Positions 1 to 51,702 of a DNA stretch of 51,702 bases are shown one piece after another. The stretch's first letter is position 1; each line of letters opens with the position of its first letter. The translations under genes and the position numbers were made by a program. The notes beneath the pieces are model-generated. The model had not been told where the DNA came from, did no database searches, and worked only from the letters and a program-made list of their open reading frames with translations. Location: positions 1 to 51,702 of IMG/VR virus record IMGVR_UViG_3300008108_000167. The stretch is one strand, 5' to 3'. The DNA comes from a virus.

Positions 1-189
1 TTGCAACTTTTGTGTGATGGATTCAAGAATGAGTTTGCTGCTTATGTATTTGCAGAACTCCAAAACACAGATCTTCTACAACAACTTTCATCAGAGTTTG
101 TAGAGTCAGATATTCAAGTGGTTGATAATGAGCATCAGGTAGAACTTTCAATGATGTTAATTGAAACTCTAGATGTAATTGCACAATGA
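1..189 (+). CDS. Partial small protein, 3' end only
   Basis: An open frame enters from the left window edge and stops with TGA at 187-189. The visible 62 codons give an acidic, helix-prone, Leu/Glu/Gln-rich C-terminus ending in DVIAQ. No Met or Shine-Dalgarno site is seen at the edge, so the true start is probably outside the window. The stop overlaps the next start as ATGA (186-189), the coupling used throughout this cluster. I do not recognise the family. Confidence 0.6.
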   Translation: MQLLCDGFKNEFAAYVFAELQNTDLLQQLSSEFVESDIQVVDNEHQVELSMMLIETLDVIAQ

Positions 190-362
190 ATTATCTTTGC
201 ATTGTTGATGGTATTGTTGAGTATGGTAGTACAAGTCTCTCCGACTTCGCACATTATCAATTAGTGTATGCCGAAGATCACAAAGGTGCTGATGTCCAGT
301 ATCTTACTCTGACTGATGAAGAGTACGACGTAATGTTTCCTTGTGATGAGGATGAAGAATGA
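186..362 (+). CDS. Small acidic protein, unknown function
   Basis: A 58-residue ORF starts MNYLCIVDG and ends in an acidic tail (CDEDEE). It is joined to both neighbours by 4-base ATGA overlaps (186-189 and 359-362), which is why this start is chosen. No domain is recognised. Its membership in a coupled string of phage micro-genes supports it as real. Confidence 0.7.
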   Translation: MNYLCIVDGIVEYGSTSLSDFAHYQLVYAEDHKGADVQYLTLTDEEYDVMFPCDEDEE

Positions 363-727
363 CTTTTCAATGCCCTCGATGTCAAGAACGTGTCAAAGAT
401 TGGGAAGGTGATGATCCCAAATGTGGATTTGATGAGAATGGCAACTTTCTAGAACATAACTGGAATTGTGCCACTCTCAATGCTCTGCGTGATAAGGCAA
501 ATGCAAATCGAGTCTGGTCTGATGATTATAGTATGAGTATCATTCAGACATTTGATGTAGGTTTTGGTATTCTTCGTTGGTATAAGAGTCGTGGTCAAAC
601 TGATGACTTTCGTGATGGATACTTTGATCGTGGAACTCTAACGTATGCCCAACAACTTCTAGGTGATAGAGAACCTGACAATGGTTTTGATGGTTGGGAA
701 GATTCTATTTTTGATGTTGAAGAATGA
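359..727 (+). CDS. Zinc-finger-like small protein
   Basis: A 122-residue protein with an N-terminal CPRC knuckle (residues 5-8), further Cys at about 22 and 37, and a conserved-looking NWNCATLNALRDKA stretch. It looks like a small phage zinc-binding protein, perhaps nucleic-acid-associated. This is inferred from cysteine spacing only. The C-terminus is rich in Asp, Gly and Trp. It is coupled to both neighbours by ATGA overlaps (359-362 and 724-727). Confidence 0.75.
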   Translation: MTFQCPRCQERVKDWEGDDPKCGFDENGNFLEHNWNCATLNALRDKANANRVWSDDYSMSIIQTFDVGFGILRWYKSRGQTDDFRDGYFDRGTLTYAQQLLGDREPDNGFDGWEDSIFDVEE

Positions 728-978
728 CTAACTCAAATCTTTCTAAGATCCGCCCCAAACTGAGAACGCAGGGCAACATCACTGGCAATTTTGGACGTGT
801 CAAATCTAAAGGAGGTTCTACACTTAATGATCTTGGTGGCGATGGTAACATTGGTTTGACGCAAGAACAATATCTTTCACGTCTTTATCATGCTTTTGAT
901 AACACTACCGAACCTAAACTTCGCCAGTTCATTTATCAAGAAATCAAAAAGATTCTTATTCAACAAGGTAAATGGTGA
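724..978 (+). CDS. Small basic protein, unknown function
   Basis: An 84-residue protein with a basic Gly/Ser/Asn-rich N-terminal half (KIRPKLRTQGN, GRVKSKGG) and a helical C-terminal half with EQYLSRLYHAF and FIYQEIKKIL. The layout resembles a flexible basic tail plus a small helical domain, possibly DNA-associated by inference. It starts by ATGA overlap and is the last gene of the 1-978 unit. Its TGA forms the start of the next promoter region. Confidence 0.72.
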   Translation: MTNSNLSKIRPKLRTQGNITGNFGRVKSKGGSTLNDLGGDGNIGLTQEQYLSRLYHAFDNTTEPKLRQFIYQEIKKILIQQGKW

Positions 979-990
979 CACTTGTAGAAC

Positions 991-1031
991 TGGCACAGTA
1001 AATGAGCACAGTGCCCAAAATCCTGTATTCT
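991..1031 (+). promoter_or_regulatory. Early-type promoter EP1 with TGGCAC boxes
   Basis: TGGCAC lies at 991-996 and GAGCAC at 1004-1009. A 16-bp spacer follows, then TATTCT at 1026-1031. The distance from TGGCAC to TATTCT is 29 bp, the same as in EP2, EP3, EP4, EP6 and EP9. It is followed by a leader of the type TTAAGAAGTTCAAGG. It drives the gene at 1056. Nearly the same 60 bp recur upstream of 2827. Confidence 0.7.
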
Positions 1032-1055
1032 TAAGAAGTTCAAGGAACACCTCCA

Positions 1056-1253
1056 ATGTCTCCCCAAACTCAGATTGAAATCATCATCGAGTCTCTGCAA
1101 GACTTGTATGAGATTATGAATCGCTCTCGTTCAGTCAATCCCAATCGCCCTGATAGTGTAGAAGATCCCTCCTATCCTTTTGTGGTTGGTTACACTCAAG
1201 GTGGGATCAGTAATGTCATTTATGATCTGAAGCGTCTCAAAAAACAAGTGTGA
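1056..1253 (+). CDS. Small protein, unknown function
   Basis: A 65-residue protein with a helical N-terminus (QIEIIIESLQDLYEIM), a central Pro/Arg/Ser-rich segment and a basic end (LKRLKKQV). It is monocistronic between promoters EP1 and EP2. An AAGGA stretch about 10 nt upstream of the ATG is a weak ribosome binding site. No family is recognised. Confidence 0.72.
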   Translation: MSPQTQIEIIIESLQDLYEIMNRSRSVNPNRPDSVEDPSYPFVVGYTQGGISNVIYDLKRLKKQV

Positions 1254-1265
1254 CACTCTGATAGG

Positions 1266-1306
1266 TGGCACAACAAATCTCCAAAGAACCCAAAATCCTG
1301 TATTCT
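1266..1306 (+). promoter_or_regulatory. Early-type promoter EP2
   Basis: TGGCAC at 1266-1271, a 29-bp gap, then TATTCT at 1301-1306, followed by TTAAGAAGTTCAAGG. The upstream string TGATAGGTGGCACAA is shared with the promoters near 11105 and 13164. It drives the eight-gene micro-operon beginning at 1332. Confidence 0.7.
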
Positions 1307-1331
1307 TAAGAAGTTCAAGGGATCGCACCCA

Positions 1332-1580
1332 ATGATCGAGTTTCCCACACTTCAGTCAAAGGATGGAACAATGCTCGTGGGATTTTATCCCATTGAGGAT
1401 TGCTCCACTCACACTCTTAAGATTCTATCTTGGAAGGGTGTTGATACAATCTCTCAAAAGTGCATCAGCAAAAAAGATGCAATTCGTGAGATTGATGAGC
1501 GTCTTGCACTTGATTATGTTATCACTGGTGACAACATTGATCTAGTTCAAGAGTACAACTTTATGCAAGGTGCTTGTTGA
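1332..1580 (+). CDS. Small protein, unknown function
   Basis: An 82-residue protein starting MIEFPTLQSKDG. Alternating hydrophobic segments (TMLVGFYPIE, HTLKILSWKGV) suggest a small beta-rich fold, with a helical KKDAIREIDERLAL stretch after them. It is the first gene after EP2, and a leader ATG lies 26 nt after the -10. No family is recognised. Confidence 0.72.
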   Translation: MIEFPTLQSKDGTMLVGFYPIEDCSTHTLKILSWKGVDTISQKCISKKDAIREIDERLALDYVITGDNIDLVQEYNFMQGAC

Positions 1581-1582
1581 TT

Positions 1583-1711
1583 ATGTTGATTTTAGGTGGG
1601 TTTATTGTGACAATGTTCGCGTTTCTATTTTATCTTGAAGATCGCTCTGGTGGCGGTCTTTATGATCCTGACCCCTCTGCATCTTATCGTCACAAAAAAT
1701 CAAAAAAATGA
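1583..1711 (+). CDS. Tiny single-pass membrane protein
   Basis: A 42-residue ORF. Residues 2-18 form one hydrophobic segment (LILGGFIVTMFAFLFYL), followed by a polar tail with GGGLYDPDPSAS and a basic end (RHKKSKK). It is probably an inner-membrane micro-protein, N-terminus out and basic tail in the cytoplasm by the positive-inside rule. It begins two bases after the previous stop and overlaps the next start by ATGA (1708-1711). Confidence 0.65.
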   Translation: MLILGGFIVTMFAFLFYLEDRSGGGLYDPDPSASYRHKKSKK

Positions 1712-1842
1712 GAATTGCTTTTTTGATTGCTACTCTTGCACTTGGTCTTCGTGTTGGTCTTGCTGCTCATGCTACAGTAAATGAGTATCAAGAACAACAA
1801 GCAGATCGTTTTTGTCAAATCAATCCTAATTACTGCAAATGA
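1708..1842 (+). CDS. Tiny protein with signal-like N-terminus
   Basis: A 44-residue ORF. Residues 1-22 are hydrophobic after an N-terminal Arg (MRIAFLIATLALGLRVGLAA), like a signal peptide or membrane anchor. A polar tail with two cysteines near the end (FCQINPNYCK) follows. The two Cys could form a disulfide outside the cytoplasm (inference). It is linked to both neighbours by ATGA overlaps. Confidence 0.65.
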   Translation: MRIAFLIATLALGLRVGLAAHATVNEYQEQQADRFCQINPNYCK

Positions 1843-2204
1843 TTTCTCTTTCAAATCCGATCAAAGAAAACCAACTTTTCGAATCTTTGTATAATAAGTG
1901 TCAAGAGGATTCTAACTTTCTTCACACTATCTTGGATGAATACTTCAGTTCTCTAAATGAGTCTGAAATTGCATCACTTAACGATTTTCTTAACGATTCT
2001 GATATGAAACATCAGGCAGAAATCAACGATTCTATTGTTGCATTGTTTGACAATCTTTCTGTCAACAATGAATCTCTATATGAAAAATGGGTATGTGAAC
2101 TTTATACTGAAGATGGAGATATGATTAAACAAAAGTGGAATCAAGAGACCATTGATTTGATGTGGAGCGATGTAATTGATTCTGCACTCACTCTCGAAGA
2201 TTGA
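1839..2204 (+). CDS. Acidic helical protein, unknown function
   Basis: A 121-residue acidic protein. An N-terminal pattern (LYNKCQED, FLHTILDEYFSSL, LNDFLND) resembles the 51-residue protein at 8521-8676, so the two look like paralogs with this one extended by about 60 residues. It starts at an ATGA overlap and ends five bases before the next gene. Function is unknown. Confidence 0.75.
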   Translation: MISLSNPIKENQLFESLYNKCQEDSNFLHTILDEYFSSLNESEIASLNDFLNDSDMKHQAEINDSIVALFDNLSVNNESLYEKWVCELYTEDGDMIKQKWNQETIDLMWSDVIDSALTLED

Positions 2205-2206
2205 TC

Positions 2207-2353
2207 ATGACACGCAAAACATTGACATTCAAGAGTCCAGACCGTATGAAACTGCTTGCATTGATCTTTGCTTTTGCATTTATCTTCTCTCCTTCTGTTC
2301 GCTATTCATCTGCACAAGTTCTTCACACTGTTGCTGATCTCATTGAACAATGA
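2207..2353 (+). CDS. Tiny membrane or signal-peptide protein
   Basis: A 48-residue ORF: a basic N-terminus (MTRKTLTFKSPDRMK), a hydrophobic helix at about residues 15-30 (LLALIFAFAFIF), then a short polar tail. It is consistent with a single transmembrane segment. It starts at a TGATCATG junction and overlaps the next gene by ATGA (2350-2353). It is the third small membrane protein of this operon. Confidence 0.65.
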   Translation: MTRKTLTFKSPDRMKLLALIFAFAFIFSPSVRYSSAQVLHTVADLIEQ

Positions 2354-2538
2354 ACACTGCATTTGTCACTCCCAAGAGTAAAAAGTCCAAAAACAGATTC
2401 TGTAACCTGATGGAATCAAATCCTGAGTGCATTATTGAACAAGACAAGGGCAATCGTGTCTTTCTACGTTCATTGAATGGAAAGAACTTTTTCTGGGCAA
2501 ATCTACACAATGATTCTGATTGGAGCATTGAATTATGA
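2350..2538 (+). CDS. Small basic protein, unknown function
   Basis: A 62-residue protein with a basic N-terminus (TPKSKKSKNRFC) and a compact hydrophobic/aromatic C-terminus (NFFWANLHNDSDWSIEL). ATGA overlaps on both sides (2350-2353 and 2535-2538) fix the start and link it to the operon. No recognised domain. Confidence 0.7.
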   Translation: MNTAFVTPKSKKSKNRFCNLMESNPECIIEQDKGNRVFLRSLNGKNFFWANLHNDSDWSIEL

Positions 2539-2738
2539 CTGAAACTCAAGCACAACTGATTCGCAGCATTGAACAACAACTTGACAATCTAATGTCTCTA
2601 GATTATGACCTTGCTTATCAATATGAGTGTGAGTTGTATTATGATTGTAATGTTGAAGACCCAGTTAGAATTGTTGAGAATTACACACACGAACTTTTAA
2701 CTGAACTTGAGAAAGTTGTTTATGAACTCGACAACTAA
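2535..2738 (+). CDS. Small acidic helical protein
   Basis: A 67-residue, strongly acidic, helix-rich protein (MTETQAQLIRSIEQQL, LLTELEKVVYELDN) with a Tyr/Glu/Cys-rich middle. It is the last gene of the EP2 operon and starts at an ATGA overlap. Function unknown. Confidence 0.72.
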   Translation: MTETQAQLIRSIEQQLDNLMSLDYDLAYQYECELYYDCNVEDPVRIVENYTHELLTELEKVVYELDN

Positions 2739-2760
2739 CACCATGTGACACTCGTAGAAC

Positions 2761-2801
2761 TGGCACAGTAAATGAGCACAGTGCCCAAAATCCTGTATTC
2801 T
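2761..2801 (+). promoter_or_regulatory. Early-type promoter EP3, near-copy of EP1
   Basis: TGGCAC at 2761-2766, GAGCAC at 2774-2779, TATTCT at 2796-2801, with the same 7-, 16- and 29-bp spacings as EP1. The sequence from GTAGAACTGGCACAG through the -10 is almost identical to 985-1031, which points to a duplicated promoter cassette. The downstream leader differs (AAAGAGTCAAAGC). Confidence 0.7.
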
Positions 2802-2826
2802 TAAAGAGTCAAAGCAATTCAAGCAA

Positions 2827-3243
2827 ATGACTGCAACTCTCACCGATCGCAAATCTGAGGTTCTGAAGTATACTCAATCTCTTTGTGAAGCACTTGAGAT
2901 TGATTTTCGACTTTACAACACAAAGCAACATCGTCTTTCTGCAGAGAAAGAAATGAACACTGATTATCATAATCAGTGTCTGCAACAAATTGCTGATGGT
3001 ACTTATGACTTTGGTTACAAGTATGAAATTGAAGAAGGTAAGAAATATCTGAAAGTGATTATGATTGCTCATGGTAGCAAGAGCGTACATTGTTTTGTAG
3101 ACAAGAACACTGGTTCGGTTCTAAAGTCGGCATCGTGGCGTAGTCCTGCAAAGGGAGAAAGGTGCAACCTTTTGATTGCTAACGAGAGGGAATGGGCACT
3201 TGAAAATGCAGACTGGAGTGGAGGTTGGTTATATAAGCGTTGA
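2827..3243 (+). CDS. Conserved phage protein, unknown function
   Basis: A 138-residue protein. The N-terminal half is helical. The C-terminal half carries VHCFVDKNTGSVLKSASW then SPAKGERCNLL, a pattern I associate with a small protein family common in cyanophages, usually left as hypothetical. The family assignment is from memory. It is transcribed from EP3 and ends at a strong bidirectional hairpin terminator. Its last 15 bases overlap the end of the convergent endonuclease gene. Confidence 0.75.
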   Translation: MTATLTDRKSEVLKYTQSLCEALEIDFRLYNTKQHRLSAEKEMNTDYHNQCLQQIADGTYDFGYKYEIEEGKKYLKVIMIAHGSKSVHCFVDKNTGSVLKSASWRSPAKGERCNLLIANEREWALENADWSGGWLYKR

Positions 3244-3813
3244 TGTAAAAGTCCCGTCATCATTTCTTTGACGGGACTTTGCTTTCTCTTTCATTGTATT
3301 TTTTATTTTCTCCTTTTGTTCTTCACTCATAGGACCAACTTTTTTACCTTTATTCCAAGGAATGTTGCCCTTTAATGATTGACTAATCTTTTTGCCAGTT
3401 TCTTTATTCCATCCTCCACCATTTCTTCTTGATTCCATTCTTTTAGCAATCTGTTCTGGTGATTGCTTTTTGTCTTTTAAGTGCCCTTTCTTTGCTTCAC
3501 TTATCTTTTTCCTTGTTTCTTCACTCATAGGCATTCCAGTATTATCATAATCAAACTTTGATGAAGTTTGATTTGCCTGATTTACAAAATGTGGGTTATT
3601 CTTCACATCATAAAAGTTGTGAAGAATAACCTCCGCTGCTAATGCCTCCTCTCTGGTATTACATTCCATCAAAATGATTTTATTTGTTGGGTTAAATGTC
3701 TTATCATAGTAACTGCCAAAGTAATCATCTTCACAAATGTTACACTCACATTGTCTTATGCCAATGTATCCTCTGCCCCAATCTTCATACGAGTAATAGA
3801 CATAATGATTCAT
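3229..3813 (-). CDS. GIY-YIG homing endonuclease with NUMOD3 repeats
   Basis: A 194-residue protein. It starts MNHYVYYSYEDW..GYIGIRQC, a GIY-YIG-type catalytic module with EEALAAEVILHNFY, where the Glu is a likely metal ligand. NUMOD3-like DNA-binding motifs follow (SEETRKKISEAKKG, ETGKKISQSLKGN, EEQKEKIKNTMKEK). This fits a free-standing homing endonuclease of the phage type. I chose the ATG at 3811-3813 because GGAGA precedes it. The longer frame runs back through the plus-strand promoter and is rejected. An exact TATAAATA late promoter lies 20 bp upstream. Its C-terminal residues are encoded by the neighbour's terminator stem. Confidence 0.85.
   Translation of the reverse strand: MNHYVYYSYEDWGRGYIGIRQCECNICEDDYFGSYYDKTFNPTNKIILMECNTREEALAAEVILHNFYDVKNNPHFVNQANQTSSKFDYDNTGMPMSEETRKKISEAKKGHLKDKKQSPEQIAKRMESRRNGGGWNKETGKKISQSLKGNIPWNKGKKVGPMSEEQKEKIKNTMKEKAKSRQRNDDGTFTSTLI
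3247..3281 (+). terminator. 12-bp stem bidirectional terminator
   Basis: AAAGTCCCGTCA (3248-3259) pairs with TGACGGGACTTT (3269-3280) across a 9-nt loop, with A-rich and T-rich flanks. This suits termination from both sides. It lies inside the coding 3' end of the minus-strand endonuclease gene, whose last residues are read from the stem. Confidence 0.75.
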
Positions 3814-3833
3814 AACTTTCTCCATTCTTTTAT

Positions 3834-3841
3834 TATTTATA
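3834..3841 (-). promoter_or_regulatory. T4-type late promoter TATAAATA
   Basis: The minus strand reads TATAAATA, the exact T4 late -10 consensus, 20 bp upstream of the endonuclease ATG. It implies late expression of the endonuclease inside an otherwise early-looking plus-strand region. Confidence 0.7.
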
Positions 3842-3842
3842 A

Positions 3843-3863
3843 ACCTGCTACTTGGTAGCAGGT
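3843..3863. repeat. Inverted repeat, 9-bp arms
   Basis: ACCTGCTAC (3843-3851) and GTAGCAGGT (3855-3863) with a 3-nt loop, directly behind the minus-strand late promoter. It may insulate the divergent endonuclease and plus-strand genes. It shares three bases with the next hairpin. Confidence 0.6.
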
Positions 3864-3888
3864 GTGCCAGTTTAATTTCTGGCACACC
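3861..3888. repeat. Inverted repeat GGTGTGCCAG / CTGGCACACC
   Basis: Perfect 10-bp arms (3861-3870 and 3879-3888) with an 8-nt AT loop. The right arm supplies the TGGCAC box of promoter EP4. A similar GTGCCAG/CTGGCAC hairpin precedes the other minus-strand gene, near 12739-12771. Confidence 0.65.
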
Positions 3889-3920
3889 CCTTGGTTTTTC
3901 CCACCAAAAACCTGTATTCT
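3880..3920 (+). promoter_or_regulatory. Early-type promoter EP4
   Basis: TGGCAC at 3880-3885, a 29-bp gap, TATTCT at 3915-3920, then TTAAGAAGTTCAAGGAACAC as in EP1. It drives the gene at 3945. The TGGCAC box sits in the arm of an inverted repeat. Confidence 0.7.
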
Positions 3921-3944
3921 TAAGAAGTTCAAGGAACACCAAAC

Positions 3945-4229
3945 ATGACAACCGCAACCGCCTCCCGCACTTTTGTTCACCAGTCTGTAAACAGCAGTGC
4001 AATCTCCCAACTCTCTGTAATCTCTGGAGAGATGGAAGGAACCTATGATCTGCTGGTTATCTTCAACAGCAATCCTGATAAAATCTATCAGTATGCTTTT
4101 GAAGATGATGCTGCTGCACTTCGTTGGATTGATCTTCTGAGCGATAGTGAAGCACGAGAAGCAACATCCTGGGGTCGCGAATTGAATCGTGCTCTGAAGC
4201 ATGGTGATCTTGAGATCCTCGCAATGTGA
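3945..4229 (+). CDS. KTSC-like small protein
   Basis: A 94-residue protein containing VNSSAISQLSVISGE then YDLLVIFNSNPDKIYQYAF. This resembles the KTSC fold pattern (Ser-Ser-Ile, a hydrophobic strand, a turn and Y.Y), known as a small domain beside lysyl-tRNA synthetase and in phages. The match is by eye and moderate. A helical C-terminus (EATSWGRELNRALKHGD) follows. It is monocistronic after EP4. Confidence 0.7.
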   Translation: MTTATASRTFVHQSVNSSAISQLSVISGEMEGTYDLLVIFNSNPDKIYQYAFEDDAAALRWIDLLSDSEAREATSWGRELNRALKHGDLEILAM

Positions 4230-4247
4230 TGATCTGATTCTATTAAA

Positions 4248-4269
4248 ATGGGGATTGCAAAATCCCCAT
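4248..4269 (+). terminator. Hairpin without U-tract
   Basis: ATGGGGATT (4248-4256) pairs with AATCCCCAT (4261-4269) across GCAA. There is no T-run after it, so it may be a processing or partial termination hairpin between genes 3945 and 4290. Confidence 0.45.
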
Positions 4270-4289
4270 AATCACCACAATTACAACTC

Positions 4290-4442
4290 ATGACTGACAC
4301 TACCAGCATCAAAGAGTTTTTCACAAATGAAGAATGGGATGCAATTTATGAAGCAATGAGTGAGTTTCAAGATCAGGGTGATGAAGAATCAGAATTGACT
4401 GATTCTGTGCAACTCAAGATTCAACAACTGTTTCTGAACTGA
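4290..4442 (+). CDS. Tiny acidic protein
   Basis: A 50-residue ORF (MTDTTSIKEFFTNEEW..) with acidic helices and a C-terminal QLKIQQLFLN. It ends three bases before the next ATG (TGAATCATG junction). It continues the plus-strand micro-gene run. No family is recognised. Confidence 0.6.
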   Translation: MTDTTSIKEFFTNEEWDAIYEAMSEFQDQGDEESELTDSVQLKIQQLFLN

Positions 4443-4445
4443 ATC

Positions 4446-4619
4446 ATGCGATCCTACAGTCCTGCATCTGACATTGAAACAAAGCAAATCGTTTGGAGTT
4501 GCTTTAAGTTTAATCAACAACTGATGCACAATGAAACACCACAAGTTCATGATTCAGTGTTTCTTTCAGGATGCTTTGCAGATCGTTACTCTGACGAAGT
4601 AAAGACTACTACATTCTGA
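4446..4619 (+). CDS. Small protein, unknown function
   Basis: A 57-residue ORF (MRSYSPASDIETKQIVWSCFKFNQQ..) with two cysteines. It starts at the TGAATCATG junction with the previous gene. Codon use matches neighbours. Function unknown. Confidence 0.6.
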   Translation: MRSYSPASDIETKQIVWSCFKFNQQLMHNETPQVHDSVFLSGCFADRYSDEVKTTTF

Positions 4620-4679
4620 ACATTCTGTCCTGAATCATGACACTAAACTGATTCAACCAAACTCCTTTACTTTTTGATG

Positions 4680-4814
4680 ATGTCTAAGTCTACTCTGATC
4701 AATCTTCTCAAGCAAGGCAACACTGGCAATGAGATTCTTGAAATTCTTGAATCTCTGACAAGTGAAGAACCGCAAGGTAATCAACAACCCACATTGGATA
4801 AAATTGCCTTCTAA
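4680..4814 (+). CDS. Tiny protein, unknown function
   Basis: A 44-residue ORF (MSKSTLINLLKQGNTGNEIL..) with an amphipathic helical core (EILEILESLTSEE). A second ATG directly upstream (4677) could add one Met. The stop TAA lies in the string CTAAATAATAA. It is followed by a terminator and a late promoter. Confidence 0.6.
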   Translation: MSKSTLINLLKQGNTGNEILEILESLTSEEPQGNQQPTLDKIAF

Positions 4815-4852
4815 ATAATAATGCTCTAATGAGTTCGCAACTATAAGAGCGT

Positions 4853-4878
4853 GGAGGTTCTTTGGAACCTCCTTTTTA
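4853..4878 (+). terminator. Rho-independent terminator
   Basis: GGAGGTTC (4853-4860) pairs with GAACCTCC (4865-4872), 4-nt loop, followed by TTTTT. It ends the 3945-4814 unit and separates it from the endonuclease-like gene at 4925. Confidence 0.8.
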
Positions 4879-4887
4879 ATTTTTTTT

Positions 4888-4895
4888 AATAAATA
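4888..4895 (+). promoter_or_regulatory. Late promoter AATAAATA
   Basis: AATAAATA, the same form used upstream of gp25, gp8 and gp18 in this window, 29 bp before the ATG at 4925. It implies late expression of this inserted gene. Confidence 0.6.
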
Positions 4896-4924
4896 GTAAT
4901 GCGAACTCAATTAGAAGCACAATT

Positions 4925-5716
4925 ATGACTTCACAAAGTCCAAGAATTTACACATATAAGATTACCTTTGAAGAAGTTCCATATTACTATTATGGAATGC
5001 ACGAAGAAAAGGTATATGATGAGGAATACTGGGGTTCTCCTGTAACAAATAAATGGTGTTGGGAACTTTATACTCCAAAGAAACAGATATTAGAAACTTT
5101 CAATAATCGTGAAGATGTTGGTGAAGTTGAGAGAAGATTGATAAAACCAGTTTATAATACTGATAAATGGTGTTTGAATGCGAATTGTGGTGGTATTATT
5201 TCATTGGAAGTTCATAGAAAAACAGGCAAAAAAACATATGAAAAGAGAAAAGGATTTCATGCACTTACTAAAGAACAAAGATATAATAATAGCAGTAAAG
5301 GAGGAAAAATAGTAAAACAACTAGGTAAAGGTATTTTTGCACTTACCTCTGAACAAAGAAATGAGTACAATAAAAAGTTAAAAGAACAAGGTAAAGGTAT
5401 TCATTCTTTTACATTTGATCAAAGAAGTGAATATGGTAAAAAAGCATATAAACTTGGTGTTGGTGTCCATGGAAGAACAAAAGAAGAAATGATAGAGCAA
5501 GGGAGCAAAAATGGAAAAAAGTTATATGAACAAGGTAAAGGTATTTTTGCAAGAACAAAAGAAGAAATGACTGAACATGGCAAAGTGGGAGGCAAATTAG
5601 TTTCTTTACAAAAGTGGCAATGCACTGTAACTAAACATATTTCAAGTGCTGCATCATTAGCAAGATATCAAAAAGCAAGAGGAATTGATACATCTAATAG
5701 AATAAGAATAGAGTAA
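4925..5716 (+). CDS. GIY-YIG-like homing endonuclease with tandem repeats
   Basis: A 263-residue protein. The N-terminus (IYTYKITFEEVPYYYYGMH, then YWGSPVTNKWCWELY, then KKQILETF) matches the variant GIY-YIG module of cyanophage homing endonucleases as I recall them. From about residue 112 there are five repeats of 22-26 residues built on GKGI(F/H)A(L/R)T then (E/D)QR or EEM, then GKK. These are probably successive DNA-contacting units. A basic C-terminus follows (ASLARYQKARG). It has its own late promoter and uses AGA for Arg, unlike the CGT-rich neighbours, consistent with insertion. Confidence 0.75.
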   Translation: MTSQSPRIYTYKITFEEVPYYYYGMHEEKVYDEEYWGSPVTNKWCWELYTPKKQILETFNNREDVGEVERRLIKPVYNTDKWCLNANCGGIISLEVHRKTGKKTYEKRKGFHALTKEQRYNNSSKGGKIVKQLGKGIFALTSEQRNEYNKKLKEQGKGIHSFTFDQRSEYGKKAYKLGVGVHGRTKEEMIEQGSKNGKKLYEQGKGIFARTKEEMTEHGKVGGKLVSLQKWQCTVTKHISSAASLARYQKARGIDTSNRIRIE

Positions 5717-5822
5717 ATTTTAATTTTTCTGTAATTTCATTTGATCGCATGATTCGTGGCATCATTCAAAACAGAATTGCAATTTTTTTTTTTTTTGAAT
5801 TTGCTTTTGCCAGTTGGATAAC

Positions 5823-5863
5823 TGTCCACTTAACCACCATTAGGTTTCGTTTTCCGGTATTCT
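5823..5863 (+). promoter_or_regulatory. Early-type promoter EP5 (divergent boxes)
   Basis: TATTCT at 5858-5863, followed by ATAAAAGTTCAAGAAAC. TGTCCA (5823-5828) occupies the 29-bp position where other members have TGGCAC. It drives the gene at 5893. A run of 14 T (5783-5796) lies upstream. Confidence 0.55.
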
Positions 5864-5892
5864 ATAAAAGTTCAAGAAACATCAGTTGTATC

Positions 5893-6399
5893 ATGACAAC
5901 TACCACCATTGTGTCTCAATCTGAAAAGAACTTCTACGATTCTTATTCAGATCAGGTATCAAAGTTTGGACTGTTGAATGTATTTGAAGAACGCGAAGAT
6001 CGTGTTCTGTATCGAAACATTGAACGTGCATTGTTTGGAAAGGTTCAGTATGCTAATCCAATCAAAACCTGGACAAAGGGTAAGGTAACGCAAGTTAATC
6101 GTAAAAACATCATTCCTTGGACTGATGAAGAATTGAACTGTATTGCAGACCTTTATCTGAAACATGTTTCTCCTGAAACTGGATCTGATGCTGCAGCAGT
6201 TATTCTCACTGAGTTTCGCAAGTATTTTGATACTCACAGCGATGATGCAGTAGAGATTGCAGTTCGATCATTTGTTCGACTTGATTCTCATTATCCTTCT
6301 GTTGGTCGCACACCTACAAGACGATATTATGAGATCATGGAAAGCAAATGTCCAGGTCGATTCATGACACCAGAGGATGCAAATGATTTGTATTCTTGA
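5893..6399 (+). CDS. Conserved phage protein, unknown function
   Basis: A 168-residue soluble protein (MTTTTIVSQSEKNFYDSYSDQ..). A central WTDEELNCIADLYLKHVSP stretch resembles an N-terminal helix of Myb/SANT-like or endonuclease accessory domains (the W-T-DEE pattern). A basic RTPTRRYYEIMESK and a C-terminal EDANDLYS follow. A DNA-binding role is possible but unproven. The start is fixed by promoter EP5 just upstream. The longer frame through the poly-T run is rejected. It ends at a strong terminator. Confidence 0.75.
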   Translation: MTTTTIVSQSEKNFYDSYSDQVSKFGLLNVFEEREDRVLYRNIERALFGKVQYANPIKTWTKGKVTQVNRKNIIPWTDEELNCIADLYLKHVSPETGSDAAAVILTEFRKYFDTHSDDAVEIAVRSFVRLDSHYPSVGRTPTRRYYEIMESKCPGRFMTPEDANDLYS

Positions 6400-6413
6400 A
6401 TCATAAGGAGAGA

Positions 6414-6439
6414 AGAGAGGGTAACACCTCTCTTTTTTT
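6414..6439 (+). terminator. Rho-independent terminator
   Basis: AGAGAGG (6414-6420) pairs with CCTCTCT (6427-6433) across GTAACA, then continues as a T-run. The stem-loop style is the same as at 12144. Confidence 0.8.
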
Positions 6440-6622
6440 GTGTTTGTATCAAAAACTGTTTTTTCTTTAATTTTATTTGTGGTGCATGAGTGCTTCTACG
6501 TTACTGGTGAAATTGCAGGTTTTTGCGGTTTTTACTCTAGTGTCCATCAGGGTTCTCAGTGAGTCTCAAGTGCAACAGCAGTCCCATACCAGCAGATCGT
6601 ACCATTGTGCCAATCCCCAAAC

Positions 6623-6663
6623 TGCCACATGCTCATGGCACAGAGTCCAAAATCATGTATTCT
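6623..6663 (+). promoter_or_regulatory. Early-type promoter EP6, tandem boxes
   Basis: TGCCAC (6623-6628), 7 bp, TGGCAC (6636-6641), 16 bp, TATTCT (6658-6663). The second box sits at the -35 position and the first 13 bp above it. The leader is AAGAGTCGAAAACAACAC, with no Shine-Dalgarno site before the ATG at 6690. The rest of 6440-6620 shows no supported gene. Confidence 0.68.
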
Positions 6664-6689
6664 ATAAGAGTCGAAAACAACACAACGAC

Positions 6690-6863
6690 ATGAATCGCCA
6701 AGCACTTCAAGATCAACTGATTCAGCAGATGTTGGATGACATGGATCTTAAGACAATGACTCAACTTTGTTATGATTATCTGGATGAGGGTTATGCTAAG
6801 TATTCTGATGAAGAACTGATTACTGAATGTGAAGAATACTATCCTGAACTGATCGAAGGGTGA
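6690..6863 (+). CDS. Small acidic helical protein
   Basis: A 57-residue, very acidic, helix-rich protein (MNRQALQDQLIQQMLDDMDL.., EELITECEEYYPELIEG). The start is set by promoter EP6 and the CACAACGACATG leader shared with the next two units. Function unknown. An upstream in-frame extension crosses the promoter and is not used. Confidence 0.7.
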   Translation: MNRQALQDQLIQQMLDDMDLKTMTQLCYDYLDEGYAKYSDEELITECEEYYPELIEG

Positions 6864-6875
6864 CGATCTGAGAAC

Positions 6876-6918
6876 TGGCACAAGAGGGATTGCAAAGTCG
6901 AGCAATCTCTGCAATACT
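6876..6918 (+). promoter_or_regulatory. Early-type promoter EP7 with dyad
   Basis: TGGCAC (6876-6881), then a dyad GATTGC (6888-6893) / GCAATC (6902-6907), then AATACT (6913-6918) and TTAAAAAGTCGAAAAC. The gap from box to -10 is 31 bp. It drives 6945. Confidence 0.62.
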
Positions 6919-6944
6919 TAAAAAGTCGAAAACAACACACCGAC

Positions 6945-7124
6945 ATGTTTGCTGTTCTTCCCACTTCCAACAACTTCTTCAAAGACGATGCAGAATGGTA
7001 TACTGATCTTGAACATGCTTATGATGTTGCATTTGATTGGAGCGTTGAACTTTCTGGCGAACGTGTCAACATCTATGAAGTTCGTAGTGGTGAGTTTATC
7101 AAACTGACTGAGGTATTTGCATGA
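6945..7124 (+). CDS. Small protein, unknown function
   Basis: A 59-residue protein (MFAVLPTSNNFFKDDAEWYTDLEHAYDVAFDW..). The C-terminal half has strand-like segments (ERVNIYEVRSGEFIKLTEVFA), so it looks like a small alpha/beta fold. It is monocistronic between EP7 and EP8. No family is recognised. Confidence 0.68.
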   Translation: MFAVLPTSNNFFKDDAEWYTDLEHAYDVAFDWSVELSGERVNIYEVRSGEFIKLTEVFA

Positions 7125-7144
7125 AACTTATCCAGTTCTGAAAC

Positions 7145-7187
7145 TGGTACAGCAGAGGTTGCAAAGTCTAGCAATCTCTGCAATACT
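7145..7187 (+). promoter_or_regulatory. Early-type promoter EP8, paralog of EP7
   Basis: TGGTAC (7145-7150) and AATACT (7182-7187), a 31-bp gap as in EP7. The dyad is GGTTGC/GCAATC, changed in one arm relative to EP7 but still pairable. The leader AAAAAGTCCAAAACAACTC is close to that of EP7. Confidence 0.62.
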
Positions 7188-7214
7188 TAAAAAGTCCAAA
7201 ACAACTCAAACGAC

Positions 7215-7412
7215 ATGAATTACTACAAAATCACCAAAATTGAGTTTGATTTTGATGGTGAAGATCTCACTCAAGAAGAGCAAGATGAGATCATTCAAGA
7301 AGCAACAAATTGTCTTTGGACTTCACCAACTGAAGAAGATCTAGTAGATACTATCAGCGACAATACTGGATGGTGCATCAATTCTTTGTCTTATGATGTC
7401 ATTGTTGCTTGA
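7215..7412 (+). CDS. Small acidic protein, paralog of 8013
   Basis: A 65-residue protein with pattern IEFDFDGEDL, QDEIIQEA, W, EEDLVDTI, GWCINSLSY. The same series (IEFDF, QDEI, W, EEDLIEEI, GWCIKSLDY) appears in the 76-residue protein at 8013-8243, so these are paralogs. Function unknown. It is the first gene after EP8. Confidence 0.75.
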   Translation: MNYYKITKIEFDFDGEDLTQEEQDEIIQEATNCLWTSPTEEDLVDTISDNTGWCINSLSYDVIVA

Positions 7413-7419
7413 TTCTAAG

Positions 7420-7560
7420 ATGTTTACCATTACCTATCAAACTCCATACAATTCTTGTGAATGGAGAACTCAAACATTCTCTACACTTGAAGAAGCAGAG
7501 AGAATGATTGAATTCTATCGTTCTTGTGGTTCACCTTCACATCTTGTTACTGATTTCTGA
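7420..7560 (+). CDS. Small protein, unknown function
   Basis: A 46-residue ORF (MFTITYQTPYNSCEWRTQTFSTLEEAERMIEFYRSCG..). The strand-then-helix pattern is like small phage proteins with a single beta-alpha unit. Its 3' end is repeated as a fragment at 7974-8009. It is joined to the next gene by a TGATCATG junction. Confidence 0.68.
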   Translation: MFTITYQTPYNSCEWRTQTFSTLEEAERMIEFYRSCGSPSHLVTDF

Positions 7561-7562
7561 TC

Positions 7563-7892
7563 ATGCCTACCGTCACCACCAGTCAATCCTATCTGAACGA
7601 ACTTGGTCAGATTTTTGTTGATGAGTGTATGAAGTTTGTGTATCATAACTCTCATGATACAAAATCATACATTAGTGCGTCCAATGAGATTGAAGATTCT
7701 ATCTTTGGGCGAGAATGGCACATTGAGCGTGATGGTGTCTATCAGTATGGTGTAGGTAGTTTTGATCCTAATGAGATGTGGTTCATTGGTGACTCATGGT
7801 GGACACAATATGAAGATCTAGATACAGCAGAAGAACAGGAATATGTGAAGAATTATATTAAAGATGTCTTCCCTGACACTTGGCGTCCATAG
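7563..7892 (+). CDS. Conserved small protein, unknown function
   Basis: A 109-residue acidic protein (MPTVTTSQSYLNELGQIFVDE..) rich in Trp and Tyr in its second half (GDSWWTQYEDL, DVFPDTWRP). No recognised domain. It ends the EP8 transcript. TATAAT occurs directly after its stop (7893-7898) but without a good -35. Confidence 0.7.
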   Translation: MPTVTTSQSYLNELGQIFVDECMKFVYHNSHDTKSYISASNEIEDSIFGREWHIERDGVYQYGVGSFDPNEMWFIGDSWWTQYEDLDTAEEQEYVKNYIKDVFPDTWRP

Positions 7893-7973
7893 TATAATAG
7901 TTTTATAAGTTGGTGAATACAAAGTGGAAGGGAGTTTGCCAGAAAGTGACTTCCGTAGAGTGTAGATAATCAG

Positions 7974-8009
7974 TCTTGTGGTTCACCTTCACATCTTATT
8001 CTTGATTGA
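7974..8009 (+). pseudogene. 3' fragment duplicated from gene 7420-7560
   Basis: Twenty-four bases (7974-7997) are identical to 7522-7545 in the same relation to a stop codon, reading SCGSPSHL then a diverged end (ILD, stop). It is the remnant of a second copy of that gene, lying just upstream of the paralog at 8013. It suggests a past tandem duplication of the 7215-7560 pair. Confidence 0.65.
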
Positions 8010-8012
8010 ATC

Positions 8013-8243
8013 ATGCAATTCCAAGTTCTAAACATTGAGTTTGATTTCACTGATGATCTTGATGATGAAGCACTAGACGTAGAGGCACAAGATGAGATTT
8101 ATGATGAAGTCTTTGGGCAAGTATGGGAAGCAGAAGATGAAGAAGATCTCATAGAAGAGATTACAACTGCCTATGGTTGGTGTATTAAGTCTCTTGATTA
8201 TCGACACGCACTTGAACAACTCATTATTGATCATATCAAATGA
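8013..8243 (+). CDS. Small acidic protein, paralog of 7215
   Basis: A 76-residue acidic protein with the same series of motifs as 7215-7412 (IEFDF, QDEI, EEDLIEEI, GWCIKSLDY) plus an inserted acidic loop and a C-terminal helix. It overlaps the next gene by ATGA (8240-8243). Confidence 0.75.
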   Translation: MQFQVLNIEFDFTDDLDDEALDVEAQDEIYDEVFGQVWEAEDEEDLIEEITTAYGWCIKSLDYRHALEQLIIDHIK

Positions 8244-8518
8244 CACAATTCGTTTGCATCACTTTTGGTCCCAGAACTGACAATCCTGCACAATTCTACA
8301 ATGAAAGAACTTGGTGGGATCATCAAAAGCAAGCAGAACAATGGGGACTTAAATCTCTTTCGATTGCAGGATGTTTTGGTTATGTTGTAATTGAAGAAGG
8401 TGAAGATTGGTGGCAAGTTGTTGATGAATTAGGTGCTCCTGATCATTGCACTTCTATTTCATGTGATCGACTTGGCACTTTTAGTGTTCAACCTTCTCCT
8501 AAACTGATTCTACTTTGA
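8240..8518 (+). CDS. Small protein, unknown function
   Basis: A 92-residue protein (MTQFVCITFGPRTDNPAQFYNERTWWDHQKQAEQWG..). It has an alternating strand/helix pattern, a GYVVIEEGEDWWQVVDEL segment and four Cys. No family is recognised. It is coupled upstream by ATGA and downstream by a TGATCATG junction. Confidence 0.72.
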   Translation: MTQFVCITFGPRTDNPAQFYNERTWWDHQKQAEQWGLKSLSIAGCFGYVVIEEGEDWWQVVDELGAPDHCTSISCDRLGTFSVQPSPKLILL

Positions 8519-8520
8519 TC

Positions 8521-8676
8521 ATGGACCGAACTGAACTTGAGTTCTTTTTGAATGAAAAATGCCGTGAAAATCCCGACCTTCTCGCTACAATTATTAGTGA
8601 GTATGTTTGGAATCTAAGTGCATCTAAACTTGATGAACTTGAAGACTTTCTCTCTAACAACTTTGGTGATGACTGA
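8521..8676 (+). CDS. Small acidic protein, paralog of N-terminus of 1839
   Basis: A 51-residue protein. FFLNEKCRENPDLLATIISEY, then LDELEDFLSNNF, parallels LYNKCQED, LHTILDEY and LNDFLND in 1839-2204. It overlaps the next gene by 8 bases. Function unknown. Confidence 0.68.
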   Translation: MDRTELEFFLNEKCRENPDLLATIISEYVWNLSASKLDELEDFLSNNFGDD

Positions 8677-8851
8677 TCAACAAAAGATTGATGCTCTAAC
8701 TGAACTTCTCTCCAATGTGATTCACTCTTTGGAGATGACACGATTTGAGATTGAGGATGTATCTGAAGCAGCAAATGTAGTTCGTGATGCAGACCACTAT
8801 CATCAACAAATGCTGAACATTCTAAACTCTGAAGACAATGAAACAAATTAA
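8669..8851 (+). CDS. Small helical protein
   Basis: A 60-residue, nearly all-helical acidic protein (MTDQQKIDALTELLSNVIHSL.., DVSEAANVVRDADHYHQQML), possibly a short coiled coil. The start at 8669 overlaps the preceding gene by 8 bases. The end overlaps the next by 14 bases. Confidence 0.68.
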   Translation: MTDQQKIDALTELLSNVIHSLEMTRFEIEDVSEAANVVRDADHYHQQMLNILNSEDNETN

Positions 8852-9059
8852 CTGGAAGTTTCCTCAAACCAAAGACAACAATCTGTTGCCATGGTATGTG
8901 ATGCTGAAGAATCTACCTGCACTTCCTTTTATACTATTGGCACTTGTATTTGGGTGTGCTTATGTAACATGTATGAGTATTGGTTATCTTATTGCCAAAG
9001 GACCAACTTTTGCATGTAATTATGTAAGTGACCAGTTTAACAATTTTGATCTTAGGTAA
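8838..9059 (+). CDS. Small membrane protein
   Basis: A 73-residue protein with a basic N-terminus (MKQINWKFPQTKDN) and one long hydrophobic segment around residues 27-52 (LPALPFILLALVFGCAYVT, then CMSIGYLIA), followed by a polar C-terminus. It is probably an inner-membrane protein. It is translationally coupled to the previous gene. Confidence 0.68.
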   Translation: MKQINWKFPQTKDNNLLPWYVMLKNLPALPFILLALVFGCAYVTCMSIGYLIAKGPTFACNYVSDQFNNFDLR

Positions 9060-9064
9060 CAACA

Positions 9065-9217
9065 ATGTTTTATCAAGGTGATTCATTCTCAAAGTACGAT
9101 GCTTATTTTCAAGAAGATGTAGAGCACGATGATATAATGAATGCAGAAGATTATGAATGTCGTGAATACTATCGCAATGGTTGGAATGAGTCAAGTTATG
9201 AAAGACAAAGGTTCTAA
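9065..9217 (+). CDS. Tiny acidic protein
   Basis: A 50-residue Tyr/Asp/Glu-rich protein (MFYQGDSFSKYDAYFQEDVEHDD..). It starts five bases after the previous stop. It ends just before the first TTCGTGAATAGAA motif and a terminator. No family is recognised. Confidence 0.58.
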   Translation: MFYQGDSFSKYDAYFQEDVEHDDIMNAEDYECREYYRNGWNESSYERQRF

Positions 9218-9243
9218 TTCGTGAATAGAAACCTAATACAGAG

Positions 9244-9269
9244 AGAGGGTACTTATATCCTCTTTTTTT
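9244..9269 (+). terminator. Rho-independent terminator
   Basis: AGAGGGTA (9244-9251) pairs with TATCCTCT (9256-9263) with one G-U pair and a CTTA loop, then a T-run. It closes the 8013-9217 unit directly upstream of the inserted gene at 9295. Confidence 0.75.
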
Positions 9270-9294
9270 ATGTTATAATACTGCTAAAAACGAA

Positions 9295-9852
9295 ATGAAA
9301 AAAAGAGGAATTGTGTATGGTGTTGGTATCAATGACGCCGATTATGTAGTGACAAATTGTTTATATTATCATAAATGGAAACATATGTTGAGAAGGTGTT
9401 ATTCATCCAATTTTCATATACAGAATCCATCGTACATTGGTTGCACTGTATATGAAGAATGGAAGGTGTTTTCTAATTTTAAGCAATGGATGATGTCTCA
9501 AGATTGGGAAGGAAAAGAGTTAGATAAGGATATACTTTTTCCAGGTAATAAAGTCTATTCACCAGATAAATGTGTCTTTGTTGATAAAGAAGTGAATGAG
9601 TTGTTTAGTAAGAAGAATAAGCACAATGTTCGTGGTGTTCATTATGTTAAAAGGATTGATAGGTATGTGTTACGAACTAGTACAATCAATTCTGATAAAA
9701 AAGCAAAGTATGTTGGTTCTTATGTAACACTTGAAGAAGCAAAGATAGCATCTGATGAGTTGAGAAGAAATCGTATCGTAAATGTAGCAAATAAGCAGAA
9801 AGATAAGAGAGTTAAAGATGCAATTATGAATCTGATAAATGTTCGTGAATGA
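9295..9852 (+). CDS. Putative homing endonuclease with AP2-like domain
   Basis: A 185-residue protein. The N-terminal GVGINDADYVV, W.HMLRRCYSS, C.VYEEWKVFSNFKQWM, LDKD and SPDKCVFV series is the pattern of phage HNH/AP2-type homing proteins. About residues 113-160 (RGVHYVKRIDRYVLRTS, then KYVGSYVTLEEAKIASDEL) look like an AP2-type DNA-binding domain. A basic C-terminus follows. No clear H-N-H triad is seen, so catalysis is uncertain. A TATAAT (9274-9279) precedes it. It has no good ribosome binding site. Confidence 0.7.
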   Translation: MKKRGIVYGVGINDADYVVTNCLYYHKWKHMLRRCYSSNFHIQNPSYIGCTVYEEWKVFSNFKQWMMSQDWEGKELDKDILFPGNKVYSPDKCVFVDKEVNELFSKKNKHNVRGVHYVKRIDRYVLRTSTINSDKKAKYVGSYVTLEEAKIASDELRRNRIVNVANKQKDKRVKDAIMNLINVRE

Positions 9853-10016
9853 AGGTGTTTTTATTGTTTTTTCGTTAAAATAGCGTAAAAAAACGTTTTT
9901 TTAATAATTAAATATCAATTAAAATATAAACGATCGAATCATCTCTCTGATCAGTATTGTTATTAAAAGGTGATAATGATAAGAATTCGTATCAATTAGA
10001 GACTGTTTTATGTGTC

Positions 10017-10110
10017 ATTAAAATGTACTGAGACCTTGTGTTTATACCCTTTTAATACCTCAGAGTCTTGTGTTTATAGTCAATTAAATGTACTGAGACC
10101 TTGTGATCTT
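10017..10110 (+). repeat. Three direct repeats, about 33-bp period
   Basis: ACTGAGACCTTGTG occurs at 10027-10040 and 10092-10105, and a diverged CTCAGAGTCTTGTG at 10059-10072. Each is preceded by a TTAA(A/T)-type string, and the first two are followed by TTTATA. The 32- and 33-bp spacing equals three helical turns, which suits a regulator binding in phase. Confidence 0.65.
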
Positions 10111-10197
10111 AGACAACTTACACTAACGAACGCGATTTGTCAACTCCGGAGGGTCACAAAACCCTCACAAGTCCGCCATAAAATCACACCAGACCCA

Positions 10198-10205
10198 CAT
10201 AAATA
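10198..10205 (+). promoter_or_regulatory. Possible late promoter CATAAATA
   Basis: CATAAATA, the same form as upstream of gp13 and gp15, lies 68 bp before the ATG at 10273. Context is less clear than for the structural genes. Confidence 0.35.
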
Positions 10206-10272
10206 TGCCACAGACCTTGACATCCACGCCACAGCATCTTACAATACTCTCATAACACAAAGGAGCGTACTT

Positions 10273-10446
10273 ATGTCCGTTGCATACAGTCAAGCACAGA
10301 AGGTTCGTTATCGCATCACCCTAGACATCTCTGCGTTTCCAGACTTCGACCCACATCAGATTGACTGGGAAAAACTCTTTAAGTTGGAACCTGCAGAGAG
10401 AGTAGATGCGTATATTGAGGATTTGTCAACACCCGATCGCTGGTAA
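10273..10446 (+). CDS. Small conserved cyanophage-type protein
   Basis: A 57-residue protein (MSVAYSQAQKVRYRITLDISAF..), containing DFDPHQIDWEKLFKLEP, a VDAYIEDL segment and a PDRW end. A clear AAAGGAG lies 7 nt before the ATG, so this start is preferred over the longer frame from 10012. I recall similar small proteins from cyanophages; function unknown. A hairpin terminator follows. Confidence 0.75.
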   Translation: MSVAYSQAQKVRYRITLDISAFPDFDPHQIDWEKLFKLEPAERVDAYIEDLSTPDRW

Positions 10447-10489
10447 GTACGCCAATTCGTTTATAACAATCCAAATATCGTGAATGAAG

Positions 10490-10527
10490 TCCCGCAGGTA
10501 TCAGAGCACCTGTGGGATTTTAATTTT
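10490..10527 (+). terminator. Rho-independent terminator
   Basis: TCCCGCAGGT (10490-10499) pairs with ACCTGTGGGA (10508-10517), one G-U pair, followed by TTTTAATTTT. It ends the 10273 gene. Confidence 0.75.
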
Positions 10528-10567
10528 GCATGAAATAGTGAAAGTATAAAGAACTGGTTTTTTCGTT

Positions 10568-10602
10568 GTTTATACCTTATTATTACAAGGCAGGATAGGT
10601 AC
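10568..10602 (+). repeat. Intergenic element A, copy 1
   Basis: GTTTATACC, TATTATTACAAGG, CAGGATAGGTACA, with TAGTCTA shortly downstream. It is the first of six related copies (see 10939, 13071, 13553, 14153, 15128). It lies 139 bp before the -10 of EP11. Confidence 0.6.
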
Positions 10603-10683
10603 AAACGTAGTCTATCAGATCTCAGAGCATAAGTCAAGGGGTTTTCATGAATCGTTACATAAGCATTGCTGATCGTTAAATGC

Positions 10684-10712
10684 TTGACAAGATCCTAGTT
10701 CTGTGCAATTAT
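10684..10712 (+). promoter_or_regulatory. Promoter EP11, TTGACA-N17-AATTAT
   Basis: A canonical -35 TTGACA (10684-10689), a 17-bp spacer, AATTAT (10707-10712), then ATAAGGGTC and the leader TCAATTCTTCACATG. The region GTTCTGTGCAATTATATAAG is nearly identical to EP10. Confidence 0.75.
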
Positions 10713-10737
10713 ATAAGGGTCAAGATCAATTCTTCAC

Positions 10738-10896
10738 ATGAAACCGATTAAAGTTGGCATGATGACTGAAGATGGAACCTGGAAGATTCTTGCCAGTTTC
10801 TCTACTTATGAAAAGGCAGATTCTGCTCTTGATAAGTATTGTGACAAGTATCCTAATGCTTGGATTGATATTCTAGATGGAGCATTGGCAGAATAG
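10738..10896 (+). CDS. Small protein, unknown function
   Basis: A 52-residue protein (MKPIKVGMMTEDGTWKILASFSTYEKADSALDKY..) with two strands, a helix and a WIDIL strand. It looks like a compact beta-beta-alpha-beta unit. The start is set by EP11 and the conserved TCAATTCTTC leader. A strong terminator follows. No family is recognised. Confidence 0.7.
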   Translation: MKPIKVGMMTEDGTWKILASFSTYEKADSALDKYCDKYPNAWIDILDGALAE

Positions 10897-10904
10897 AATA
10901 CCAT

Positions 10905-10935
10905 AGAGAGTTGCTTATAGTAACTCTCTTTTTTT
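10905..10935 (+). terminator. Rho-independent terminator
   Basis: AGAGAGTT (10905-10912) pairs with AACTCTCT (10922-10929), then T7. It ends the 10738 gene. Confidence 0.8.
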
Positions 10936-10938
10936 ATT

Positions 10939-10972
10939 GTTTATACTATTATTTCGTGGCAGGGTAAGTGAC
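10939..10972 (+). repeat. Intergenic element A, copy 2
   Basis: GTTTATACTATTATTTCGTG then GCAGGGTAAGTGAC, immediately after a terminator T-run. It lies about 200 bp before the -10 of the 11140 promoter. Confidence 0.6.
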
Positions 10973-11104
10973 TAGATTTGTGTCATTGCGTTCTCTACGC
11001 TTTCCAAATTGTAAATTAAACACTCATAGGTGTCTTCCCTTGAACTGATAGTATTGTAGGGCATACAGGGGCATCTAGAGGGGTCTGGTGGACGCTTTGA
11101 TAGG

Positions 11105-11145
11105 TGGCACAAGGTTTTGGCACTGGGCGCAGAATGGTGTATTCT
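11105..11145 (+). promoter_or_regulatory. Promoter EP9, perfect tandem TGGCAC boxes
   Basis: TGGCAC (11105-11110), 7 bp, TGGCAC (11118-11123), 16 bp, TATTCT (11140-11145). The second box with the preceding T reads TTGGCA, 17 bp from TATTCT, a sigma70-like -35. The leader AAGTCGAGAGGGATTCAACC is shared with the promoters at 13736 and 14322. Confidence 0.75.
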
Positions 11146-11171
11146 TAATAAGTCGAGAGGGATTCAACCCC

Positions 11172-11843
11172 ATGCAAGTTGCACTCACCAAGATCTCCAG
11201 CAACGCTAAGACTGGACCGATTCCTACTACAACAAGTGAGCGTAGTTCCTGTTGGAATGGTTGTCCTTTTTACGATAAAGGTTGTTATGCTAAGAGTGGT
11301 CCTCAAGCATTACATTGGCGCAAGGTATCTGAAGGCGAACGTGGTATGTCTTGGGATGCTTTTTGTAAGGCAATTCGTGACATTCAGCGTGGTCAGATCT
11401 GGCGTCATAATGTAAGCGGAGATCTGCCACATAATGGTCTTGGTGATATTGATTCAAGTAAAGTTTCACAACTCGTGAATGCAAACAAAGGTCGTAAGGG
11501 TTATACTTATACTCATCATCCTTTGAATGAGAGTAACATTAACGTGATTCGTGAATGTAACTCCAATGGGTTTACTGTCAATGCTTCTACAGAGGATGTA
11601 GAAGTTGCAGATAAAGTTATGACAGAGCATGGTATTCCTGCTGTTGCTGTCGTGAATTCAGAAGAATCACGTCGATTCTTTACTACTGAGAGTGGTCGTA
11701 AGGTTATCGTTTGTCCTGCAACAATTCATGATAATGTAACTTGTGCAACTTGTGGTTTGTGTCAGAAAGCAGATCGTGAATTCGTAATTGCTTTCCCTGC
11801 ACATGGTACTGCTAAAAAGACTGTGAATAGCATTGTAGCATAA
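11172..11843 (+). CDS. Cysteine-rich conserved phage protein
   Basis: A 223-residue protein. The N-terminus MQVALTKISSNAKTGPIP is followed by a Cys cluster (SCWNGCPFYDKGCYA, residues about 25-39), and there is a second cluster near residue 190 (CATCGLCQ). The two clusters could bind a metal or an iron-sulfur centre, or be structural zinc sites (inference). The middle has alternating strand/helix segments (GYTYTHHPL, IPAVAVVNS, VIVCPATIHD) like an alpha/beta barrel. I recall it as a phage protein of unknown function, with a possible radical-SAM-like or nucleotide-related fold. The ATG at 11172 follows the EP9 leader. Confidence 0.78.
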   Translation: MQVALTKISSNAKTGPIPTTTSERSSCWNGCPFYDKGCYAKSGPQALHWRKVSEGERGMSWDAFCKAIRDIQRGQIWRHNVSGDLPHNGLGDIDSSKVSQLVNANKGRKGYTYTHHPLNESNINVIRECNSNGFTVNASTEDVEVADKVMTEHGIPAVAVVNSEESRRFFTTESGRKVIVCPATIHDNVTCATCGLCQKADREFVIAFPAHGTAKKTVNSIVA

Positions 11844-11910
11844 TACTTCATATAGTCCTGAGTAAGACTCTAAACTGCTCAAACTGTCCCTTTAATTCTT
11901 TTAATTCATC

Positions 11911-12120
11911 ATGGTTAAGTTCAACAGCAGCGTGATCACCAGCATCAGCGAGATCGAGAACAATCAAGTCACCATTGAGTTTAATGGTCGTCCCTATACT
12001 TACACTGTTTCTGACACTGAAGGTTTCATGAATGACCTTACTGATGTTGTAGAAGAAGGTGAAAGTGTTGGTAGTTTCATCAATCGTGCAGTGCGTGCAA
12101 ATGTTCTCCAACTGATCTGA
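11911..12120 (+). CDS. KTSC-like small protein
   Basis: A 69-residue protein (MVKFNSSVITSISEIENNQVTIEFNGRPYTYTVSD..) with F.SS.I, then a strand V.IEFNGR.Y.Y and C-terminal GSFINRAVRANVLQ. This is the arrangement expected of a KTSC-type domain. Compare 3945-4229, which carries a similar core. Role unknown. It ends at a terminator shared with the convergent gene. Confidence 0.72.
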   Translation: MVKFNSSVITSISEIENNQVTIEFNGRPYTYTVSDTEGFMNDLTDVVEEGESVGSFINRAVRANVLQLI

Positions 12121-12143
12121 TCTTTCGTCAATAAGAATTATAG

Positions 12144-12170
12144 GGAGAGGGTAATACCTCTCCTTTTTTT
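12144..12170 (+). terminator. Rho-independent terminator between convergent genes
   Basis: GGAGAGG (12144-12150) pairs with CCTCTCC (12157-12163) across GTAATA, then T7 (12164-12170). The stop codon of the minus-strand gene lies at the edge of this T-run. Confidence 0.82.
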
Positions 12171-12699
12171 ATGTTTTCAATTTAGTATAATCTAATTTTT
12201 GTTTATTAAGAAAGTTCTTTTGTTGTTGCAAAGCATCTTTTATTTTTTGCTCTCTCTTGATTAGGTTTACTGTGTTTATTGGTTTAGGTTTAGTGCGTTT
12301 CTTTTGGTGCAATCTTTCTCCTAACTCTACATCAAGTTGTTCAATAAATGCAATAAATCTTTTTCTAACTTTCTTATATTCAGACAGTGAAAGTTCTTCG
12401 CTTTCAACAAGATACTTTCTTTGTTGATGTAGTAAATCTTTGATTGTCTCGTTAATCCAATCGTCTATACTTTTGACGTAATTGTTTCGTTCTTTTTGAT
12501 AAACTATCTCTTCAGATTTAGTTTTAATTTTTAGTATTTCTAGTCTCTTATCTACAAAGTCGATAATTTTGTTTCTTTGATTATTGGTTGGTGGTCCAAT
12601 TATAGTAGAGTTTAGTTCATTAACACTTTCTACTAAAATAGAATCCAATCCATCAATGTTAAAGACTTCGTTTAATTTTTTACAGTTAAAATGTTCCAT
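12169..12699 (-). CDS. Minus-strand helical protein, late-promoter driven
   Basis: A 176-residue, Lys/Glu/Gln-rich, largely helical protein with coiled-coil-like runs (KRLEILKIKTKSEEIVYQK, LIKREQKIKDALQQQKNF) and a basic linker (RLHQKKRTKPKP). I do not recognise the family. An exact TATAAATA lies 27 bp upstream on the same strand, so it should be expressed late. It stands alone against the plus-strand genes, as the endonuclease at 3229-3813 does, and may be a mobile gene (inference). Confidence 0.75.
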   Translation of the reverse strand: MEHFNCKKLNEVFNIDGLDSILVESVNELNSTIIGPPTNNQRNKIIDFVDKRLEILKIKTKSEEIVYQKERNNYVKSIDDWINETIKDLLHQQRKYLVESEELSLSEYKKVRKRFIAFIEQLDVELGERLHQKKRTKPKPINTVNLIKREQKIKDALQQQKNFLNKQKLDYTKLKT

Positions 12700-12705
12700 G
12701 TCTAT

Positions 12706-12798
12706 TCTGTTTGGGTTGCAAGTATTATTTATATTAAAGGTGCCAGAGAAGTGTGAACTAACTCTGGCACCTTATCTGTTAAGTGCAACCCAAACAGA
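12706..12798. repeat. Nested inverted repeats around a late promoter
   Basis: Outer perfect 15-bp arms TCTGTTTGGGTTGCA (12706-12720) and TGCAACCCAAACAGA (12784-12798). Inner perfect 10-bp arms GGTGCCAGAG (12739-12748) and CTCTGGCACC (12762-12771). The minus-strand late promoter (12726-12733) lies between the left outer arm and the inner hairpin. A late transcript would therefore lack the right outer arm. Confidence 0.8.
12726..12733 (-). promoter_or_regulatory. T4-type late promoter TATAAATA
   Basis: The minus strand reads TATAAATA, the exact T4 late consensus, 27 bp upstream of the ATG at 12699. It is enclosed by the nested inverted repeat. Confidence 0.72.
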
Positions 12799-13070
12799 TA
12801 TTATATTTAGCGAAGGTTTTTTTGCTGTCTACGTGTATACTTTCACTTTTTTCGTGAATAGTATCGTGAATAAAACTACTTGACAACCTTAAGATTCTTG
12901 AGTAGACTATCTTTGTTCCGGATGATAAACACCGTATAAGCTATCTAAACCGATTTAAGTGAAAAGAGATTCTACAGGGTATAGAGTACCTTTTCGTGAA
13001 TAGAATTACAAGAAAAGAAGAAAGTAATAAGAACTCGTGAATAGAAAAGTATAGTGAATTGTTTTTTTGA
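12799..13070. other. AT-rich interval with CGTGAATA motifs, no gene
   Basis: No supported gene. TTCGTGAATAG recurs at 12851-12861 and 12993-13005 (there as TTCGTGAATAGAA). TCGTGAATA is at 12864-12872 and TCGTGAATAGAA at 13035-13046. TTC-GTGAATA-GAA can fold as a small stem with a GTGAATA loop. TTGACAACCTTAAG at 12882-12895 resembles a -35 but no matching -10 is clear. Confidence 0.45.
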
Positions 13071-13110
13071 GTTTATTATACTATTATTTCAAGGCAGGGT
13101 AGGTACAAGA
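13071..13110 (+). repeat. Intergenic element A, copy 3
   Basis: GTTTATTATACTATTATTTC, AAGGCAGGGTAGGTACAAG, with TATAGTCG downstream. It is the best match to the consensus, 129 bp before the -10 at 13200. Confidence 0.6.
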
Positions 13111-13163
13111 CCAGTATAGTCGTTTTGAGAGGTAGTGGTTGATATTGTGGACACTCTGATAGG

Positions 13164-13205
13164 TGGCACAAGGTAATGGCACAAACCCAGAATCTGTGCA
13201 ATTAT
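13164..13205 (+). promoter_or_regulatory. Promoter EP10, tandem TGGCAC boxes
   Basis: TGGCAC (13164-13169), 7 bp, TGGCAC (13177-13182), 17 bp, AATTAT (13200-13205), then ATAAAGGTCGAAATC and TCAATTCTTCTCATG. The upstream string TCTGATAGGTGGCACAAGG matches EP2 and EP9. Confidence 0.72.
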
Positions 13206-13230
13206 ATAAAGGTCGAAATCAATTCTTCTC

Positions 13231-13449
13231 ATGACTGTTAAGGAACGCCTGATCGCTACTGGGTATTCTTTTGAACCACAAACAGGTTGCTGGGTGAATG
13301 TTAATGAATCCAAGGGATTGTTGTATTCCTATCTGCAGGATCCTGAAAGTGTAGGTGATGATGATATTTGGTGCTATGAAGAAGTAAATAAGGATGGTGA
13401 TCTTGTTGATAAACATATCTTTACAGAGTACAGTTTCATGAATTACTGA
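13231..13449 (+). CDS. Small acidic protein, unknown function
   Basis: A 72-residue acidic protein (MTVKERLIATGYSFEPQTGCWVNVNESKGLLYSYL..) with strand-like stretches and Asp/Tyr-rich end. The start follows the EP10 leader. A perfect 11-bp hairpin ends the unit. No family is recognised. Confidence 0.7.
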   Translation: MTVKERLIATGYSFEPQTGCWVNVNESKGLLYSYLQDPESVGDDDIWCYEEVNKDGDLVDKHIFTEYSFMNY

Positions 13450-13459
13450 TAGAAACTGT

Positions 13460-13488
13460 GAGAGGGTTTCGTGAATAGAAACCCTCTC
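13460..13488 (+). terminator. 11-bp hairpin with GTGAATA loop
   Basis: GAGAGGGTTTC (13460-13470) pairs with GAAACCCTCTC (13478-13488) around the loop GTGAATA. No T-run follows. The loop and closing pairs are the recurring TTCGTGAATAGAA motif. Confidence 0.65.
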
Positions 13489-13552
13489 TATTCCTTAGTC
13501 AATTCTTTACATTTAACTAAGTATAAAGTATTAAATAGTGATTCTTAGTTAA

Positions 13553-13588
13553 TTCTTTATAGTATTATTTCATGGCAGGGTGAGTGAC
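13553..13588 (+). repeat. Intergenic element A, copy 4
   Basis: TTCTTTATAGTATTATTTCA, then TGGCAGGGTGAGTGAC. It lies 183 bp before the -10 at 13736. Confidence 0.55.
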
Positions 13589-13697
13589 CTGTTTTGTATC
13601 ATGGCGCTTCTGCGCTTCCCTCTCTTGTCTCCTAAAGTCTACCATGCCAGACGCCCAGATCGCGAGGATCCAAGAGCAAAAAAACCAGTTCGCTAAC

Positions 13698-13741
13698 TGG
13701 CACAAGACCCCATTGTGCTTTGCCTGAATCTATGGGATTCT
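13698..13741 (+). promoter_or_regulatory. Promoter EP12
   Basis: TGGCAC (13698-13703) inside a CCAGTT/AACTGG hairpin, and GATTCT (13736-13741), 32 bp apart, followed by ATAGGGGTCGAAAGGGATTC and AACCCATG. It has no clear -35 and is assigned by the shared leader and -10. Confidence 0.55.
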
Positions 13742-13766
13742 ATAGGGGTCGAAAGGGATTCAACCC

Positions 13767-14093
13767 ATGACTGTCACTGTTACTACCAACAACCAGGCAC
13801 GCAAGTGCATTATGGGGCAATGGTTGCCTGGTTTCAGTGCATTTAATCCTGGAGGTTTGTACGTTAAATTGCGCGAGCAGTTTGACTACCTTACTCAGGA
13901 TGAGTTTGATGAAACTGAATTCTTTCAATATAAAGGGGATTGGTATTCTGTAGGTGATTTTATCAGGGTAGTTGCTGCACCTCATGAGCACCTTTATGGT
14001 TGGGATGGGTATAGTTCAGATTCCTACTTTAGTGGGGTTGTGATGAAGTATTGCTACGATGGCACTGTAATTGTGGGACGTTATTGTTCCTGA
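13767..14093 (+). CDS. Conserved small protein, unknown function
   Basis: A 108-residue protein (MTVTVTTNNQARKCIMGQWLPGFSAFNPGG..) with aromatic, strand-rich C-terminus (GYSSDSYFSGVVMKYCYDG, TVIVGRYCS). It looks like a small beta fold. The start is directly after the shared GGGATTCAACCC leader. A terminator follows. No family is recognised. Confidence 0.72.
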   Translation: MTVTVTTNNQARKCIMGQWLPGFSAFNPGGLYVKLREQFDYLTQDEFDETEFFQYKGDWYSVGDFIRVVAAPHEHLYGWDGYSSDSYFSGVVMKYCYDGTVIVGRYCS

Positions 14094-14114
14094 TAAAGTA
14101 ACACAAACTGTAGG

Positions 14115-14144
14115 GCACCTGAGTATATCTTGGGTGCTTTTTTT
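14115..14144 (+). terminator. Rho-independent terminator
   Basis: GCACCTGAG (14115-14123) pairs with CTTGGGTGC (14129-14137), two G-U pairs, then T7. It ends the 13767 gene. Confidence 0.75.
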
Positions 14145-14152
14145 CATGCCTT

Positions 14153-14190
14153 GTTTTATACCGGTATTTCAAGGCAGGGTGCGCTCGGTG
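14153..14190 (+). repeat. Intergenic element A, copy 5
   Basis: GTTTTATACCGGTATTTCAA, then GGCAGGGTGCGCTCGG, with GGTAGTCTACTTGAT downstream, also found after copy 6. It starts 169 bp before the -10 at 14322. Confidence 0.6.
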
Positions 14191-14298
14191 GTAGTCTACT
14201 TGATCCGGGCATCCGGTCAACCGGTTTTTACAAAACTTATGATCAGAATCTCTTATGAGATGAGTTTTGATTTTGGTATCGCAGGATACATTTCCGCC

Positions 14299-14327
14299 TT
14301 GACAGGATCCTGGATTTGTGGGATTCT
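14299..14327 (+). promoter_or_regulatory. Promoter EP13, TTGACA-N17-GATTCT
   Basis: TTGACA (14299-14304), exactly 17 bp, GATTCT (14322-14327), then TAATGGGTCGAGAGGGATTT and CACCCCATG. It has a canonical -35 instead of a TGGCAC box and shares its leader with EP9. Confidence 0.78.
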
Positions 14328-14353
14328 TAATGGGTCGAGAGGGATTTCACCCC

Positions 14354-14665
14354 ATGCGCAAGATTGAAACCCAGATGAATCAGGCGATCCAAAATGAGAT
14401 CGACTGGCAGAAAGACAACACTAAAGTTGTCAATGAGGAGGGTGTATCTCTTGTCTATTTGTACAACAATCTGATCGCAATGGTTGGCGATACGTGGTTG
14501 GAACTGTTCGACGCTGGGTATCAAACTAACACTACAAAAAGCAGGTTGAACGCTATTCTTTCTGCGCATGGCAATGGTGAGAGAATCTATCAGAAAAATC
14601 ACCAGTGGTTCCTGTCAACATCTGATGGTGACGTTGAGTTTAATGGCAATATCAGACTTGACTGA
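14354..14665 (+). CDS. Conserved phage protein, unknown function
   Basis: A 103-residue protein (MRKIETQMNQAIQNEIDWQKDNTKV..), then LVYLYNNLIAMVG, a TKSRLNAILSAHG helix and RIYQKNHQWFL. I recall this pattern from many small marine phage proteins. The TKSRLNA segment resembles a helix-turn-helix-like end, but function is unknown. The start is set by the EP13 leader. Confidence 0.78.
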   Translation: MRKIETQMNQAIQNEIDWQKDNTKVVNEEGVSLVYLYNNLIAMVGDTWLELFDAGYQTNTTKSRLNAILSAHGNGERIYQKNHQWFLSTSDGDVEFNGNIRLD

Positions 14666-14669
14666 TAAA

Positions 14670-14724
14670 GTATAAAGAACTGTCCTGGGCAAGACATAAA
14701 ACTGCCACAAACAGTTCTTTACAC
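14670..14724. repeat. Inverted repeat between genes
   Basis: GTATAAAGAACTGT (14670-14683) and ACAGTTCTTTACAC (14711-14724), one mismatch over 14 bp, with a 27-nt loop. AGTATAAAGAACTG also occurs near 10544 in another intergenic region, so the arm may be a binding site. Confidence 0.55.
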
Positions 14725-14734
14725 TTTTCGACCA

Positions 14735-14869
14735 ATGTTTGAAGCACTTCTGGCAACTGCACTGATGGTTGGTAATGTAGAGATTGGACCTGGAATTTAT
14801 CAAGAACAATATATCACTGTTGTAGATAATGTGCCTGTTTTAGTAGAGTTTGAGTCTGATGTAGAGTGA
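14735..14869 (+). CDS. Tiny protein, unknown function
   Basis: A 44-residue ORF (MFEALLATALMVGNVEIGPGIYQEQYI..) with a mildly hydrophobic N-terminus and strand-like VPVLVEFESDVE. It overlaps the -35 of the next promoter. Weak start context. Support is mainly position between a hairpin and the next promoter. Confidence 0.5.
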   Translation: MFEALLATALMVGNVEIGPGIYQEQYITVVDNVPVLVEFESDVE

Positions 14870-14877
14870 TCTTAATA
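14849..14877 (+). promoter_or_regulatory. Promoter EP14, TTTGAG-N17-TTAATA
   Basis: TTTGAG (14849-14854), 17 bp, TTAATA (14872-14877), followed at the same distance as in EP10 and EP11 by CTCAATTCTTCTCAC and the ATG at 14908. Confidence 0.6.
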
Positions 14878-14907
14878 TAAAACTACCCACTCAATTCTTC
14901 TCACAAA

Positions 14908-15081
14908 ATGTCTACTTACCCTGTCATGATTCCTTACTCCCAGGCACTGAGTTTCGCCACTGATTGTACAGTAGGCGTGGAGTTCGTTAATACTTATGGC
15001 AGTGCAATTCGCTGGCAGGATTGTCTAATCGACATGGGCGAACTTATGGCATTTATTGAAGACAAACTGAATGCTCGTTAA
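14908..15081 (+). CDS. Small protein, unknown function
   Basis: A 57-residue protein (MSTYPVMIPYSQALSFATDCTVGVEFVNTYG..) with a C-terminal helix (ELMAFIEDKLNAR). The start is set by the TCAATTCTTCTCAC leader of EP14. A strong terminator follows. No family is recognised. Confidence 0.7.
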   Translation: MSTYPVMIPYSQALSFATDCTVGVEFVNTYGSAIRWQDCLIDMGELMAFIEDKLNAR

Positions 15082-15091
15082 TTAAAACTTA

Positions 15092-15134
15092 AGAGGTGCT
15101 GAGTTCTTTATACTTAGCACCTCTACGGTTTTTT
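15092..15134 (+). terminator. Rho-independent terminator
   Basis: AGAGGTGCTGAG (15092-15103) pairs with CTTAGCACCTCT (15113-15124), one G-U pair, then ACGG and T6. Confidence 0.78.
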
Positions 15135-15163
15135 ATACCTAGTATTTTTGGGCAGGGTGCGCC
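15128..15163 (+). repeat. Intergenic element A, copy 6
   Basis: GTTTTTTATACCTAGTATTT, TTGGGCAGGGTGCGCC, with GGTAGTCTACTTGAT downstream as in copy 5. It overlaps the preceding terminator's T-run. Confidence 0.58.
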
Positions 15164-15325
15164 TGTAGGTAGTCTACTTGATTTTGGTCTCCTGTAAAGG
15201 GTTTTTCACATATCGACACATTCGAATCGCTTATGGGACTGATCAGAAAAAATCATGAGTCCAAGACGTTGGAAGTGGGCAAATATCGACTAGTATTGCG
15301 GAGCAAACGCACCAAGGGCGAAGCG

Positions 15326-16054
15326 ATGTCTACCTCCACCTCCACCAGCAACGATCGCGTCGACGCCCTTCTCGATCGCGTGATCTCTGATTTGCACGCT
15401 ACTAATCCTCAGGCAGCAGCGAACCTTGAATATGATTTAGCGCAGGAAACTAACGTGCAAACGTTTACTGTAACTGTAAAGGGCGAAGTTGTTACTTTCA
15501 CCTCTACACTTTCTGATTCTCAAGTGTTGCAAACTCTGCGTGGGTTGCGTTCTACTTTCGCTCAAGATCTTGCTGCTAAGTTTAATCGTCTGAGTGAAAA
15601 GCAATACGCTTGGGCGCACAAGTTGGCAGTTGATAATACCCAACCCCAAAAGGTTGATAATACTCAACCCAGTCAATTTGAAGCGTTGTTTAATGCTTTC
15701 GAGGCAGCAAAGCGTAAGGGTGCTAAGCGTCTCACCCTGCGTTTTGAGGGTATTAACGTGAAACCAAACAGGGATCTTAGTGCCCTTTGGGTTACTTCTC
15801 AGACTGAGACTGAGATGGGTCAGTATGGTCAACAGGCGAAGTATCTGGGCAAGGTGACACGTCAACAGATTGATTCGCGTCTCTCTGATGATGTTAAAGA
15901 GGTCATTCTGAGCGCCTCCAAAGACCCTCTCACTGCTGCAATCCGCTACGGTAAGGTATCTGGAGAGTGCTCATGTTGTGGTCGTGAGTTGACTGATTCC
16001 CAGTCAATTGAGCGTGGCATTGGTCCTGTCTGCGCTCGCAAGTTTGGGTGGTGA
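15326..16054 (+). CDS. Protein with C-terminal DUF6011-like zinc motif
   Basis: A 242-residue protein. The Ser/Thr-rich start (MSTSTSTSNDRVDALLDRV) is followed by two strand-rich segments. The C-terminus is GECSCCGRELTDSQSIERG then IGPVCARKFGW, the CxxCGR.LTD..S...GIGP.C pattern of DUF6011, a zinc-knuckle family frequent in phages. I chose the ATG at 15326 since AAGGGCGAAG precedes it, about 5 nt away. An upstream in-frame ATG at 15233 cannot be excluded. A possible promoter TTGGAA-N16-TAGTAT lies within 15265-15300. Likely nucleic-acid-related, by inference. Confidence 0.8.
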   Translation: MSTSTSTSNDRVDALLDRVISDLHATNPQAAANLEYDLAQETNVQTFTVTVKGEVVTFTSTLSDSQVLQTLRGLRSTFAQDLAAKFNRLSEKQYAWAHKLAVDNTQPQKVDNTQPSQFEALFNAFEAAKRKGAKRLTLRFEGINVKPNRDLSALWVTSQTETEMGQYGQQAKYLGKVTRQQIDSRLSDDVKEVILSASKDPLTAAIRYGKVSGECSCCGRELTDSQSIERGIGPVCARKFGW

Positions 16055-16068
16055 TGTAACGAACTGTA

Positions 16069-16093
16069 GGGTGCTAAGTTATTCTTGGCACCC
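16069..16093 (+). terminator. Hairpin after 15326 gene
   Basis: GGGTGCTAAG (16069-16078) pairs with CTTGGCACCC (16084-16093), one G-U pair, 5-nt loop. It has no T-run. It contains TGGCAC in its right arm. Confidence 0.6.
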
Positions 16094-16423
16094 GCAGTGA
16101 ATTATATCGTCTTATAGATGTTTCGTGTATTATAATTAGCGTGTATTCGTGATTAATTCGTGATTGTTTATGCGTGTATTCGTGAATTGTCAGTGTCGTG
16201 AATAGGCAGTATTTGCGATTAATTTGTTATTGTTTATATTTTGCGTTGCCCGTAAATAAAAACCCTTAAGTCCCTAACCTACAGAGGTGACAAAATGCGA
16301 GCTAACTATCAATCCCACAAAAATTTCCGGAGGTAAAAAGACAGTTCTCAAAGTGTCACAGATAAATCACCCAGGATCAAAAAAAGACTTATAATCTACA
16401 CAACCAAAACAAAGGAGAACCCC
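16094..16423 (+). other. Intergenic with TTCGTGA repeats and a promoter
   Basis: This interval has no main gene. Several TTCGTGA(A/T) copies occur at 16146, 16157, 16179 and TCGTGAATAGG at 16196. A 13-codon frame at 16295-16336 (MRANYQSHKNFRR) has a GAGGTG ribosome site and could be a leader peptide. TATAAT at 16390-16395 with TGTCAC 30 bp upstream is a possible promoter for 16424. Confidence 0.45.
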
Positions 16424-16504
16424 ATGGGAGTTAAATGGATTCACAAAAATGGTTATTCGCGCCCAGATAAAAGAACGCTGAAGAAAGGTGGCAAGAAAAA
16501 ATAA
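16424..16504 (+). CDS. Tiny basic protein
   Basis: A 26-residue protein, MGVKWIHKNGYSRPDKRTLK then KGGKKK, with net charge strongly positive. A very good AAGGAG (16412-16417) lies 6 nt from the ATG, and TATAAT (16390-16395) lies upstream. It overlaps the next frame by 17 bases. Function unknown; the basic tail suggests nucleic-acid binding. Confidence 0.65.
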   Translation: MGVKWIHKNGYSRPDKRTLKKGGKKK

Positions 16505-16637
16505 TCGCCCCTATTGGAATTTCTGGAAGGTTGTCTTTGCGGGATGGTTGATACGATATCCAGGCAAAGTACTCCAAATATTTGGAATACCTCTTGGTAT
16601 ATTGATAGTGACAATATATAATGCAGTAACAAAATAG
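16488..16637 (+). CDS. Small membrane protein, GTG start
   Basis: A 49-residue frame beginning at GTG (AAGAAAGGTG context), basic N-terminus (ARKNNRPYWNFWK), then one or two hydrophobic stretches (VVFAGWLIRYPG, VLQIFGIPLGILIVTIYN). It is in a different frame from 16424-16504, with no upstream in-frame ATG before a stop. It has the look of cyanophage single-pass membrane micro-proteins. The non-ATG start lowers confidence. Confidence 0.5.
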   Translation: MARKNNRPYWNFWKVVFAGWLIRYPGKVLQIFGIPLGILIVTIYNAVTK

Positions 16638-16668
16638 AATTACTAAGAAAATTCCGGAAAATATTTTT

Positions 16669-16863
16669 ATGACTGAAAAAGTTTATCACATTTATGCAAA
16701 GAACCAGTGCATATATCACAGTTTATCAGAGGAAAAATTTTCTGAAATTTGGGATATGTTGCACAGAATGGTTGATCTTCTTGGTAAGAATGTTTCAACG
16801 GAAGATTTAACTTACGAAGAATTGCTTGTAAATAAAGAAGCAATTTATAATTCTTCTCATTGA
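16669..16863 (+). CDS. Small protein, paralog of 17679
   Basis: A 64-residue protein (MTEKVYHIYAKNQCIYHSLSEE..). It shares EK(V/L)Y.I..K...IY..LS.E..SEI with the 50-residue protein at 17679-17831. The two flank the glycosyltransferase-like gene. Function unknown. Confidence 0.75.
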   Translation: MTEKVYHIYAKNQCIYHSLSEEKFSEIWDMLHRMVDLLGKNVSTEDLTYEELLVNKEAIYNSSH

Positions 16864-16889
16864 CAAAGACATATATAGACTGATAAAAT
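16860..16889 (+). promoter_or_regulatory. Putative sigma70 promoter TTGACA-N18-TAAAAT
   Basis: TTGACA (16860-16865), overlapping the stop codon of the previous gene, 18 bp, TAAAAT (16884-16889), 22 bp before the glycosyltransferase-like gene. It is canonical but lacks TGGCAC boxes. Confidence 0.55.
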
Positions 16890-16911
16890 TGAACTGAAGG
16901 TTTGTTTTTTT

Positions 16912-17679
16912 ATGGCAAAAGGATTTACTGTAAAGACTGTGGCACCAAGCAAAAACACCGAAGAGTGGGACTATGGTGCAATTAAAGAAAGAATGAAAGG
17001 TAAGAGTATTGTTTTCTGTCTACCTGGCAGGGGATGTTCTTATATTTTTCTCAAGGCATTTGTACAACTTTGTTTTGATCTAGTTCAAAATGGAATGAGT
17101 ATTCAAATTTCACAAGATTACTCATCTATGGTGAATTTTGCTCGTTGTAAAGTTCTTGGTGCAAATGTTCTTCGTGGACCTAACCAGGTTCCTTGGGATG
17201 GAAAACTCGAATATGATTATCAACTTTGGATTGATAGTGATATTGTTTTTGATTCTAACAAATTCTGGCAACTCTGTGATGTTGCACTCTCAGAGGAAGG
17301 AGAGGAGCGTGAAATTGTCGCAGGTTGGTACGCAACTGAGGATGGTCACACAACCTCTGTCGCACACTGGTTAGAAGAAGATGACTTCCGTAAGAATGGC
17401 GGAGTGATGAATCATGAAACTGTAGAATCAATCAGCAAGCGTCGTAAGCCATTCACTGTAGACTACACGGGTTTTGGATGGGTTTTGATTAAGAAAGGTG
17501 TTTTTGAGAATCTTGAATATCCTTGGTTTGCTCCTAAGATGCAAGTCTTTGAATCGGGTGCAGTACAAGATATGTGTGGAGAAGATGTTTCTTTCTGTCT
17601 TGATGCAATTGACAAAGGACTTAAGATTTGGTGCGATCCTCGTATTCGGGTTGGGCACGAAAAGACTCGTATTATCTAA
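16912..17679 (+). CDS. Glycosyltransferase-like protein (GT-A type)
   Basis: A 255-residue protein. The N-terminal half has an SIVFCLPGRGCSYIFLKAF strand/helix start. A DSD motif lies in LWIDSDIVFDS (D108-S109-D110), the nucleotide-sugar/metal site of GT-A folds. VDYTGFGWVLIKKGVFENL and GEDVSFCLDAIDKGLKIW match the C-terminal half of GT2-like enzymes, where the ED pair helps position the acceptor. Its sugar and target are not visible; virion, DNA or host-surface modification are all possible. It is followed by a TAATG-coupled gene. Confidence 0.75.
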   Translation: MAKGFTVKTVAPSKNTEEWDYGAIKERMKGKSIVFCLPGRGCSYIFLKAFVQLCFDLVQNGMSIQISQDYSSMVNFARCKVLGANVLRGPNQVPWDGKLEYDYQLWIDSDIVFDSNKFWQLCDVALSEEGEEREIVAGWYATEDGHTTSVAHWLEEDDFRKNGGVMNHETVESISKRRKPFTVDYTGFGWVLIKKGVFENLEYPWFAPKMQVFESGAVQDMCGEDVSFCLDAIDKGLKIWCDPRIRVGHEKTRII

Positions 17680-17831
17680 TGGAAAAACTTTATAATATTC
17701 TTTATAAAGGTCGTACAATTTATAAAGATCTCAGTGCAGAAGACTGCTCTGAGATTCTTCAAGATCTCTCAGAGCGTTTTTACTCGGGAGAAGATATTGA
17801 TCCCAATCTAATTGAAATGGAGGAAATCTAA
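17679..17831 (+). CDS. Small acidic protein, paralog of 16669
   Basis: A 50-residue protein (MEKLYNILYKGRTIYKDLSAED..) starting one base into the previous stop (TAATG at 17677-17681). It is paralogous to 16669-16863. Its own stop overlaps the next start by TAATG (17829-17833). Confidence 0.75.
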   Translation: MEKLYNILYKGRTIYKDLSAEDCSEILQDLSERFYSGEDIDPNLIEMEEI

Positions 17832-17971
17832 TGGCTAAAGGCGGATCTAATAAGACTATTTTCGAAGCAGGAGCACCTAAGAAAACTCGTCAAGGACGTT
17901 CTCCTCGTACATTGCTAAGTGCAACCTCTCGTAATGGACGTAAGAAAAAGTATCGCGGTCAAGGAAAATAA
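17831..17971 (+). CDS. Small basic protein
   Basis: A 46-residue, Lys/Arg/Gly-rich protein (MAKGGSNKTIFEAGAPKKTR.., NGRKKKYRGQGK). I recall closely similar small basic proteins near the structural genes of T4-like cyanophages; function unknown. A GGAGG-like GAGGAAATC string precedes the ATG. A terminator follows. Confidence 0.75.
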   Translation: MAKGGSNKTIFEAGAPKKTRQGRSPRTLLSATSRNGRKKKYRGQGK

Positions 17972-17981
17972 TATAGATAAG

Positions 17982-18006
17982 GCAGGGGTAATTCCCTGCT
18001 TTTTTA
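17982..18006 (+). terminator. Rho-independent terminator
   Basis: GCAGGG (17982-17987) pairs with CCCTGC (17994-17999) across GTAATT, then T6. It separates the transition block from the structural run. Confidence 0.8.
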
Positions 18007-18016
18007 TTATCAACTT

Positions 18017-18712
18017 ATGGCATATTTAAATCATAATCTTCCAACGATTACTTGTTATATTCGTAATGAATTTCTTTTTAATCATAAGAAAGGACATGGT
18101 GAGGTGTCTTTATGCGACGTACACTCTGTAGCATCCTTAGAGAAGCACGTACCCCTCTTTGAGGCGTTTCTAGAGAACGGGGTGAACTGGACTCGTAGAC
18201 CTATTCATGCATTCTGTTGGAAACCCGATGCACCAGTACACGAATTAGAAGAGTGTATGTGGTGGGATTGCTTTTCTCCTTATATCGATGTTCAAGTTCG
18301 TTCAAGACTTGCTAACTTACGTGCTGAATTAATCAATTATCGTGGAGAAAAGAATGAAGGAACCTATATGTTCACTCTTGATTGGTCATGGGAGTCAAAA
18401 TCTACTCTGAATACTAACTTTAGTGAGACTCCAGAGCATAAATGTGCTCATTTTTTCAAGATGGACAACGGAAATTTTTATGCATATCCAAATAATAAAA
18501 TATTATGGTATGATGATGCATGGACTAAGAATAGAATTACTAAAAATCCAGGTTATGAAATCGATTTGACCGAATACTCAGTCGAAAATCGTCGCAAAAT
18601 TGAGACTTCTGACGATTTTATGTACGAAGTAACAAATATTCGGGATAGCAACCCCGTAAAAAGTTCTGATTTTGACGAATCAGGAGCACAAAATGGATCA
18701 AAAACTACTTAG
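18017..18712 (+). CDS. Conserved phage protein, unknown function
   Basis: A 231-residue protein (MAYLNHNLPTITCYIRNEFLF..), Trp- and His-rich (FCWKPDAPVHELEECMWWD), with a helical VRSRLANLRAELINY and a strand-rich LDWSWESK. The position just before gp25 suggests a virion or tail role, but this is by location only. It overlaps the next gene by 20 bases. CGT Arg codons are common here, unlike the structural genes that follow. Confidence 0.72.
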   Translation: MAYLNHNLPTITCYIRNEFLFNHKKGHGEVSLCDVHSVASLEKHVPLFEAFLENGVNWTRRPIHAFCWKPDAPVHELEECMWWDCFSPYIDVQVRSRLANLRAELINYRGEKNEGTYMFTLDWSWESKSTLNTNFSETPEHKCAHFFKMDNGNFYAYPNNKILWYDDAWTKNRITKNPGYEIDLTEYSVENRRKIETSDDFMYEVTNIRDSNPVKSSDFDESGAQNGSKTT

Positions 18713-18854
18713 AGAAATCGCAAACGATGATTTAAATCCCAAAAAACATGATTTTCACCACCAAAATGAAATTCACTCAAAAATTCGAAATGATGAAGAC
18801 TATGATGATTGGGAATATGGCACTGAACCACTGTATGAATCAAAAAATCCCTAA
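18693..18854 (+). CDS. Small acidic protein, unknown function
   Basis: A 53-residue protein (MDQKLLREIANDDLNPKKHD..), Asp/His/Glu-rich C-terminal half. CAGGAG (18681-18686) stands 6 nt from this ATG, so it is preferred over the ATG at 18672. It overlaps the end of the preceding gene. Its stop codon is part of the gp25 late promoter. Confidence 0.72.
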   Translation: MDQKLLREIANDDLNPKKHDFHHQNEIHSKIRNDEDYDDWEYGTEPLYESKNP

Positions 18855-18860
18855 TAAATA
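18853..18860 (+). promoter_or_regulatory. Late promoter AATAAATA upstream of gp25
   Basis: AATAAATA overlaps the TAA stop of the preceding gene and lies 20 bp before the gp25 ATG. It is of T4-type late form. Confidence 0.7.
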
Positions 18861-18880
18861 AGATAGAATTGTCATAATCA

Positions 18881-19282
18881 ATGCCTTTACAAAGGGTAAG
18901 TCAGGGATTTAAAGATATTAGTATGTCATTTCAGAGTAATCCTCTGACAAATGACCTGATTGCCCTTAAAAATGAAAACGCAATTGCTCGTTCTATTCGT
19001 AATATTGTGTTTACTTTACCGGGTGAGAAATTTTTTAATGAAAATTTCGGTTCCAGAATCAGTCGTTCACTTTTTGAGAACTTAGATTCTGCTTCGGCTA
19101 TTGTTATAAAGGATGAAATTGAAAATTCAATTCGTAATTATGAACCAAGAGTTTCATTAGTGGATGTTCAAGTAAATCCAGATTTTGATAATAATTCTTT
19201 TGATGTAATTATAGTTTATAGAGTAGTTGGTATAGATGTTCCAGCGCAACAATTACAGTTCGTTCTGCAACCTACTAGGTAA
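18881..19282 (+). CDS. gp25: Baseplate wedge subunit gp25
   Basis: A 133-residue protein, essentially the length of T4 gp25. It has the gp25/GPW pattern: LTNDLIALKNENAIARSIRN, then IVFTLPGEKFFNENFGSRI.., then FENLDSASAIVIKDEI and a VSLVDVQV strand region. It is part of the baseplate wedge and is thought to contribute to sheath nucleation. It is preceded by a late promoter and directly abuts gp6 with no gap. Confidence 0.92.
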   Translation: MPLQRVSQGFKDISMSFQSNPLTNDLIALKNENAIARSIRNIVFTLPGEKFFNENFGSRISRSLFENLDSASAIVIKDEIENSIRNYEPRVSLVDVQVNPDFDNNSFDVIIVYRVVGIDVPAQQLQFVLQPTR

Positions 19283-21211
19283 ATGCCGTTAGTAAATTTT
19301 TCAAATCTGGATTTTGACCAGATTAAAACAAGTCTTAGAGATTATCTGAGATCAAACTCAAATTTTACTGATTATGATTTTGAAGGATCTAATCTTTCAA
19401 CAATTCTTGATGTTTTGGCATACAATACCTACATCACCTCATATAATGCAAACATGGTTGCAAATGAGGTGTTTATTGACAGTGCAACGCTTAGAGAAAA
19501 CATCGTTGCCCTTGCTAGAAATATAGGATATGTTCCAAGGTCAAGAAAAGCATCTACTGCAACTGTAAGTTTTTTTGTTGATACCTCAAACATCACGCCA
19601 GTTCCATCATCATTGACATTGAAGAAAGGACCAATAGCAGCAACATCTGGTTCTTTTGGAAATCAGTCTTTTATATTCTCAATATTGGACGATATTACTG
19701 TACCAGTAGTTGATAACGTCGCATCCTTCAATGATATTAAAATTTATGAGGGAGTACTGCTGAGTACTAATTTTACATATAATTCAAATAATCCAAATCA
19801 AAGATTTATTTTACCAAACTCGGGTATAGATACAGATCTAATATCCGTCAGTGTTAAAAGTAGTATAACAGCAACAGCATCTACAAAGTATGCTCTTCAG
19901 GATAGTGTGTTTGAAGTAAATCAAAACTCTAGAGTCTATTATATTCAAGAAATTGAAGACGAGAGATATGAATTAATATTTGGTGATGGTGTTTTATTTG
20001 GGAAAAAATTAGAAAATAATAACTACATTGAAGCAAATTATATTGTTTCCAATGGAGATAGTGGTAACGGTATAAGTCAGTTTAGTTTTTCAGGAAGACT
20101 CACTTATACAAGAAATTCTACGGAATATACAGTTACTTCCGGCATATCACTCTTATCAACTGGGATTATCTCCCAAGGTGGAGAGAATATTGAATCAGTT
20201 GAGTCTATTAAAAAATATGCTCCAAGAATCTATGCTTCACAGAATAGAGCATTATCTGCAAATGACTACGAATCACTAATTCCTGCGAAAATATATCCAG
20301 AAACTGAATCTATCTCTGTTTTTGGCGGCGAAGAATTGGTTCCTCCACAATATGGAAAAGTATTCATCAGTATTAAACCAAGAAATGGTGACTTTTTGCC
20401 AAATTTAATCAAAGAGAATATAAAAAGGGACCTTAAGAAGTATGCTGTTGCAGGAATTGTTCCAGAAATTTTAGATCTCAAGTATCTTTACATAGAAGTT
20501 GATTCTAAAATTTATTATAATACCAATCTTGCCCCAAGTTCGGCATATGTTTCCACATTAATTCAATCAAATGCAAACAAGTACGCAGAATCAACTGAAT
20601 TAAATAGGTATGGAGCCAGATTTAAATATAGCAAATTCCTGAAAATTATTGATGATACTCACGAATCAGTAACTTCTAACATTACACAAATTCAAATCAG
20701 GAGAGATCTAAGAGTTGTCTTAAATACGTTTGCAGAATATCAAATTGGATTTGGTAATGCTTTTCATATTAAGAGTATGGATGGTTATAATATCAAATCT
20801 TCAGCATTCAGAGTATCTGACTTCCAAGAACCAGTTTACTTGTCAGATATTCCAGATACAAATAGAACAACAGGATCTATTTTCTTGTTCACTGTTCCAA
20901 GTACAAATTCTACAAGTGCAACTATTGTTAAAAGAAATATTGGTAGAATTGATTATGAAAAAGGTATCATAACATTAAATCCAATAAATGTTTTATCTGG
21001 AAAAATAAAAGATTCTCAAACAATCATTGAGATATCTGCAATACCAAAATCAAATGATGTAATTGGATTACAGGATTTATATCTCCAACTAGATATTAAT
21101 AAGAGTGTTTTTGAAATGATTCCGGACGAAATATCTTCGGGACTCGATCCTTCGGCATCTAACTATATCGTAACTTCAAGCTACAGCAACGGGAACCTAG
21201 TAAGATCATAA
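19283..21211 (+). CDS. gp6: Baseplate wedge subunit gp6
   Basis: A 642-residue protein, close to T4 gp6 (about 660). The N-terminus MPLVNFSNLDFDQIKTSLRD then YNTYITSYNANMVANEVFID and LRENIVALARNIGYVPRSRK is the typical gp6/Baseplate_J start. It forms the dimer that joins wedges around the hub. Its start codon follows the gp25 stop without a gap. The giant structural gene follows 4 bp later. Confidence 0.92.
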   Translation: MPLVNFSNLDFDQIKTSLRDYLRSNSNFTDYDFEGSNLSTILDVLAYNTYITSYNANMVANEVFIDSATLRENIVALARNIGYVPRSRKASTATVSFFVDTSNITPVPSSLTLKKGPIAATSGSFGNQSFIFSILDDITVPVVDNVASFNDIKIYEGVLLSTNFTYNSNNPNQRFILPNSGIDTDLISVSVKSSITATASTKYALQDSVFEVNQNSRVYYIQEIEDERYELIFGDGVLFGKKLENNNYIEANYIVSNGDSGNGISQFSFSGRLTYTRNSTEYTVTSGISLLSTGIISQGGENIESVESIKKYAPRIYASQNRALSANDYESLIPAKIYPETESISVFGGEELVPPQYGKVFISIKPRNGDFLPNLIKENIKRDLKKYAVAGIVPEILDLKYLYIEVDSKIYYNTNLAPSSAYVSTLIQSNANKYAESTELNRYGARFKYSKFLKIIDDTHESVTSNITQIQIRRDLRVVLNTFAEYQIGFGNAFHIKSMDGYNIKSSAFRVSDFQEPVYLSDIPDTNRTTGSIFLFTVPSTNSTSATIVKRNIGRIDYEKGIITLNPINVLSGKIKDSQTIIEISAIPKSNDVIGLQDLYLQLDINKSVFEMIPDEISSGLDPSASNYIVTSSYSNGNLVRS

Positions 21212-21215
21212 CAAA

Positions 21216-24200
21216 ATGACAGAAAAAAGAATTCAGTTTAATAACGTTATCCAAAATCAACTTCCTTCTTATGTTAGGGAGGAGTTTCCTTTAGTTGCTG
21301 AGTTTTTAAAACAGTATTATATTTCTCAAGAATTTCAGGGATCATCAACTGATCTTGTACAAAACGTTGATCAGTATCTAAAATTAGATACCATAAAATC
21401 TAACATAGAATCAACGTATCTTGCTGCAGATATTAGTTTCCTTGATGAAACAATAACCGTATTAAGCACTGTTGGGTTCCCAGACTCATATGGATTGTTG
21501 CAGATAGATGACGAAGTTATTACCTACACAAATAAAACTACAACTTCTTTTACTGGTTGTGTAAGAGGATTTAGCGGCGTTACTTCATATAATAATCAAA
21601 ATAAACCAGATGAACTGGTTTTCAAATCAACAGAATCTGCTGATCATAAAAAAGATGCCAAAGTCATCAACTTAAGTTCACTTTTTCTGCAAGAATTTTT
21701 TAATAAAATCAAGTATCAATTAACTCCTGGATTTGAAAACAGAGAGTTTTATAGTGGTTTGGACAAATATTTGTTCCTTAAACAGTCTAAAGATTTTTAT
21801 TCGACTAGAGGAACTGATCTATCATTTAAGATTCTATTTAAGGTTTTATATGGCGAAGATGTTAAGATCATCAAACCACAAGATTACTTATCAAAACCAT
21901 CAGATTCCCATTATGAAATAACCAATGATCTGGTTGTTGAAAGTATTTCTGGCGATCCATATGAACTAGAGAGATCAACATTAAGACAAGATTCTTATGG
22001 TGATATTCCAAAAGGATATGCTTCAATATCCAGGGTTGAAAAGATTTTTGCAAAATCAGATAAAACATATTATAAATTAAGTTTTGATGCAGGATACAAT
22101 AGAGATATTAGTGTTGATGGATCTCTATATGGTAATTTTTCAATTCATCCCAAAACAAAGGTTATTGGTAGGGTTCTTTCTGGTGCAAATACTATAGACG
22201 TAGATTCAACTGTAGGATTTCCATTAACTGGAGATTTATCAGTAGTTTATAGTGATGGAACTACTGGTACAATTTCATACTCTTCTAAGAGTTTGAATCA
22301 ATTTTTTGGGTGCCAAAATATTTCAAAAACAATTTTAGATGGCACTGACATTTGGTTGGATGTCTATGCTTATGGATTATCAAATAAAAATAATAATGAG
22401 ACTATTAGGGTAAGAATTACTTCTGTTCTCAAGAGTGTAGACCTGACTGCCAATACTTATTATCATAGTATTGGGGACACTGGTATAATAAAAACTCTTG
22501 GAGTAAATCCATCCGATGAAGTAGTTTCAAATAATTGGATTTTTAATATTTCTTCTGGCGTTGATGTTCTATCACTATCTTTGATTGATATTATCTCCAA
22601 TACTTACAATCTGACTACGAAGATTGCGCACAATCTAAGAGTTGGTGATAGTATAAGATTACTGTCAAATGACGGAACAAGTGCGATCTCTTTGGTCAGT
22701 AACGTATTGTCTGATAGTATTATAGAAATAACAGGGCAAGGAATTTTAGATTTAAACAGATCATATTCAATTCAAAGAAATTTACTTAAAGTAAATTCTC
22801 AAAAATATTCTGATCTCACAAATCAAATTACAAATGTCCAAAATGTATATAAGATTGATAATAAAACTTTAATAGCATCTTCATCTTTACCATCTTACAA
22901 TAATCAACCACTAAATGCTTTTGATAGAACTGTAGTTTTTTCTGGAACATTTTCTGGCGACATATTTACTATAACTTCTGGCGAAGATCATGGATTTTAC
23001 ACGGGAGATTCTGTTTACTACACTCCATCTCAAGGATCTCTATTTACTGAGGGATTATACTTTATTAAGAGAGTTAACCAAAGTAGTGTGCAAATCGCTA
23101 AAAGTAGAGCAAACATTTATAATTCAATTTTCATAAATCTTACCAGTCCTGTTACTGTTACTGGTAGTAAATTTGAAGATTTCGAATTTCATTCAAGGAA
23201 ATTAGAATCTCAAAAGATTTTAAGGGAAGTTAATACTCCAATTGATGATGGAAAAGAATATCAAACTGCACCAGGTCCAGTAGGTATTTTGGTGAATGGA
23301 GTTGAGATTTTAAATTATAAGTCAAAAGACAAAATTTTCTACGGATCCGTAGAAAATATTGATGTTGTAAATTCTGGTTCTGGTTATGATATCATAAATC
23401 CACCATCTCTGATAATTACGGATTCTGTTGGAACTGGAGCAACTGGATATTGTACAATCAATGGATCATTGCAAGAGATTAGGATTATTGATCCAGGATT
23501 TGATTACATAGATACTCCCAAAATTAACATTACAGGCGGCAATGGTGTTGGTGCCAAAGCAAACGCTTCTATGAAGTTAATTGACCACCAAGTATCATTT
23601 AATGCTGAGTCCAAATCGGCATTTGTAAGCATAACAAATAATACCATTGGGTTTTCAACTTTCCATAAGTTTAGAAATACTGAGAGAGTAATCTACAGAA
23701 CTAATGCTCAGAAATCTGTTGGTGGAATTACAACTAATTCTACATATTACGTTTCAGTCCAAGACTTATACACAGTTAAATTGTATAAAACTTTTGATGA
23801 CTCTTTAGTTGGCGTAAACACAGTCGCGTTGACATCGTTTGGTATCGGGAATCATTTATTAGAATCTTATAATAAGAAATCAGTAATATCGTCAATTAAT
23901 ATTGAAAGTGAGGGTTCTAACTATCAAAATAAAAAGAGAACTGCAACTTCTTCGGGAGTAAGCACTTCTTTGAGTTACATTACAATAAAAAATCATGATT
24001 ATCAGTCTGGAGAAATTGTTAGATACTCTGCAACTGGATCCCCAATTGGTGGATTAGTAAGCAATACTAATTATTATCTAACAAAAGTAGACGAAAATAA
24101 TTTCAGACTATCTTTGGTTGGTATTGGTACTGACAATCAAGATTTTTATTACAAAACAAATCAGTATATTGATTTTACGTCTACTGGATCTGGTATTCAT

Positions 24201-27200
24201 AATTTCAATTATCCACAGATATCAGTAGAAGTTGTTGGAAATATTGGCGTATCTTCAATCTTCAAAGCACAGGTTCAACCAATTTTTAGAGGAGAAGTTA
24301 CTTCAATCCATATAGAAAATAATGGTGTCGGATATGGATCTTCGGAAATCGTTAATTTTAGTAGAGATCCAAACGTAACACTCAGCAGCGGTTCAGATGC
24401 TCAACTTATTCCAATCATCAATGCTGGAAAAATTGTTGAGGTTTTAGTAAATAATCCAGGAAAAGATTATAGTTCTCCACCAAATCTCAATATTTTAACT
24501 AATGGTAATGGAATTGGTGCTGTTTTGACATCTATTATAGAAAATGGACAAATTAAATCTGTCAAGATTATTGAAAGTGGTGCAGGATATGATCAAAATA
24601 ATACTTCCATTGTCGTTTCTTCTGCTGGAGTTGGAGCAGAACTCAAATCTCAATTAAAATCTTGGACAATAAATCTTTTTGCAAGATATTTAAACAAAAT
24701 TAGCACTGATGATGGATTTGTTTTCTACAATCCAAATTCTAAGTATGGATTAGAATACAGTCATCTATATGCACCAAGAAAACTTAGAGAAAATTTGTAT
24801 TCTAAAGATTCTGGTGGAAAAACTCTTTATGGTAAAAATGACCTAATAAAAGTAAATGATGTTGAAGTTTCTTCCACAAATCATTCACCAATAATTGGAT
24901 GGGCATATGATGGGAATCCAATATATGGACCATACGGATTTGCAAATAAAAATGGTGGTGCAATATCAAGAATGAGATCTGGTTATGTTCTCAATCAATC
25001 TTCAGATAGACCACCATTTCCATCTGGATTTTTTGTTGAAGATTATGAATACAAAAATGTAAATGATGATTCTGTATTGGATGAGTTTAATGGAAGATTC
25101 TGCATAACACCTGATTTTCCCAAAGGAATATATGCATATTTTGCAACAATTGATAGTACCTCTTCAAGTTCATTTGGCGGATATAGATTACCAGTTTTTC
25201 CATACGTAGTAGGAAATAAATTTAAATCTGCTCCAAACGAGTTCAACTTTAGAAGATCATCAAATCAAGATGATATTGACTTGAATCAAACTAAGTGGTC
25301 TAGAAATACGTCCCCATATAATTTACTTAAAAATAATGCATCATATGCATATCTACCATTACCAAATGTTTTAGATCAAACAGTAGATGTCAAATATGCT
25401 TCTCCAGGTTCGGTAGAAAATATTGGTATTGTAACTGGAGGATTAAATTATAAAGTAAATGATAAGGTTATATTTGATGAGCAAGAGACGGGTGGATTTG
25501 GACTTTCTTCTAAAGTTTCCAGAATCGTCGGAAAAACTGTAAATTCAATCAGTGTTGCAAGTACAACGATTAATGGAGCCGAAATTTATTCAATAGAAGG
25601 AAACAAAAATCTATTTTTTGTTCAATCCAGTTCACCACATTCTCTATTGAATAGGGATATTGTTTTCATTTCTGGAATCAGCACAACATCATCTTTGATT
25701 GGTGGTTTTTATGTGGCAGGAATTTCAACTAACACTTTATCAGTCTATAGTCCATCTGGAATTTCTTCTGTTACGATAACTGGTATTGTCACTTATATTT
25801 CTGTTTCAGGAAATCTTTCTAATATCAGAGAAAATGATATTTTCCGTATTGGAACAGAAAAGATTAAAGTATTAAATATAGATAATGATTCTTCAAGAAT
25901 TAGAGTTTTAAGATCTGCAGAAGGGACTGTTGGATCGGCACATAGTTATACTGATGTTCTTTATGAACAATCAAGAAGGTTTTCTATTAATGTTGGAATC
26001 ACCACATCCTATGGACATAAGTTAAATAAAGAAATTTATTTTGATCCAAAAGAATCTTTAGGTATAGGAACAGTATCTGGTGTTGGAATTGGGTCAACAC
26101 TTTCGTTTTCAAATCCAGGTGTTGGTGCATCACAGATTTTCATTCCAACAAAATCAATTTATATCCCAAATCACAATTTAGAAACTGGAGATTCTTTAAC
26201 ATATTCAAAAAATTCTGGTGATGCGATTTCAGTTTCAGTTGACGGAACAAATTCAACGCTACTTTTAGATCAATCTGTAGTTTATGTCGCAAAAATTACA
26301 AATGATTTAATCGGCATATCAACGGTTAAAGTTGGTTTAGGGACAACAGGAACTTTTGTTGGAATTGCATCAACAACAAACACAAAGAGTACTTTATATT
26401 TCACGGGTATTGGAACTGGATCATATCATAGTTTTAAAACAAATTATTCAAACTTAACTTGCAAAGTATCTAGAAATCTTGTTACAGTTTCTACTGCACA
26501 AACCCATGGTCTAACGAACAATGATGAAGTGTTTGTTAATGTAAATCCCGGATTATCAACTTCATTTGTAATCAAGTATAATGATTACAATAGAAAAGTA
26601 TTAGTAAATCCAAGATCTTTTGTTGTAGGAGATATTGATATTCTTTCAAATTCAATCTCTATTCCAAATCATAATTTCAAAAACGGACAAAAAATTGTCT
26701 ACAACTCAACGTCTCCTTCTGGGGGATTGGTTAATGATAAAATTTATTATATTGTAGTTTTTGATTCCAATACTATAAAATTATCAACTTCATACTACAG
26801 TTCAATTGGATTAAATCCAGAAATAGTTGATATAACTTCCACATTTGATGGAACCTTATCTCCTGTAAACCCACCAATTAAGGTATATAAAGATTCTACA
26901 GTAACATTTGATCTATCTGATTCATCTCTATCATACCTAAATGGATCTGTTCAATACTCTGCCTTTGAGTTTAATTTTTATATAGATTCAAATTATACTC
27001 AAATTTTCAATAAATCAAATTCAAGTAACACTTTTGAAGTAACTAGATTTGGTAGAATTGGTATTGATACTGGAGCTACGGTTACACTGTCAGTAACAGA
27101 TAATCTCCCCCAAAAGTTATATTATAAATTAGATCCAGTTTATGATAGCACTCTTCCCCCAATTAAGGAAGAAATAAATGTAGATTCATCTGTTCAATCA

Positions 27201-30200
27201 AATAACGAAGTTCAAATCATTTATAGTGGTTATAATGGAAGACATAGAATTACTTCTATTGCATCAACATCATTCACATATAATGTTGAAGAACTTCCAG
27301 AATCAGCAGTTTATAATTCTTCATCAAGATTATCATATGAAACTACATCTCCGAGTGCTTTTGGACCCGTCTCTAAAATTGATATAACATCAAAAGGACA
27401 AAATTATTCATCTCTTCCAAAGTTTTCTAGAATAGTTTCTGCTAATGGTACAGGATCCATTTTAGAAGCATCTAGCAAATCAATAGGAAAAGTAAAGAAA
27501 ACTAAATTAAACAATATTGGATTTGATTTTTCATGTGACTACACAGTAAGACCTAATTTAATTCTCCCTCAGATTTTAAAAATTGAGCCTTTAAATTCTA
27601 TTGACTATATTGGTATAACTTCTACCGGAAGAGGATATACCACTGCACCTAAACTCATTGTTCTTGATGGTAGCACCAAACAAGCACTGACTGAAGTAGA
27701 TATTCGTTATTCTTTGGGTGATAATTATGCTACCATTTTAAATAACACATATAGACTTAATGATACCACTCCAACTATTATTCCAACTCAAAACTCTAAT
27801 GGTGTTGGTATTGGATCAATTTTGTATAATCCATCAAACAATAATGTAACTGTAACTCTATCCGTTGGATTTAGTACTCTGAGTTCATTCCCATTTGCAG
27901 TAAATGACAAGGTTTTGATTGAAAATGTTAGTGTTGGAATCAATTCAACTGCAAAAGGATTTAATTCCGAGAATTATGATTATCAACTTTTTACTATTAC
28001 TGCAGTTGACGCAAATATTGGAGGGATCGGAACTGTAACTTACAATTTAACTGATCACTTAGTTGCGGGTGAAGTTCCGGGAAGATATGACCCTGTAAAT
28101 TCTTCGGGAAGAATAATTCCCGAAAAATACTTCCCTAAATTTAATGTTGGTCTAAAACCAAATAACTTCTTTGAAAATGAAAATGTTAGATATCCAAATC
28201 AACAATTACCTTTAGGTTTTGTTGAAGATTGGAATGAAAAAACAAAATATGTACGTATTTCTTCAAGAGAAATTCTCAAAGAAGGTAACATACTTGAAGG
28301 TACGTCTTCAAAAACTCAAGGAAGAATTTCGTCTGTAGTTAAGACGGAAGGATTTATTGATGTTGGATCATATTCCAAGTCAGAAAATGGGTGGATAACA
28401 GAAACTGGAGTTTTAAATAACCAATTACAAAGAATTCAAGATAATTTCTATTATCAGAATTTCTCATACTCTTTAAAATCAAAAGTTCCATATGATACTT
28501 GGGAGAATGCAGTTGGATCACTCAATCACACTTCTGGATTTAAGAAGTTTAGTGATTATCAATTAGAATCTTTTGGTTATTCTGGAATTAGTACTGAAAC
28601 AGTTTCTCTTATTGATGTTACTACAGATATTGATGGATTTGCAAGTCTCAATTGTGTGTATGATTTTGATCTCGCCAGAGAGAATGCATTAATAGTTGGT
28701 TCTAAAGTTATTTCAGATGAAATAACTTTCTCAAGTAGAGTACTGACAGATTATTTTGAATCAGTAGGAAACCGAGTTTTATCGATTGACGATATAAGTG
28801 GTCAGTTTAACAGCAATCCAAGATCAACAAGATTTTCTATTGTTCATAGATTCCCATTAACAGATGCTAGAGCACAAAAATATGTTACTTATGTGAGAGA
28901 CAAGAGATATACGTCTCAAAGACAATTAATGCTCTTTACCCTACTACATGACAATACTATTGGGTATTTAAATCAGTATGGTAGAGTAGAATCTGTTTAT
29001 GATTTAGGTTCTTTTGATTTTAGTGTTGAAAGAAATGAAGGATTAGTACTTTTCTATCCAACAAAGTATAAAGTAAATGATTATGATGTAACTACACTAT
29101 CATATAATGTAAAAGATAGTTTTGCTGGTATAGGAAGCACTACTTTAGGTAATATTGTAAGTTTAAATACTAATACAACATTTGTTTCTTCTGGATCAAC
29201 AACAATTATTGGAATTGGCACTACCTATACTTCTGCTAAAGTATTAGTAGAAATTTCTGGAGATAATGGTCAATATCAATTCAATGAGTTAAACCTGATT
29301 CACGATGGGACAAATATTGAACTTCTTGATTATGGACAACTGACAAGTCATTCTACAGACTCATTCTCAAGTTCAGGTCTTGGTACTTTCTATGCTTATT
29401 TTTCAGGATCAAATTTAAAGGTTGATTTTACTCCAGTTGTTGGAGTAGCAGCTTCAGTAAGTACAATTCAAGTTGCAATTGCTAACACTGCAGTATCTGG
29501 AGTAGGAACTTTTGATATTAAATATGTAAGATTTGAGGCAAAGAGTACATCTATAGCATCTTCAACATCACCATCTGCAAATATAATTGCAGAGTATCCA
29601 GATTCTTACGATGGTGGATATTACATTGTCCAAGTCTCCGATATTACGAATAATAGACATCAATTATCCGAATTAGTTGTTCTGGACGATGAAAACGATG
29701 TTTATGTGACGGAGTTTGGGAATGTTGAAACACATTCTGGTCTTGGAACTATTGACGCTATAAAAACAGCAAACTCAACCAGGTTAGTATTCACTCCCTT
29801 ACCAAGCATTAATACTCAGGTAAAAGTATTCTTCAATTCCCTTACAAATTTTGACGAATCAAACACACTAATTCAATACAATAATAATACCGCAACATCA
29901 GATTATAATGTTTACTATGGAACGGAAAGAGATGTTAGGTTATCTTTTGACCTCAAACATCAAGGAAATCCAATTTTCCAAAAATATTTTGATGGCAGCA
30001 ACTCTTCTGTAGTAAGCACGGCATCAAGCACCATAACAATAAAAAATCATTTCTTTGTAACCGGAGAAAGAATTACATATTCATCAGGATCACCAACATC
30101 AACTCCTATTGGAATTGCTTCTACAGATTTTGGAGTAGGAATTGGAACCACTGATAAATTACCATCTACAGTCTATGTAATTAAAATTGACGAAAACAAT

Positions 30201-33152
30201 ATTAAGTTGGCAAGAAGTGCTGAAGATGCTTTAAAAATTGTTCCAAAGTCACTGAATATAACTTCTGTTGGTATTGGAACTAGTCACATATTTACTTCAA
30301 CAAAACAAAATGCAAAAACACTAATATCAATTGACAATGTAATTCAATCTCCTATAGTATCAACTTCAACTACAACACAGTTATCAGCAAATCTTTTATC
30401 AGTAGATGATTTACTATATTCGGATTCTATTGATGGAATAATTTCCGGCGATCTTTTACGTATTGATAATGAAATTGTAAAAGTAGAATCCATTGGGGTT
30501 GGCAGTACAAATGCAATTCGCGTCGCAAGACCTTGGTTAGGAACAGAACTTGCAAGTCATTCCATTGGAACTTCTGTGACTAAAGTGAATGGCAATTACA
30601 ATATAGTTCAAAATAAGATTAGTTTTGCAGAGGCTCCTTATGGGAATATTCCTTTTGGAACATCTACTAATCCACCCGATGAAAGAGATTGGCTAGGTAT
30701 TACATCATCTTCATATTTCCACGGAAGGGTGTTCATGAGATCTGGTATCACAGATTCCTCTAATGAATCATATAATAAGAATTATATTTTTGATGATATT
30801 TCTTCAAGATTCAATGGATCACAAAGAACATTTGCATTAACATCAAATGGTTCTGATATTACTGACATTTTTGAAGACAATGCTATTGTACTCATAAATG
30901 AAATCTTCCAGCAACCAGGATTAACAAAAAATTATTTCTTATCTGAATCTGTTGGAGTTACTTCAATTTCATTTGTTGGATCAGCAACATCCCAAGTTTC
31001 CGATATTAATACTTCAAACCTTCCCTCAGGAGGAATAATTGTTTCGATTGGTTCAACTGAAGGTTTTGGATATCAACCTATAATATCTGCAGGTGGAACT
31101 GCGGTGGTATCTGTTGCAGGAACCATTTCGTCTATTAGTATTGGCAATAGCGGATCTGGATATAGGTCTTCAATTCAAACTCTAACAGGAATTTCTACTG
31201 TTGTTGTTAGAGTCGGTGTTGCAACATCTTCAACGGGGATTGCAAATATTCAGTTTATTGGAACTGCAGCAGTTAGCAACGGAAGTATTGTTAGCATTGC
31301 GATAACAAATCCTGGAGTTGGATATACTTCATCCAATCCACCACATGTGATTATTGATCCACCACTTTCATATTCAAATATTCCATTAATTTATAGTTCA
31401 TCTTCTTCTGGCATTGGCACTAGAGCAACTATAGACGTTGTAGTTGGACAAGGATCTAGTATAATTGAATTTGAAATTCAGAATACTGGATATAGATATG
31501 AACCAGGTGATATATTAACTGTTCCTGTTGGAGGAGCAACTGGAATACCAACAACGCCAAACTCAGTTGTAAAAGAATTCCAGATTACAGTAGATAGTGT
31601 TGATAGAGATAAGTTCTCTGGATGGTCTCTCGGTGAATTGGAAGTATTTGATGACATTCAACAATTGTTTGATAGTAGCAGAATTATCTTCCCACTAAAA
31701 TACAATGGTTCAATAATCTCTGTTTATGCAAAGAAAGGTTCTCCAATAAACATCCAAGATGTACTTTTAGTTTTTATTAATGATATTCTACAAATCCCAG
31801 GCAAAGGTTATGTCTTTAATGGCGGCAGTAAAATTCAATTTACTGAGGCACCAAAACCAGATGATACCTGCAAGATTTTATTCTATAAGGGAAGTGGTGA
31901 TAATGTTGATGTTATATTCCGTGATGTAGTAGATACAGTTAAGATTGGTGATGATTTGCAATTAACATATGACTCTTTTGTTGGACAGTCACCAAGTTTA
32001 TTAGAAGATGAAAGAAAGGTAGTAGACATACTATCAATTGAGACTGTTGAAACAAACCCATATTTTGGTCCAGGAAATACTTCAGTCACAACACTAACAA
32101 GACCAATAAATTGGTGTCGCCAAACTGAAGACTTAATTATCAATGAAAAAGAGGTAAGTAAGAATAGAGAGTTCTATGAGCCACTCATCTATCCAACTAC
32201 ACACATAATTCAACCAGTTGGTGTTGGATCAACTATTGTATATGTTGAAAATCTAAGACCATTCTTTAACCCATTAAATGAAAATAACATTTCCTTAGAA
32301 TTCCAAAACAATATTACTTTAATATCTCAGGATACTAAAGTTTCTGCAAGTGCCACTGCTATTGTATCAGTGGCGGGAACTATTTCTTCTATTAATATTT
32401 TAGATGGTGGTTCTGGATATGATTCTGCCCCTATAGTTACAATTCAAAATCCAATTGGCATAGGATCAACAACTTCTACTGCAATTTCATTTATAACTTC
32501 TGGAATTGTCACTTCAATTTCTATTACTGGAGTTGTTACTGGATATTCTTCAATGAATCCTCCGGTTGTATTAATTGAACCCCCAACAATTGATATTGAG
32601 AGTAACAAGGTCGCTTCATATGAAGGAGACTTTGGAATAATTAGTGGAATCTCTACAGTTTCTGTTGGAGTCGCTTCCACTGGAATTGTATTTGATTTCT
32701 TCATACCTCAAAATTCACCTCTTCGTGAAGGGATGATTTCCGGAATTACAACAATAAGTGGAATACAAACTAATTACTATTTTGTTGTTTCAAACTCAAA
32801 CGTTGGAAATGGCGTAACATCTCTTGATTCTCTACGTAAAATAGTTGGGTCGGGAAAAAGTTTTCTTGATGGAGTTTACCAAGTTTCTTCAGTATCAATT
32901 GCACAAACCTCGGTTGTAGGTTTAGGTATTACTTATGTTGCTAAAGTCATAGTGAGTGTTTCTGGTTACAACGGATTAAGTGGAATTGGATATAGCAATT
33001 ATTATGGAAACTTTAGTTGGGGAAGAATTAAACTCAAATCCAGAACAAAATCTGAATCATATAATGCATATACAAATTCTGGTTATTCTGGAATTTCCAC
33101 GGGAACACTTGTAACTAGAACTACTCCATTAAAATACTTTAATTACCTTTAA
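21216..33152 (+). CDS. Giant 3978-residue virion structural protein with YHYH motif
   Basis: An uninterrupted 3978-codon frame. The N-terminus (VIQNQLPSYVREEFPLVAEF..) is of the type seen after gp6 in cyanophages. The YHYH motif lies at about residues 1226-1241 (IIGWAYDGNPIYGPYG). The rest is a string of repeated beta modules: GxGY..PP.V.I units (from about residue 715, again around 1030, 1120 and 3300-3700), HGL..GD.V.Y..YY..KVD.N..KL units (about residues 470, 590, 925, 1815, 2940), and GD.LRI..E..KV units. By position it corresponds to T4 gp7, but I see no sequence match that proves it. The length is far above T4 wedge proteins, suggesting long peripheral baseplate or fibre-like extensions. 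Confidence 0.9.
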   Translation: MTEKRIQFNNVIQNQLPSYVREEFPLVAEFLKQYYISQEFQGSSTDLVQNVDQYLKLDTIKSNIESTYLAADISFLDETITVLSTVGFPDSYGLLQIDDEVITYTNKTTTSFTGCVRGFSGVTSYNNQNKPDELVFKSTESADHKKDAKVINLSSLFLQEFFNKIKYQLTPGFENREFYSGLDKYLFLKQSKDFYSTRGTDLSFKILFKVLYGEDVKIIKPQDYLSKPSDSHYEITNDLVVESISGDPYELERSTLRQDSYGDIPKGYASISRVEKIFAKSDKTYYKLSFDAGYNRDISVDGSLYGNFSIHPKTKVIGRVLSGANTIDVDSTVGFPLTGDLSVVYSDGTTGTISYSSKSLNQFFGCQNISKTILDGTDIWLDVYAYGLSNKNNNETIRVRITSVLKSVDLTANTYYHSIGDTGIIKTLGVNPSDEVVSNNWIFNISSGVDVLSLSLIDIISNTYNLTTKIAHNLRVGDSIRLLSNDGTSAISLVSNVLSDSIIEITGQGILDLNRSYSIQRNLLKVNSQKYSDLTNQITNVQNVYKIDNKTLIASSSLPSYNNQPLNAFDRTVVFSGTFSGDIFTITSGEDHGFYTGDSVYYTPSQGSLFTEGLYFIKRVNQSSVQIAKSRANIYNSIFINLTSPVTVTGSKFEDFEFHSRKLESQKILREVNTPIDDGKEYQTAPGPVGILVNGVEILNYKSKDKIFYGSVENIDVVNSGSGYDIINPPSLIITDSVGTGATGYCTINGSLQEIRIIDPGFDYIDTPKINITGGNGVGAKANASMKLIDHQVSFNAESKSAFVSITNNTIGFSTFHKFRNTERVIYRTNAQKSVGGITTNSTYYVSVQDLYTVKLYKTFDDSLVGVNTVALTSFGIGNHLLESYNKKSVISSINIESEGSNYQNKKRTATSSGVSTSLSYITIKNHDYQSGEIVRYSATGSPIGGLVSNTNYYLTKVDENNFRLSLVGIGTDNQDFYYKTNQYIDFTSTGSGIHNFNYPQISVEVVGNIGVSSIFKAQVQPIFRGEVTSIHIENNGVGYGSSEIVNFSRDPNVTLSSGSDAQLIPIINAGKIVEVLVNNPGKDYSSPPNLNILTNGNGIGAVLTSIIENGQIKSVKIIESGAGYDQNNTSIVVSSAGVGAELKSQLKSWTINLFARYLNKISTDDGFVFYNPNSKYGLEYSHLYAPRKLRENLYSKDSGGKTLYGKNDLIKVNDVEVSSTNHSPIIGWAYDGNPIYGPYGFANKNGGAISRMRSGYVLNQSSDRPPFPSGFFVEDYEYKNVNDDSVLDEFNGRFCITPDFPKGIYAYFATIDSTSSSSFGGYRLPVFPYVVGNKFKSAPNEFNFRRSSNQDDIDLNQTKWSRNTSPYNLLKNNASYAYLPLPNVLDQTVDVKYASPGSVENIGIVTGGLNYKVNDKVIFDEQETGGFGLSSKVSRIVGKTVNSISVASTTINGAEIYSIEGNKNLFFVQSSSPHSLLNRDIVFISGISTTSSLIGGFYVAGISTNTLSVYSPSGISSVTITGIVTYISVSGNLSNIRENDIFRIGTEKIKVLNIDNDSSRIRVLRSAEGTVGSAHSYTDVLYEQSRRFSINVGITTSYGHKLNKEIYFDPKESLGIGTVSGVGIGSTLSFSNPGVGASQIFIPTKSIYIPNHNLETGDSLTYSKNSGDAISVSVDGTNSTLLLDQSVVYVAKITNDLIGISTVKVGLGTTGTFVGIASTTNTKSTLYFTGIGTGSYHSFKTNYSNLTCKVSRNLVTVSTAQTHGLTNNDEVFVNVNPGLSTSFVIKYNDYNRKVLVNPRSFVVGDIDILSNSISIPNHNFKNGQKIVYNSTSPSGGLVNDKIYYIVVFDSNTIKLSTSYYSSIGLNPEIVDITSTFDGTLSPVNPPIKVYKDSTVTFDLSDSSLSYLNGSVQYSAFEFNFYIDSNYTQIFNKSNSSNTFEVTRFGRIGIDTGATVTLSVTDNLPQKLYYKLDPVYDSTLPPIKEEINVDSSVQSNNEVQIIYSGYNGRHRITSIASTSFTYNVEELPESAVYNSSSRLSYETTSPSAFGPVSKIDITSKGQNYSSLPKFSRIVSANGTGSILEASSKSIGKVKKTKLNNIGFDFSCDYTVRPNLILPQILKIEPLNSIDYIGITSTGRGYTTAPKLIVLDGSTKQALTEVDIRYSLGDNYATILNNTYRLNDTTPTIIPTQNSNGVGIGSILYNPSNNNVTVTLSVGFSTLSSFPFAVNDKVLIENVSVGINSTAKGFNSENYDYQLFTITAVDANIGGIGTVTYNLTDHLVAGEVPGRYDPVNSSGRIIPEKYFPKFNVGLKPNNFFENENVRYPNQQLPLGFVEDWNEKTKYVRISSREILKEGNILEGTSSKTQGRISSVVKTEGFIDVGSYSKSENGWITETGVLNNQLQRIQDNFYYQNFSYSLKSKVPYDTWENAVGSLNHTSGFKKFSDYQLESFGYSGISTETVSLIDVTTDIDGFASLNCVYDFDLARENALIVGSKVISDEITFSSRVLTDYFESVGNRVLSIDDISGQFNSNPRSTRFSIVHRFPLTDARAQKYVTYVRDKRYTSQRQLMLFTLLHDNTIGYLNQYGRVESVYDLGSFDFSVERNEGLVLFYPTKYKVNDYDVTTLSYNVKDSFAGIGSTTLGNIVSLNTNTTFVSSGSTTIIGIGTTYTSAKVLVEISGDNGQYQFNELNLIHDGTNIELLDYGQLTSHSTDSFSSSGLGTFYAYFSGSNLKVDFTPVVGVAASVSTIQVAIANTAVSGVGTFDIKYVRFEAKSTSIASSTSPSANIIAEYPDSYDGGYYIVQVSDITNNRHQLSELVVLDDENDVYVTEFGNVETHSGLGTIDAIKTANSTRLVFTPLPSINTQVKVFFNSLTNFDESNTLIQYNNNTATSDYNVYYGTERDVRLSFDLKHQGNPIFQKYFDGSNSSVVSTASSTITIKNHFFVTGERITYSSGSPTSTPIGIASTDFGVGIGTTDKLPSTVYVIKIDENNIKLARSAEDALKIVPKSLNITSVGIGTSHIFTSTKQNAKTLISIDNVIQSPIVSTSTTTQLSANLLSVDDLLYSDSIDGIISGDLLRIDNEIVKVESIGVGSTNAIRVARPWLGTELASHSIGTSVTKVNGNYNIVQNKISFAEAPYGNIPFGTSTNPPDERDWLGITSSSYFHGRVFMRSGITDSSNESYNKNYIFDDISSRFNGSQRTFALTSNGSDITDIFEDNAIVLINEIFQQPGLTKNYFLSESVGVTSISFVGSATSQVSDINTSNLPSGGIIVSIGSTEGFGYQPIISAGGTAVVSVAGTISSISIGNSGSGYRSSIQTLTGISTVVVRVGVATSSTGIANIQFIGTAAVSNGSIVSIAITNPGVGYTSSNPPHVIIDPPLSYSNIPLIYSSSSSGIGTRATIDVVVGQGSSIIEFEIQNTGYRYEPGDILTVPVGGATGIPTTPNSVVKEFQITVDSVDRDKFSGWSLGELEVFDDIQQLFDSSRIIFPLKYNGSIISVYAKKGSPINIQDVLLVFINDILQIPGKGYVFNGGSKIQFTEAPKPDDTCKILFYKGSGDNVDVIFRDVVDTVKIGDDLQLTYDSFVGQSPSLLEDERKVVDILSIETVETNPYFGPGNTSVTTLTRPINWCRQTEDLIINEKEVSKNREFYEPLIYPTTHIIQPVGVGSTIVYVENLRPFFNPLNENNISLEFQNNITLISQDTKVSASATAIVSVAGTISSINILDGGSGYDSAPIVTIQNPIGIGSTTSTAISFITSGIVTSISITGVVTGYSSMNPPVVLIEPPTIDIESNKVASYEGDFGIISGISTVSVGVASTGIVFDFFIPQNSPLREGMISGITTISGIQTNYYFVVSNSNVGNGVTSLDSLRKIVGSGKSFLDGVYQVSSVSIAQTSVVGLGITYVAKVIVSVSGYNGLSGIGYSNYYGNFSWGRIKLKSRTKSESYNAYTNSGYSGISTGTLVTRTTPLKYFNYL

Positions 33153-33158
33153 TAAATA
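33151..33158 (+). promoter_or_regulatory. Late promoter AATAAATA upstream of gp8
   Basis: AATAAATA overlaps the stop of the giant gene (TAATAAATA) and lies 17 bp before the gp8 ATG. Confidence 0.7.
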
Positions 33159-33175
33159 GATAAAAAACTCCACAA

Positions 33176-34741
33176 ATGGCTGCAATTATAACTGACCAAA
33201 TTAGAATATTAAATGCTAAAAACTTTGTTGCTGGAGTAACTACCTCTACCAATTCTTATTATACTTTTGTTGGACTTCCAAATCCAACAAATATTCAAAG
33301 TGATTGGGACACTACTCCACCATCTCCACGAGATAGTTTTGATGAAGAAAATAACTATTGGGATACAATGATTGCATTGAAGAAGATTAATTCTTCAGAT
33401 GTGCGTCAAGTAGTGCAGAAGAGAGTGTGGTCTTCTGGAACTACTTATGATTACTATAGACATGATTATAGTAGATCAAATGTCGCTCCAGTTTCTGGTG
33501 CAACAAGTTTATATTCTTCATCTTATTATGTCTTAAATAGTGACTATAGAGTTTATATTTGTCTCCAAAATGGAACCGATCCTACTTATCCAAGCGGTAG
33601 ACCATCATTAGATGAACCAACGTTCGTTGATTTGGAACCAAGAGCAGCTGGAGCAAGTGGAGATGGATATATTTGGAAATACTTATATACAATTAAACCA
33701 AGTGATATTGTAAAATTTGAATCAACAAACTTTATGCCTGTCCCATTAAATTGGGAAACGAGTGCGGATAATTCTTCCGTAAGAAATAACGCAGTTGATG
33801 GATCCATAAAAATAGTCACCATCAAAAATCGTGGAGTTGGCGTTGGCACCGCGAACAGAACTTATACAAGAGTTCCAATTAGGGGAGATGGTACTGGCGC
33901 AGAATGCACTATTGTTATCAATAATGATCAACAAGTTGAATCAGTAGTAGTTTCAAATCAAGGTTCCGGTTATACCTACGGTAATGTTGATTTGGTTGTT
34001 GGAAATGTTCCTACAGGATCAGTCAGACCATCTTTTGATGTGATTATTTCTCCAAAAGGAGGGCATGGAGCAGATATTTATAGAGAGTTGGGAGCATACA
34101 ATGTTCTTCTATATTCCAGAATTGAAAATGATTCCCAAAACCCAGATTTTATAACGGGAAATCAAATTGCAAGAGTTGGTGTTGTAGAAAATCCAAAACA
34201 ATTTGGATCAACACAATTACTGAATACAGACAAAGCAAGTGCTGCATATGCAATAAGATTAACTGGTGTTGGATATAGTTCAGCATCATTTTCTCCAGAT
34301 TCTATGATCACTCAAACGGTAGGCACTGGCATAACTGCTTCTGGTAGAGTAATTAGTTACGACCAAACAACCGGAGTCTTAAAATATTGGCAAGATAGAA
34401 CTCTTGCTGGATTTAGTACAGGAAGTACATCAGTTGGTATGGCACAAACTAATCCACAGTATGGATTTGATTTGGTTGAATTTACAAGCAATCCATTATC
34501 CGGAGGAAGTCTGGTAATTAATGGAAATACTGGATCTACATTATCAATTAGTACATCCTTTACAGGTATATCTACAGTAATAAATAGTAGAACCTACTAT
34601 CTTGGTCAGTCTTTTGTAAATGGTCTATCAAATCCAGAGGTCAAAAAGTACTCTGGAAACATAATTTATGTTGATAACAGACCAGCAATTACTAGATCAT
34701 CAAACCAAAAAGAAGATATTAAAGTCATTTTGCAGTTCTAA
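33176..34741 (+). CDS. gp8: Baseplate wedge subunit gp8
   Basis: A 521-residue protein. The N-terminus (MAAIITDQIRILNAKNFVAG.., then YTFVGLPNP..WD..PP.PRDS) and TYDYYRHDYS, YVLNSDYRVYICLQN are the pattern I know for gp8 of cyanophages. T4 gp8 is 334 residues, so this is longer by about 190 residues. The added part includes GxGY-type modules (VGVGTANRTYTRVP, NQGSGYTYGNVDL). Role: wedge component linked to gp7. The order gp6, giant protein, gp8 matches T4 6, 7, 8. Confidence 0.82.
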   Translation: MAAIITDQIRILNAKNFVAGVTTSTNSYYTFVGLPNPTNIQSDWDTTPPSPRDSFDEENNYWDTMIALKKINSSDVRQVVQKRVWSSGTTYDYYRHDYSRSNVAPVSGATSLYSSSYYVLNSDYRVYICLQNGTDPTYPSGRPSLDEPTFVDLEPRAAGASGDGYIWKYLYTIKPSDIVKFESTNFMPVPLNWETSADNSSVRNNAVDGSIKIVTIKNRGVGVGTANRTYTRVPIRGDGTGAECTIVINNDQQVESVVVSNQGSGYTYGNVDLVVGNVPTGSVRPSFDVIISPKGGHGADIYRELGAYNVLLYSRIENDSQNPDFITGNQIARVGVVENPKQFGSTQLLNTDKASAAYAIRLTGVGYSSASFSPDSMITQTVGTGITASGRVISYDQTTGVLKYWQDRTLAGFSTGSTSVGMAQTNPQYGFDLVEFTSNPLSGGSLVINGNTGSTLSISTSFTGISTVINSRTYYLGQSFVNGLSNPEVKKYSGNIIYVDNRPAITRSSNQKEDIKVILQF

Positions 34742-34747
34742 AGAATT

Positions 34748-37700
34748 ATGTCCCAAGTAACAAACCTCAATGTATCGCCATATTTTGACGATTTTGATGC
34801 AAATAATGACTACTATAAGGTTCTTTTTAAGCCTGGATATCCAATTCAGGCAAGAGAACTGACAACTTTACAGTCTATTTTACAAAATCAAGTTGAGAAG
34901 TTTGGGCAACACTTTTTTAAAGAGGGTGCAAAAGTAATTCCCGGCAATACTTCATATAATCAATTTTATTATGCAGTAGAGTTGAATAACACTTACTTGG
35001 GTGTTCCAATAGATGCTTATGTAGAACAACTTGTTGGGGCAAAAATTACTGGACAGACTTCGGGAATTACTGCAGTAGTTGAAAAAGTACTGTTATCTAC
35101 TGATTCTGAAAGAGGTAATGTTACGTTATATGTAAATTATTTAAGTTCAAGTACACAAAATAATTCAACAGTTCAGTTTTTAGATGGCGAAAGTATCTCT
35201 TCAAATGTCACTATTACTTCTGGTCTGTTAGGAAATACTTCTATTTCTGCAGGGACTCCTTTTGGAATCACTATTGCAAGCAACGCAACTTCCATTGGAT
35301 CTGCCTTTTCTATTACGGAAGGTGTTTACTTTATAAGAGGTTACTTTGTAACAGTAAATACAGAGACTCTAATTTTAGATCAATATTCAAACAATCCAAA
35401 TTATAGAGTAGGATTGTTTATAAATGAAGAAGTTATTAATTCGGATATTGATGAGGAATTGAATGACAATTCCCAGGGATTCAATAATTATGCTGCTCCA
35501 GGAGCAGATAGATTAAAAATTTCAGTATCCCTGTTTAAAAAAGATTTAACCGACTTTAACGACAATAATTTTATTGAGTTAGCAACTATCTTAGATGGTG
35601 TAATAAAAACTGTTAGAACACCCAAAGACTATAATTTAATTCAAGATGAGTTAGCGAGAAGAACTTATGCAGAATCTGGAGACTATTACGTAACTCCATT
35701 TGACCTGAGCATCAAAGAATCTTTAAATGATGGTTTAGGTAATAGAGGTGTATTTAATCAAGGACAATTTACCTATGGCGGATCTACTCCATCCGAAAAT
35801 CTTGCAATTTACCAAGTTTCCCCAGGAAAGATAGCAGCAGGAAAAGAAATTGGTGTAGCAAGAGTTTATGATTTTAGATTAGAATCTGGATCGTATGATA
35901 CAACAAATTCAGATTTAAACCAATGGAATATTTCTCTTTATGATGTTCAAACAACAACCGAAGTCACATTAAATCAACCAATTACACTTTCTGTTCCCAC
36001 TTTTATTAAGGGTAAAAATAGTGGCGCAACTGCTTTCTTAAAAAATTCAGTAACTAATAGTGCATCAATTGTTCTTTATCAAAAAAATGGCGAATTCATT
36101 CCAAATGAATCATTTATTATTGATGGAATTAATAATAATAGAGTTGCAATAGCAATTACTTCATATGGAATTGCTGATGTAAAATCTGTCCACGGTATTG
36201 TAGGATCTGCAACAACTTTTAATGCAGATACAGTCCAATCTGATTATTTCAATGTAGGAATTGCTACTATTAGTGCTTCAAGTGGTGGTATTAGTACAAT
36301 TACCAGTTCAAATGAAAACTTCCCAGGTAAAATAGTTAAATCTGGTAATCTTGTTAGATTTAGTAATGGATCATCTTCTTTACCAGTATATGCAAGTGTA
36401 GTAAGCGTAGGAAAAACAACGATTTCAATTTCCGGTGTTGCTACGGTAACTGGTATTAATCAGGGTGGTTTACCAACATCACTTCTAAATGTTTCTGATT
36501 TGAAAATTTTAGGAACTAAATTATCTAAATCTACAGATGATACTTTATATACAGTTTTACCTAGACCAAATATATCTTCAGTAGACTTAACTAATGCATC
36601 TTTAACCATCAGAAAGACTTTTAATGTAACTATCGCTGATAATCAATTATCAACACCAGTTACTGCTGGAGAAAATGAAACTTTCTTACCTTTTGATGAA
36701 GAAAGATACACTTTAATGAGATCTGATGGAAGAACAGAGGTTCTTACTTCGGACAAATTTGATTTTATTAATGGATCAACTCAAATTCAAATTTATAATT
36801 TGGGTTCTAATGGAAGCGCGACACTTGTTGCAACTTTAAGAAAGATTAAACCAAAATCAAAAATCAAGTTAAAAAATAGAGTTAATTCGATTCTTATTGA
36901 TAAATCCAAGTACGAAGCATCTGGACTTGGCGCAACTACTCTGAACGATGGACTTACTTATGGAAATTATCCATATGGAACAAGAGTTCAAGACGAAAGC
37001 ATTTCACTCAATGTTCCAGATATTGTTAATGTTTATGGCGTTTATGAATCAAGGACAACTGCAGATCCATCAGCGCCTACTTTTGTTCTTTCTTCAATAA
37101 ACGGTCCAACAACTAAAACCACCGATTTAATCATTGGTGAGCAATTTGTTGGTCAGTTAAGTGGTGCAATTGGTGTATATGCAGAAAGATTAACAGATTC
37201 TCAAATTTCGTTTATTCCATTAAATGAAAATACCTTCAAGGAAGGGGAAACGATTACTTTCGCAGAATCTAATATTCAAGCAATTATTACAACTATTGAT
37301 GCTTCTAGTTCCAGTATTTCATCAAACTTTAAGTTTGATAATGGACAAAAAGGATCCTTCTATGGATACGGTTCAATCAATAGAGTACCTTCATCACCAG
37401 AACCATCTAAAAAAATAAAAGTATATTTCGCAAGTGGTTATTATCAAAGTTCAGACGATGGCGATATTACAACAGTAGATTCTTATCGTGGTTTTGATTA
37501 TAAGAAAGACATTCAAATTATAAACTCAGTAAGAAACTCTGATATGATTGATATCAGACCAAGAGTTTCTCCTTATACAGTAGCGGTAAATTCTAGATCG
37601 CCACTTGAATTTTATGGAAGACTTTTTAATGGATCAGGAAATTCATCGGCAAATATTTTAGCATCTGATGAGTCCATTGTTACTACATTTTCATATTATC

Positions 37701-40700
37701 TTGGAAGAATTGATAGAATCTATGTACGTAAAGATGGAACATTCCAGGTTAAATATGGAGTTCCTTCTGAAAAACCAGAGAAACCTGTTAATGTTGAGGA
37801 TGCACTGGAAATTGCAACCGTAACTTTACCTCCATATCTTTTTGATATATCTCAAGCTTCTGTTCAATTCCTTGAGCATAAGAGATATAGAATGGTTGAT
37901 ATCAAACAACTTGAAAATAGAATTAAAAATCTTGAGTATTATACTGCATTATCAACCCTCGAATCAAGCACTGCAAACTTATTTGTTCCCGATTCAAGTG
38001 GATTAGATAGATTTAAATCTGGATTCTTTGTTGATAATTTTAGTTCATTAAATTCACAAGAAAGTGGTGTACCATTTGAAAATAGTATTGATCCTAAAAA
38101 TAAAGAACTAAGACCAAAACACTACACTACTGCTATTGATTTAATTGCAGGTCCTGTGGAAGGAGTAGATTCTCAAGCAGACCTTGCATTTGAAGCACCA
38201 GAAGGAAATAACATAAGAAAAACTGGAGATTTGATCACTCTTGATTATGCAGAAGTCGAATGGTTGAAGCAAATTTTTGCAACTAGAACTGAAAGTGTGA
38301 CCCCATTTATTATTAGTTTCTGGCAAGGAACTGTTGAACTTACTCCAGCAACAGATACTTGGATTGATACTGTAAGATTAGATGCAAAAATTATTAACGT
38401 TGAAGGCAATTATGCCCAAACAATGGCTCTTGCTCAACAACAATTCAATGTAGATCCACAAACTGGTTATTCACCTACCGTTTGGGGTGCTTGGGAAACT
38501 AATTGGACTGGCAAAGAAGTTATTGAAACTGTTAAAACCAGAACAGATACTTCTTATAATTATGGACATTATGGAAATTGGTGGTGGGGATGGCCATATG
38601 GATATGGTTGGGGTTATTGGGGTCATTGGGGTTATTGGGGTTGGCATAGAGGGTATGCAACAACTACAGTTACTCAAGATAATTACAGAGAAGTAAAAGA
38701 AACTGGAGTAAAATCAAGAACTGGTACAACAACTTTTGTTTCTGAACAGTTTGATAATGAATCGATCGGAGATAAAGTTGTAAGTAGAGATCTGGTTCAA
38801 TATTTAAGATCTAGAAACATTCAATTTGTTGCTAAAAATGTAAAACCACTAACTCAAATTTATGCATTCTTTGATGGTGTAGATGTAACTAAGTATTGCA
38901 CACCAAAACTATTAGAAATCACTATGGTTTCTGGAGTATTTGAGGTTGGTGAAACTGTTATTGGCACAATTCAAAAAACAGGTCTAAATGTAACTGTAAT
39001 TAACGAAAGTGATCCGCAAATTACATTTAGAGTTGTGCAATCAAATCACAAAGAAGGTCCATATAATATTCCAACTTCAACATATCCTCTAAATCCATAT
39101 ACAAGCCAAACTCTTCCTGCAACATATTCTTCTACAAGCACTATTTTGAATATAGACACATTTTCACTATGTACTCAATATCAAGGAGAATTTAGTGGTT
39201 GGGTTCAATCCGGAATGACTCTAGTTGGAAAAACAAGTGGTGCTCGTGCAACTATTGCTAATGTAAGACTAATTTCTGATGTTTATACCTCATTAATTGG
39301 TAGTTTCTACATTCCAAATCCAAACATATCCGTAAATCCAAGATTTGAAAATGGTTCAAAAACCTTTACATTGATAAACAGTATTATCAATGATAGAAAT
39401 CTTGCTTCTACAGTATCTGAAGAAAAATTTATTTCAAGTGGAACTATTGAAACTGTTCAAGAAAATATTATTTCCACTAGAAATGCAAGGATTGAGCAAA
39501 AACAAGATCTTCAGCAGAATAATGTTTCCAGAACTACTGGAGCTCAATTAGTAAGTAGTAATGTTATTTCAAAAACAACTAATTGGAATAGATGTCCTTG
39601 GTGGGATCCTCTTGCACAATCTTTCTTAGTTCAAGAAGAAAGTGGTATTTTCCTTACAAAGTGCGATATTTTCTTCAAAACAAAGGATGATGCAGAAGTT
39701 CCGGTATTGTTCCAAATAAGAACAATGCAGGGAGGATACCCCACACAGACTGTTCTCCCATTCTCTGAGATTACGTTAGAACCTGATCAAGTTAATATTT
39801 CTAATGATGGATCTGTTCCGACTTCGTTTGTATTTAAATCACCAGTTTATCTAGAAGGTGGAAAGGAATATTCAATTGTTATTGGATCAAATTCAAACAA
39901 ATATAATGTTTTTATCTCCAGATCTGGTGAAGTTGATATTCTCACACAGTCATATGTAAACCAACCTTATCTTGGTTCATTATTTAAATCTCAAAATGCA
40001 TCAACCTGGGAACCAAGTCAGTGGGAAGATTTGAAGTTTACCCTTTATAGAGCAGATTTCTTAACTTCTGGTAGTGTAGAGTTCTATAGTCCAGAATTAT
40101 CACCAGGAAATTCTCAAGTTCCAACATTATTACCAAATTCTCTTAATCTTAATTCAAGAAAAGTTAGAATTGGATTATCAAGTGCATTAAGTGATAGTAA
40201 TCTAACTTTAGGAAATACTGTTCTCCAACAAGGGACTAATGCAACTGGCAATTATGTAGGAAATGCTGGAATCGCCACGGGAACACTTCAAATTATTAAT
40301 GCTGGTATTGGTTATACTCCATCCTCTGGTAGTTTAACATTTAGTGGAGTTGATTTAGTAACAATTACTGGAAGTGGTAGAAATGCAAAAGCAAATATTA
40401 CAATTTCAAACGGAGTTGCAATAGCAGCTACAGTTTCCGTATCAGGAAATGGGTATCAAGTTGGCGATGTGCTTGGTATTTCTACTTTAGGAGCATCTCC
40501 TGTTGGTAGAGATGCTCTGTTCTCTCTTGTTTCTATTGCAAGTACAAATGAACTTGTTTTAGATAATGTACAAGGTGATTTCTCAATTGCTGGAACTGGT
40601 AAGACAGTACAATATATTAATAATTCGGGATTAACAACCACTTTAAATTCAACTTCAGGTGGAAATGTACAAATTTCGGGTATTAATGTAGAAAGCGATG

Positions 40701-42067
40701 GTTTACATATCGTTGTAAATCATAAGAACCACGGAATGTATTTTAATGACAACTATGTAAGAATTTCTGGTGTAGAATCAGATGTACCACCAACTAAATT
40801 AACCGTAGATTACTTATTGGAGAATACTATAACTGTTGAGAATAGCTCTAATTTCTCAACCTTCGAAGGAGTTGGTGTAGGAACAACTAATCCAGGATAT
40901 GCATTAATTGGCAATAGATTATTTGAATATACTTCTGTCGGAAGCGGAGTTCTTAATGATGTAACTAATCTTGGATATATTGATCCAATCTTCGCGAATA
41001 TCTTGTTACCTCAAGTTATTAGACCTTATCAAGCAGGAACTCCTGTTTACAAGTATGAATTGGGTGGAGTCTCTTTAAAAAGAATCAATGCTACGCATTA
41101 TCTTGCAAATACAAGTGTTACTGATCCAATATCATTTGATTCATACAACATTAAGGTTCAAATGGACTTGAATGGAATTGATCGATCTAATGGATCTAGT
41201 TTCCCCAAACTATACTTAAATCAAACTAAGTCTGCTGGTGGATTTAACATAAAAGCAACCCAAAATATACCATTTGAATTGATGACTCCTTCAGTGCAAA
41301 ATATTACTGTACAGGGGACTACAATCAATGCAGAGGTTAGAACAATTACTGGATCAAGTATTAGTGGCAACGAAATTCCTTTCGTTGATAGTGGATTTGA
41401 ACCAGTTACAATAAACAAAACTAACTATTTTACAACTCCAAGAATTATTGCATCCAAGATAAATGAAGATGCTAAGTTGGGATCATTGATGGGTAAAAAG
41501 TCTATGAATTTAAGACTTTTCTTAAATTCAGTAGATTCGAGAGTAAGTCCAGTTATTGATACTCAAAGAGTTAGTGTAGTATTAACTTCAAATAGAATCA
41601 ATAAGGTAATTACTAATTATGCGACTGATAATAGAGTGAATACAATTGGAACTGACCCATCATCATTCCAATATATCTCTAAAGAAATTGGTTTAGAAAA
41701 TCCAGCTACTTCTATTAAAATTCTATTAGATGCTCACATTAATAATTACTGTGATATAAGAGCATTTTACGCAATTGGCGAAAATCAAAACTTTATACCT
41801 ATTTTTACACCTTATCCAGGATATAATAATCTTGATGCTAGAAAACAAATCATAAACTTTGAGAATAGTAATGGACTTCCTGATGTATTTGTTCAACCAT
41901 CACTGTCCTTTGGATTTGAAACTAACAATATTGATTTTAGAGAATATAGTTTTACTGCCGACCAATTGCCTTCATTCAGATTCTATAGAATTAAATTAGT
42001 TCTTACATCGACAAATCAAGTTTATCCACCAAGAATTAGAAACCTAAGAGTCATTGCATTAGCATAA
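34748..42067 (+). CDS. DUF4815 tail/baseplate structural protein with Trp-rich tract
   Basis: A 2439-residue protein. The N-terminus (MSQVTNLNVSPYFDDFDANN, then YKVLFKPGYPIQARELTTLQ) is the DUF4815 signature. A central segment (residues about 1270-1303) is a 34-residue tract with 9 Trp, 8 Tyr and 10 Gly. Later come GIGYTPSSGSLTFSG and similar GxGY modules. The C-terminus ends in strand-rich YPPRIRNLRVIALA. It sits where T4 has genes 9 to 12, so a baseplate-to-fibre role is likely (inference). The N-terminal sequence and the length are like the large structural proteins of marine T4-like phages. Confidence 0.88.
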   Translation: MSQVTNLNVSPYFDDFDANNDYYKVLFKPGYPIQARELTTLQSILQNQVEKFGQHFFKEGAKVIPGNTSYNQFYYAVELNNTYLGVPIDAYVEQLVGAKITGQTSGITAVVEKVLLSTDSERGNVTLYVNYLSSSTQNNSTVQFLDGESISSNVTITSGLLGNTSISAGTPFGITIASNATSIGSAFSITEGVYFIRGYFVTVNTETLILDQYSNNPNYRVGLFINEEVINSDIDEELNDNSQGFNNYAAPGADRLKISVSLFKKDLTDFNDNNFIELATILDGVIKTVRTPKDYNLIQDELARRTYAESGDYYVTPFDLSIKESLNDGLGNRGVFNQGQFTYGGSTPSENLAIYQVSPGKIAAGKEIGVARVYDFRLESGSYDTTNSDLNQWNISLYDVQTTTEVTLNQPITLSVPTFIKGKNSGATAFLKNSVTNSASIVLYQKNGEFIPNESFIIDGINNNRVAIAITSYGIADVKSVHGIVGSATTFNADTVQSDYFNVGIATISASSGGISTITSSNENFPGKIVKSGNLVRFSNGSSSLPVYASVVSVGKTTISISGVATVTGINQGGLPTSLLNVSDLKILGTKLSKSTDDTLYTVLPRPNISSVDLTNASLTIRKTFNVTIADNQLSTPVTAGENETFLPFDEERYTLMRSDGRTEVLTSDKFDFINGSTQIQIYNLGSNGSATLVATLRKIKPKSKIKLKNRVNSILIDKSKYEASGLGATTLNDGLTYGNYPYGTRVQDESISLNVPDIVNVYGVYESRTTADPSAPTFVLSSINGPTTKTTDLIIGEQFVGQLSGAIGVYAERLTDSQISFIPLNENTFKEGETITFAESNIQAIITTIDASSSSISSNFKFDNGQKGSFYGYGSINRVPSSPEPSKKIKVYFASGYYQSSDDGDITTVDSYRGFDYKKDIQIINSVRNSDMIDIRPRVSPYTVAVNSRSPLEFYGRLFNGSGNSSANILASDESIVTTFSYYLGRIDRIYVRKDGTFQVKYGVPSEKPEKPVNVEDALEIATVTLPPYLFDISQASVQFLEHKRYRMVDIKQLENRIKNLEYYTALSTLESSTANLFVPDSSGLDRFKSGFFVDNFSSLNSQESGVPFENSIDPKNKELRPKHYTTAIDLIAGPVEGVDSQADLAFEAPEGNNIRKTGDLITLDYAEVEWLKQIFATRTESVTPFIISFWQGTVELTPATDTWIDTVRLDAKIINVEGNYAQTMALAQQQFNVDPQTGYSPTVWGAWETNWTGKEVIETVKTRTDTSYNYGHYGNWWWGWPYGYGWGYWGHWGYWGWHRGYATTTVTQDNYREVKETGVKSRTGTTTFVSEQFDNESIGDKVVSRDLVQYLRSRNIQFVAKNVKPLTQIYAFFDGVDVTKYCTPKLLEITMVSGVFEVGETVIGTIQKTGLNVTVINESDPQITFRVVQSNHKEGPYNIPTSTYPLNPYTSQTLPATYSSTSTILNIDTFSLCTQYQGEFSGWVQSGMTLVGKTSGARATIANVRLISDVYTSLIGSFYIPNPNISVNPRFENGSKTFTLINSIINDRNLASTVSEEKFISSGTIETVQENIISTRNARIEQKQDLQQNNVSRTTGAQLVSSNVISKTTNWNRCPWWDPLAQSFLVQEESGIFLTKCDIFFKTKDDAEVPVLFQIRTMQGGYPTQTVLPFSEITLEPDQVNISNDGSVPTSFVFKSPVYLEGGKEYSIVIGSNSNKYNVFISRSGEVDILTQSYVNQPYLGSLFKSQNASTWEPSQWEDLKFTLYRADFLTSGSVEFYSPELSPGNSQVPTLLPNSLNLNSRKVRIGLSSALSDSNLTLGNTVLQQGTNATGNYVGNAGIATGTLQIINAGIGYTPSSGSLTFSGVDLVTITGSGRNAKANITISNGVAIAATVSVSGNGYQVGDVLGISTLGASPVGRDALFSLVSIASTNELVLDNVQGDFSIAGTGKTVQYINNSGLTTTLNSTSGGNVQISGINVESDGLHIVVNHKNHGMYFNDNYVRISGVESDVPPTKLTVDYLLENTITVENSSNFSTFEGVGVGTTNPGYALIGNRLFEYTSVGSGVLNDVTNLGYIDPIFANILLPQVIRPYQAGTPVYKYELGGVSLKRINATHYLANTSVTDPISFDSYNIKVQMDLNGIDRSNGSSFPKLYLNQTKSAGGFNIKATQNIPFELMTPSVQNITVQGTTINAEVRTITGSSISGNEIPFVDSGFEPVTINKTNYFTTPRIIASKINEDAKLGSLMGKKSMNLRLFLNSVDSRVSPVIDTQRVSVVLTSNRINKVITNYATDNRVNTIGTDPSSFQYISKEIGLENPATSIKILLDAHINNYCDIRAFYAIGENQNFIPIFTPYPGYNNLDARKQIINFENSNGLPDVFVQPSLSFGFETNNIDFREYSFTADQLPSFRFYRIKLVLTSTNQVYPPRIRNLRVIALA

Positions 42068-42072
42068 TTGAA

Positions 42073-42300
42073 ATGGATTATTTAAGAGTTGAAGGTCACA
42101 ACAGTCTCCTTAGAGACCCAAATACGAATTCTATTATTAACACAAATATGTCAGAATATCAACAATACATTTCTAGAAGAAATGTAAAAACTGAAGAAGA
42201 TCAAAAATTGGAGAATTTGGAGTCTGATGTGACTAATATAAAAAATGATTTAAATGAAATAAAATCTTTACTTAGGAGTTTGATTGATGGATCCCGATAA
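42073..42300 (+). CDS. Small structural-region protein with coiled coil
   Basis: A 75-residue protein. N-terminal MDYLRVEGHNSLLRDPNTNS then a heptad-rich C-terminal half (EEDQKLENLESDVTNIKNDL, NEIKSLLRSLIDG). Similar small proteins occur beside the large structural genes in cyanophages. It overlaps the next gene by 14 bases. Confidence 0.75.
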   Translation: MDYLRVEGHNSLLRDPNTNSIINTNMSEYQQYISRRNVKTEEDQKLENLESDVTNIKNDLNEIKSLLRSLIDGSR

Positions 42301-42466
42301 AATAGAACTTGAAAATTTGAGCAAAAGTTTCGAATACTTCAAAGTAGCAGCAGAAATTGATAGTATTGACAATTTAGATGATGTAAAAAACATCGCAAAG
42401 TGTTACTTTAAACTATATTTGAAGCAACAAGAAGTTGTTGCACAACTCATAACATCAAAACCATAA
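42287..42466 (+). CDS. Small helical protein, unknown function
   Basis: A 59-residue helical, acidic protein (MDPDKIELENLSKSFEYFKV..). GGAG at 42274-42277 lies 9 nt from this ATG. The TTG codon three bases upstream is not preferred. Its stop TAA is part of the gp13 late promoter CATAAATA. Confidence 0.75.
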   Translation: MDPDKIELENLSKSFEYFKVAAEIDSIDNLDDVKNIAKCYFKLYLKQQEVVAQLITSKP

Positions 42467-42469
42467 ATA
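42462..42469 (+). promoter_or_regulatory. Late promoter CATAAATA upstream of gp13
   Basis: CATAAATA overlaps the previous stop codon and lies 20 bp before the gp13 ATG. Confidence 0.68.
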
Positions 42470-42489
42470 TTTTTAAAGAGTAGAAATAA

Positions 42490-43338
42490 ATGGCGCAACC
42501 ATCTACTAGACAAGAATTAATAGATTACTGTAAAAGGAAACTGGGAGCGCCAGTTTTAGAAATTAACGTTGCGGATGAGCAAATTGAAGATCTTGTGGAT
42601 GATGCTGTTCAATTTTTCCAAGAAAGACATTTTGATGGCGTTTATCCGACATTTTACAAATATAAAGTAACTGCAGATGACATTGCTCGCGGAAAAGCGA
42701 AGGGAATAAATCAAAACAACGTTGGTATTGTTACAACAACGGCAACTGCAAACATAGTTGGGACTGCAACAACTTTTTCATATTTTGAAAATAGCAACTA
42801 TCTACAAGTTCCACCAAATGTAATTGGAGTGAATAAGATTTTCACTTTTGATGGCGCTAATACCATTACACATAATATGTTTAGCGTTAAATATCAGTTA
42901 TTCTTAAACGATATTTACTATTGGGGGACAACTGAACTATTAAGTTACGCAATGGTTAAAACGTATTTGGAAGATTTGGACTTTCTTTTAAATACACAAA
43001 AACAAATTAGATTTAATAAAAGGCAAGACAGACTATACCTTGATATTGATTGGGGATCAGTTACAGAAAATCATTTTTTTGTCATTGATTGTTACTCTAC
43101 TTTAGATCCAAATGATTATTCGCGAGTTTGGAATGATTCTTTTCTTAAACCATATTTAACCTCTCTTATTAAAAAACAGTGGGGACAAAATATGATGAAA
43201 TTTACAGGCGTCAAATTGCCTGGTGGAGTTGAATTAAATGGTAGACAAATGTATGACGATGCTCAAAGGGAAATAGATATTTTAATGGAAAAAATGTCCA
43301 GTACATACGAACTTCCTCCATACGATATGATCGGTTAA
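42490..43338 (+). CDS. gp13: Neck protein gp13
   Basis: A 282-residue protein (T4 gp13 is 309). The signature is MAQPSTRQELIDYCKRKLGA, then EINVADEQIEDLVDDAVQFF and the C-terminal GVELNGRQMYDDAQREIDIL. It forms the head-completion ring at the portal together with gp14. It stands three bases before gp14, as in T4. An AAAGAG ribosome site lies upstream. Confidence 0.9.
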   Translation: MAQPSTRQELIDYCKRKLGAPVLEINVADEQIEDLVDDAVQFFQERHFDGVYPTFYKYKVTADDIARGKAKGINQNNVGIVTTTATANIVGTATTFSYFENSNYLQVPPNVIGVNKIFTFDGANTITHNMFSVKYQLFLNDIYYWGTTELLSYAMVKTYLEDLDFLLNTQKQIRFNKRQDRLYLDIDWGSVTENHFFVIDCYSTLDPNDYSRVWNDSFLKPYLTSLIKKQWGQNMMKFTGVKLPGGVELNGRQMYDDAQREIDILMEKMSSTYELPPYDMIG

Positions 43339-43341
43339 TCC

Positions 43342-44484
43342 ATGCTAAATCCATTTTTCTTACAAGGATCCAAATCAGAGCAAGGTCTTATTCAAGATTT
43401 GATTAACGAACAGTTGAGGATGTATGGGGTTGAGGTTTATTATTTGCCACGAAAATACATTACCGAAAAGACAGTAATAAGAGAATTAATAGAATCACAG
43501 TTCACTAATGCTTATCCAATAGAAGCATATGTTGATAGTTTTGATGGATATGGTGATAATCCAACAATACTTTCAAAATTTGGAATTCAGGCACTTAATG
43601 AAATAACTCTAATAATTTCAAGAGAGAGATTTAAGAATTATATCTCCCCATTAATTGGCGGTCAACCAAACATTAAATTATCAACAAGACCAAAAGAAGG
43701 AGATTTGGTTTGGTTTCCATTAGGAGATAGATTGTTTGAAATTAAGTACGTTGAGCACGAAAAACCATTTTATCAACTACAGGGACTTTACACCTATGAA
43801 TTAAGATGCGAACTCTTTAGATATGAAGATGAAATTATTGATACCGGCATAGAAGATATTGATGATACAATCTCAGGTTCTGGCGATCAAGATTCTACAC
43901 CTGTCGGAAATATACAAAAACTTACAATGGTTGGAGTTGCAGTAACTGCTACCGCAACTGTAGGAATTGTCAATGGTGGTATTAGATTCATTACAGTAAC
44001 TAATCGTGGCGGCGGATATACAAGTGTTCCGACAGTTGGAATTTCATCTGCACCATCTGGAGGAAAAACTGCGTCTGCAATTGCTAAGATGATAGGTGGA
44101 ATTGTTGTTTGTAATGATAATACAAATCCATCTGCACAGTCTGTTCAGAGTGTTGAAATAGTTAATCCAGGATATGGATACACTGTTGCACCTGGAATTA
44201 TAGGTACATTTATATTTAACGAAGTGGTAACAGGATCTCAAAGTGGTGTTACTGCAAGAGTTAGATCTTGGAATTCTGTAACTAATATTTTAGAAGTTTC
44301 TAATGTCAATGGACAATTTACTGCCGGCGAGAGTATTGTTGGAGCAGCGTCAAGTGCTTCTTATAAATTGAGGTCTACAGATGTATTCTCTGCGAAAGAT
44401 GGATTTGCTAATAATGAAGAAATTGAAAGTGAAGCAGATAAAATTGTAGATTTTAGTGATAGAAATCCTTTTGGAATGCCATAA
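43342..44484 (+). CDS. gp14: Neck protein gp14 with inserted GxGY modules
   Basis: A 380-residue protein (T4 gp14 is 256). The N-terminal 175 residues (SEQGLIQDLINEQLRMYGVE.., VYYLPRKYITEKTVIRE) are the gp14 core, which joins the head neck to the tail. After about residue 190 there is an extra segment with two GxGY modules (VTNRGGGYTSVP, NPGYGYTVAPG), then an FDDK-like acidic end (FSDRNPFGMP). The extra part probably accounts for the added 120 residues. Confidence 0.88.
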   Translation: MLNPFFLQGSKSEQGLIQDLINEQLRMYGVEVYYLPRKYITEKTVIRELIESQFTNAYPIEAYVDSFDGYGDNPTILSKFGIQALNEITLIISRERFKNYISPLIGGQPNIKLSTRPKEGDLVWFPLGDRLFEIKYVEHEKPFYQLQGLYTYELRCELFRYEDEIIDTGIEDIDDTISGSGDQDSTPVGNIQKLTMVGVAVTATATVGIVNGGIRFITVTNRGGGYTSVPTVGISSAPSGGKTASAIAKMIGGIVVCNDNTNPSAQSVQSVEIVNPGYGYTVAPGIIGTFIFNEVVTGSQSGVTARVRSWNSVTNILEVSNVNGQFTAGESIVGAASSASYKLRSTDVFSAKDGFANNEEIESEADKIVDFSDRNPFGMP

Positions 44485-44486
44485 AC

Positions 44487-44494
44487 CATAAATA
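44487..44494 (+). promoter_or_regulatory. Late promoter CATAAATA upstream of gp15
   Basis: CATAAATA lies 42 bp before the gp15 ATG, just after the gp14 stop. Confidence 0.68.
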
Positions 44495-44497
44495 AAA

Positions 44498-44519
44498 GTT
44501 ATTATGTTTAAATAATAAC
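44498..44519 (+). repeat. Hairpin in gp15 leader
   Basis: GTTATTAT (44498-44505) and ATAATAAC (44512-44519), perfect 8-bp arms, 6-nt loop, between the late promoter and the gp15 start. It would be in the 5' end of the late mRNA. Confidence 0.6.
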
Positions 44520-44536
44520 ATAAAGGTTTATAAGAC

Positions 44537-45538
44537 ATGTTTGAGTATTTTTATCACGAAATTCTAAGAAGAACTGTTATTGCTTTCGGTTCTTTGTTCA
44601 ATGAGATAAGTATAAAGCACACTAATAATAGTGGATCTGTTACTAATGTCATTAAGGTTCCTCTTGCTTACGGACCAACGCAAAAATTTCTGGCAAGATT
44701 AGAACAATCTCCGGATTTAAGCAAACCAGTTCAAATTACATTGCCAAGAATGTCATTTGAGTTCACTGGTTTAAATTATGATTCAACAAGGAAATCAACC
44801 ACTACTCAAACATTTACTGCAAAATCAGCAGAAGACGGAAAAGAAACTAAAAAGGTATATCTTCCAGTTCCATATAACATGCAATTTGAACTTAGCATTA
44901 TGTCTAAGTTAAATGATGATGCTCTTCAAATTATTGAACAAATTTTACCATATTTTCAACCAGCATATACGATGAGTGTAGAGTTGGTTGATATTATTAA
45001 TGAGAAGAGGGACATACCAGTTGTTCTTGAAAATATTACAATGCAGGACGACTATGAAGGAAATTTCACTACAAGAAGAGTATTAATTTATACTTTAAGA
45101 TTTACTGTTAAAACTTATCTGTTTGGTCCAGTTTCTTCTGCTTCCAAGGATATTATCAAGAAAACCACAATTGGTTACGTTGCTGGAGATACTACAAATA
45201 CACCAACCAGAGAAATTGTATATTCAGCTCAACCAAGAGCTATCAAGAATTACACAGGAACAGTTGTTACAAATCTTACAAAAGATATTACCACGGAAGA
45301 TATACTCATTACGGTAGACAATGCAAGTTCTATATCAGTAAATACTTACTTAGATCTTGAGGGTGAGGAAGTATTCGTAAGGTCCAAGGCAGGAAATGTT
45401 CTTACTGTGGATAGAGGTAGAGATAATACAACGATAACCTCACACTTAGCAGGATCTTCGGTCAAATCTATTACAACTACAGATAATACGTTAATTGAAG
45501 ATGGCGATGACTTTGGATTTGCTGGTATTAATTTATGA
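44537..45538 (+). CDS. gp15: Tail sheath stabilizer gp15
   Basis: A 333-residue protein (T4 gp15 is 272). The core MFEYFYHEILRRTVIAFGSL.., then VPLAYGPTQKFLARLEQSPD and LPRMSFEFTGLNYDSTRK is diagnostic. It caps the tail tube and sheath and attaches the tail to the neck. The extra C-terminus (LDLEGEEVFVRSKAGNVLTV, DRGRDNTTITSHLAG) is a small module also seen in the giant protein. The stop overlaps gp16 by ATGA (45535-45538). Confidence 0.92.
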   Translation: MFEYFYHEILRRTVIAFGSLFNEISIKHTNNSGSVTNVIKVPLAYGPTQKFLARLEQSPDLSKPVQITLPRMSFEFTGLNYDSTRKSTTTQTFTAKSAEDGKETKKVYLPVPYNMQFELSIMSKLNDDALQIIEQILPYFQPAYTMSVELVDIINEKRDIPVVLENITMQDDYEGNFTTRRVLIYTLRFTVKTYLFGPVSSASKDIIKKTTIGYVAGDTTNTPTREIVYSAQPRAIKNYTGTVVTNLTKDITTEDILITVDNASSISVNTYLDLEGEEVFVRSKAGNVLTVDRGRDNTTITSHLAGSSVKSITTTDNTLIEDGDDFGFAGINL

Positions 45539-45966
45539 AAATGACAAAAAAATTTGACAGTTTAAACGATGCTTTTAATGTTGAGGGTGAAATAGTTCCT
45601 ATTGAAACTAAAAGTGAAATTGAAAAAATAGAGACAATTGCCTCTACCGTTGATGATATTAAAAAAGATTATAACTACACAAGAGGAAATTTATATTCAT
45701 TAATAGAAAAAGGTCAAGAAGCAATTAATGGTATTCTTGAACTTGCTCAAGAAAGTGAGATGCCTCGTGCATATGAGGTTGCAGGACAACTTATCAAAAA
45801 CGTTGCTGATGCCACGGATAAATTAATGGATCTCCAGAAGAAACTTAAAGATATTGAAGAAGAAAAACAAAAAGGACCAACAACAGTTAACAATGCACTT
45901 TTTGTTGGATCTACAGCAGAATTGGCAAAACTTCTAAAGCAACAAACTGAAGGAAGTGTAGAATAA
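45535..45966 (+). CDS. gp16: Terminase small subunit gp16
   Basis: A 143-residue protein (T4 gp16 is 164). It has the gp16 pattern: NDAFNVEGEIVPIE, a helix pair ending in YNYTRGNLYSLIEKGQEAIN and MPRAYEVAGQLIKNVADATD, and a C-terminal NNALFVGSTAELAKLL. It recognises the DNA and stimulates gp17. An ATG at 45541 is an alternative start. It overlaps gp15 by four bases. Confidence 0.9.
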   Translation: MKMTKKFDSLNDAFNVEGEIVPIETKSEIEKIETIASTVDDIKKDYNYTRGNLYSLIEKGQEAINGILELAQESEMPRAYEVAGQLIKNVADATDKLMDLQKKLKDIEEEKQKGPTTVNNALFVGSTAELAKLLKQQTEGSVE

Positions 45967-45972
45967 TAAATA
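45965..45972 (+). promoter_or_regulatory. Late promoter AATAAATA upstream of 45993
   Basis: AATAAATA overlaps the gp16 stop (TAATAAATA) and is 20 bp before the next ATG. Confidence 0.65.
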
Positions 45973-45992
45973 TAAAAAGATATTCATTTTTT

Positions 45993-47870
45993 ATGCCCAA
46001 AATCAAGTCGCATAAAACCGTTGAGCAAATTGCAAAGAAGCATCGTCTTGATGTTTCTTTTATACAAAAGCAACTTGATATGGGCGAACCTATTGAACAT
46101 GAGCACACTCAAGATCATGAACTTGCTCGTAATATTGCTCTTCAACACTTAGATGAGATTCCAGACTATTATACTCGTTTGAAAAAAATGGAAGCAGATG
46201 CCAAGAAGCATCATAGAAAATTTAAAGATGTGAAAGAAAATAAACTTCATAAATGGTTTCAAGATTCGGAATCAACAGATAAAAAACCTGGATGGGTTAA
46301 TGTGTTAACTGGAGGAACTTGTGCAAGTGACGAACCAGGTGAAGGGGTTCCAAAATGCGTTTCGTCTGAAAAAAGAGCAAGCATGACTTCCGCAGAAAGA
46401 CGTTCAGCAGCAAGAAGAAAAAAAGCAGCAGATCCTGGACAACAAGAAAAAACTGGAGCTGCAAAACCAACATATGTTTCTACGGATTCACCTAAAAAGA
46501 AAATGAAAGAGGAAATGGACGTACAAGAAGCAAAAGACAAACCGGGTAAAGGTAGTGGCAAAAAAGATGCTTGTTACCATAAGGTAAAATCTAGATATTC
46601 TGTTTGGCCAAGTGCATATGCTTCTGGAGCACTTGTAAAATGTCGTAATGTTGGTGCTGCAAACTGGGGAACTAAATCGGAGGAAACTATGCACGAAGAA
46701 GAAAGATACTGTCCTTTATGTGACAAGAGAGAAACAAGATCCGAGTGCTCTTATGGAGAGAAAGCATGGGATAAGGTTTCTGTAAAGGATGAAGAGTACT
46801 CAATGGCAAGATCAGAACTCAAAACCATTGAAGATGCAGTAAAAAGGATCAAATCAAAAGTTGGTAAAGGTGAGGGAGATCTAGAAGCATGGGTTCAGTC
46901 AAAAATTACTAAAGCAGCAGATTATATCGATACTGCAGCAGATTATATTGCAAGCGGAGAAATGGAAGAATCTTTTGGGTATGAGATAGATCCAGAAAAA
47001 CATAAAAAAACTAAAATGTCATCCGCGGCAAAAAAAATTGATAATATGACAACCGCACAACAAGCACAATTACCACAAAAAGCAAAGAAAGTTGTTGGTG
47101 TTACTTTACCCAAATTTGAAGAAACTTTGGTTGATAAAATTACAAGGGAAATATTAGATGAAAAATGTTGGTCAGGTTATAAAAGAAAAAAAGGAACTAA
47201 AGAGTTTGATAAAGGTTCTTGCGTAAAAGCAGAAGATGTAACTATTGAAGATGCTGACGGAAATACTTTTGCTGAAGTAGTCGATATTATCAAACCAGAA
47301 CCAATTAGAGGATTTAAGTCTCAAGTAAGTGAGGTAACAAGACTTCAAGCACAAACTGGAAATGTTATTGCAGTAACTCTTTCTTGGAGAGGAAAATATT
47401 ATTCACTTAAGATGTTTTTCCCCCAAGTTAAGACTCCATCAAGAAAAGAAATTAATGATGAACTCCAAAAAGTTTATCCTGGATCTGTCGCAATTTACCA
47501 TTCAGTTTCTGAAATTCAACCAGGACAACCACTCGTCCAAATGTGTGGACCTAGGGGGGGAAGTTCAGCAAAACCTGGACCAAATAAAAATTATGTTAAG
47601 ACCATGGGAGAAGAAGTTGAGTTGGAAGAAGAAGGTCCCTCTCTGTCTGTAGGTAGAGGAGAAAAACTTCCTGTAAGTAGAGGTGGAGGTCTTACCAAAA
47701 AGGGGAGAGAAAAATATAATCGTGCTACGGGATCCAATTTGCAGGCACCAGTAACTGGAGATGTAGAACCAGGAAGCAGAGCAGCAAAACGACGTAAAGC
47801 ATTTTGCTCTCGCAGTAGAAGTTGGAAAGGAGAAAGAGGATTGGCAGCAAGAAGACGTTGGAAGTGTTAA
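45993..47870 (+). CDS. 625-residue mosaic of DUF5661, DUF5872 and DUF6321-like domains
   Basis: Residues 1-75 (HKTVEQIAKKHRLDVSFIQK.., EHTQDHELARNIALQHLDEI) match DUF5661. Residues 84-230 (KWFQDSESTDKKPGW, KKDACYHKVKSRYSVWPSAY) match DUF5872-like segments. A CPLCDKRETRSEC zinc-like cluster lies near residue 241. A CWSGYKRKKGTKEF motif and a beta-rich segment follow. The C-terminus (RGGGLTKKGREKYNRATGSN, SRAAKRRKAFCSRS) matches DUF6321. It sits between gp16 and gp17, which are adjacent in T4. Domain calls are from memory and need checking. The Lys/Arg content suggests nucleic-acid contact; a role in packaging or as an internal head protein is speculative. Confidence 0.82.
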   Translation: MPKIKSHKTVEQIAKKHRLDVSFIQKQLDMGEPIEHEHTQDHELARNIALQHLDEIPDYYTRLKKMEADAKKHHRKFKDVKENKLHKWFQDSESTDKKPGWVNVLTGGTCASDEPGEGVPKCVSSEKRASMTSAERRSAARRKKAADPGQQEKTGAAKPTYVSTDSPKKKMKEEMDVQEAKDKPGKGSGKKDACYHKVKSRYSVWPSAYASGALVKCRNVGAANWGTKSEETMHEEERYCPLCDKRETRSECSYGEKAWDKVSVKDEEYSMARSELKTIEDAVKRIKSKVGKGEGDLEAWVQSKITKAADYIDTAADYIASGEMEESFGYEIDPEKHKKTKMSSAAKKIDNMTTAQQAQLPQKAKKVVGVTLPKFEETLVDKITREILDEKCWSGYKRKKGTKEFDKGSCVKAEDVTIEDADGNTFAEVVDIIKPEPIRGFKSQVSEVTRLQAQTGNVIAVTLSWRGKYYSLKMFFPQVKTPSRKEINDELQKVYPGSVAIYHSVSEIQPGQPLVQMCGPRGGSSAKPGPNKNYVKTMGEEVELEEEGPSLSVGRGEKLPVSRGGGLTKKGREKYNRATGSNLQAPVTGDVEPGSRAAKRRKAFCSRSRSWKGERGLAARRRWKC

Positions 47871-47910
47871 TTTATTCTTATATTTAAAAAATAGAGGTTG
47901 ATTTATTATC

Positions 47911-49557
47911 ATGTCAAATGATGTTTATTTGGGCAACCCTTTGCTCAAGAAGGCAAATACACCAATCGAATTTACTCAAGATCAAATTATTGAATTTGTT
48001 AAGTGTAAAGATGATCCAGTTTATTTTGCAAATAATTATGTAAAAATTGTAACCCTTGATCACGGTCTACAAAATTTTAAACCATATCATTTCCAAGAAA
48101 AGTTAATCAATAACTTTCATAATCATAGATTTAATATATGTAAGATGCCACGACAGACTGGTAAGTCTACAACTGTGGTGTCTTTTTTATTGCATTATGC
48201 AGTTTTCAACGATAACGTAAATATTGGTATTCTTGCAAACAAAGCAGCAACTGCTAGAGAACTTCTAGACCGTCTTCAGACTGCTTATGAGAATCTACCA
48301 AAGTGGATGCAACAAGGTATCATATCTTGGAACAAAGGTTCTCTAGAACTTGAGAATGGTTCAAAGATTTTAGCGGCATCCACTTCTGCATCTGCTGTTC
48401 GAGGAATGTCTTTTAACATTCTATTCTTGGACGAATTTGCATTCGTTCCAAATCATATCGCAGATTCATTCTTTGCATCTGTTTATCCCACTATTACTTC
48501 TGGTAAACAAACCAAAGTTATTATAGTTTCTACACCACACGGTATGAATCATTTCTACCGAATGTGGCATGATGCTGAAAAGGGTAAGAATGAATATGTC
48601 TTTACTGACGTTCATTGGAGTGAAGTTCCGGGAAGAGACGAGGAATGGAAAAAACAAACTATTGCCAACACTTCCGATCAACAGTTTAAAGTTGAGTTTG
48701 AATGCGAATTCTTGGGTTCTGTTGATACTCTTATTGCACCATCCAAACTTAGAACGCTCGTCTACGATGCCCCTAAGACACGTAGCGCAGGTTTAGATGT
48801 TTATGTTGATCCAGAGGACAATCACGATTATCTAATCACTGTAGACGTTGCTAGAGGCGTAGGAAATGACTATTCTGCATTTACTATTGTGGACATTACA
48901 CAGTTTCCTCATAAAATAGTTGGAAAATATAGAAATAATGAAATCAAACCAATGCTCTTTCCCAGTATAATTCAGGAAACAGCAACTGCATATAATAATG
49001 CTTATATTTTATGTGAGGTTAATGATGTTGGAGACCAAGTAGCAAGCATTCTTCAATATGATTTAGAATATAATAATTTGCTAATGTGTTCTATGAGAGG
49101 TAGAGCAGGTCAAATCGTTGGACAAGGTTTTTCTGGAAAGAAAACTCAACTTGGCGTTAAGATGTCAAAAACTGTCAAAAAAGTTGGGTGCTTAAATCTT
49201 AAAACAATGATTGAAGAAAGTAAGTTAATATTAAACGATTATGAGATTATTAGTGAACTTACTACATTTATCCAAAAACACAATTCATTTGAAGCAGAGG
49301 AAGGGTGCAATGATGATCTTGCAATGTGCTTAGTAATATATGCTTGGTTAGTTGCTCAGGATTATTTCAAAGAGCTTACGGATCAAGATGTTAGAAAAAG
49401 ATTATATGAAGAGCAAAAAAACCAAATAGAACAAGACATGTCACCATTTGGTTTTATTTCTGACGGATTAGATAATAGCAGTTTTTTAGATGTCGATGGT
49501 GATCGATGGTATGTCGATGAATATGGAGATCGCGCTTATATGTGGGAATACATGTAA
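47911..49557 (+). CDS. gp17: Terminase large subunit gp17
   Basis: A 548-residue protein (T4 gp17 is 610). Walker A RQTGKST (R81-T87), Walker B ILFLDEF with D174-E175, coupling motif VSTPHGMNHF (from V206). Nuclease domain: ITVDVARG (D312), CEVND (E369), NDDLAM (D468-D469), in line with the three acidic residues of the RNase H-like nuclease. It is the ATP-driven DNA packaging motor and headful nuclease. It follows the 625-residue protein after a 40-bp gap and is followed without a gap by a small zinc-ribbon gene. Confidence 0.95.
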   Translation: MSNDVYLGNPLLKKANTPIEFTQDQIIEFVKCKDDPVYFANNYVKIVTLDHGLQNFKPYHFQEKLINNFHNHRFNICKMPRQTGKSTTVVSFLLHYAVFNDNVNIGILANKAATARELLDRLQTAYENLPKWMQQGIISWNKGSLELENGSKILAASTSASAVRGMSFNILFLDEFAFVPNHIADSFFASVYPTITSGKQTKVIIVSTPHGMNHFYRMWHDAEKGKNEYVFTDVHWSEVPGRDEEWKKQTIANTSDQQFKVEFECEFLGSVDTLIAPSKLRTLVYDAPKTRSAGLDVYVDPEDNHDYLITVDVARGVGNDYSAFTIVDITQFPHKIVGKYRNNEIKPMLFPSIIQETATAYNNAYILCEVNDVGDQVASILQYDLEYNNLLMCSMRGRAGQIVGQGFSGKKTQLGVKMSKTVKKVGCLNLKTMIEESKLILNDYEIISELTTFIQKHNSFEAEEGCNDDLAMCLVIYAWLVAQDYFKELTDQDVRKRLYEEQKNQIEQDMSPFGFISDGLDNSSFLDVDGDRWYVDEYGDRAYMWEYM

Positions 49558-49788
49558 ATGGATTTAGATAAGCAGATAAAACTTGGACATTTGCTATTAG
49601 CAGATAGAAAATGTAGAGTCTGTGGTGAAACAAAAAACTTAATAGATGCATTTTATAGAACAAGAAAAGATCGTGGTCCAGTTGCATCTTCTTACTCTTA
49701 TGAGTGCAAAGAGTGTACTATAAAAAGAATTATTGAACGTAAAAAAGACACACCCCTAGCGATAAACTGGGAATATCCTGATTGGTAG
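49558..49788 (+). CDS. Zinc-ribbon small protein
   Basis: A 76-residue protein with CRVCGETKNLIDAFYRTRKD then YSYECKECTIKRI. The two CxxC pairs (residues about 19-22 and 50-53) should bind one zinc. The type is close to HNH-associated zinc ribbons but shows no HNH residues. It lies exactly between gp17 and gp18, where T4-like cyanophages often carry a small gene. Its start codon abuts the gp17 stop. Confidence 0.8.
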   Translation: MDLDKQIKLGHLLLADRKCRVCGETKNLIDAFYRTRKDRGPVASSYSYECKECTIKRIIERKKDTPLAINWEYPDW

Positions 49789-49827
49789 ATATTCACGTCA
49801 GGTTTCCCCTGTGTAAAGTATCTTTTT

Positions 49828-49835
49828 AATAAATA
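49828..49835 (+). promoter_or_regulatory. Late promoter AATAAATA upstream of gp18
   Basis: AATAAATA lies 35 bp before the gp18 ATG, with a GGAG ribosome site at 49861-49864. Confidence 0.7.
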
Positions 49836-49870
49836 TTTTTTAGATAAACTGAGATTTCACGGAGAAAAAA

Positions 49871-51702
49871 ATGGCGACTCCTCAATTATCTCCAGGCGTA
49901 CTCGTCAGGGAAGTTGATTTAACTGTAGGAAGAGCTGATAATGTTTTAGATAATATTGGCGCAATCGCTGGGCCCTTCCCAATTGGACCTGTTGATTTTC
50001 CAATTGATATTGCAACTGAACAGGATTTAATCAATACTTTTGGCAAACCAATTTCAACGGACTCCCAGTATGAGTACTGGATGAGTGCTTCATCATACCT
50101 TTCATATGGCGGCGTACTTAAGGTAGTTAGAACTGGTGGTTCAACCTTAAATAACGCAAATGCAGGAGTTGGTGCTGCATCGACATCATCTTTAGATATT
50201 GACAATTATGATGATTATATTAATAATCATTCAGATGGAAATAACTTCACTTTTGCAGCAAAGAATCCAGGATCTTGGGCAAACAATCTAAAGGTATGCG
50301 TTATTGATGATTTAGGAGATCAAATCATTGGCGTTAATACTACCAACGTCGGTGCTCTTGGCGCTCAAATTGGATTTGGTGTTACCACACCTCTCACTTC
50401 AGTAACTTTACCTGGTGCAGGTTCTACCTCATCATTTACCGGTTATCTCAAGGGTATCATTACAGGCATCACTACAGATGCAACTAGCAGCAACAGCACC
50501 ATTACCGTAAAGGTAACTTCAAGAGTTTCTTCAACTGGAACTGAAACTCAAATTAATTATGCTGAAGGTACTTCTTTTGCAGCATTTGCAGCAACTCAGA
50601 CTGTTAACTTTATAAATTCATCAGGTGCTTCCGCTGGAACTGCAACTGTCGATTCTGTTTCTGATTGGTACAATCAACAAACTCTTGGATTAACCAATAC
50701 TACAATCTATTGGAAGTCTATTGCACCTAAACCTGCAACAAATAGATATTCCTTAGATAGAAATGGAAAGAATGATGCTATTCACGTTGTTGTAGTTGAT
50801 GATCTTGGAACAATTACTGGAAACCAAGGAACTATTCTTGAAAAGCACGTAAGTCTTTCTAAGGCTCTTGATTCTATTTCTGCGGTTAATTCTCCACAGA
50901 AAATTTGGTATGAACAATATCTTGCAGATTTTTCATCACAAGTTTATGCTGGCGGAAATCCATCAAGTGCTGCAGATGCTTACTGGGGTACTGCACCAAG
51001 AGCAACTGGATTTACCACATATTCTGGCGTTCCTTCTGCTTCCTTTACACCAATCTCCACTGCAAGTGGTCTTTGGGGTTCCAATGCTCAGGACGTAACC
51101 TTTAATGCAATTGGAAATAAAACCTACACCTTATCTGGTGGTGTTGATTATTCCGCTTCTGGTGGGATGAAGGCAACGCTTGGGGACTTGATCACTTCTT
51201 ACGATAAGTTCTCCAATAAGGATGAAATTCAAGTAGACTACTTAATCATGGGTCCTGGCATGGACAATGTTGCAGATTCTCAAGCAAAAGCAAGTTATCT
51301 AATTTCTCTTGCAGAGCAAAGAAAGGATTGTGTAGCAACTGTTGGACCTCATAAATCTGATCTGGTTGGTGTTACTAACACTACAACTCAGACAAACAAT
51401 CTTGTTAAGTATTTTAGTTCTCTACCATCCTCTTCATACGCAATCTTTGATAGTGGATACAAGTACACCTACGACAGATTCAACAAGAAATTTGTCTATG
51501 TTCCTTGTAACGCAGGCGTTGCGGGTCTAATGTGCCGCACCAATATTGTTGCATATCCTTGGTTCTCTCCTGCCGGTCAGCAGAGAGGCATTATCAATAA
51601 TGCAATCAAACTTGCATATAATCCAAATAAAGCACAGAGAGATCAACTTTACCCACAAAGAGTTAACGCAATTGTAACTCAACCTGGTATTGGTACTCTC
51701 CT
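49871..51702 (+). CDS. gp18: Tail sheath protein gp18, 3' end beyond window
   Basis: An open frame from ATG 49871 (GGAG 6 nt upstream) to the window edge, 610 codons, no stop seen. MATPQLSPGVLVREVDLTVG, then VLDNIGAIAGPFPIGPVDFP and DINTFGKP-like FGKPISTDSQYEYWMSAS is the T4-like sheath N-terminus. Near the edge, IKLAYNPNKAQRDQLYPQRV and VTQPGIGTL match the C-terminal core region. It forms the contractile sheath. Only the last part is missing. Arg codon use includes AGA and CGC. Confidence 0.92.
   Translation, partial: MATPQLSPGVLVREVDLTVGRADNVLDNIGAIAGPFPIGPVDFPIDIATEQDLINTFGKPISTDSQYEYWMSASSYLSYGGVLKVVRTGGSTLNNANAGVGAASTSSLDIDNYDDYINNHSDGNNFTFAAKNPGSWANNLKVCVIDDLGDQIIGVNTTNVGALGAQIGFGVTTPLTSVTLPGAGSTSSFTGYLKGIITGITTDATSSNSTITVKVTSRVSSTGTETQINYAEGTSFAAFAATQTVNFINSSGASAGTATVDSVSDWYNQQTLGLTNTTIYWKSIAPKPATNRYSLDRNGKNDAIHVVVVDDLGTITGNQGTILEKHVSLSKALDSISAVNSPQKIWYEQYLADFSSQVYAGGNPSSAADAYWGTAPRATGFTTYSGVPSASFTPISTASGLWGSNAQDVTFNAIGNKTYTLSGGVDYSASGGMKATLGDLITSYDKFSNKDEIQVDYLIMGPGMDNVADSQAKASYLISLAEQRKDCVATVGPHKSDLVGVTNTTTQTNNLVKYFSSLPSSSYAIFDSGYKYTYDRFNKKFVYVPCNAGVAGLMCRTNIVAYPWFSPAGQQRGIINNAIKLAYNPNKAQRDQLYPQRVNAIVTQPGIGTL

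Follow-up and report, generated by a model that had tools for sequence, protein, structure and literature searches.

The window analysed here, a stretch of 51,702 nucleotides of viral DNA (IMG/VR record IMGVR_UViG_3300008108_000167), contains a family of 13 promoters in which an ATG follows 30–35 bp 3' of the -10 element (Table 1). A PWM trained on relatives and then applied to the window promoters identified a palindrome in 11 of the 13, and the remaining two, EP9 and EP14, are the two carrying TTGACA, the two elements being mutually exclusive. At the palindrome promoters, TTGACA-like -35 sequences are weak, exceeding shuffled spacers only slightly, the canonical form being found only in EP9 and EP14. 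The promoters are presumed to be early on the basis of their gene context and of their likeness to those of phage Syn9. Hairpins of the type GUCG...CGAC occur in the 5'-UTRs of EP6 and EP7 and are not a general feature.

Table 1. Palindromes and related promoter elements located in the window.
Feature	Sequence	Position	Strand	PWM score	-10 element	Gap to -10 (bp)	Other
EP1 palindrome	GGTGACACTTGTAGAACTGGCACA	974..997	+	29.9	TATTCT 1026-1031	28	GAGCAC 1004-1009
EP2 palindrome	TGTGACACTCTGATAGGTGGCACA	1249..1272	+	29.5	TATTCT 1301-1306		
EP3 palindrome	TGTGACACTCGTAGAACTGGCACA	2744..2767	+	32.1	TATTCT 2796-2801		
EP4 perfect palindrome	TGTGCCAGTTTAATTTCTGGCACA	3863..3886	+	26.4	TATTCT 3915-3920		
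EP5 degenerate palindrome	TTTGCCAGTTGGATAACTGTCCAC	5806..5829	+	9.1	TATTCT 5858-5863		top 0.02% of window positions
EP6 palindrome	TGTGCCAATCCCCAAACTGCCACA	6606..6629	+	25.8	TATTCT 6658-6663		
EP6 extra half-site	TGGCAC	6636..6641	+				-35 position
EP7 palindrome	GGTGACGATCTGAGAACTGGCACA	6859..6882	+	20.7	AATACT 6913-6918	30	
EP8 degenerate palindrome	TTATCCAGTTCTGAAACTGGTACA	7128..7151	+	5.6	AATACT 7182-7187		top 0.03%
EP9, without palindrome	TTGACA-N17-AATTAT	10684..10712	+	-21.7 (upstream)	10707		
EP10 palindrome	GTGGACGCTTTGATAGGTGGCACA	11088..11111	+	8.8	TATTCT 11140-11145		extra TGGCAC 11118-11123
EP12 palindrome	GTGGACACTCTGATAGGTGGCACA	13147..13170	+	13.5	AATTAT 13200-13205	29	extra TGGCAC 13177-13182
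EP13 palindrome	AAAACCAGTTCGCTAACTGGCACA	13681..13704	+	8.7	GATTCT 13736-13741	31	
EP14, without palindrome	TTGACA-N17-GATTCT	14299..14327	+	-30.3 (upstream)	14322		
Further unit, palindrome		16337..16360	+	14.9	TATAAT 16390	29	ATG at 16424

The original prediction had described these promoters by TGGCAC or TGCCAC boxes separated from the -10 element by 29 bases (30 at 13164), and such boxes are found in all seven of the units it listed. Also present are a second TGGCAC 13 bp further in at 6636, 11118 and 13177, GAGCAC at that position in units 991 and 2761, the -10 variants TATTCT, GATTCT, AATACT and AATTAT, and canonical TTGACA-N17 where the -10 element is at 10707 or 14322. The boxes are real: the window contains 32 copies of TGGCAC where 12.0 ± 3.6 would be expected (a 2.7-fold excess), and none of 100 shuffles reached this number. 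The distance from TGGCAC to the -10 element is 29–32 bp; the units at 6876, ~7145 (TGGTAC) and 13698, with the box at 31–32 bp, were absent from that description, as were the unit at 16337–16360 and the upstream arm of the palindrome.

This arm, GTGACA or GTGCCA, lies exactly 10 bp 5' of the first box in the window units; therefore, the two together form a 22-bp palindrome, GTGMCA-N10-TGKCAC, in which the box is the arm nearer the promoter and whose dyad centre lies at about -53 (in its extended form TGTGMCAgtt-N4-aacTGKCACA, 22–24 bp). The conserved element is an inverted repeat, that is, a predicted dimer site. Exact matches to the palindrome across the window and 37 relatives numbered 46 with a 10-bp spacer and 0–4 with each other spacer. 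A scan of IMG/VR with the 10-bp spacer returned at least 120 stretches with the palindrome, and among the matches listed TANNNT stands at offset 29–30 in 58 of 100 distinct cases, against ~2 at most other positions. The pattern with an 11-bp spacer, used as a spacing control, gave 46 stretches, nearly all of conserved coding DNA and a few of them promoter-like.

The regulator-site reading of the boxes holds in part: the promoter family, the non-sigma70 element at a fixed distance and the look of a regulator site all stand, whereas a 13-bp tandem repeat, bound in series, is not supported as the defining feature. Among 95 strong palindrome promoters from 11 phage genomes, the second box was present in only three, all in the window, and tandem boxes were thus rejected as a conserved unit. 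Being confined to this lineage, the second box falls outside the conserved element, and the 13-bp direct repeat appears as a lineage-specific addition to the palindrome.

The palindrome is widespread among phages. In 11 T4-like cyanophage genomes, sites with PWM ≥14 mostly have a -10 element at +27..32 (TANNNT 28–30 bp downstream of nearly all strong sites), and shuffled sequences gave 0–3 sites per genome. Few sites were present in S-SM2, S-CREM1 and DSL-LC03, and none was found in the T7-like cyanophages scanned for the palindrome. The Microcystis siphophage Mic1, instead, possesses 47 sites (0 in shuffles), with the -10 element at offset 30, and 58-bp arrays of sites. In Syn9 and P-TIM40 the palindrome lies upstream of small genes preceding gp25. 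The early element of these phages is not known to have been assigned a binding factor or extended to siphophages. A novel early-gene regulatory element of Syn9, conserved among T4-like cyanophages, is described in the abstract of Doron et al. (2016, ISME J; 10.1038/ismej.2015.210), and it may correspond to the palindrome carried by Syn9 and P-TIM40.

Among known systems, T4 middle promoters are similar in combining a sigma70 -10 element with an activator box in place of the -35, but the MotA box is TTGCTT at -30 whereas the cyanophage box is a palindrome at -53; motA is missing from cyanophages (PMC2984593), and TTGCTT upstream of the -10 element was found in 1/95 promoters. Further candidates rejected on the same 95 promoters were NtcA dependence (GTA-N8-TAC near -41 in one), PhoB (a Pho box in none) and sigma54 promoters (TGGCAC-N5-TTGC at -24/-12 in one).

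The host side of the comparison points to PlmA, a cyanobacteria-specific regulator of the GntR family that has PII-PipX as partner and is a target of thioredoxin. Of 151 Cyanobiaceae, 137 have a GntR gene scoring above the cut-off, and GMCA-N10-TGKCAC is present ~75 bp before the plmA start, overlapping the -35 region, in 32 of 34 upstream regions from this family; four divergent genomes have a shifted copy of different sequence at -62. The maximum of the phage PWM has a median of 9.0 at plmA loci (a modest 6.3 at the WH7803 site), 0.0 at Crp-family loci and at most 7.6 upstream of psbA, the host background at PWM ≥9 being 0.05–0.3% of 200-bp stretches. Conversely, a PWM built from plmA sites alone retrieved 123 phage sites with the 10-bp spacer (9–35 with other spacers), 87 of which lie 28–30 bp before TANNNT. 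The PlmA proteins of Cyanobiaceae hardly vary in their DNA-binding domain; outside this family no palindrome was seen upstream of plmA, despite a nearly identical domain. A wider host regulon did not emerge, the strict palindrome being near chance both in 300 genomes (15 versus 6 in the control, with hits coding or lacking a -10 element) and in 106 host genomes (11 versus 5), while at two mismatches a slight excess, partly coding, was observed. GTGMCA-N10-TGKCAC matches the GntR operator form GT-Nx-AC and resembles the operators of the YtrA/PlmA branch, long palindromes in which GT and AC lie well away from the centre; YtrA, a near relative of PlmA, shows this arrangement (PMC4494728). Extra half-sites nearby, such as the second box in the window, have also been described in this family (PMC4494728). 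An activator position at -53 is unusual for GntR regulators. No defined PlmA site was found in the literature consulted.

From these sequence comparisons, we consider it somewhat more probable than not that the phage promoters are sigma70-type promoters with a weak -35 that depend on a dimeric host factor at the palindrome, most likely PlmA. Bound to the 22–24 bp palindrome directly upstream of RNA polymerase, PlmA would probably contact the alpha C-terminal domain or sigma region 4. Since it would be in the cell before infection, the phage genes could be switched on at once. Promoters lacking the palindrome, EP9 and EP14, would compensate via TTGACA, and in this lineage the extra half-site may add a contact at -35. 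Both the binding of PlmA and activation rather than repression are inferred from sequence. A broader claim, that T4-like phages of Synechococcus and Prochlorococcus and Mic1-like Microcystis siphophages converged on host PlmA to activate their first promoters, is more tentative, and we put it somewhat short of an even chance.

Other explanations share part of this evidence. The palindrome may be a genuine activator site bound by another host factor that also regulates plmA, a reading with a minor but real chance of being correct: the conserved site indicates that plmA is regulated without giving the identity of the binder, and the motif is absent at plmA outside Cyanobiaceae; however, no other host regulon with the palindrome was found, autoregulation is usual for GntR regulators, and the motif is of the GntR form (PMC4494728). 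PlmA might instead act at the palindrome as a repressor or timing device, or be titrated by it as by a sponge. GntR proteins are mostly repressors, the site at plmA overlaps the -35 region, and Mic1 has its arrays, but the strict 28–30 bp gap to the -10 element and the poor -35 indicate polymerase contact, and a lytic phage would gain little by repressing its own first genes, which makes this unlikely.

The original prediction had allowed for either a phage or a host factor. Here a host-encoded one is favoured, because the unrelated Mic1 has the same site geometry; identical site and gap at the host plmA also argue against a phage-encoded DNA-binding protein, whether carried in the virion or expressed from the TTGACA promoters, and whether a MotA-like activator or a repressor shutting off early genes. 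Such a protein seems quite improbable, even though hosts show no large regulon, EP9 and EP14 could produce the factor first, and 107 core ORFs are without assignment. A search of 18 phage records gave no GntR protein, and no candidate regulator emerged when phage genes were compared by presence and absence. That the boxes are transcribed stem-loops, parts of terminators or PeSLs rather than a protein site, is scarcely credible. The EP4 palindrome can fold as a hairpin and has T-rich DNA after it, but the arms of most sites retain an A/G mismatch, the median folding energy of the 24-mer RNA is only -4.3 kcal/mol, and the gap to the -10 element is fixed.

To our knowledge, T4-like cyanophages lack Alt, ModA and AsiA, the proteins by which T4 redirects polymerase, and MotA; the onset of their gene expression in many different hosts is therefore a long-standing question. 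If PlmA is the factor, a single palindrome kept at one position and shared with the host plmA promoter would explain the same early programme across hosts. PlmA would gain its first predicted binding sequence, and the start of infection would be tied to PII-PipX nitrogen and thioredoxin redox signals of the host, while arrays of the Mic1 type might also titrate PlmA. As far as our literature search goes, both the link to PlmA and the sharing of the palindrome between phage families appear to be new. With PlmA as the factor, these promoters would resemble NtcA- and PhoB-dependent cyanophage promoters, in which the phage likewise exploits host regulation linked to nutrient status (PMC3037559).

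The window is a 51.7-kb viral metagenome contig with few close annotated relatives. Its baseplate-type genes are preceded by a series of small genes, an arrangement also found in the annotated relatives S-PM2 and DSL-LC03, where small genes of unknown function lead to gp25 and gp6; the window is therefore from a T4-like, Kyanoviridae-like cyanophage. The boxes, spacings and –10 variants of the original prediction, which described a promoter family with tandem TGGCAC boxes, are all present, as are two canonical TTGACA-N17 promoters (–10 at 10707 and 14322). TGGCAC is over-represented (32 copies vs. 12 expected). When aligned on their –10 (TATTCT, AATACT, AATTAT or GATTCT type), 13 window promoters share a conserved GTCGA or GTTCAAG about 12 bp past the –10 start and an ATG 30–35 bp after the –10. 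This conserved 5′ leader is possibly an RNA stability or translation signal, and its sequence allows a short 5′ hairpin (GUCG...CGAC) in some units.

The outer TGGCAC box is the promoter-proximal arm of an inverted repeat, GTGMCA-N10-TGKCAC, whose consensus extends to TGTGMCAgtt-N4-aacTGKCACA. In the window and 37 relative loci, defined as those encoding relatives of the window's DUF7227 protein, the tally of exact GTGNCA-Nk-TGNCAC matches is 46 at k = 10, against 0–4 at each other k from 0 to 25. A matrix trained on the relatives only and then applied to the window detects the palindrome where it should lie in 11 of the 13 promoters (ten sites rank within the top 0.03% of positions in the window, that of promoter EP8 at 0.031%); the remaining two are those with TTGACA-N17.

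Among complete phage genomes, those of S-PM2, Syn9, S-CRM01, P-SSM2, P-SSM4 and S-RSM4 contain exact palindromes, and one-mismatch counts exceed the control also in P-TIM40, P-HM2 and B23; S-SM2, T4, Ma-LMM01, P-SSP7, Syn5 and PSS2 are near background. Among strong sites (matrix score of at least 14) in 11 phage genomes, almost all have TANNNT 28–30 bp downstream (sites with a –10, for example: P-SSM2 14/14, B23 27/28, S-PM2 11/12, P-TIM40 7/7), with 0–3 strong sites in each shuffled genome. The fuller consensus at gap 10 has at least 120 matches in IMG/VR, and 58 of 100 distinct cases among the matches listed show the TANNNT peak at offset 29–30. The dyad centre lies near –53, just upstream of the –35, and in most of these promoters that –35 is poor. 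Of 95 strong promoters, only three, all in the window, have a second TGGCAC 13 bp further in; the window's close relative L004 has it too, and it is not part of the conserved element. In S-CRM01 (HQ615693, 121–155 kb), palindrome promoters with TATGCTAGCTAAGTGGTCGAG in place of the window's TATTCTTAAGAAGTTCAAG are a parallel family within one phage.

Features located in the window and in other records
Feature	Record	Position	Strand
DUF7227 protein gene	window	11172–11843	
Further palindrome unit (matrix scan)	window	16337–16390	
NUMOD3 homing-endonuclease-like gene, inserted amid early units, adjoining the perfect palindrome of promoter EP4	window	3229–3825	–
5′ leaders starting GTCGA/GTTCAAG, directly after promoters	window	1038–1057, 6670–6692, 6925–6947, 13748–13767	
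Tandem palindrome arrays upstream of promoters, Mic1-like Microcystis siphophages	L136	779–2811	
Same	L200	382–4838	
Same	Mic1 (MN013189)	65948–72102	
Promoter-like copies whose half-sites lie 11 rather than 10 bp apart, marine contigs	L051	1106–1130	
Same	L083, L089		
Three strict palindromes in 2.4 kb; non-Cyanobiaceae genome, PlmA not found there	G339:C1	2301234–2303646	

In 2016, Doron reportedly described for Syn9 and P-TIM40 a novel element that regulates early genes of T4-like cyanophages; since both carry the palindrome, the element itself is probably the same, and early timing of the palindrome promoters is putative. Three aspects appear to be new: the element is defined as a GntR-type palindrome centred at –53, it recurs with unchanged geometry in an unrelated siphophage, and it matches the predicted plmA operator of the hosts.

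Strict palindromes form no large regulon in Cyanobiaceae (8 vs. 9 in the control in 8 genomes; 15 vs. 6 in 300 genomes), and two-mismatch copies, several in coding DNA, number 63 vs. 34 summed over 61 genomes. This absence at first suggested a phage-encoded factor; comparison of phage gene presence and absence gave no candidate for one, and a search of 18 phage records detected no GntR domain. Array-bearing contigs devoid of T4-like proteins are relatives of the Microcystis siphophage Mic1. The 47 sites of Mic1 all fall at 57–72 kb, shuffled sequence yields none, and their –10, of CATAAT type, is at offset 30. That an unrelated phage, infecting a different cyanobacterial order, shares both site and geometry argues for a host-supplied factor. 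Sites in the Mic1-like arrays are mostly 57–63 bp apart (a 58-bp unit with TTGACA), with up to six sites in a row.

The phage palindrome is built like a GntR operator, GT-Nx-AC, and its GT and AC stand far from the centre, as they do in the YtrA branch (PMC4494728); host GntR genes were therefore examined, as the first regulator family compared, with the Crp family as control only. A single strong GntR gene, plmA, is present in 137 of 151 Cyanobiaceae genomes, and T-R-K-GMCA-N10-TTGKCACC lies about 75 bp before its start codon in 32 of 34 upstream regions examined. The fourth arm position varies between the same two letters as in phages, and an extra half-site usually lies upstream. Four genomes whose PlmA is only about 70% identical have a different, equally good palindrome at –62. 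The phage-matrix maximum has a median of 9.0 at plmA loci, vs. 0.0 at Crp-family loci and at most 7.6 upstream of psbA; 0.05–0.3% of 200-bp stretches in two host genomes score 9 or more, and the WH7803 plmA site scores modestly. Conversely, a matrix from plmA sites alone retrieves 123 phage sites at gap 10 vs. 9–35 at other gaps, 87 of them 28–30 bp before TANNNT. PlmA is the candidate host factor for the phage palindrome. The DNA-binding domain of PlmA is almost invariant across Cyanobiaceae; outside this family the palindrome was not seen upstream of plmA, though the domain is nearly the same. PlmA is a partner of PII-PipX (PMC5083789) and of thioredoxin (PMC5923263), and among the papers searched none connects it with phages, apart from two incidental hits.

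An activator bound at the palindrome would contact the polymerase, a reading favoured over repression because the distance to the –10 is tightly kept, the –35 is poor and TTGACA takes the place of the site where it is absent. The plmA palindrome is nearer its putative –10 (about 15 bp) than in phages and covers the –35 region, a placement that may allow repression or use as a class II site. Some Cyanobiaceae genomes (G021, with loci L433–L438, G161 and G145) also hold several near-identical palindromes, TGTGCCACTAATCAAATTGTCACA, with no –10 at the phage distance, possibly a repeat of mobile or phage origin.
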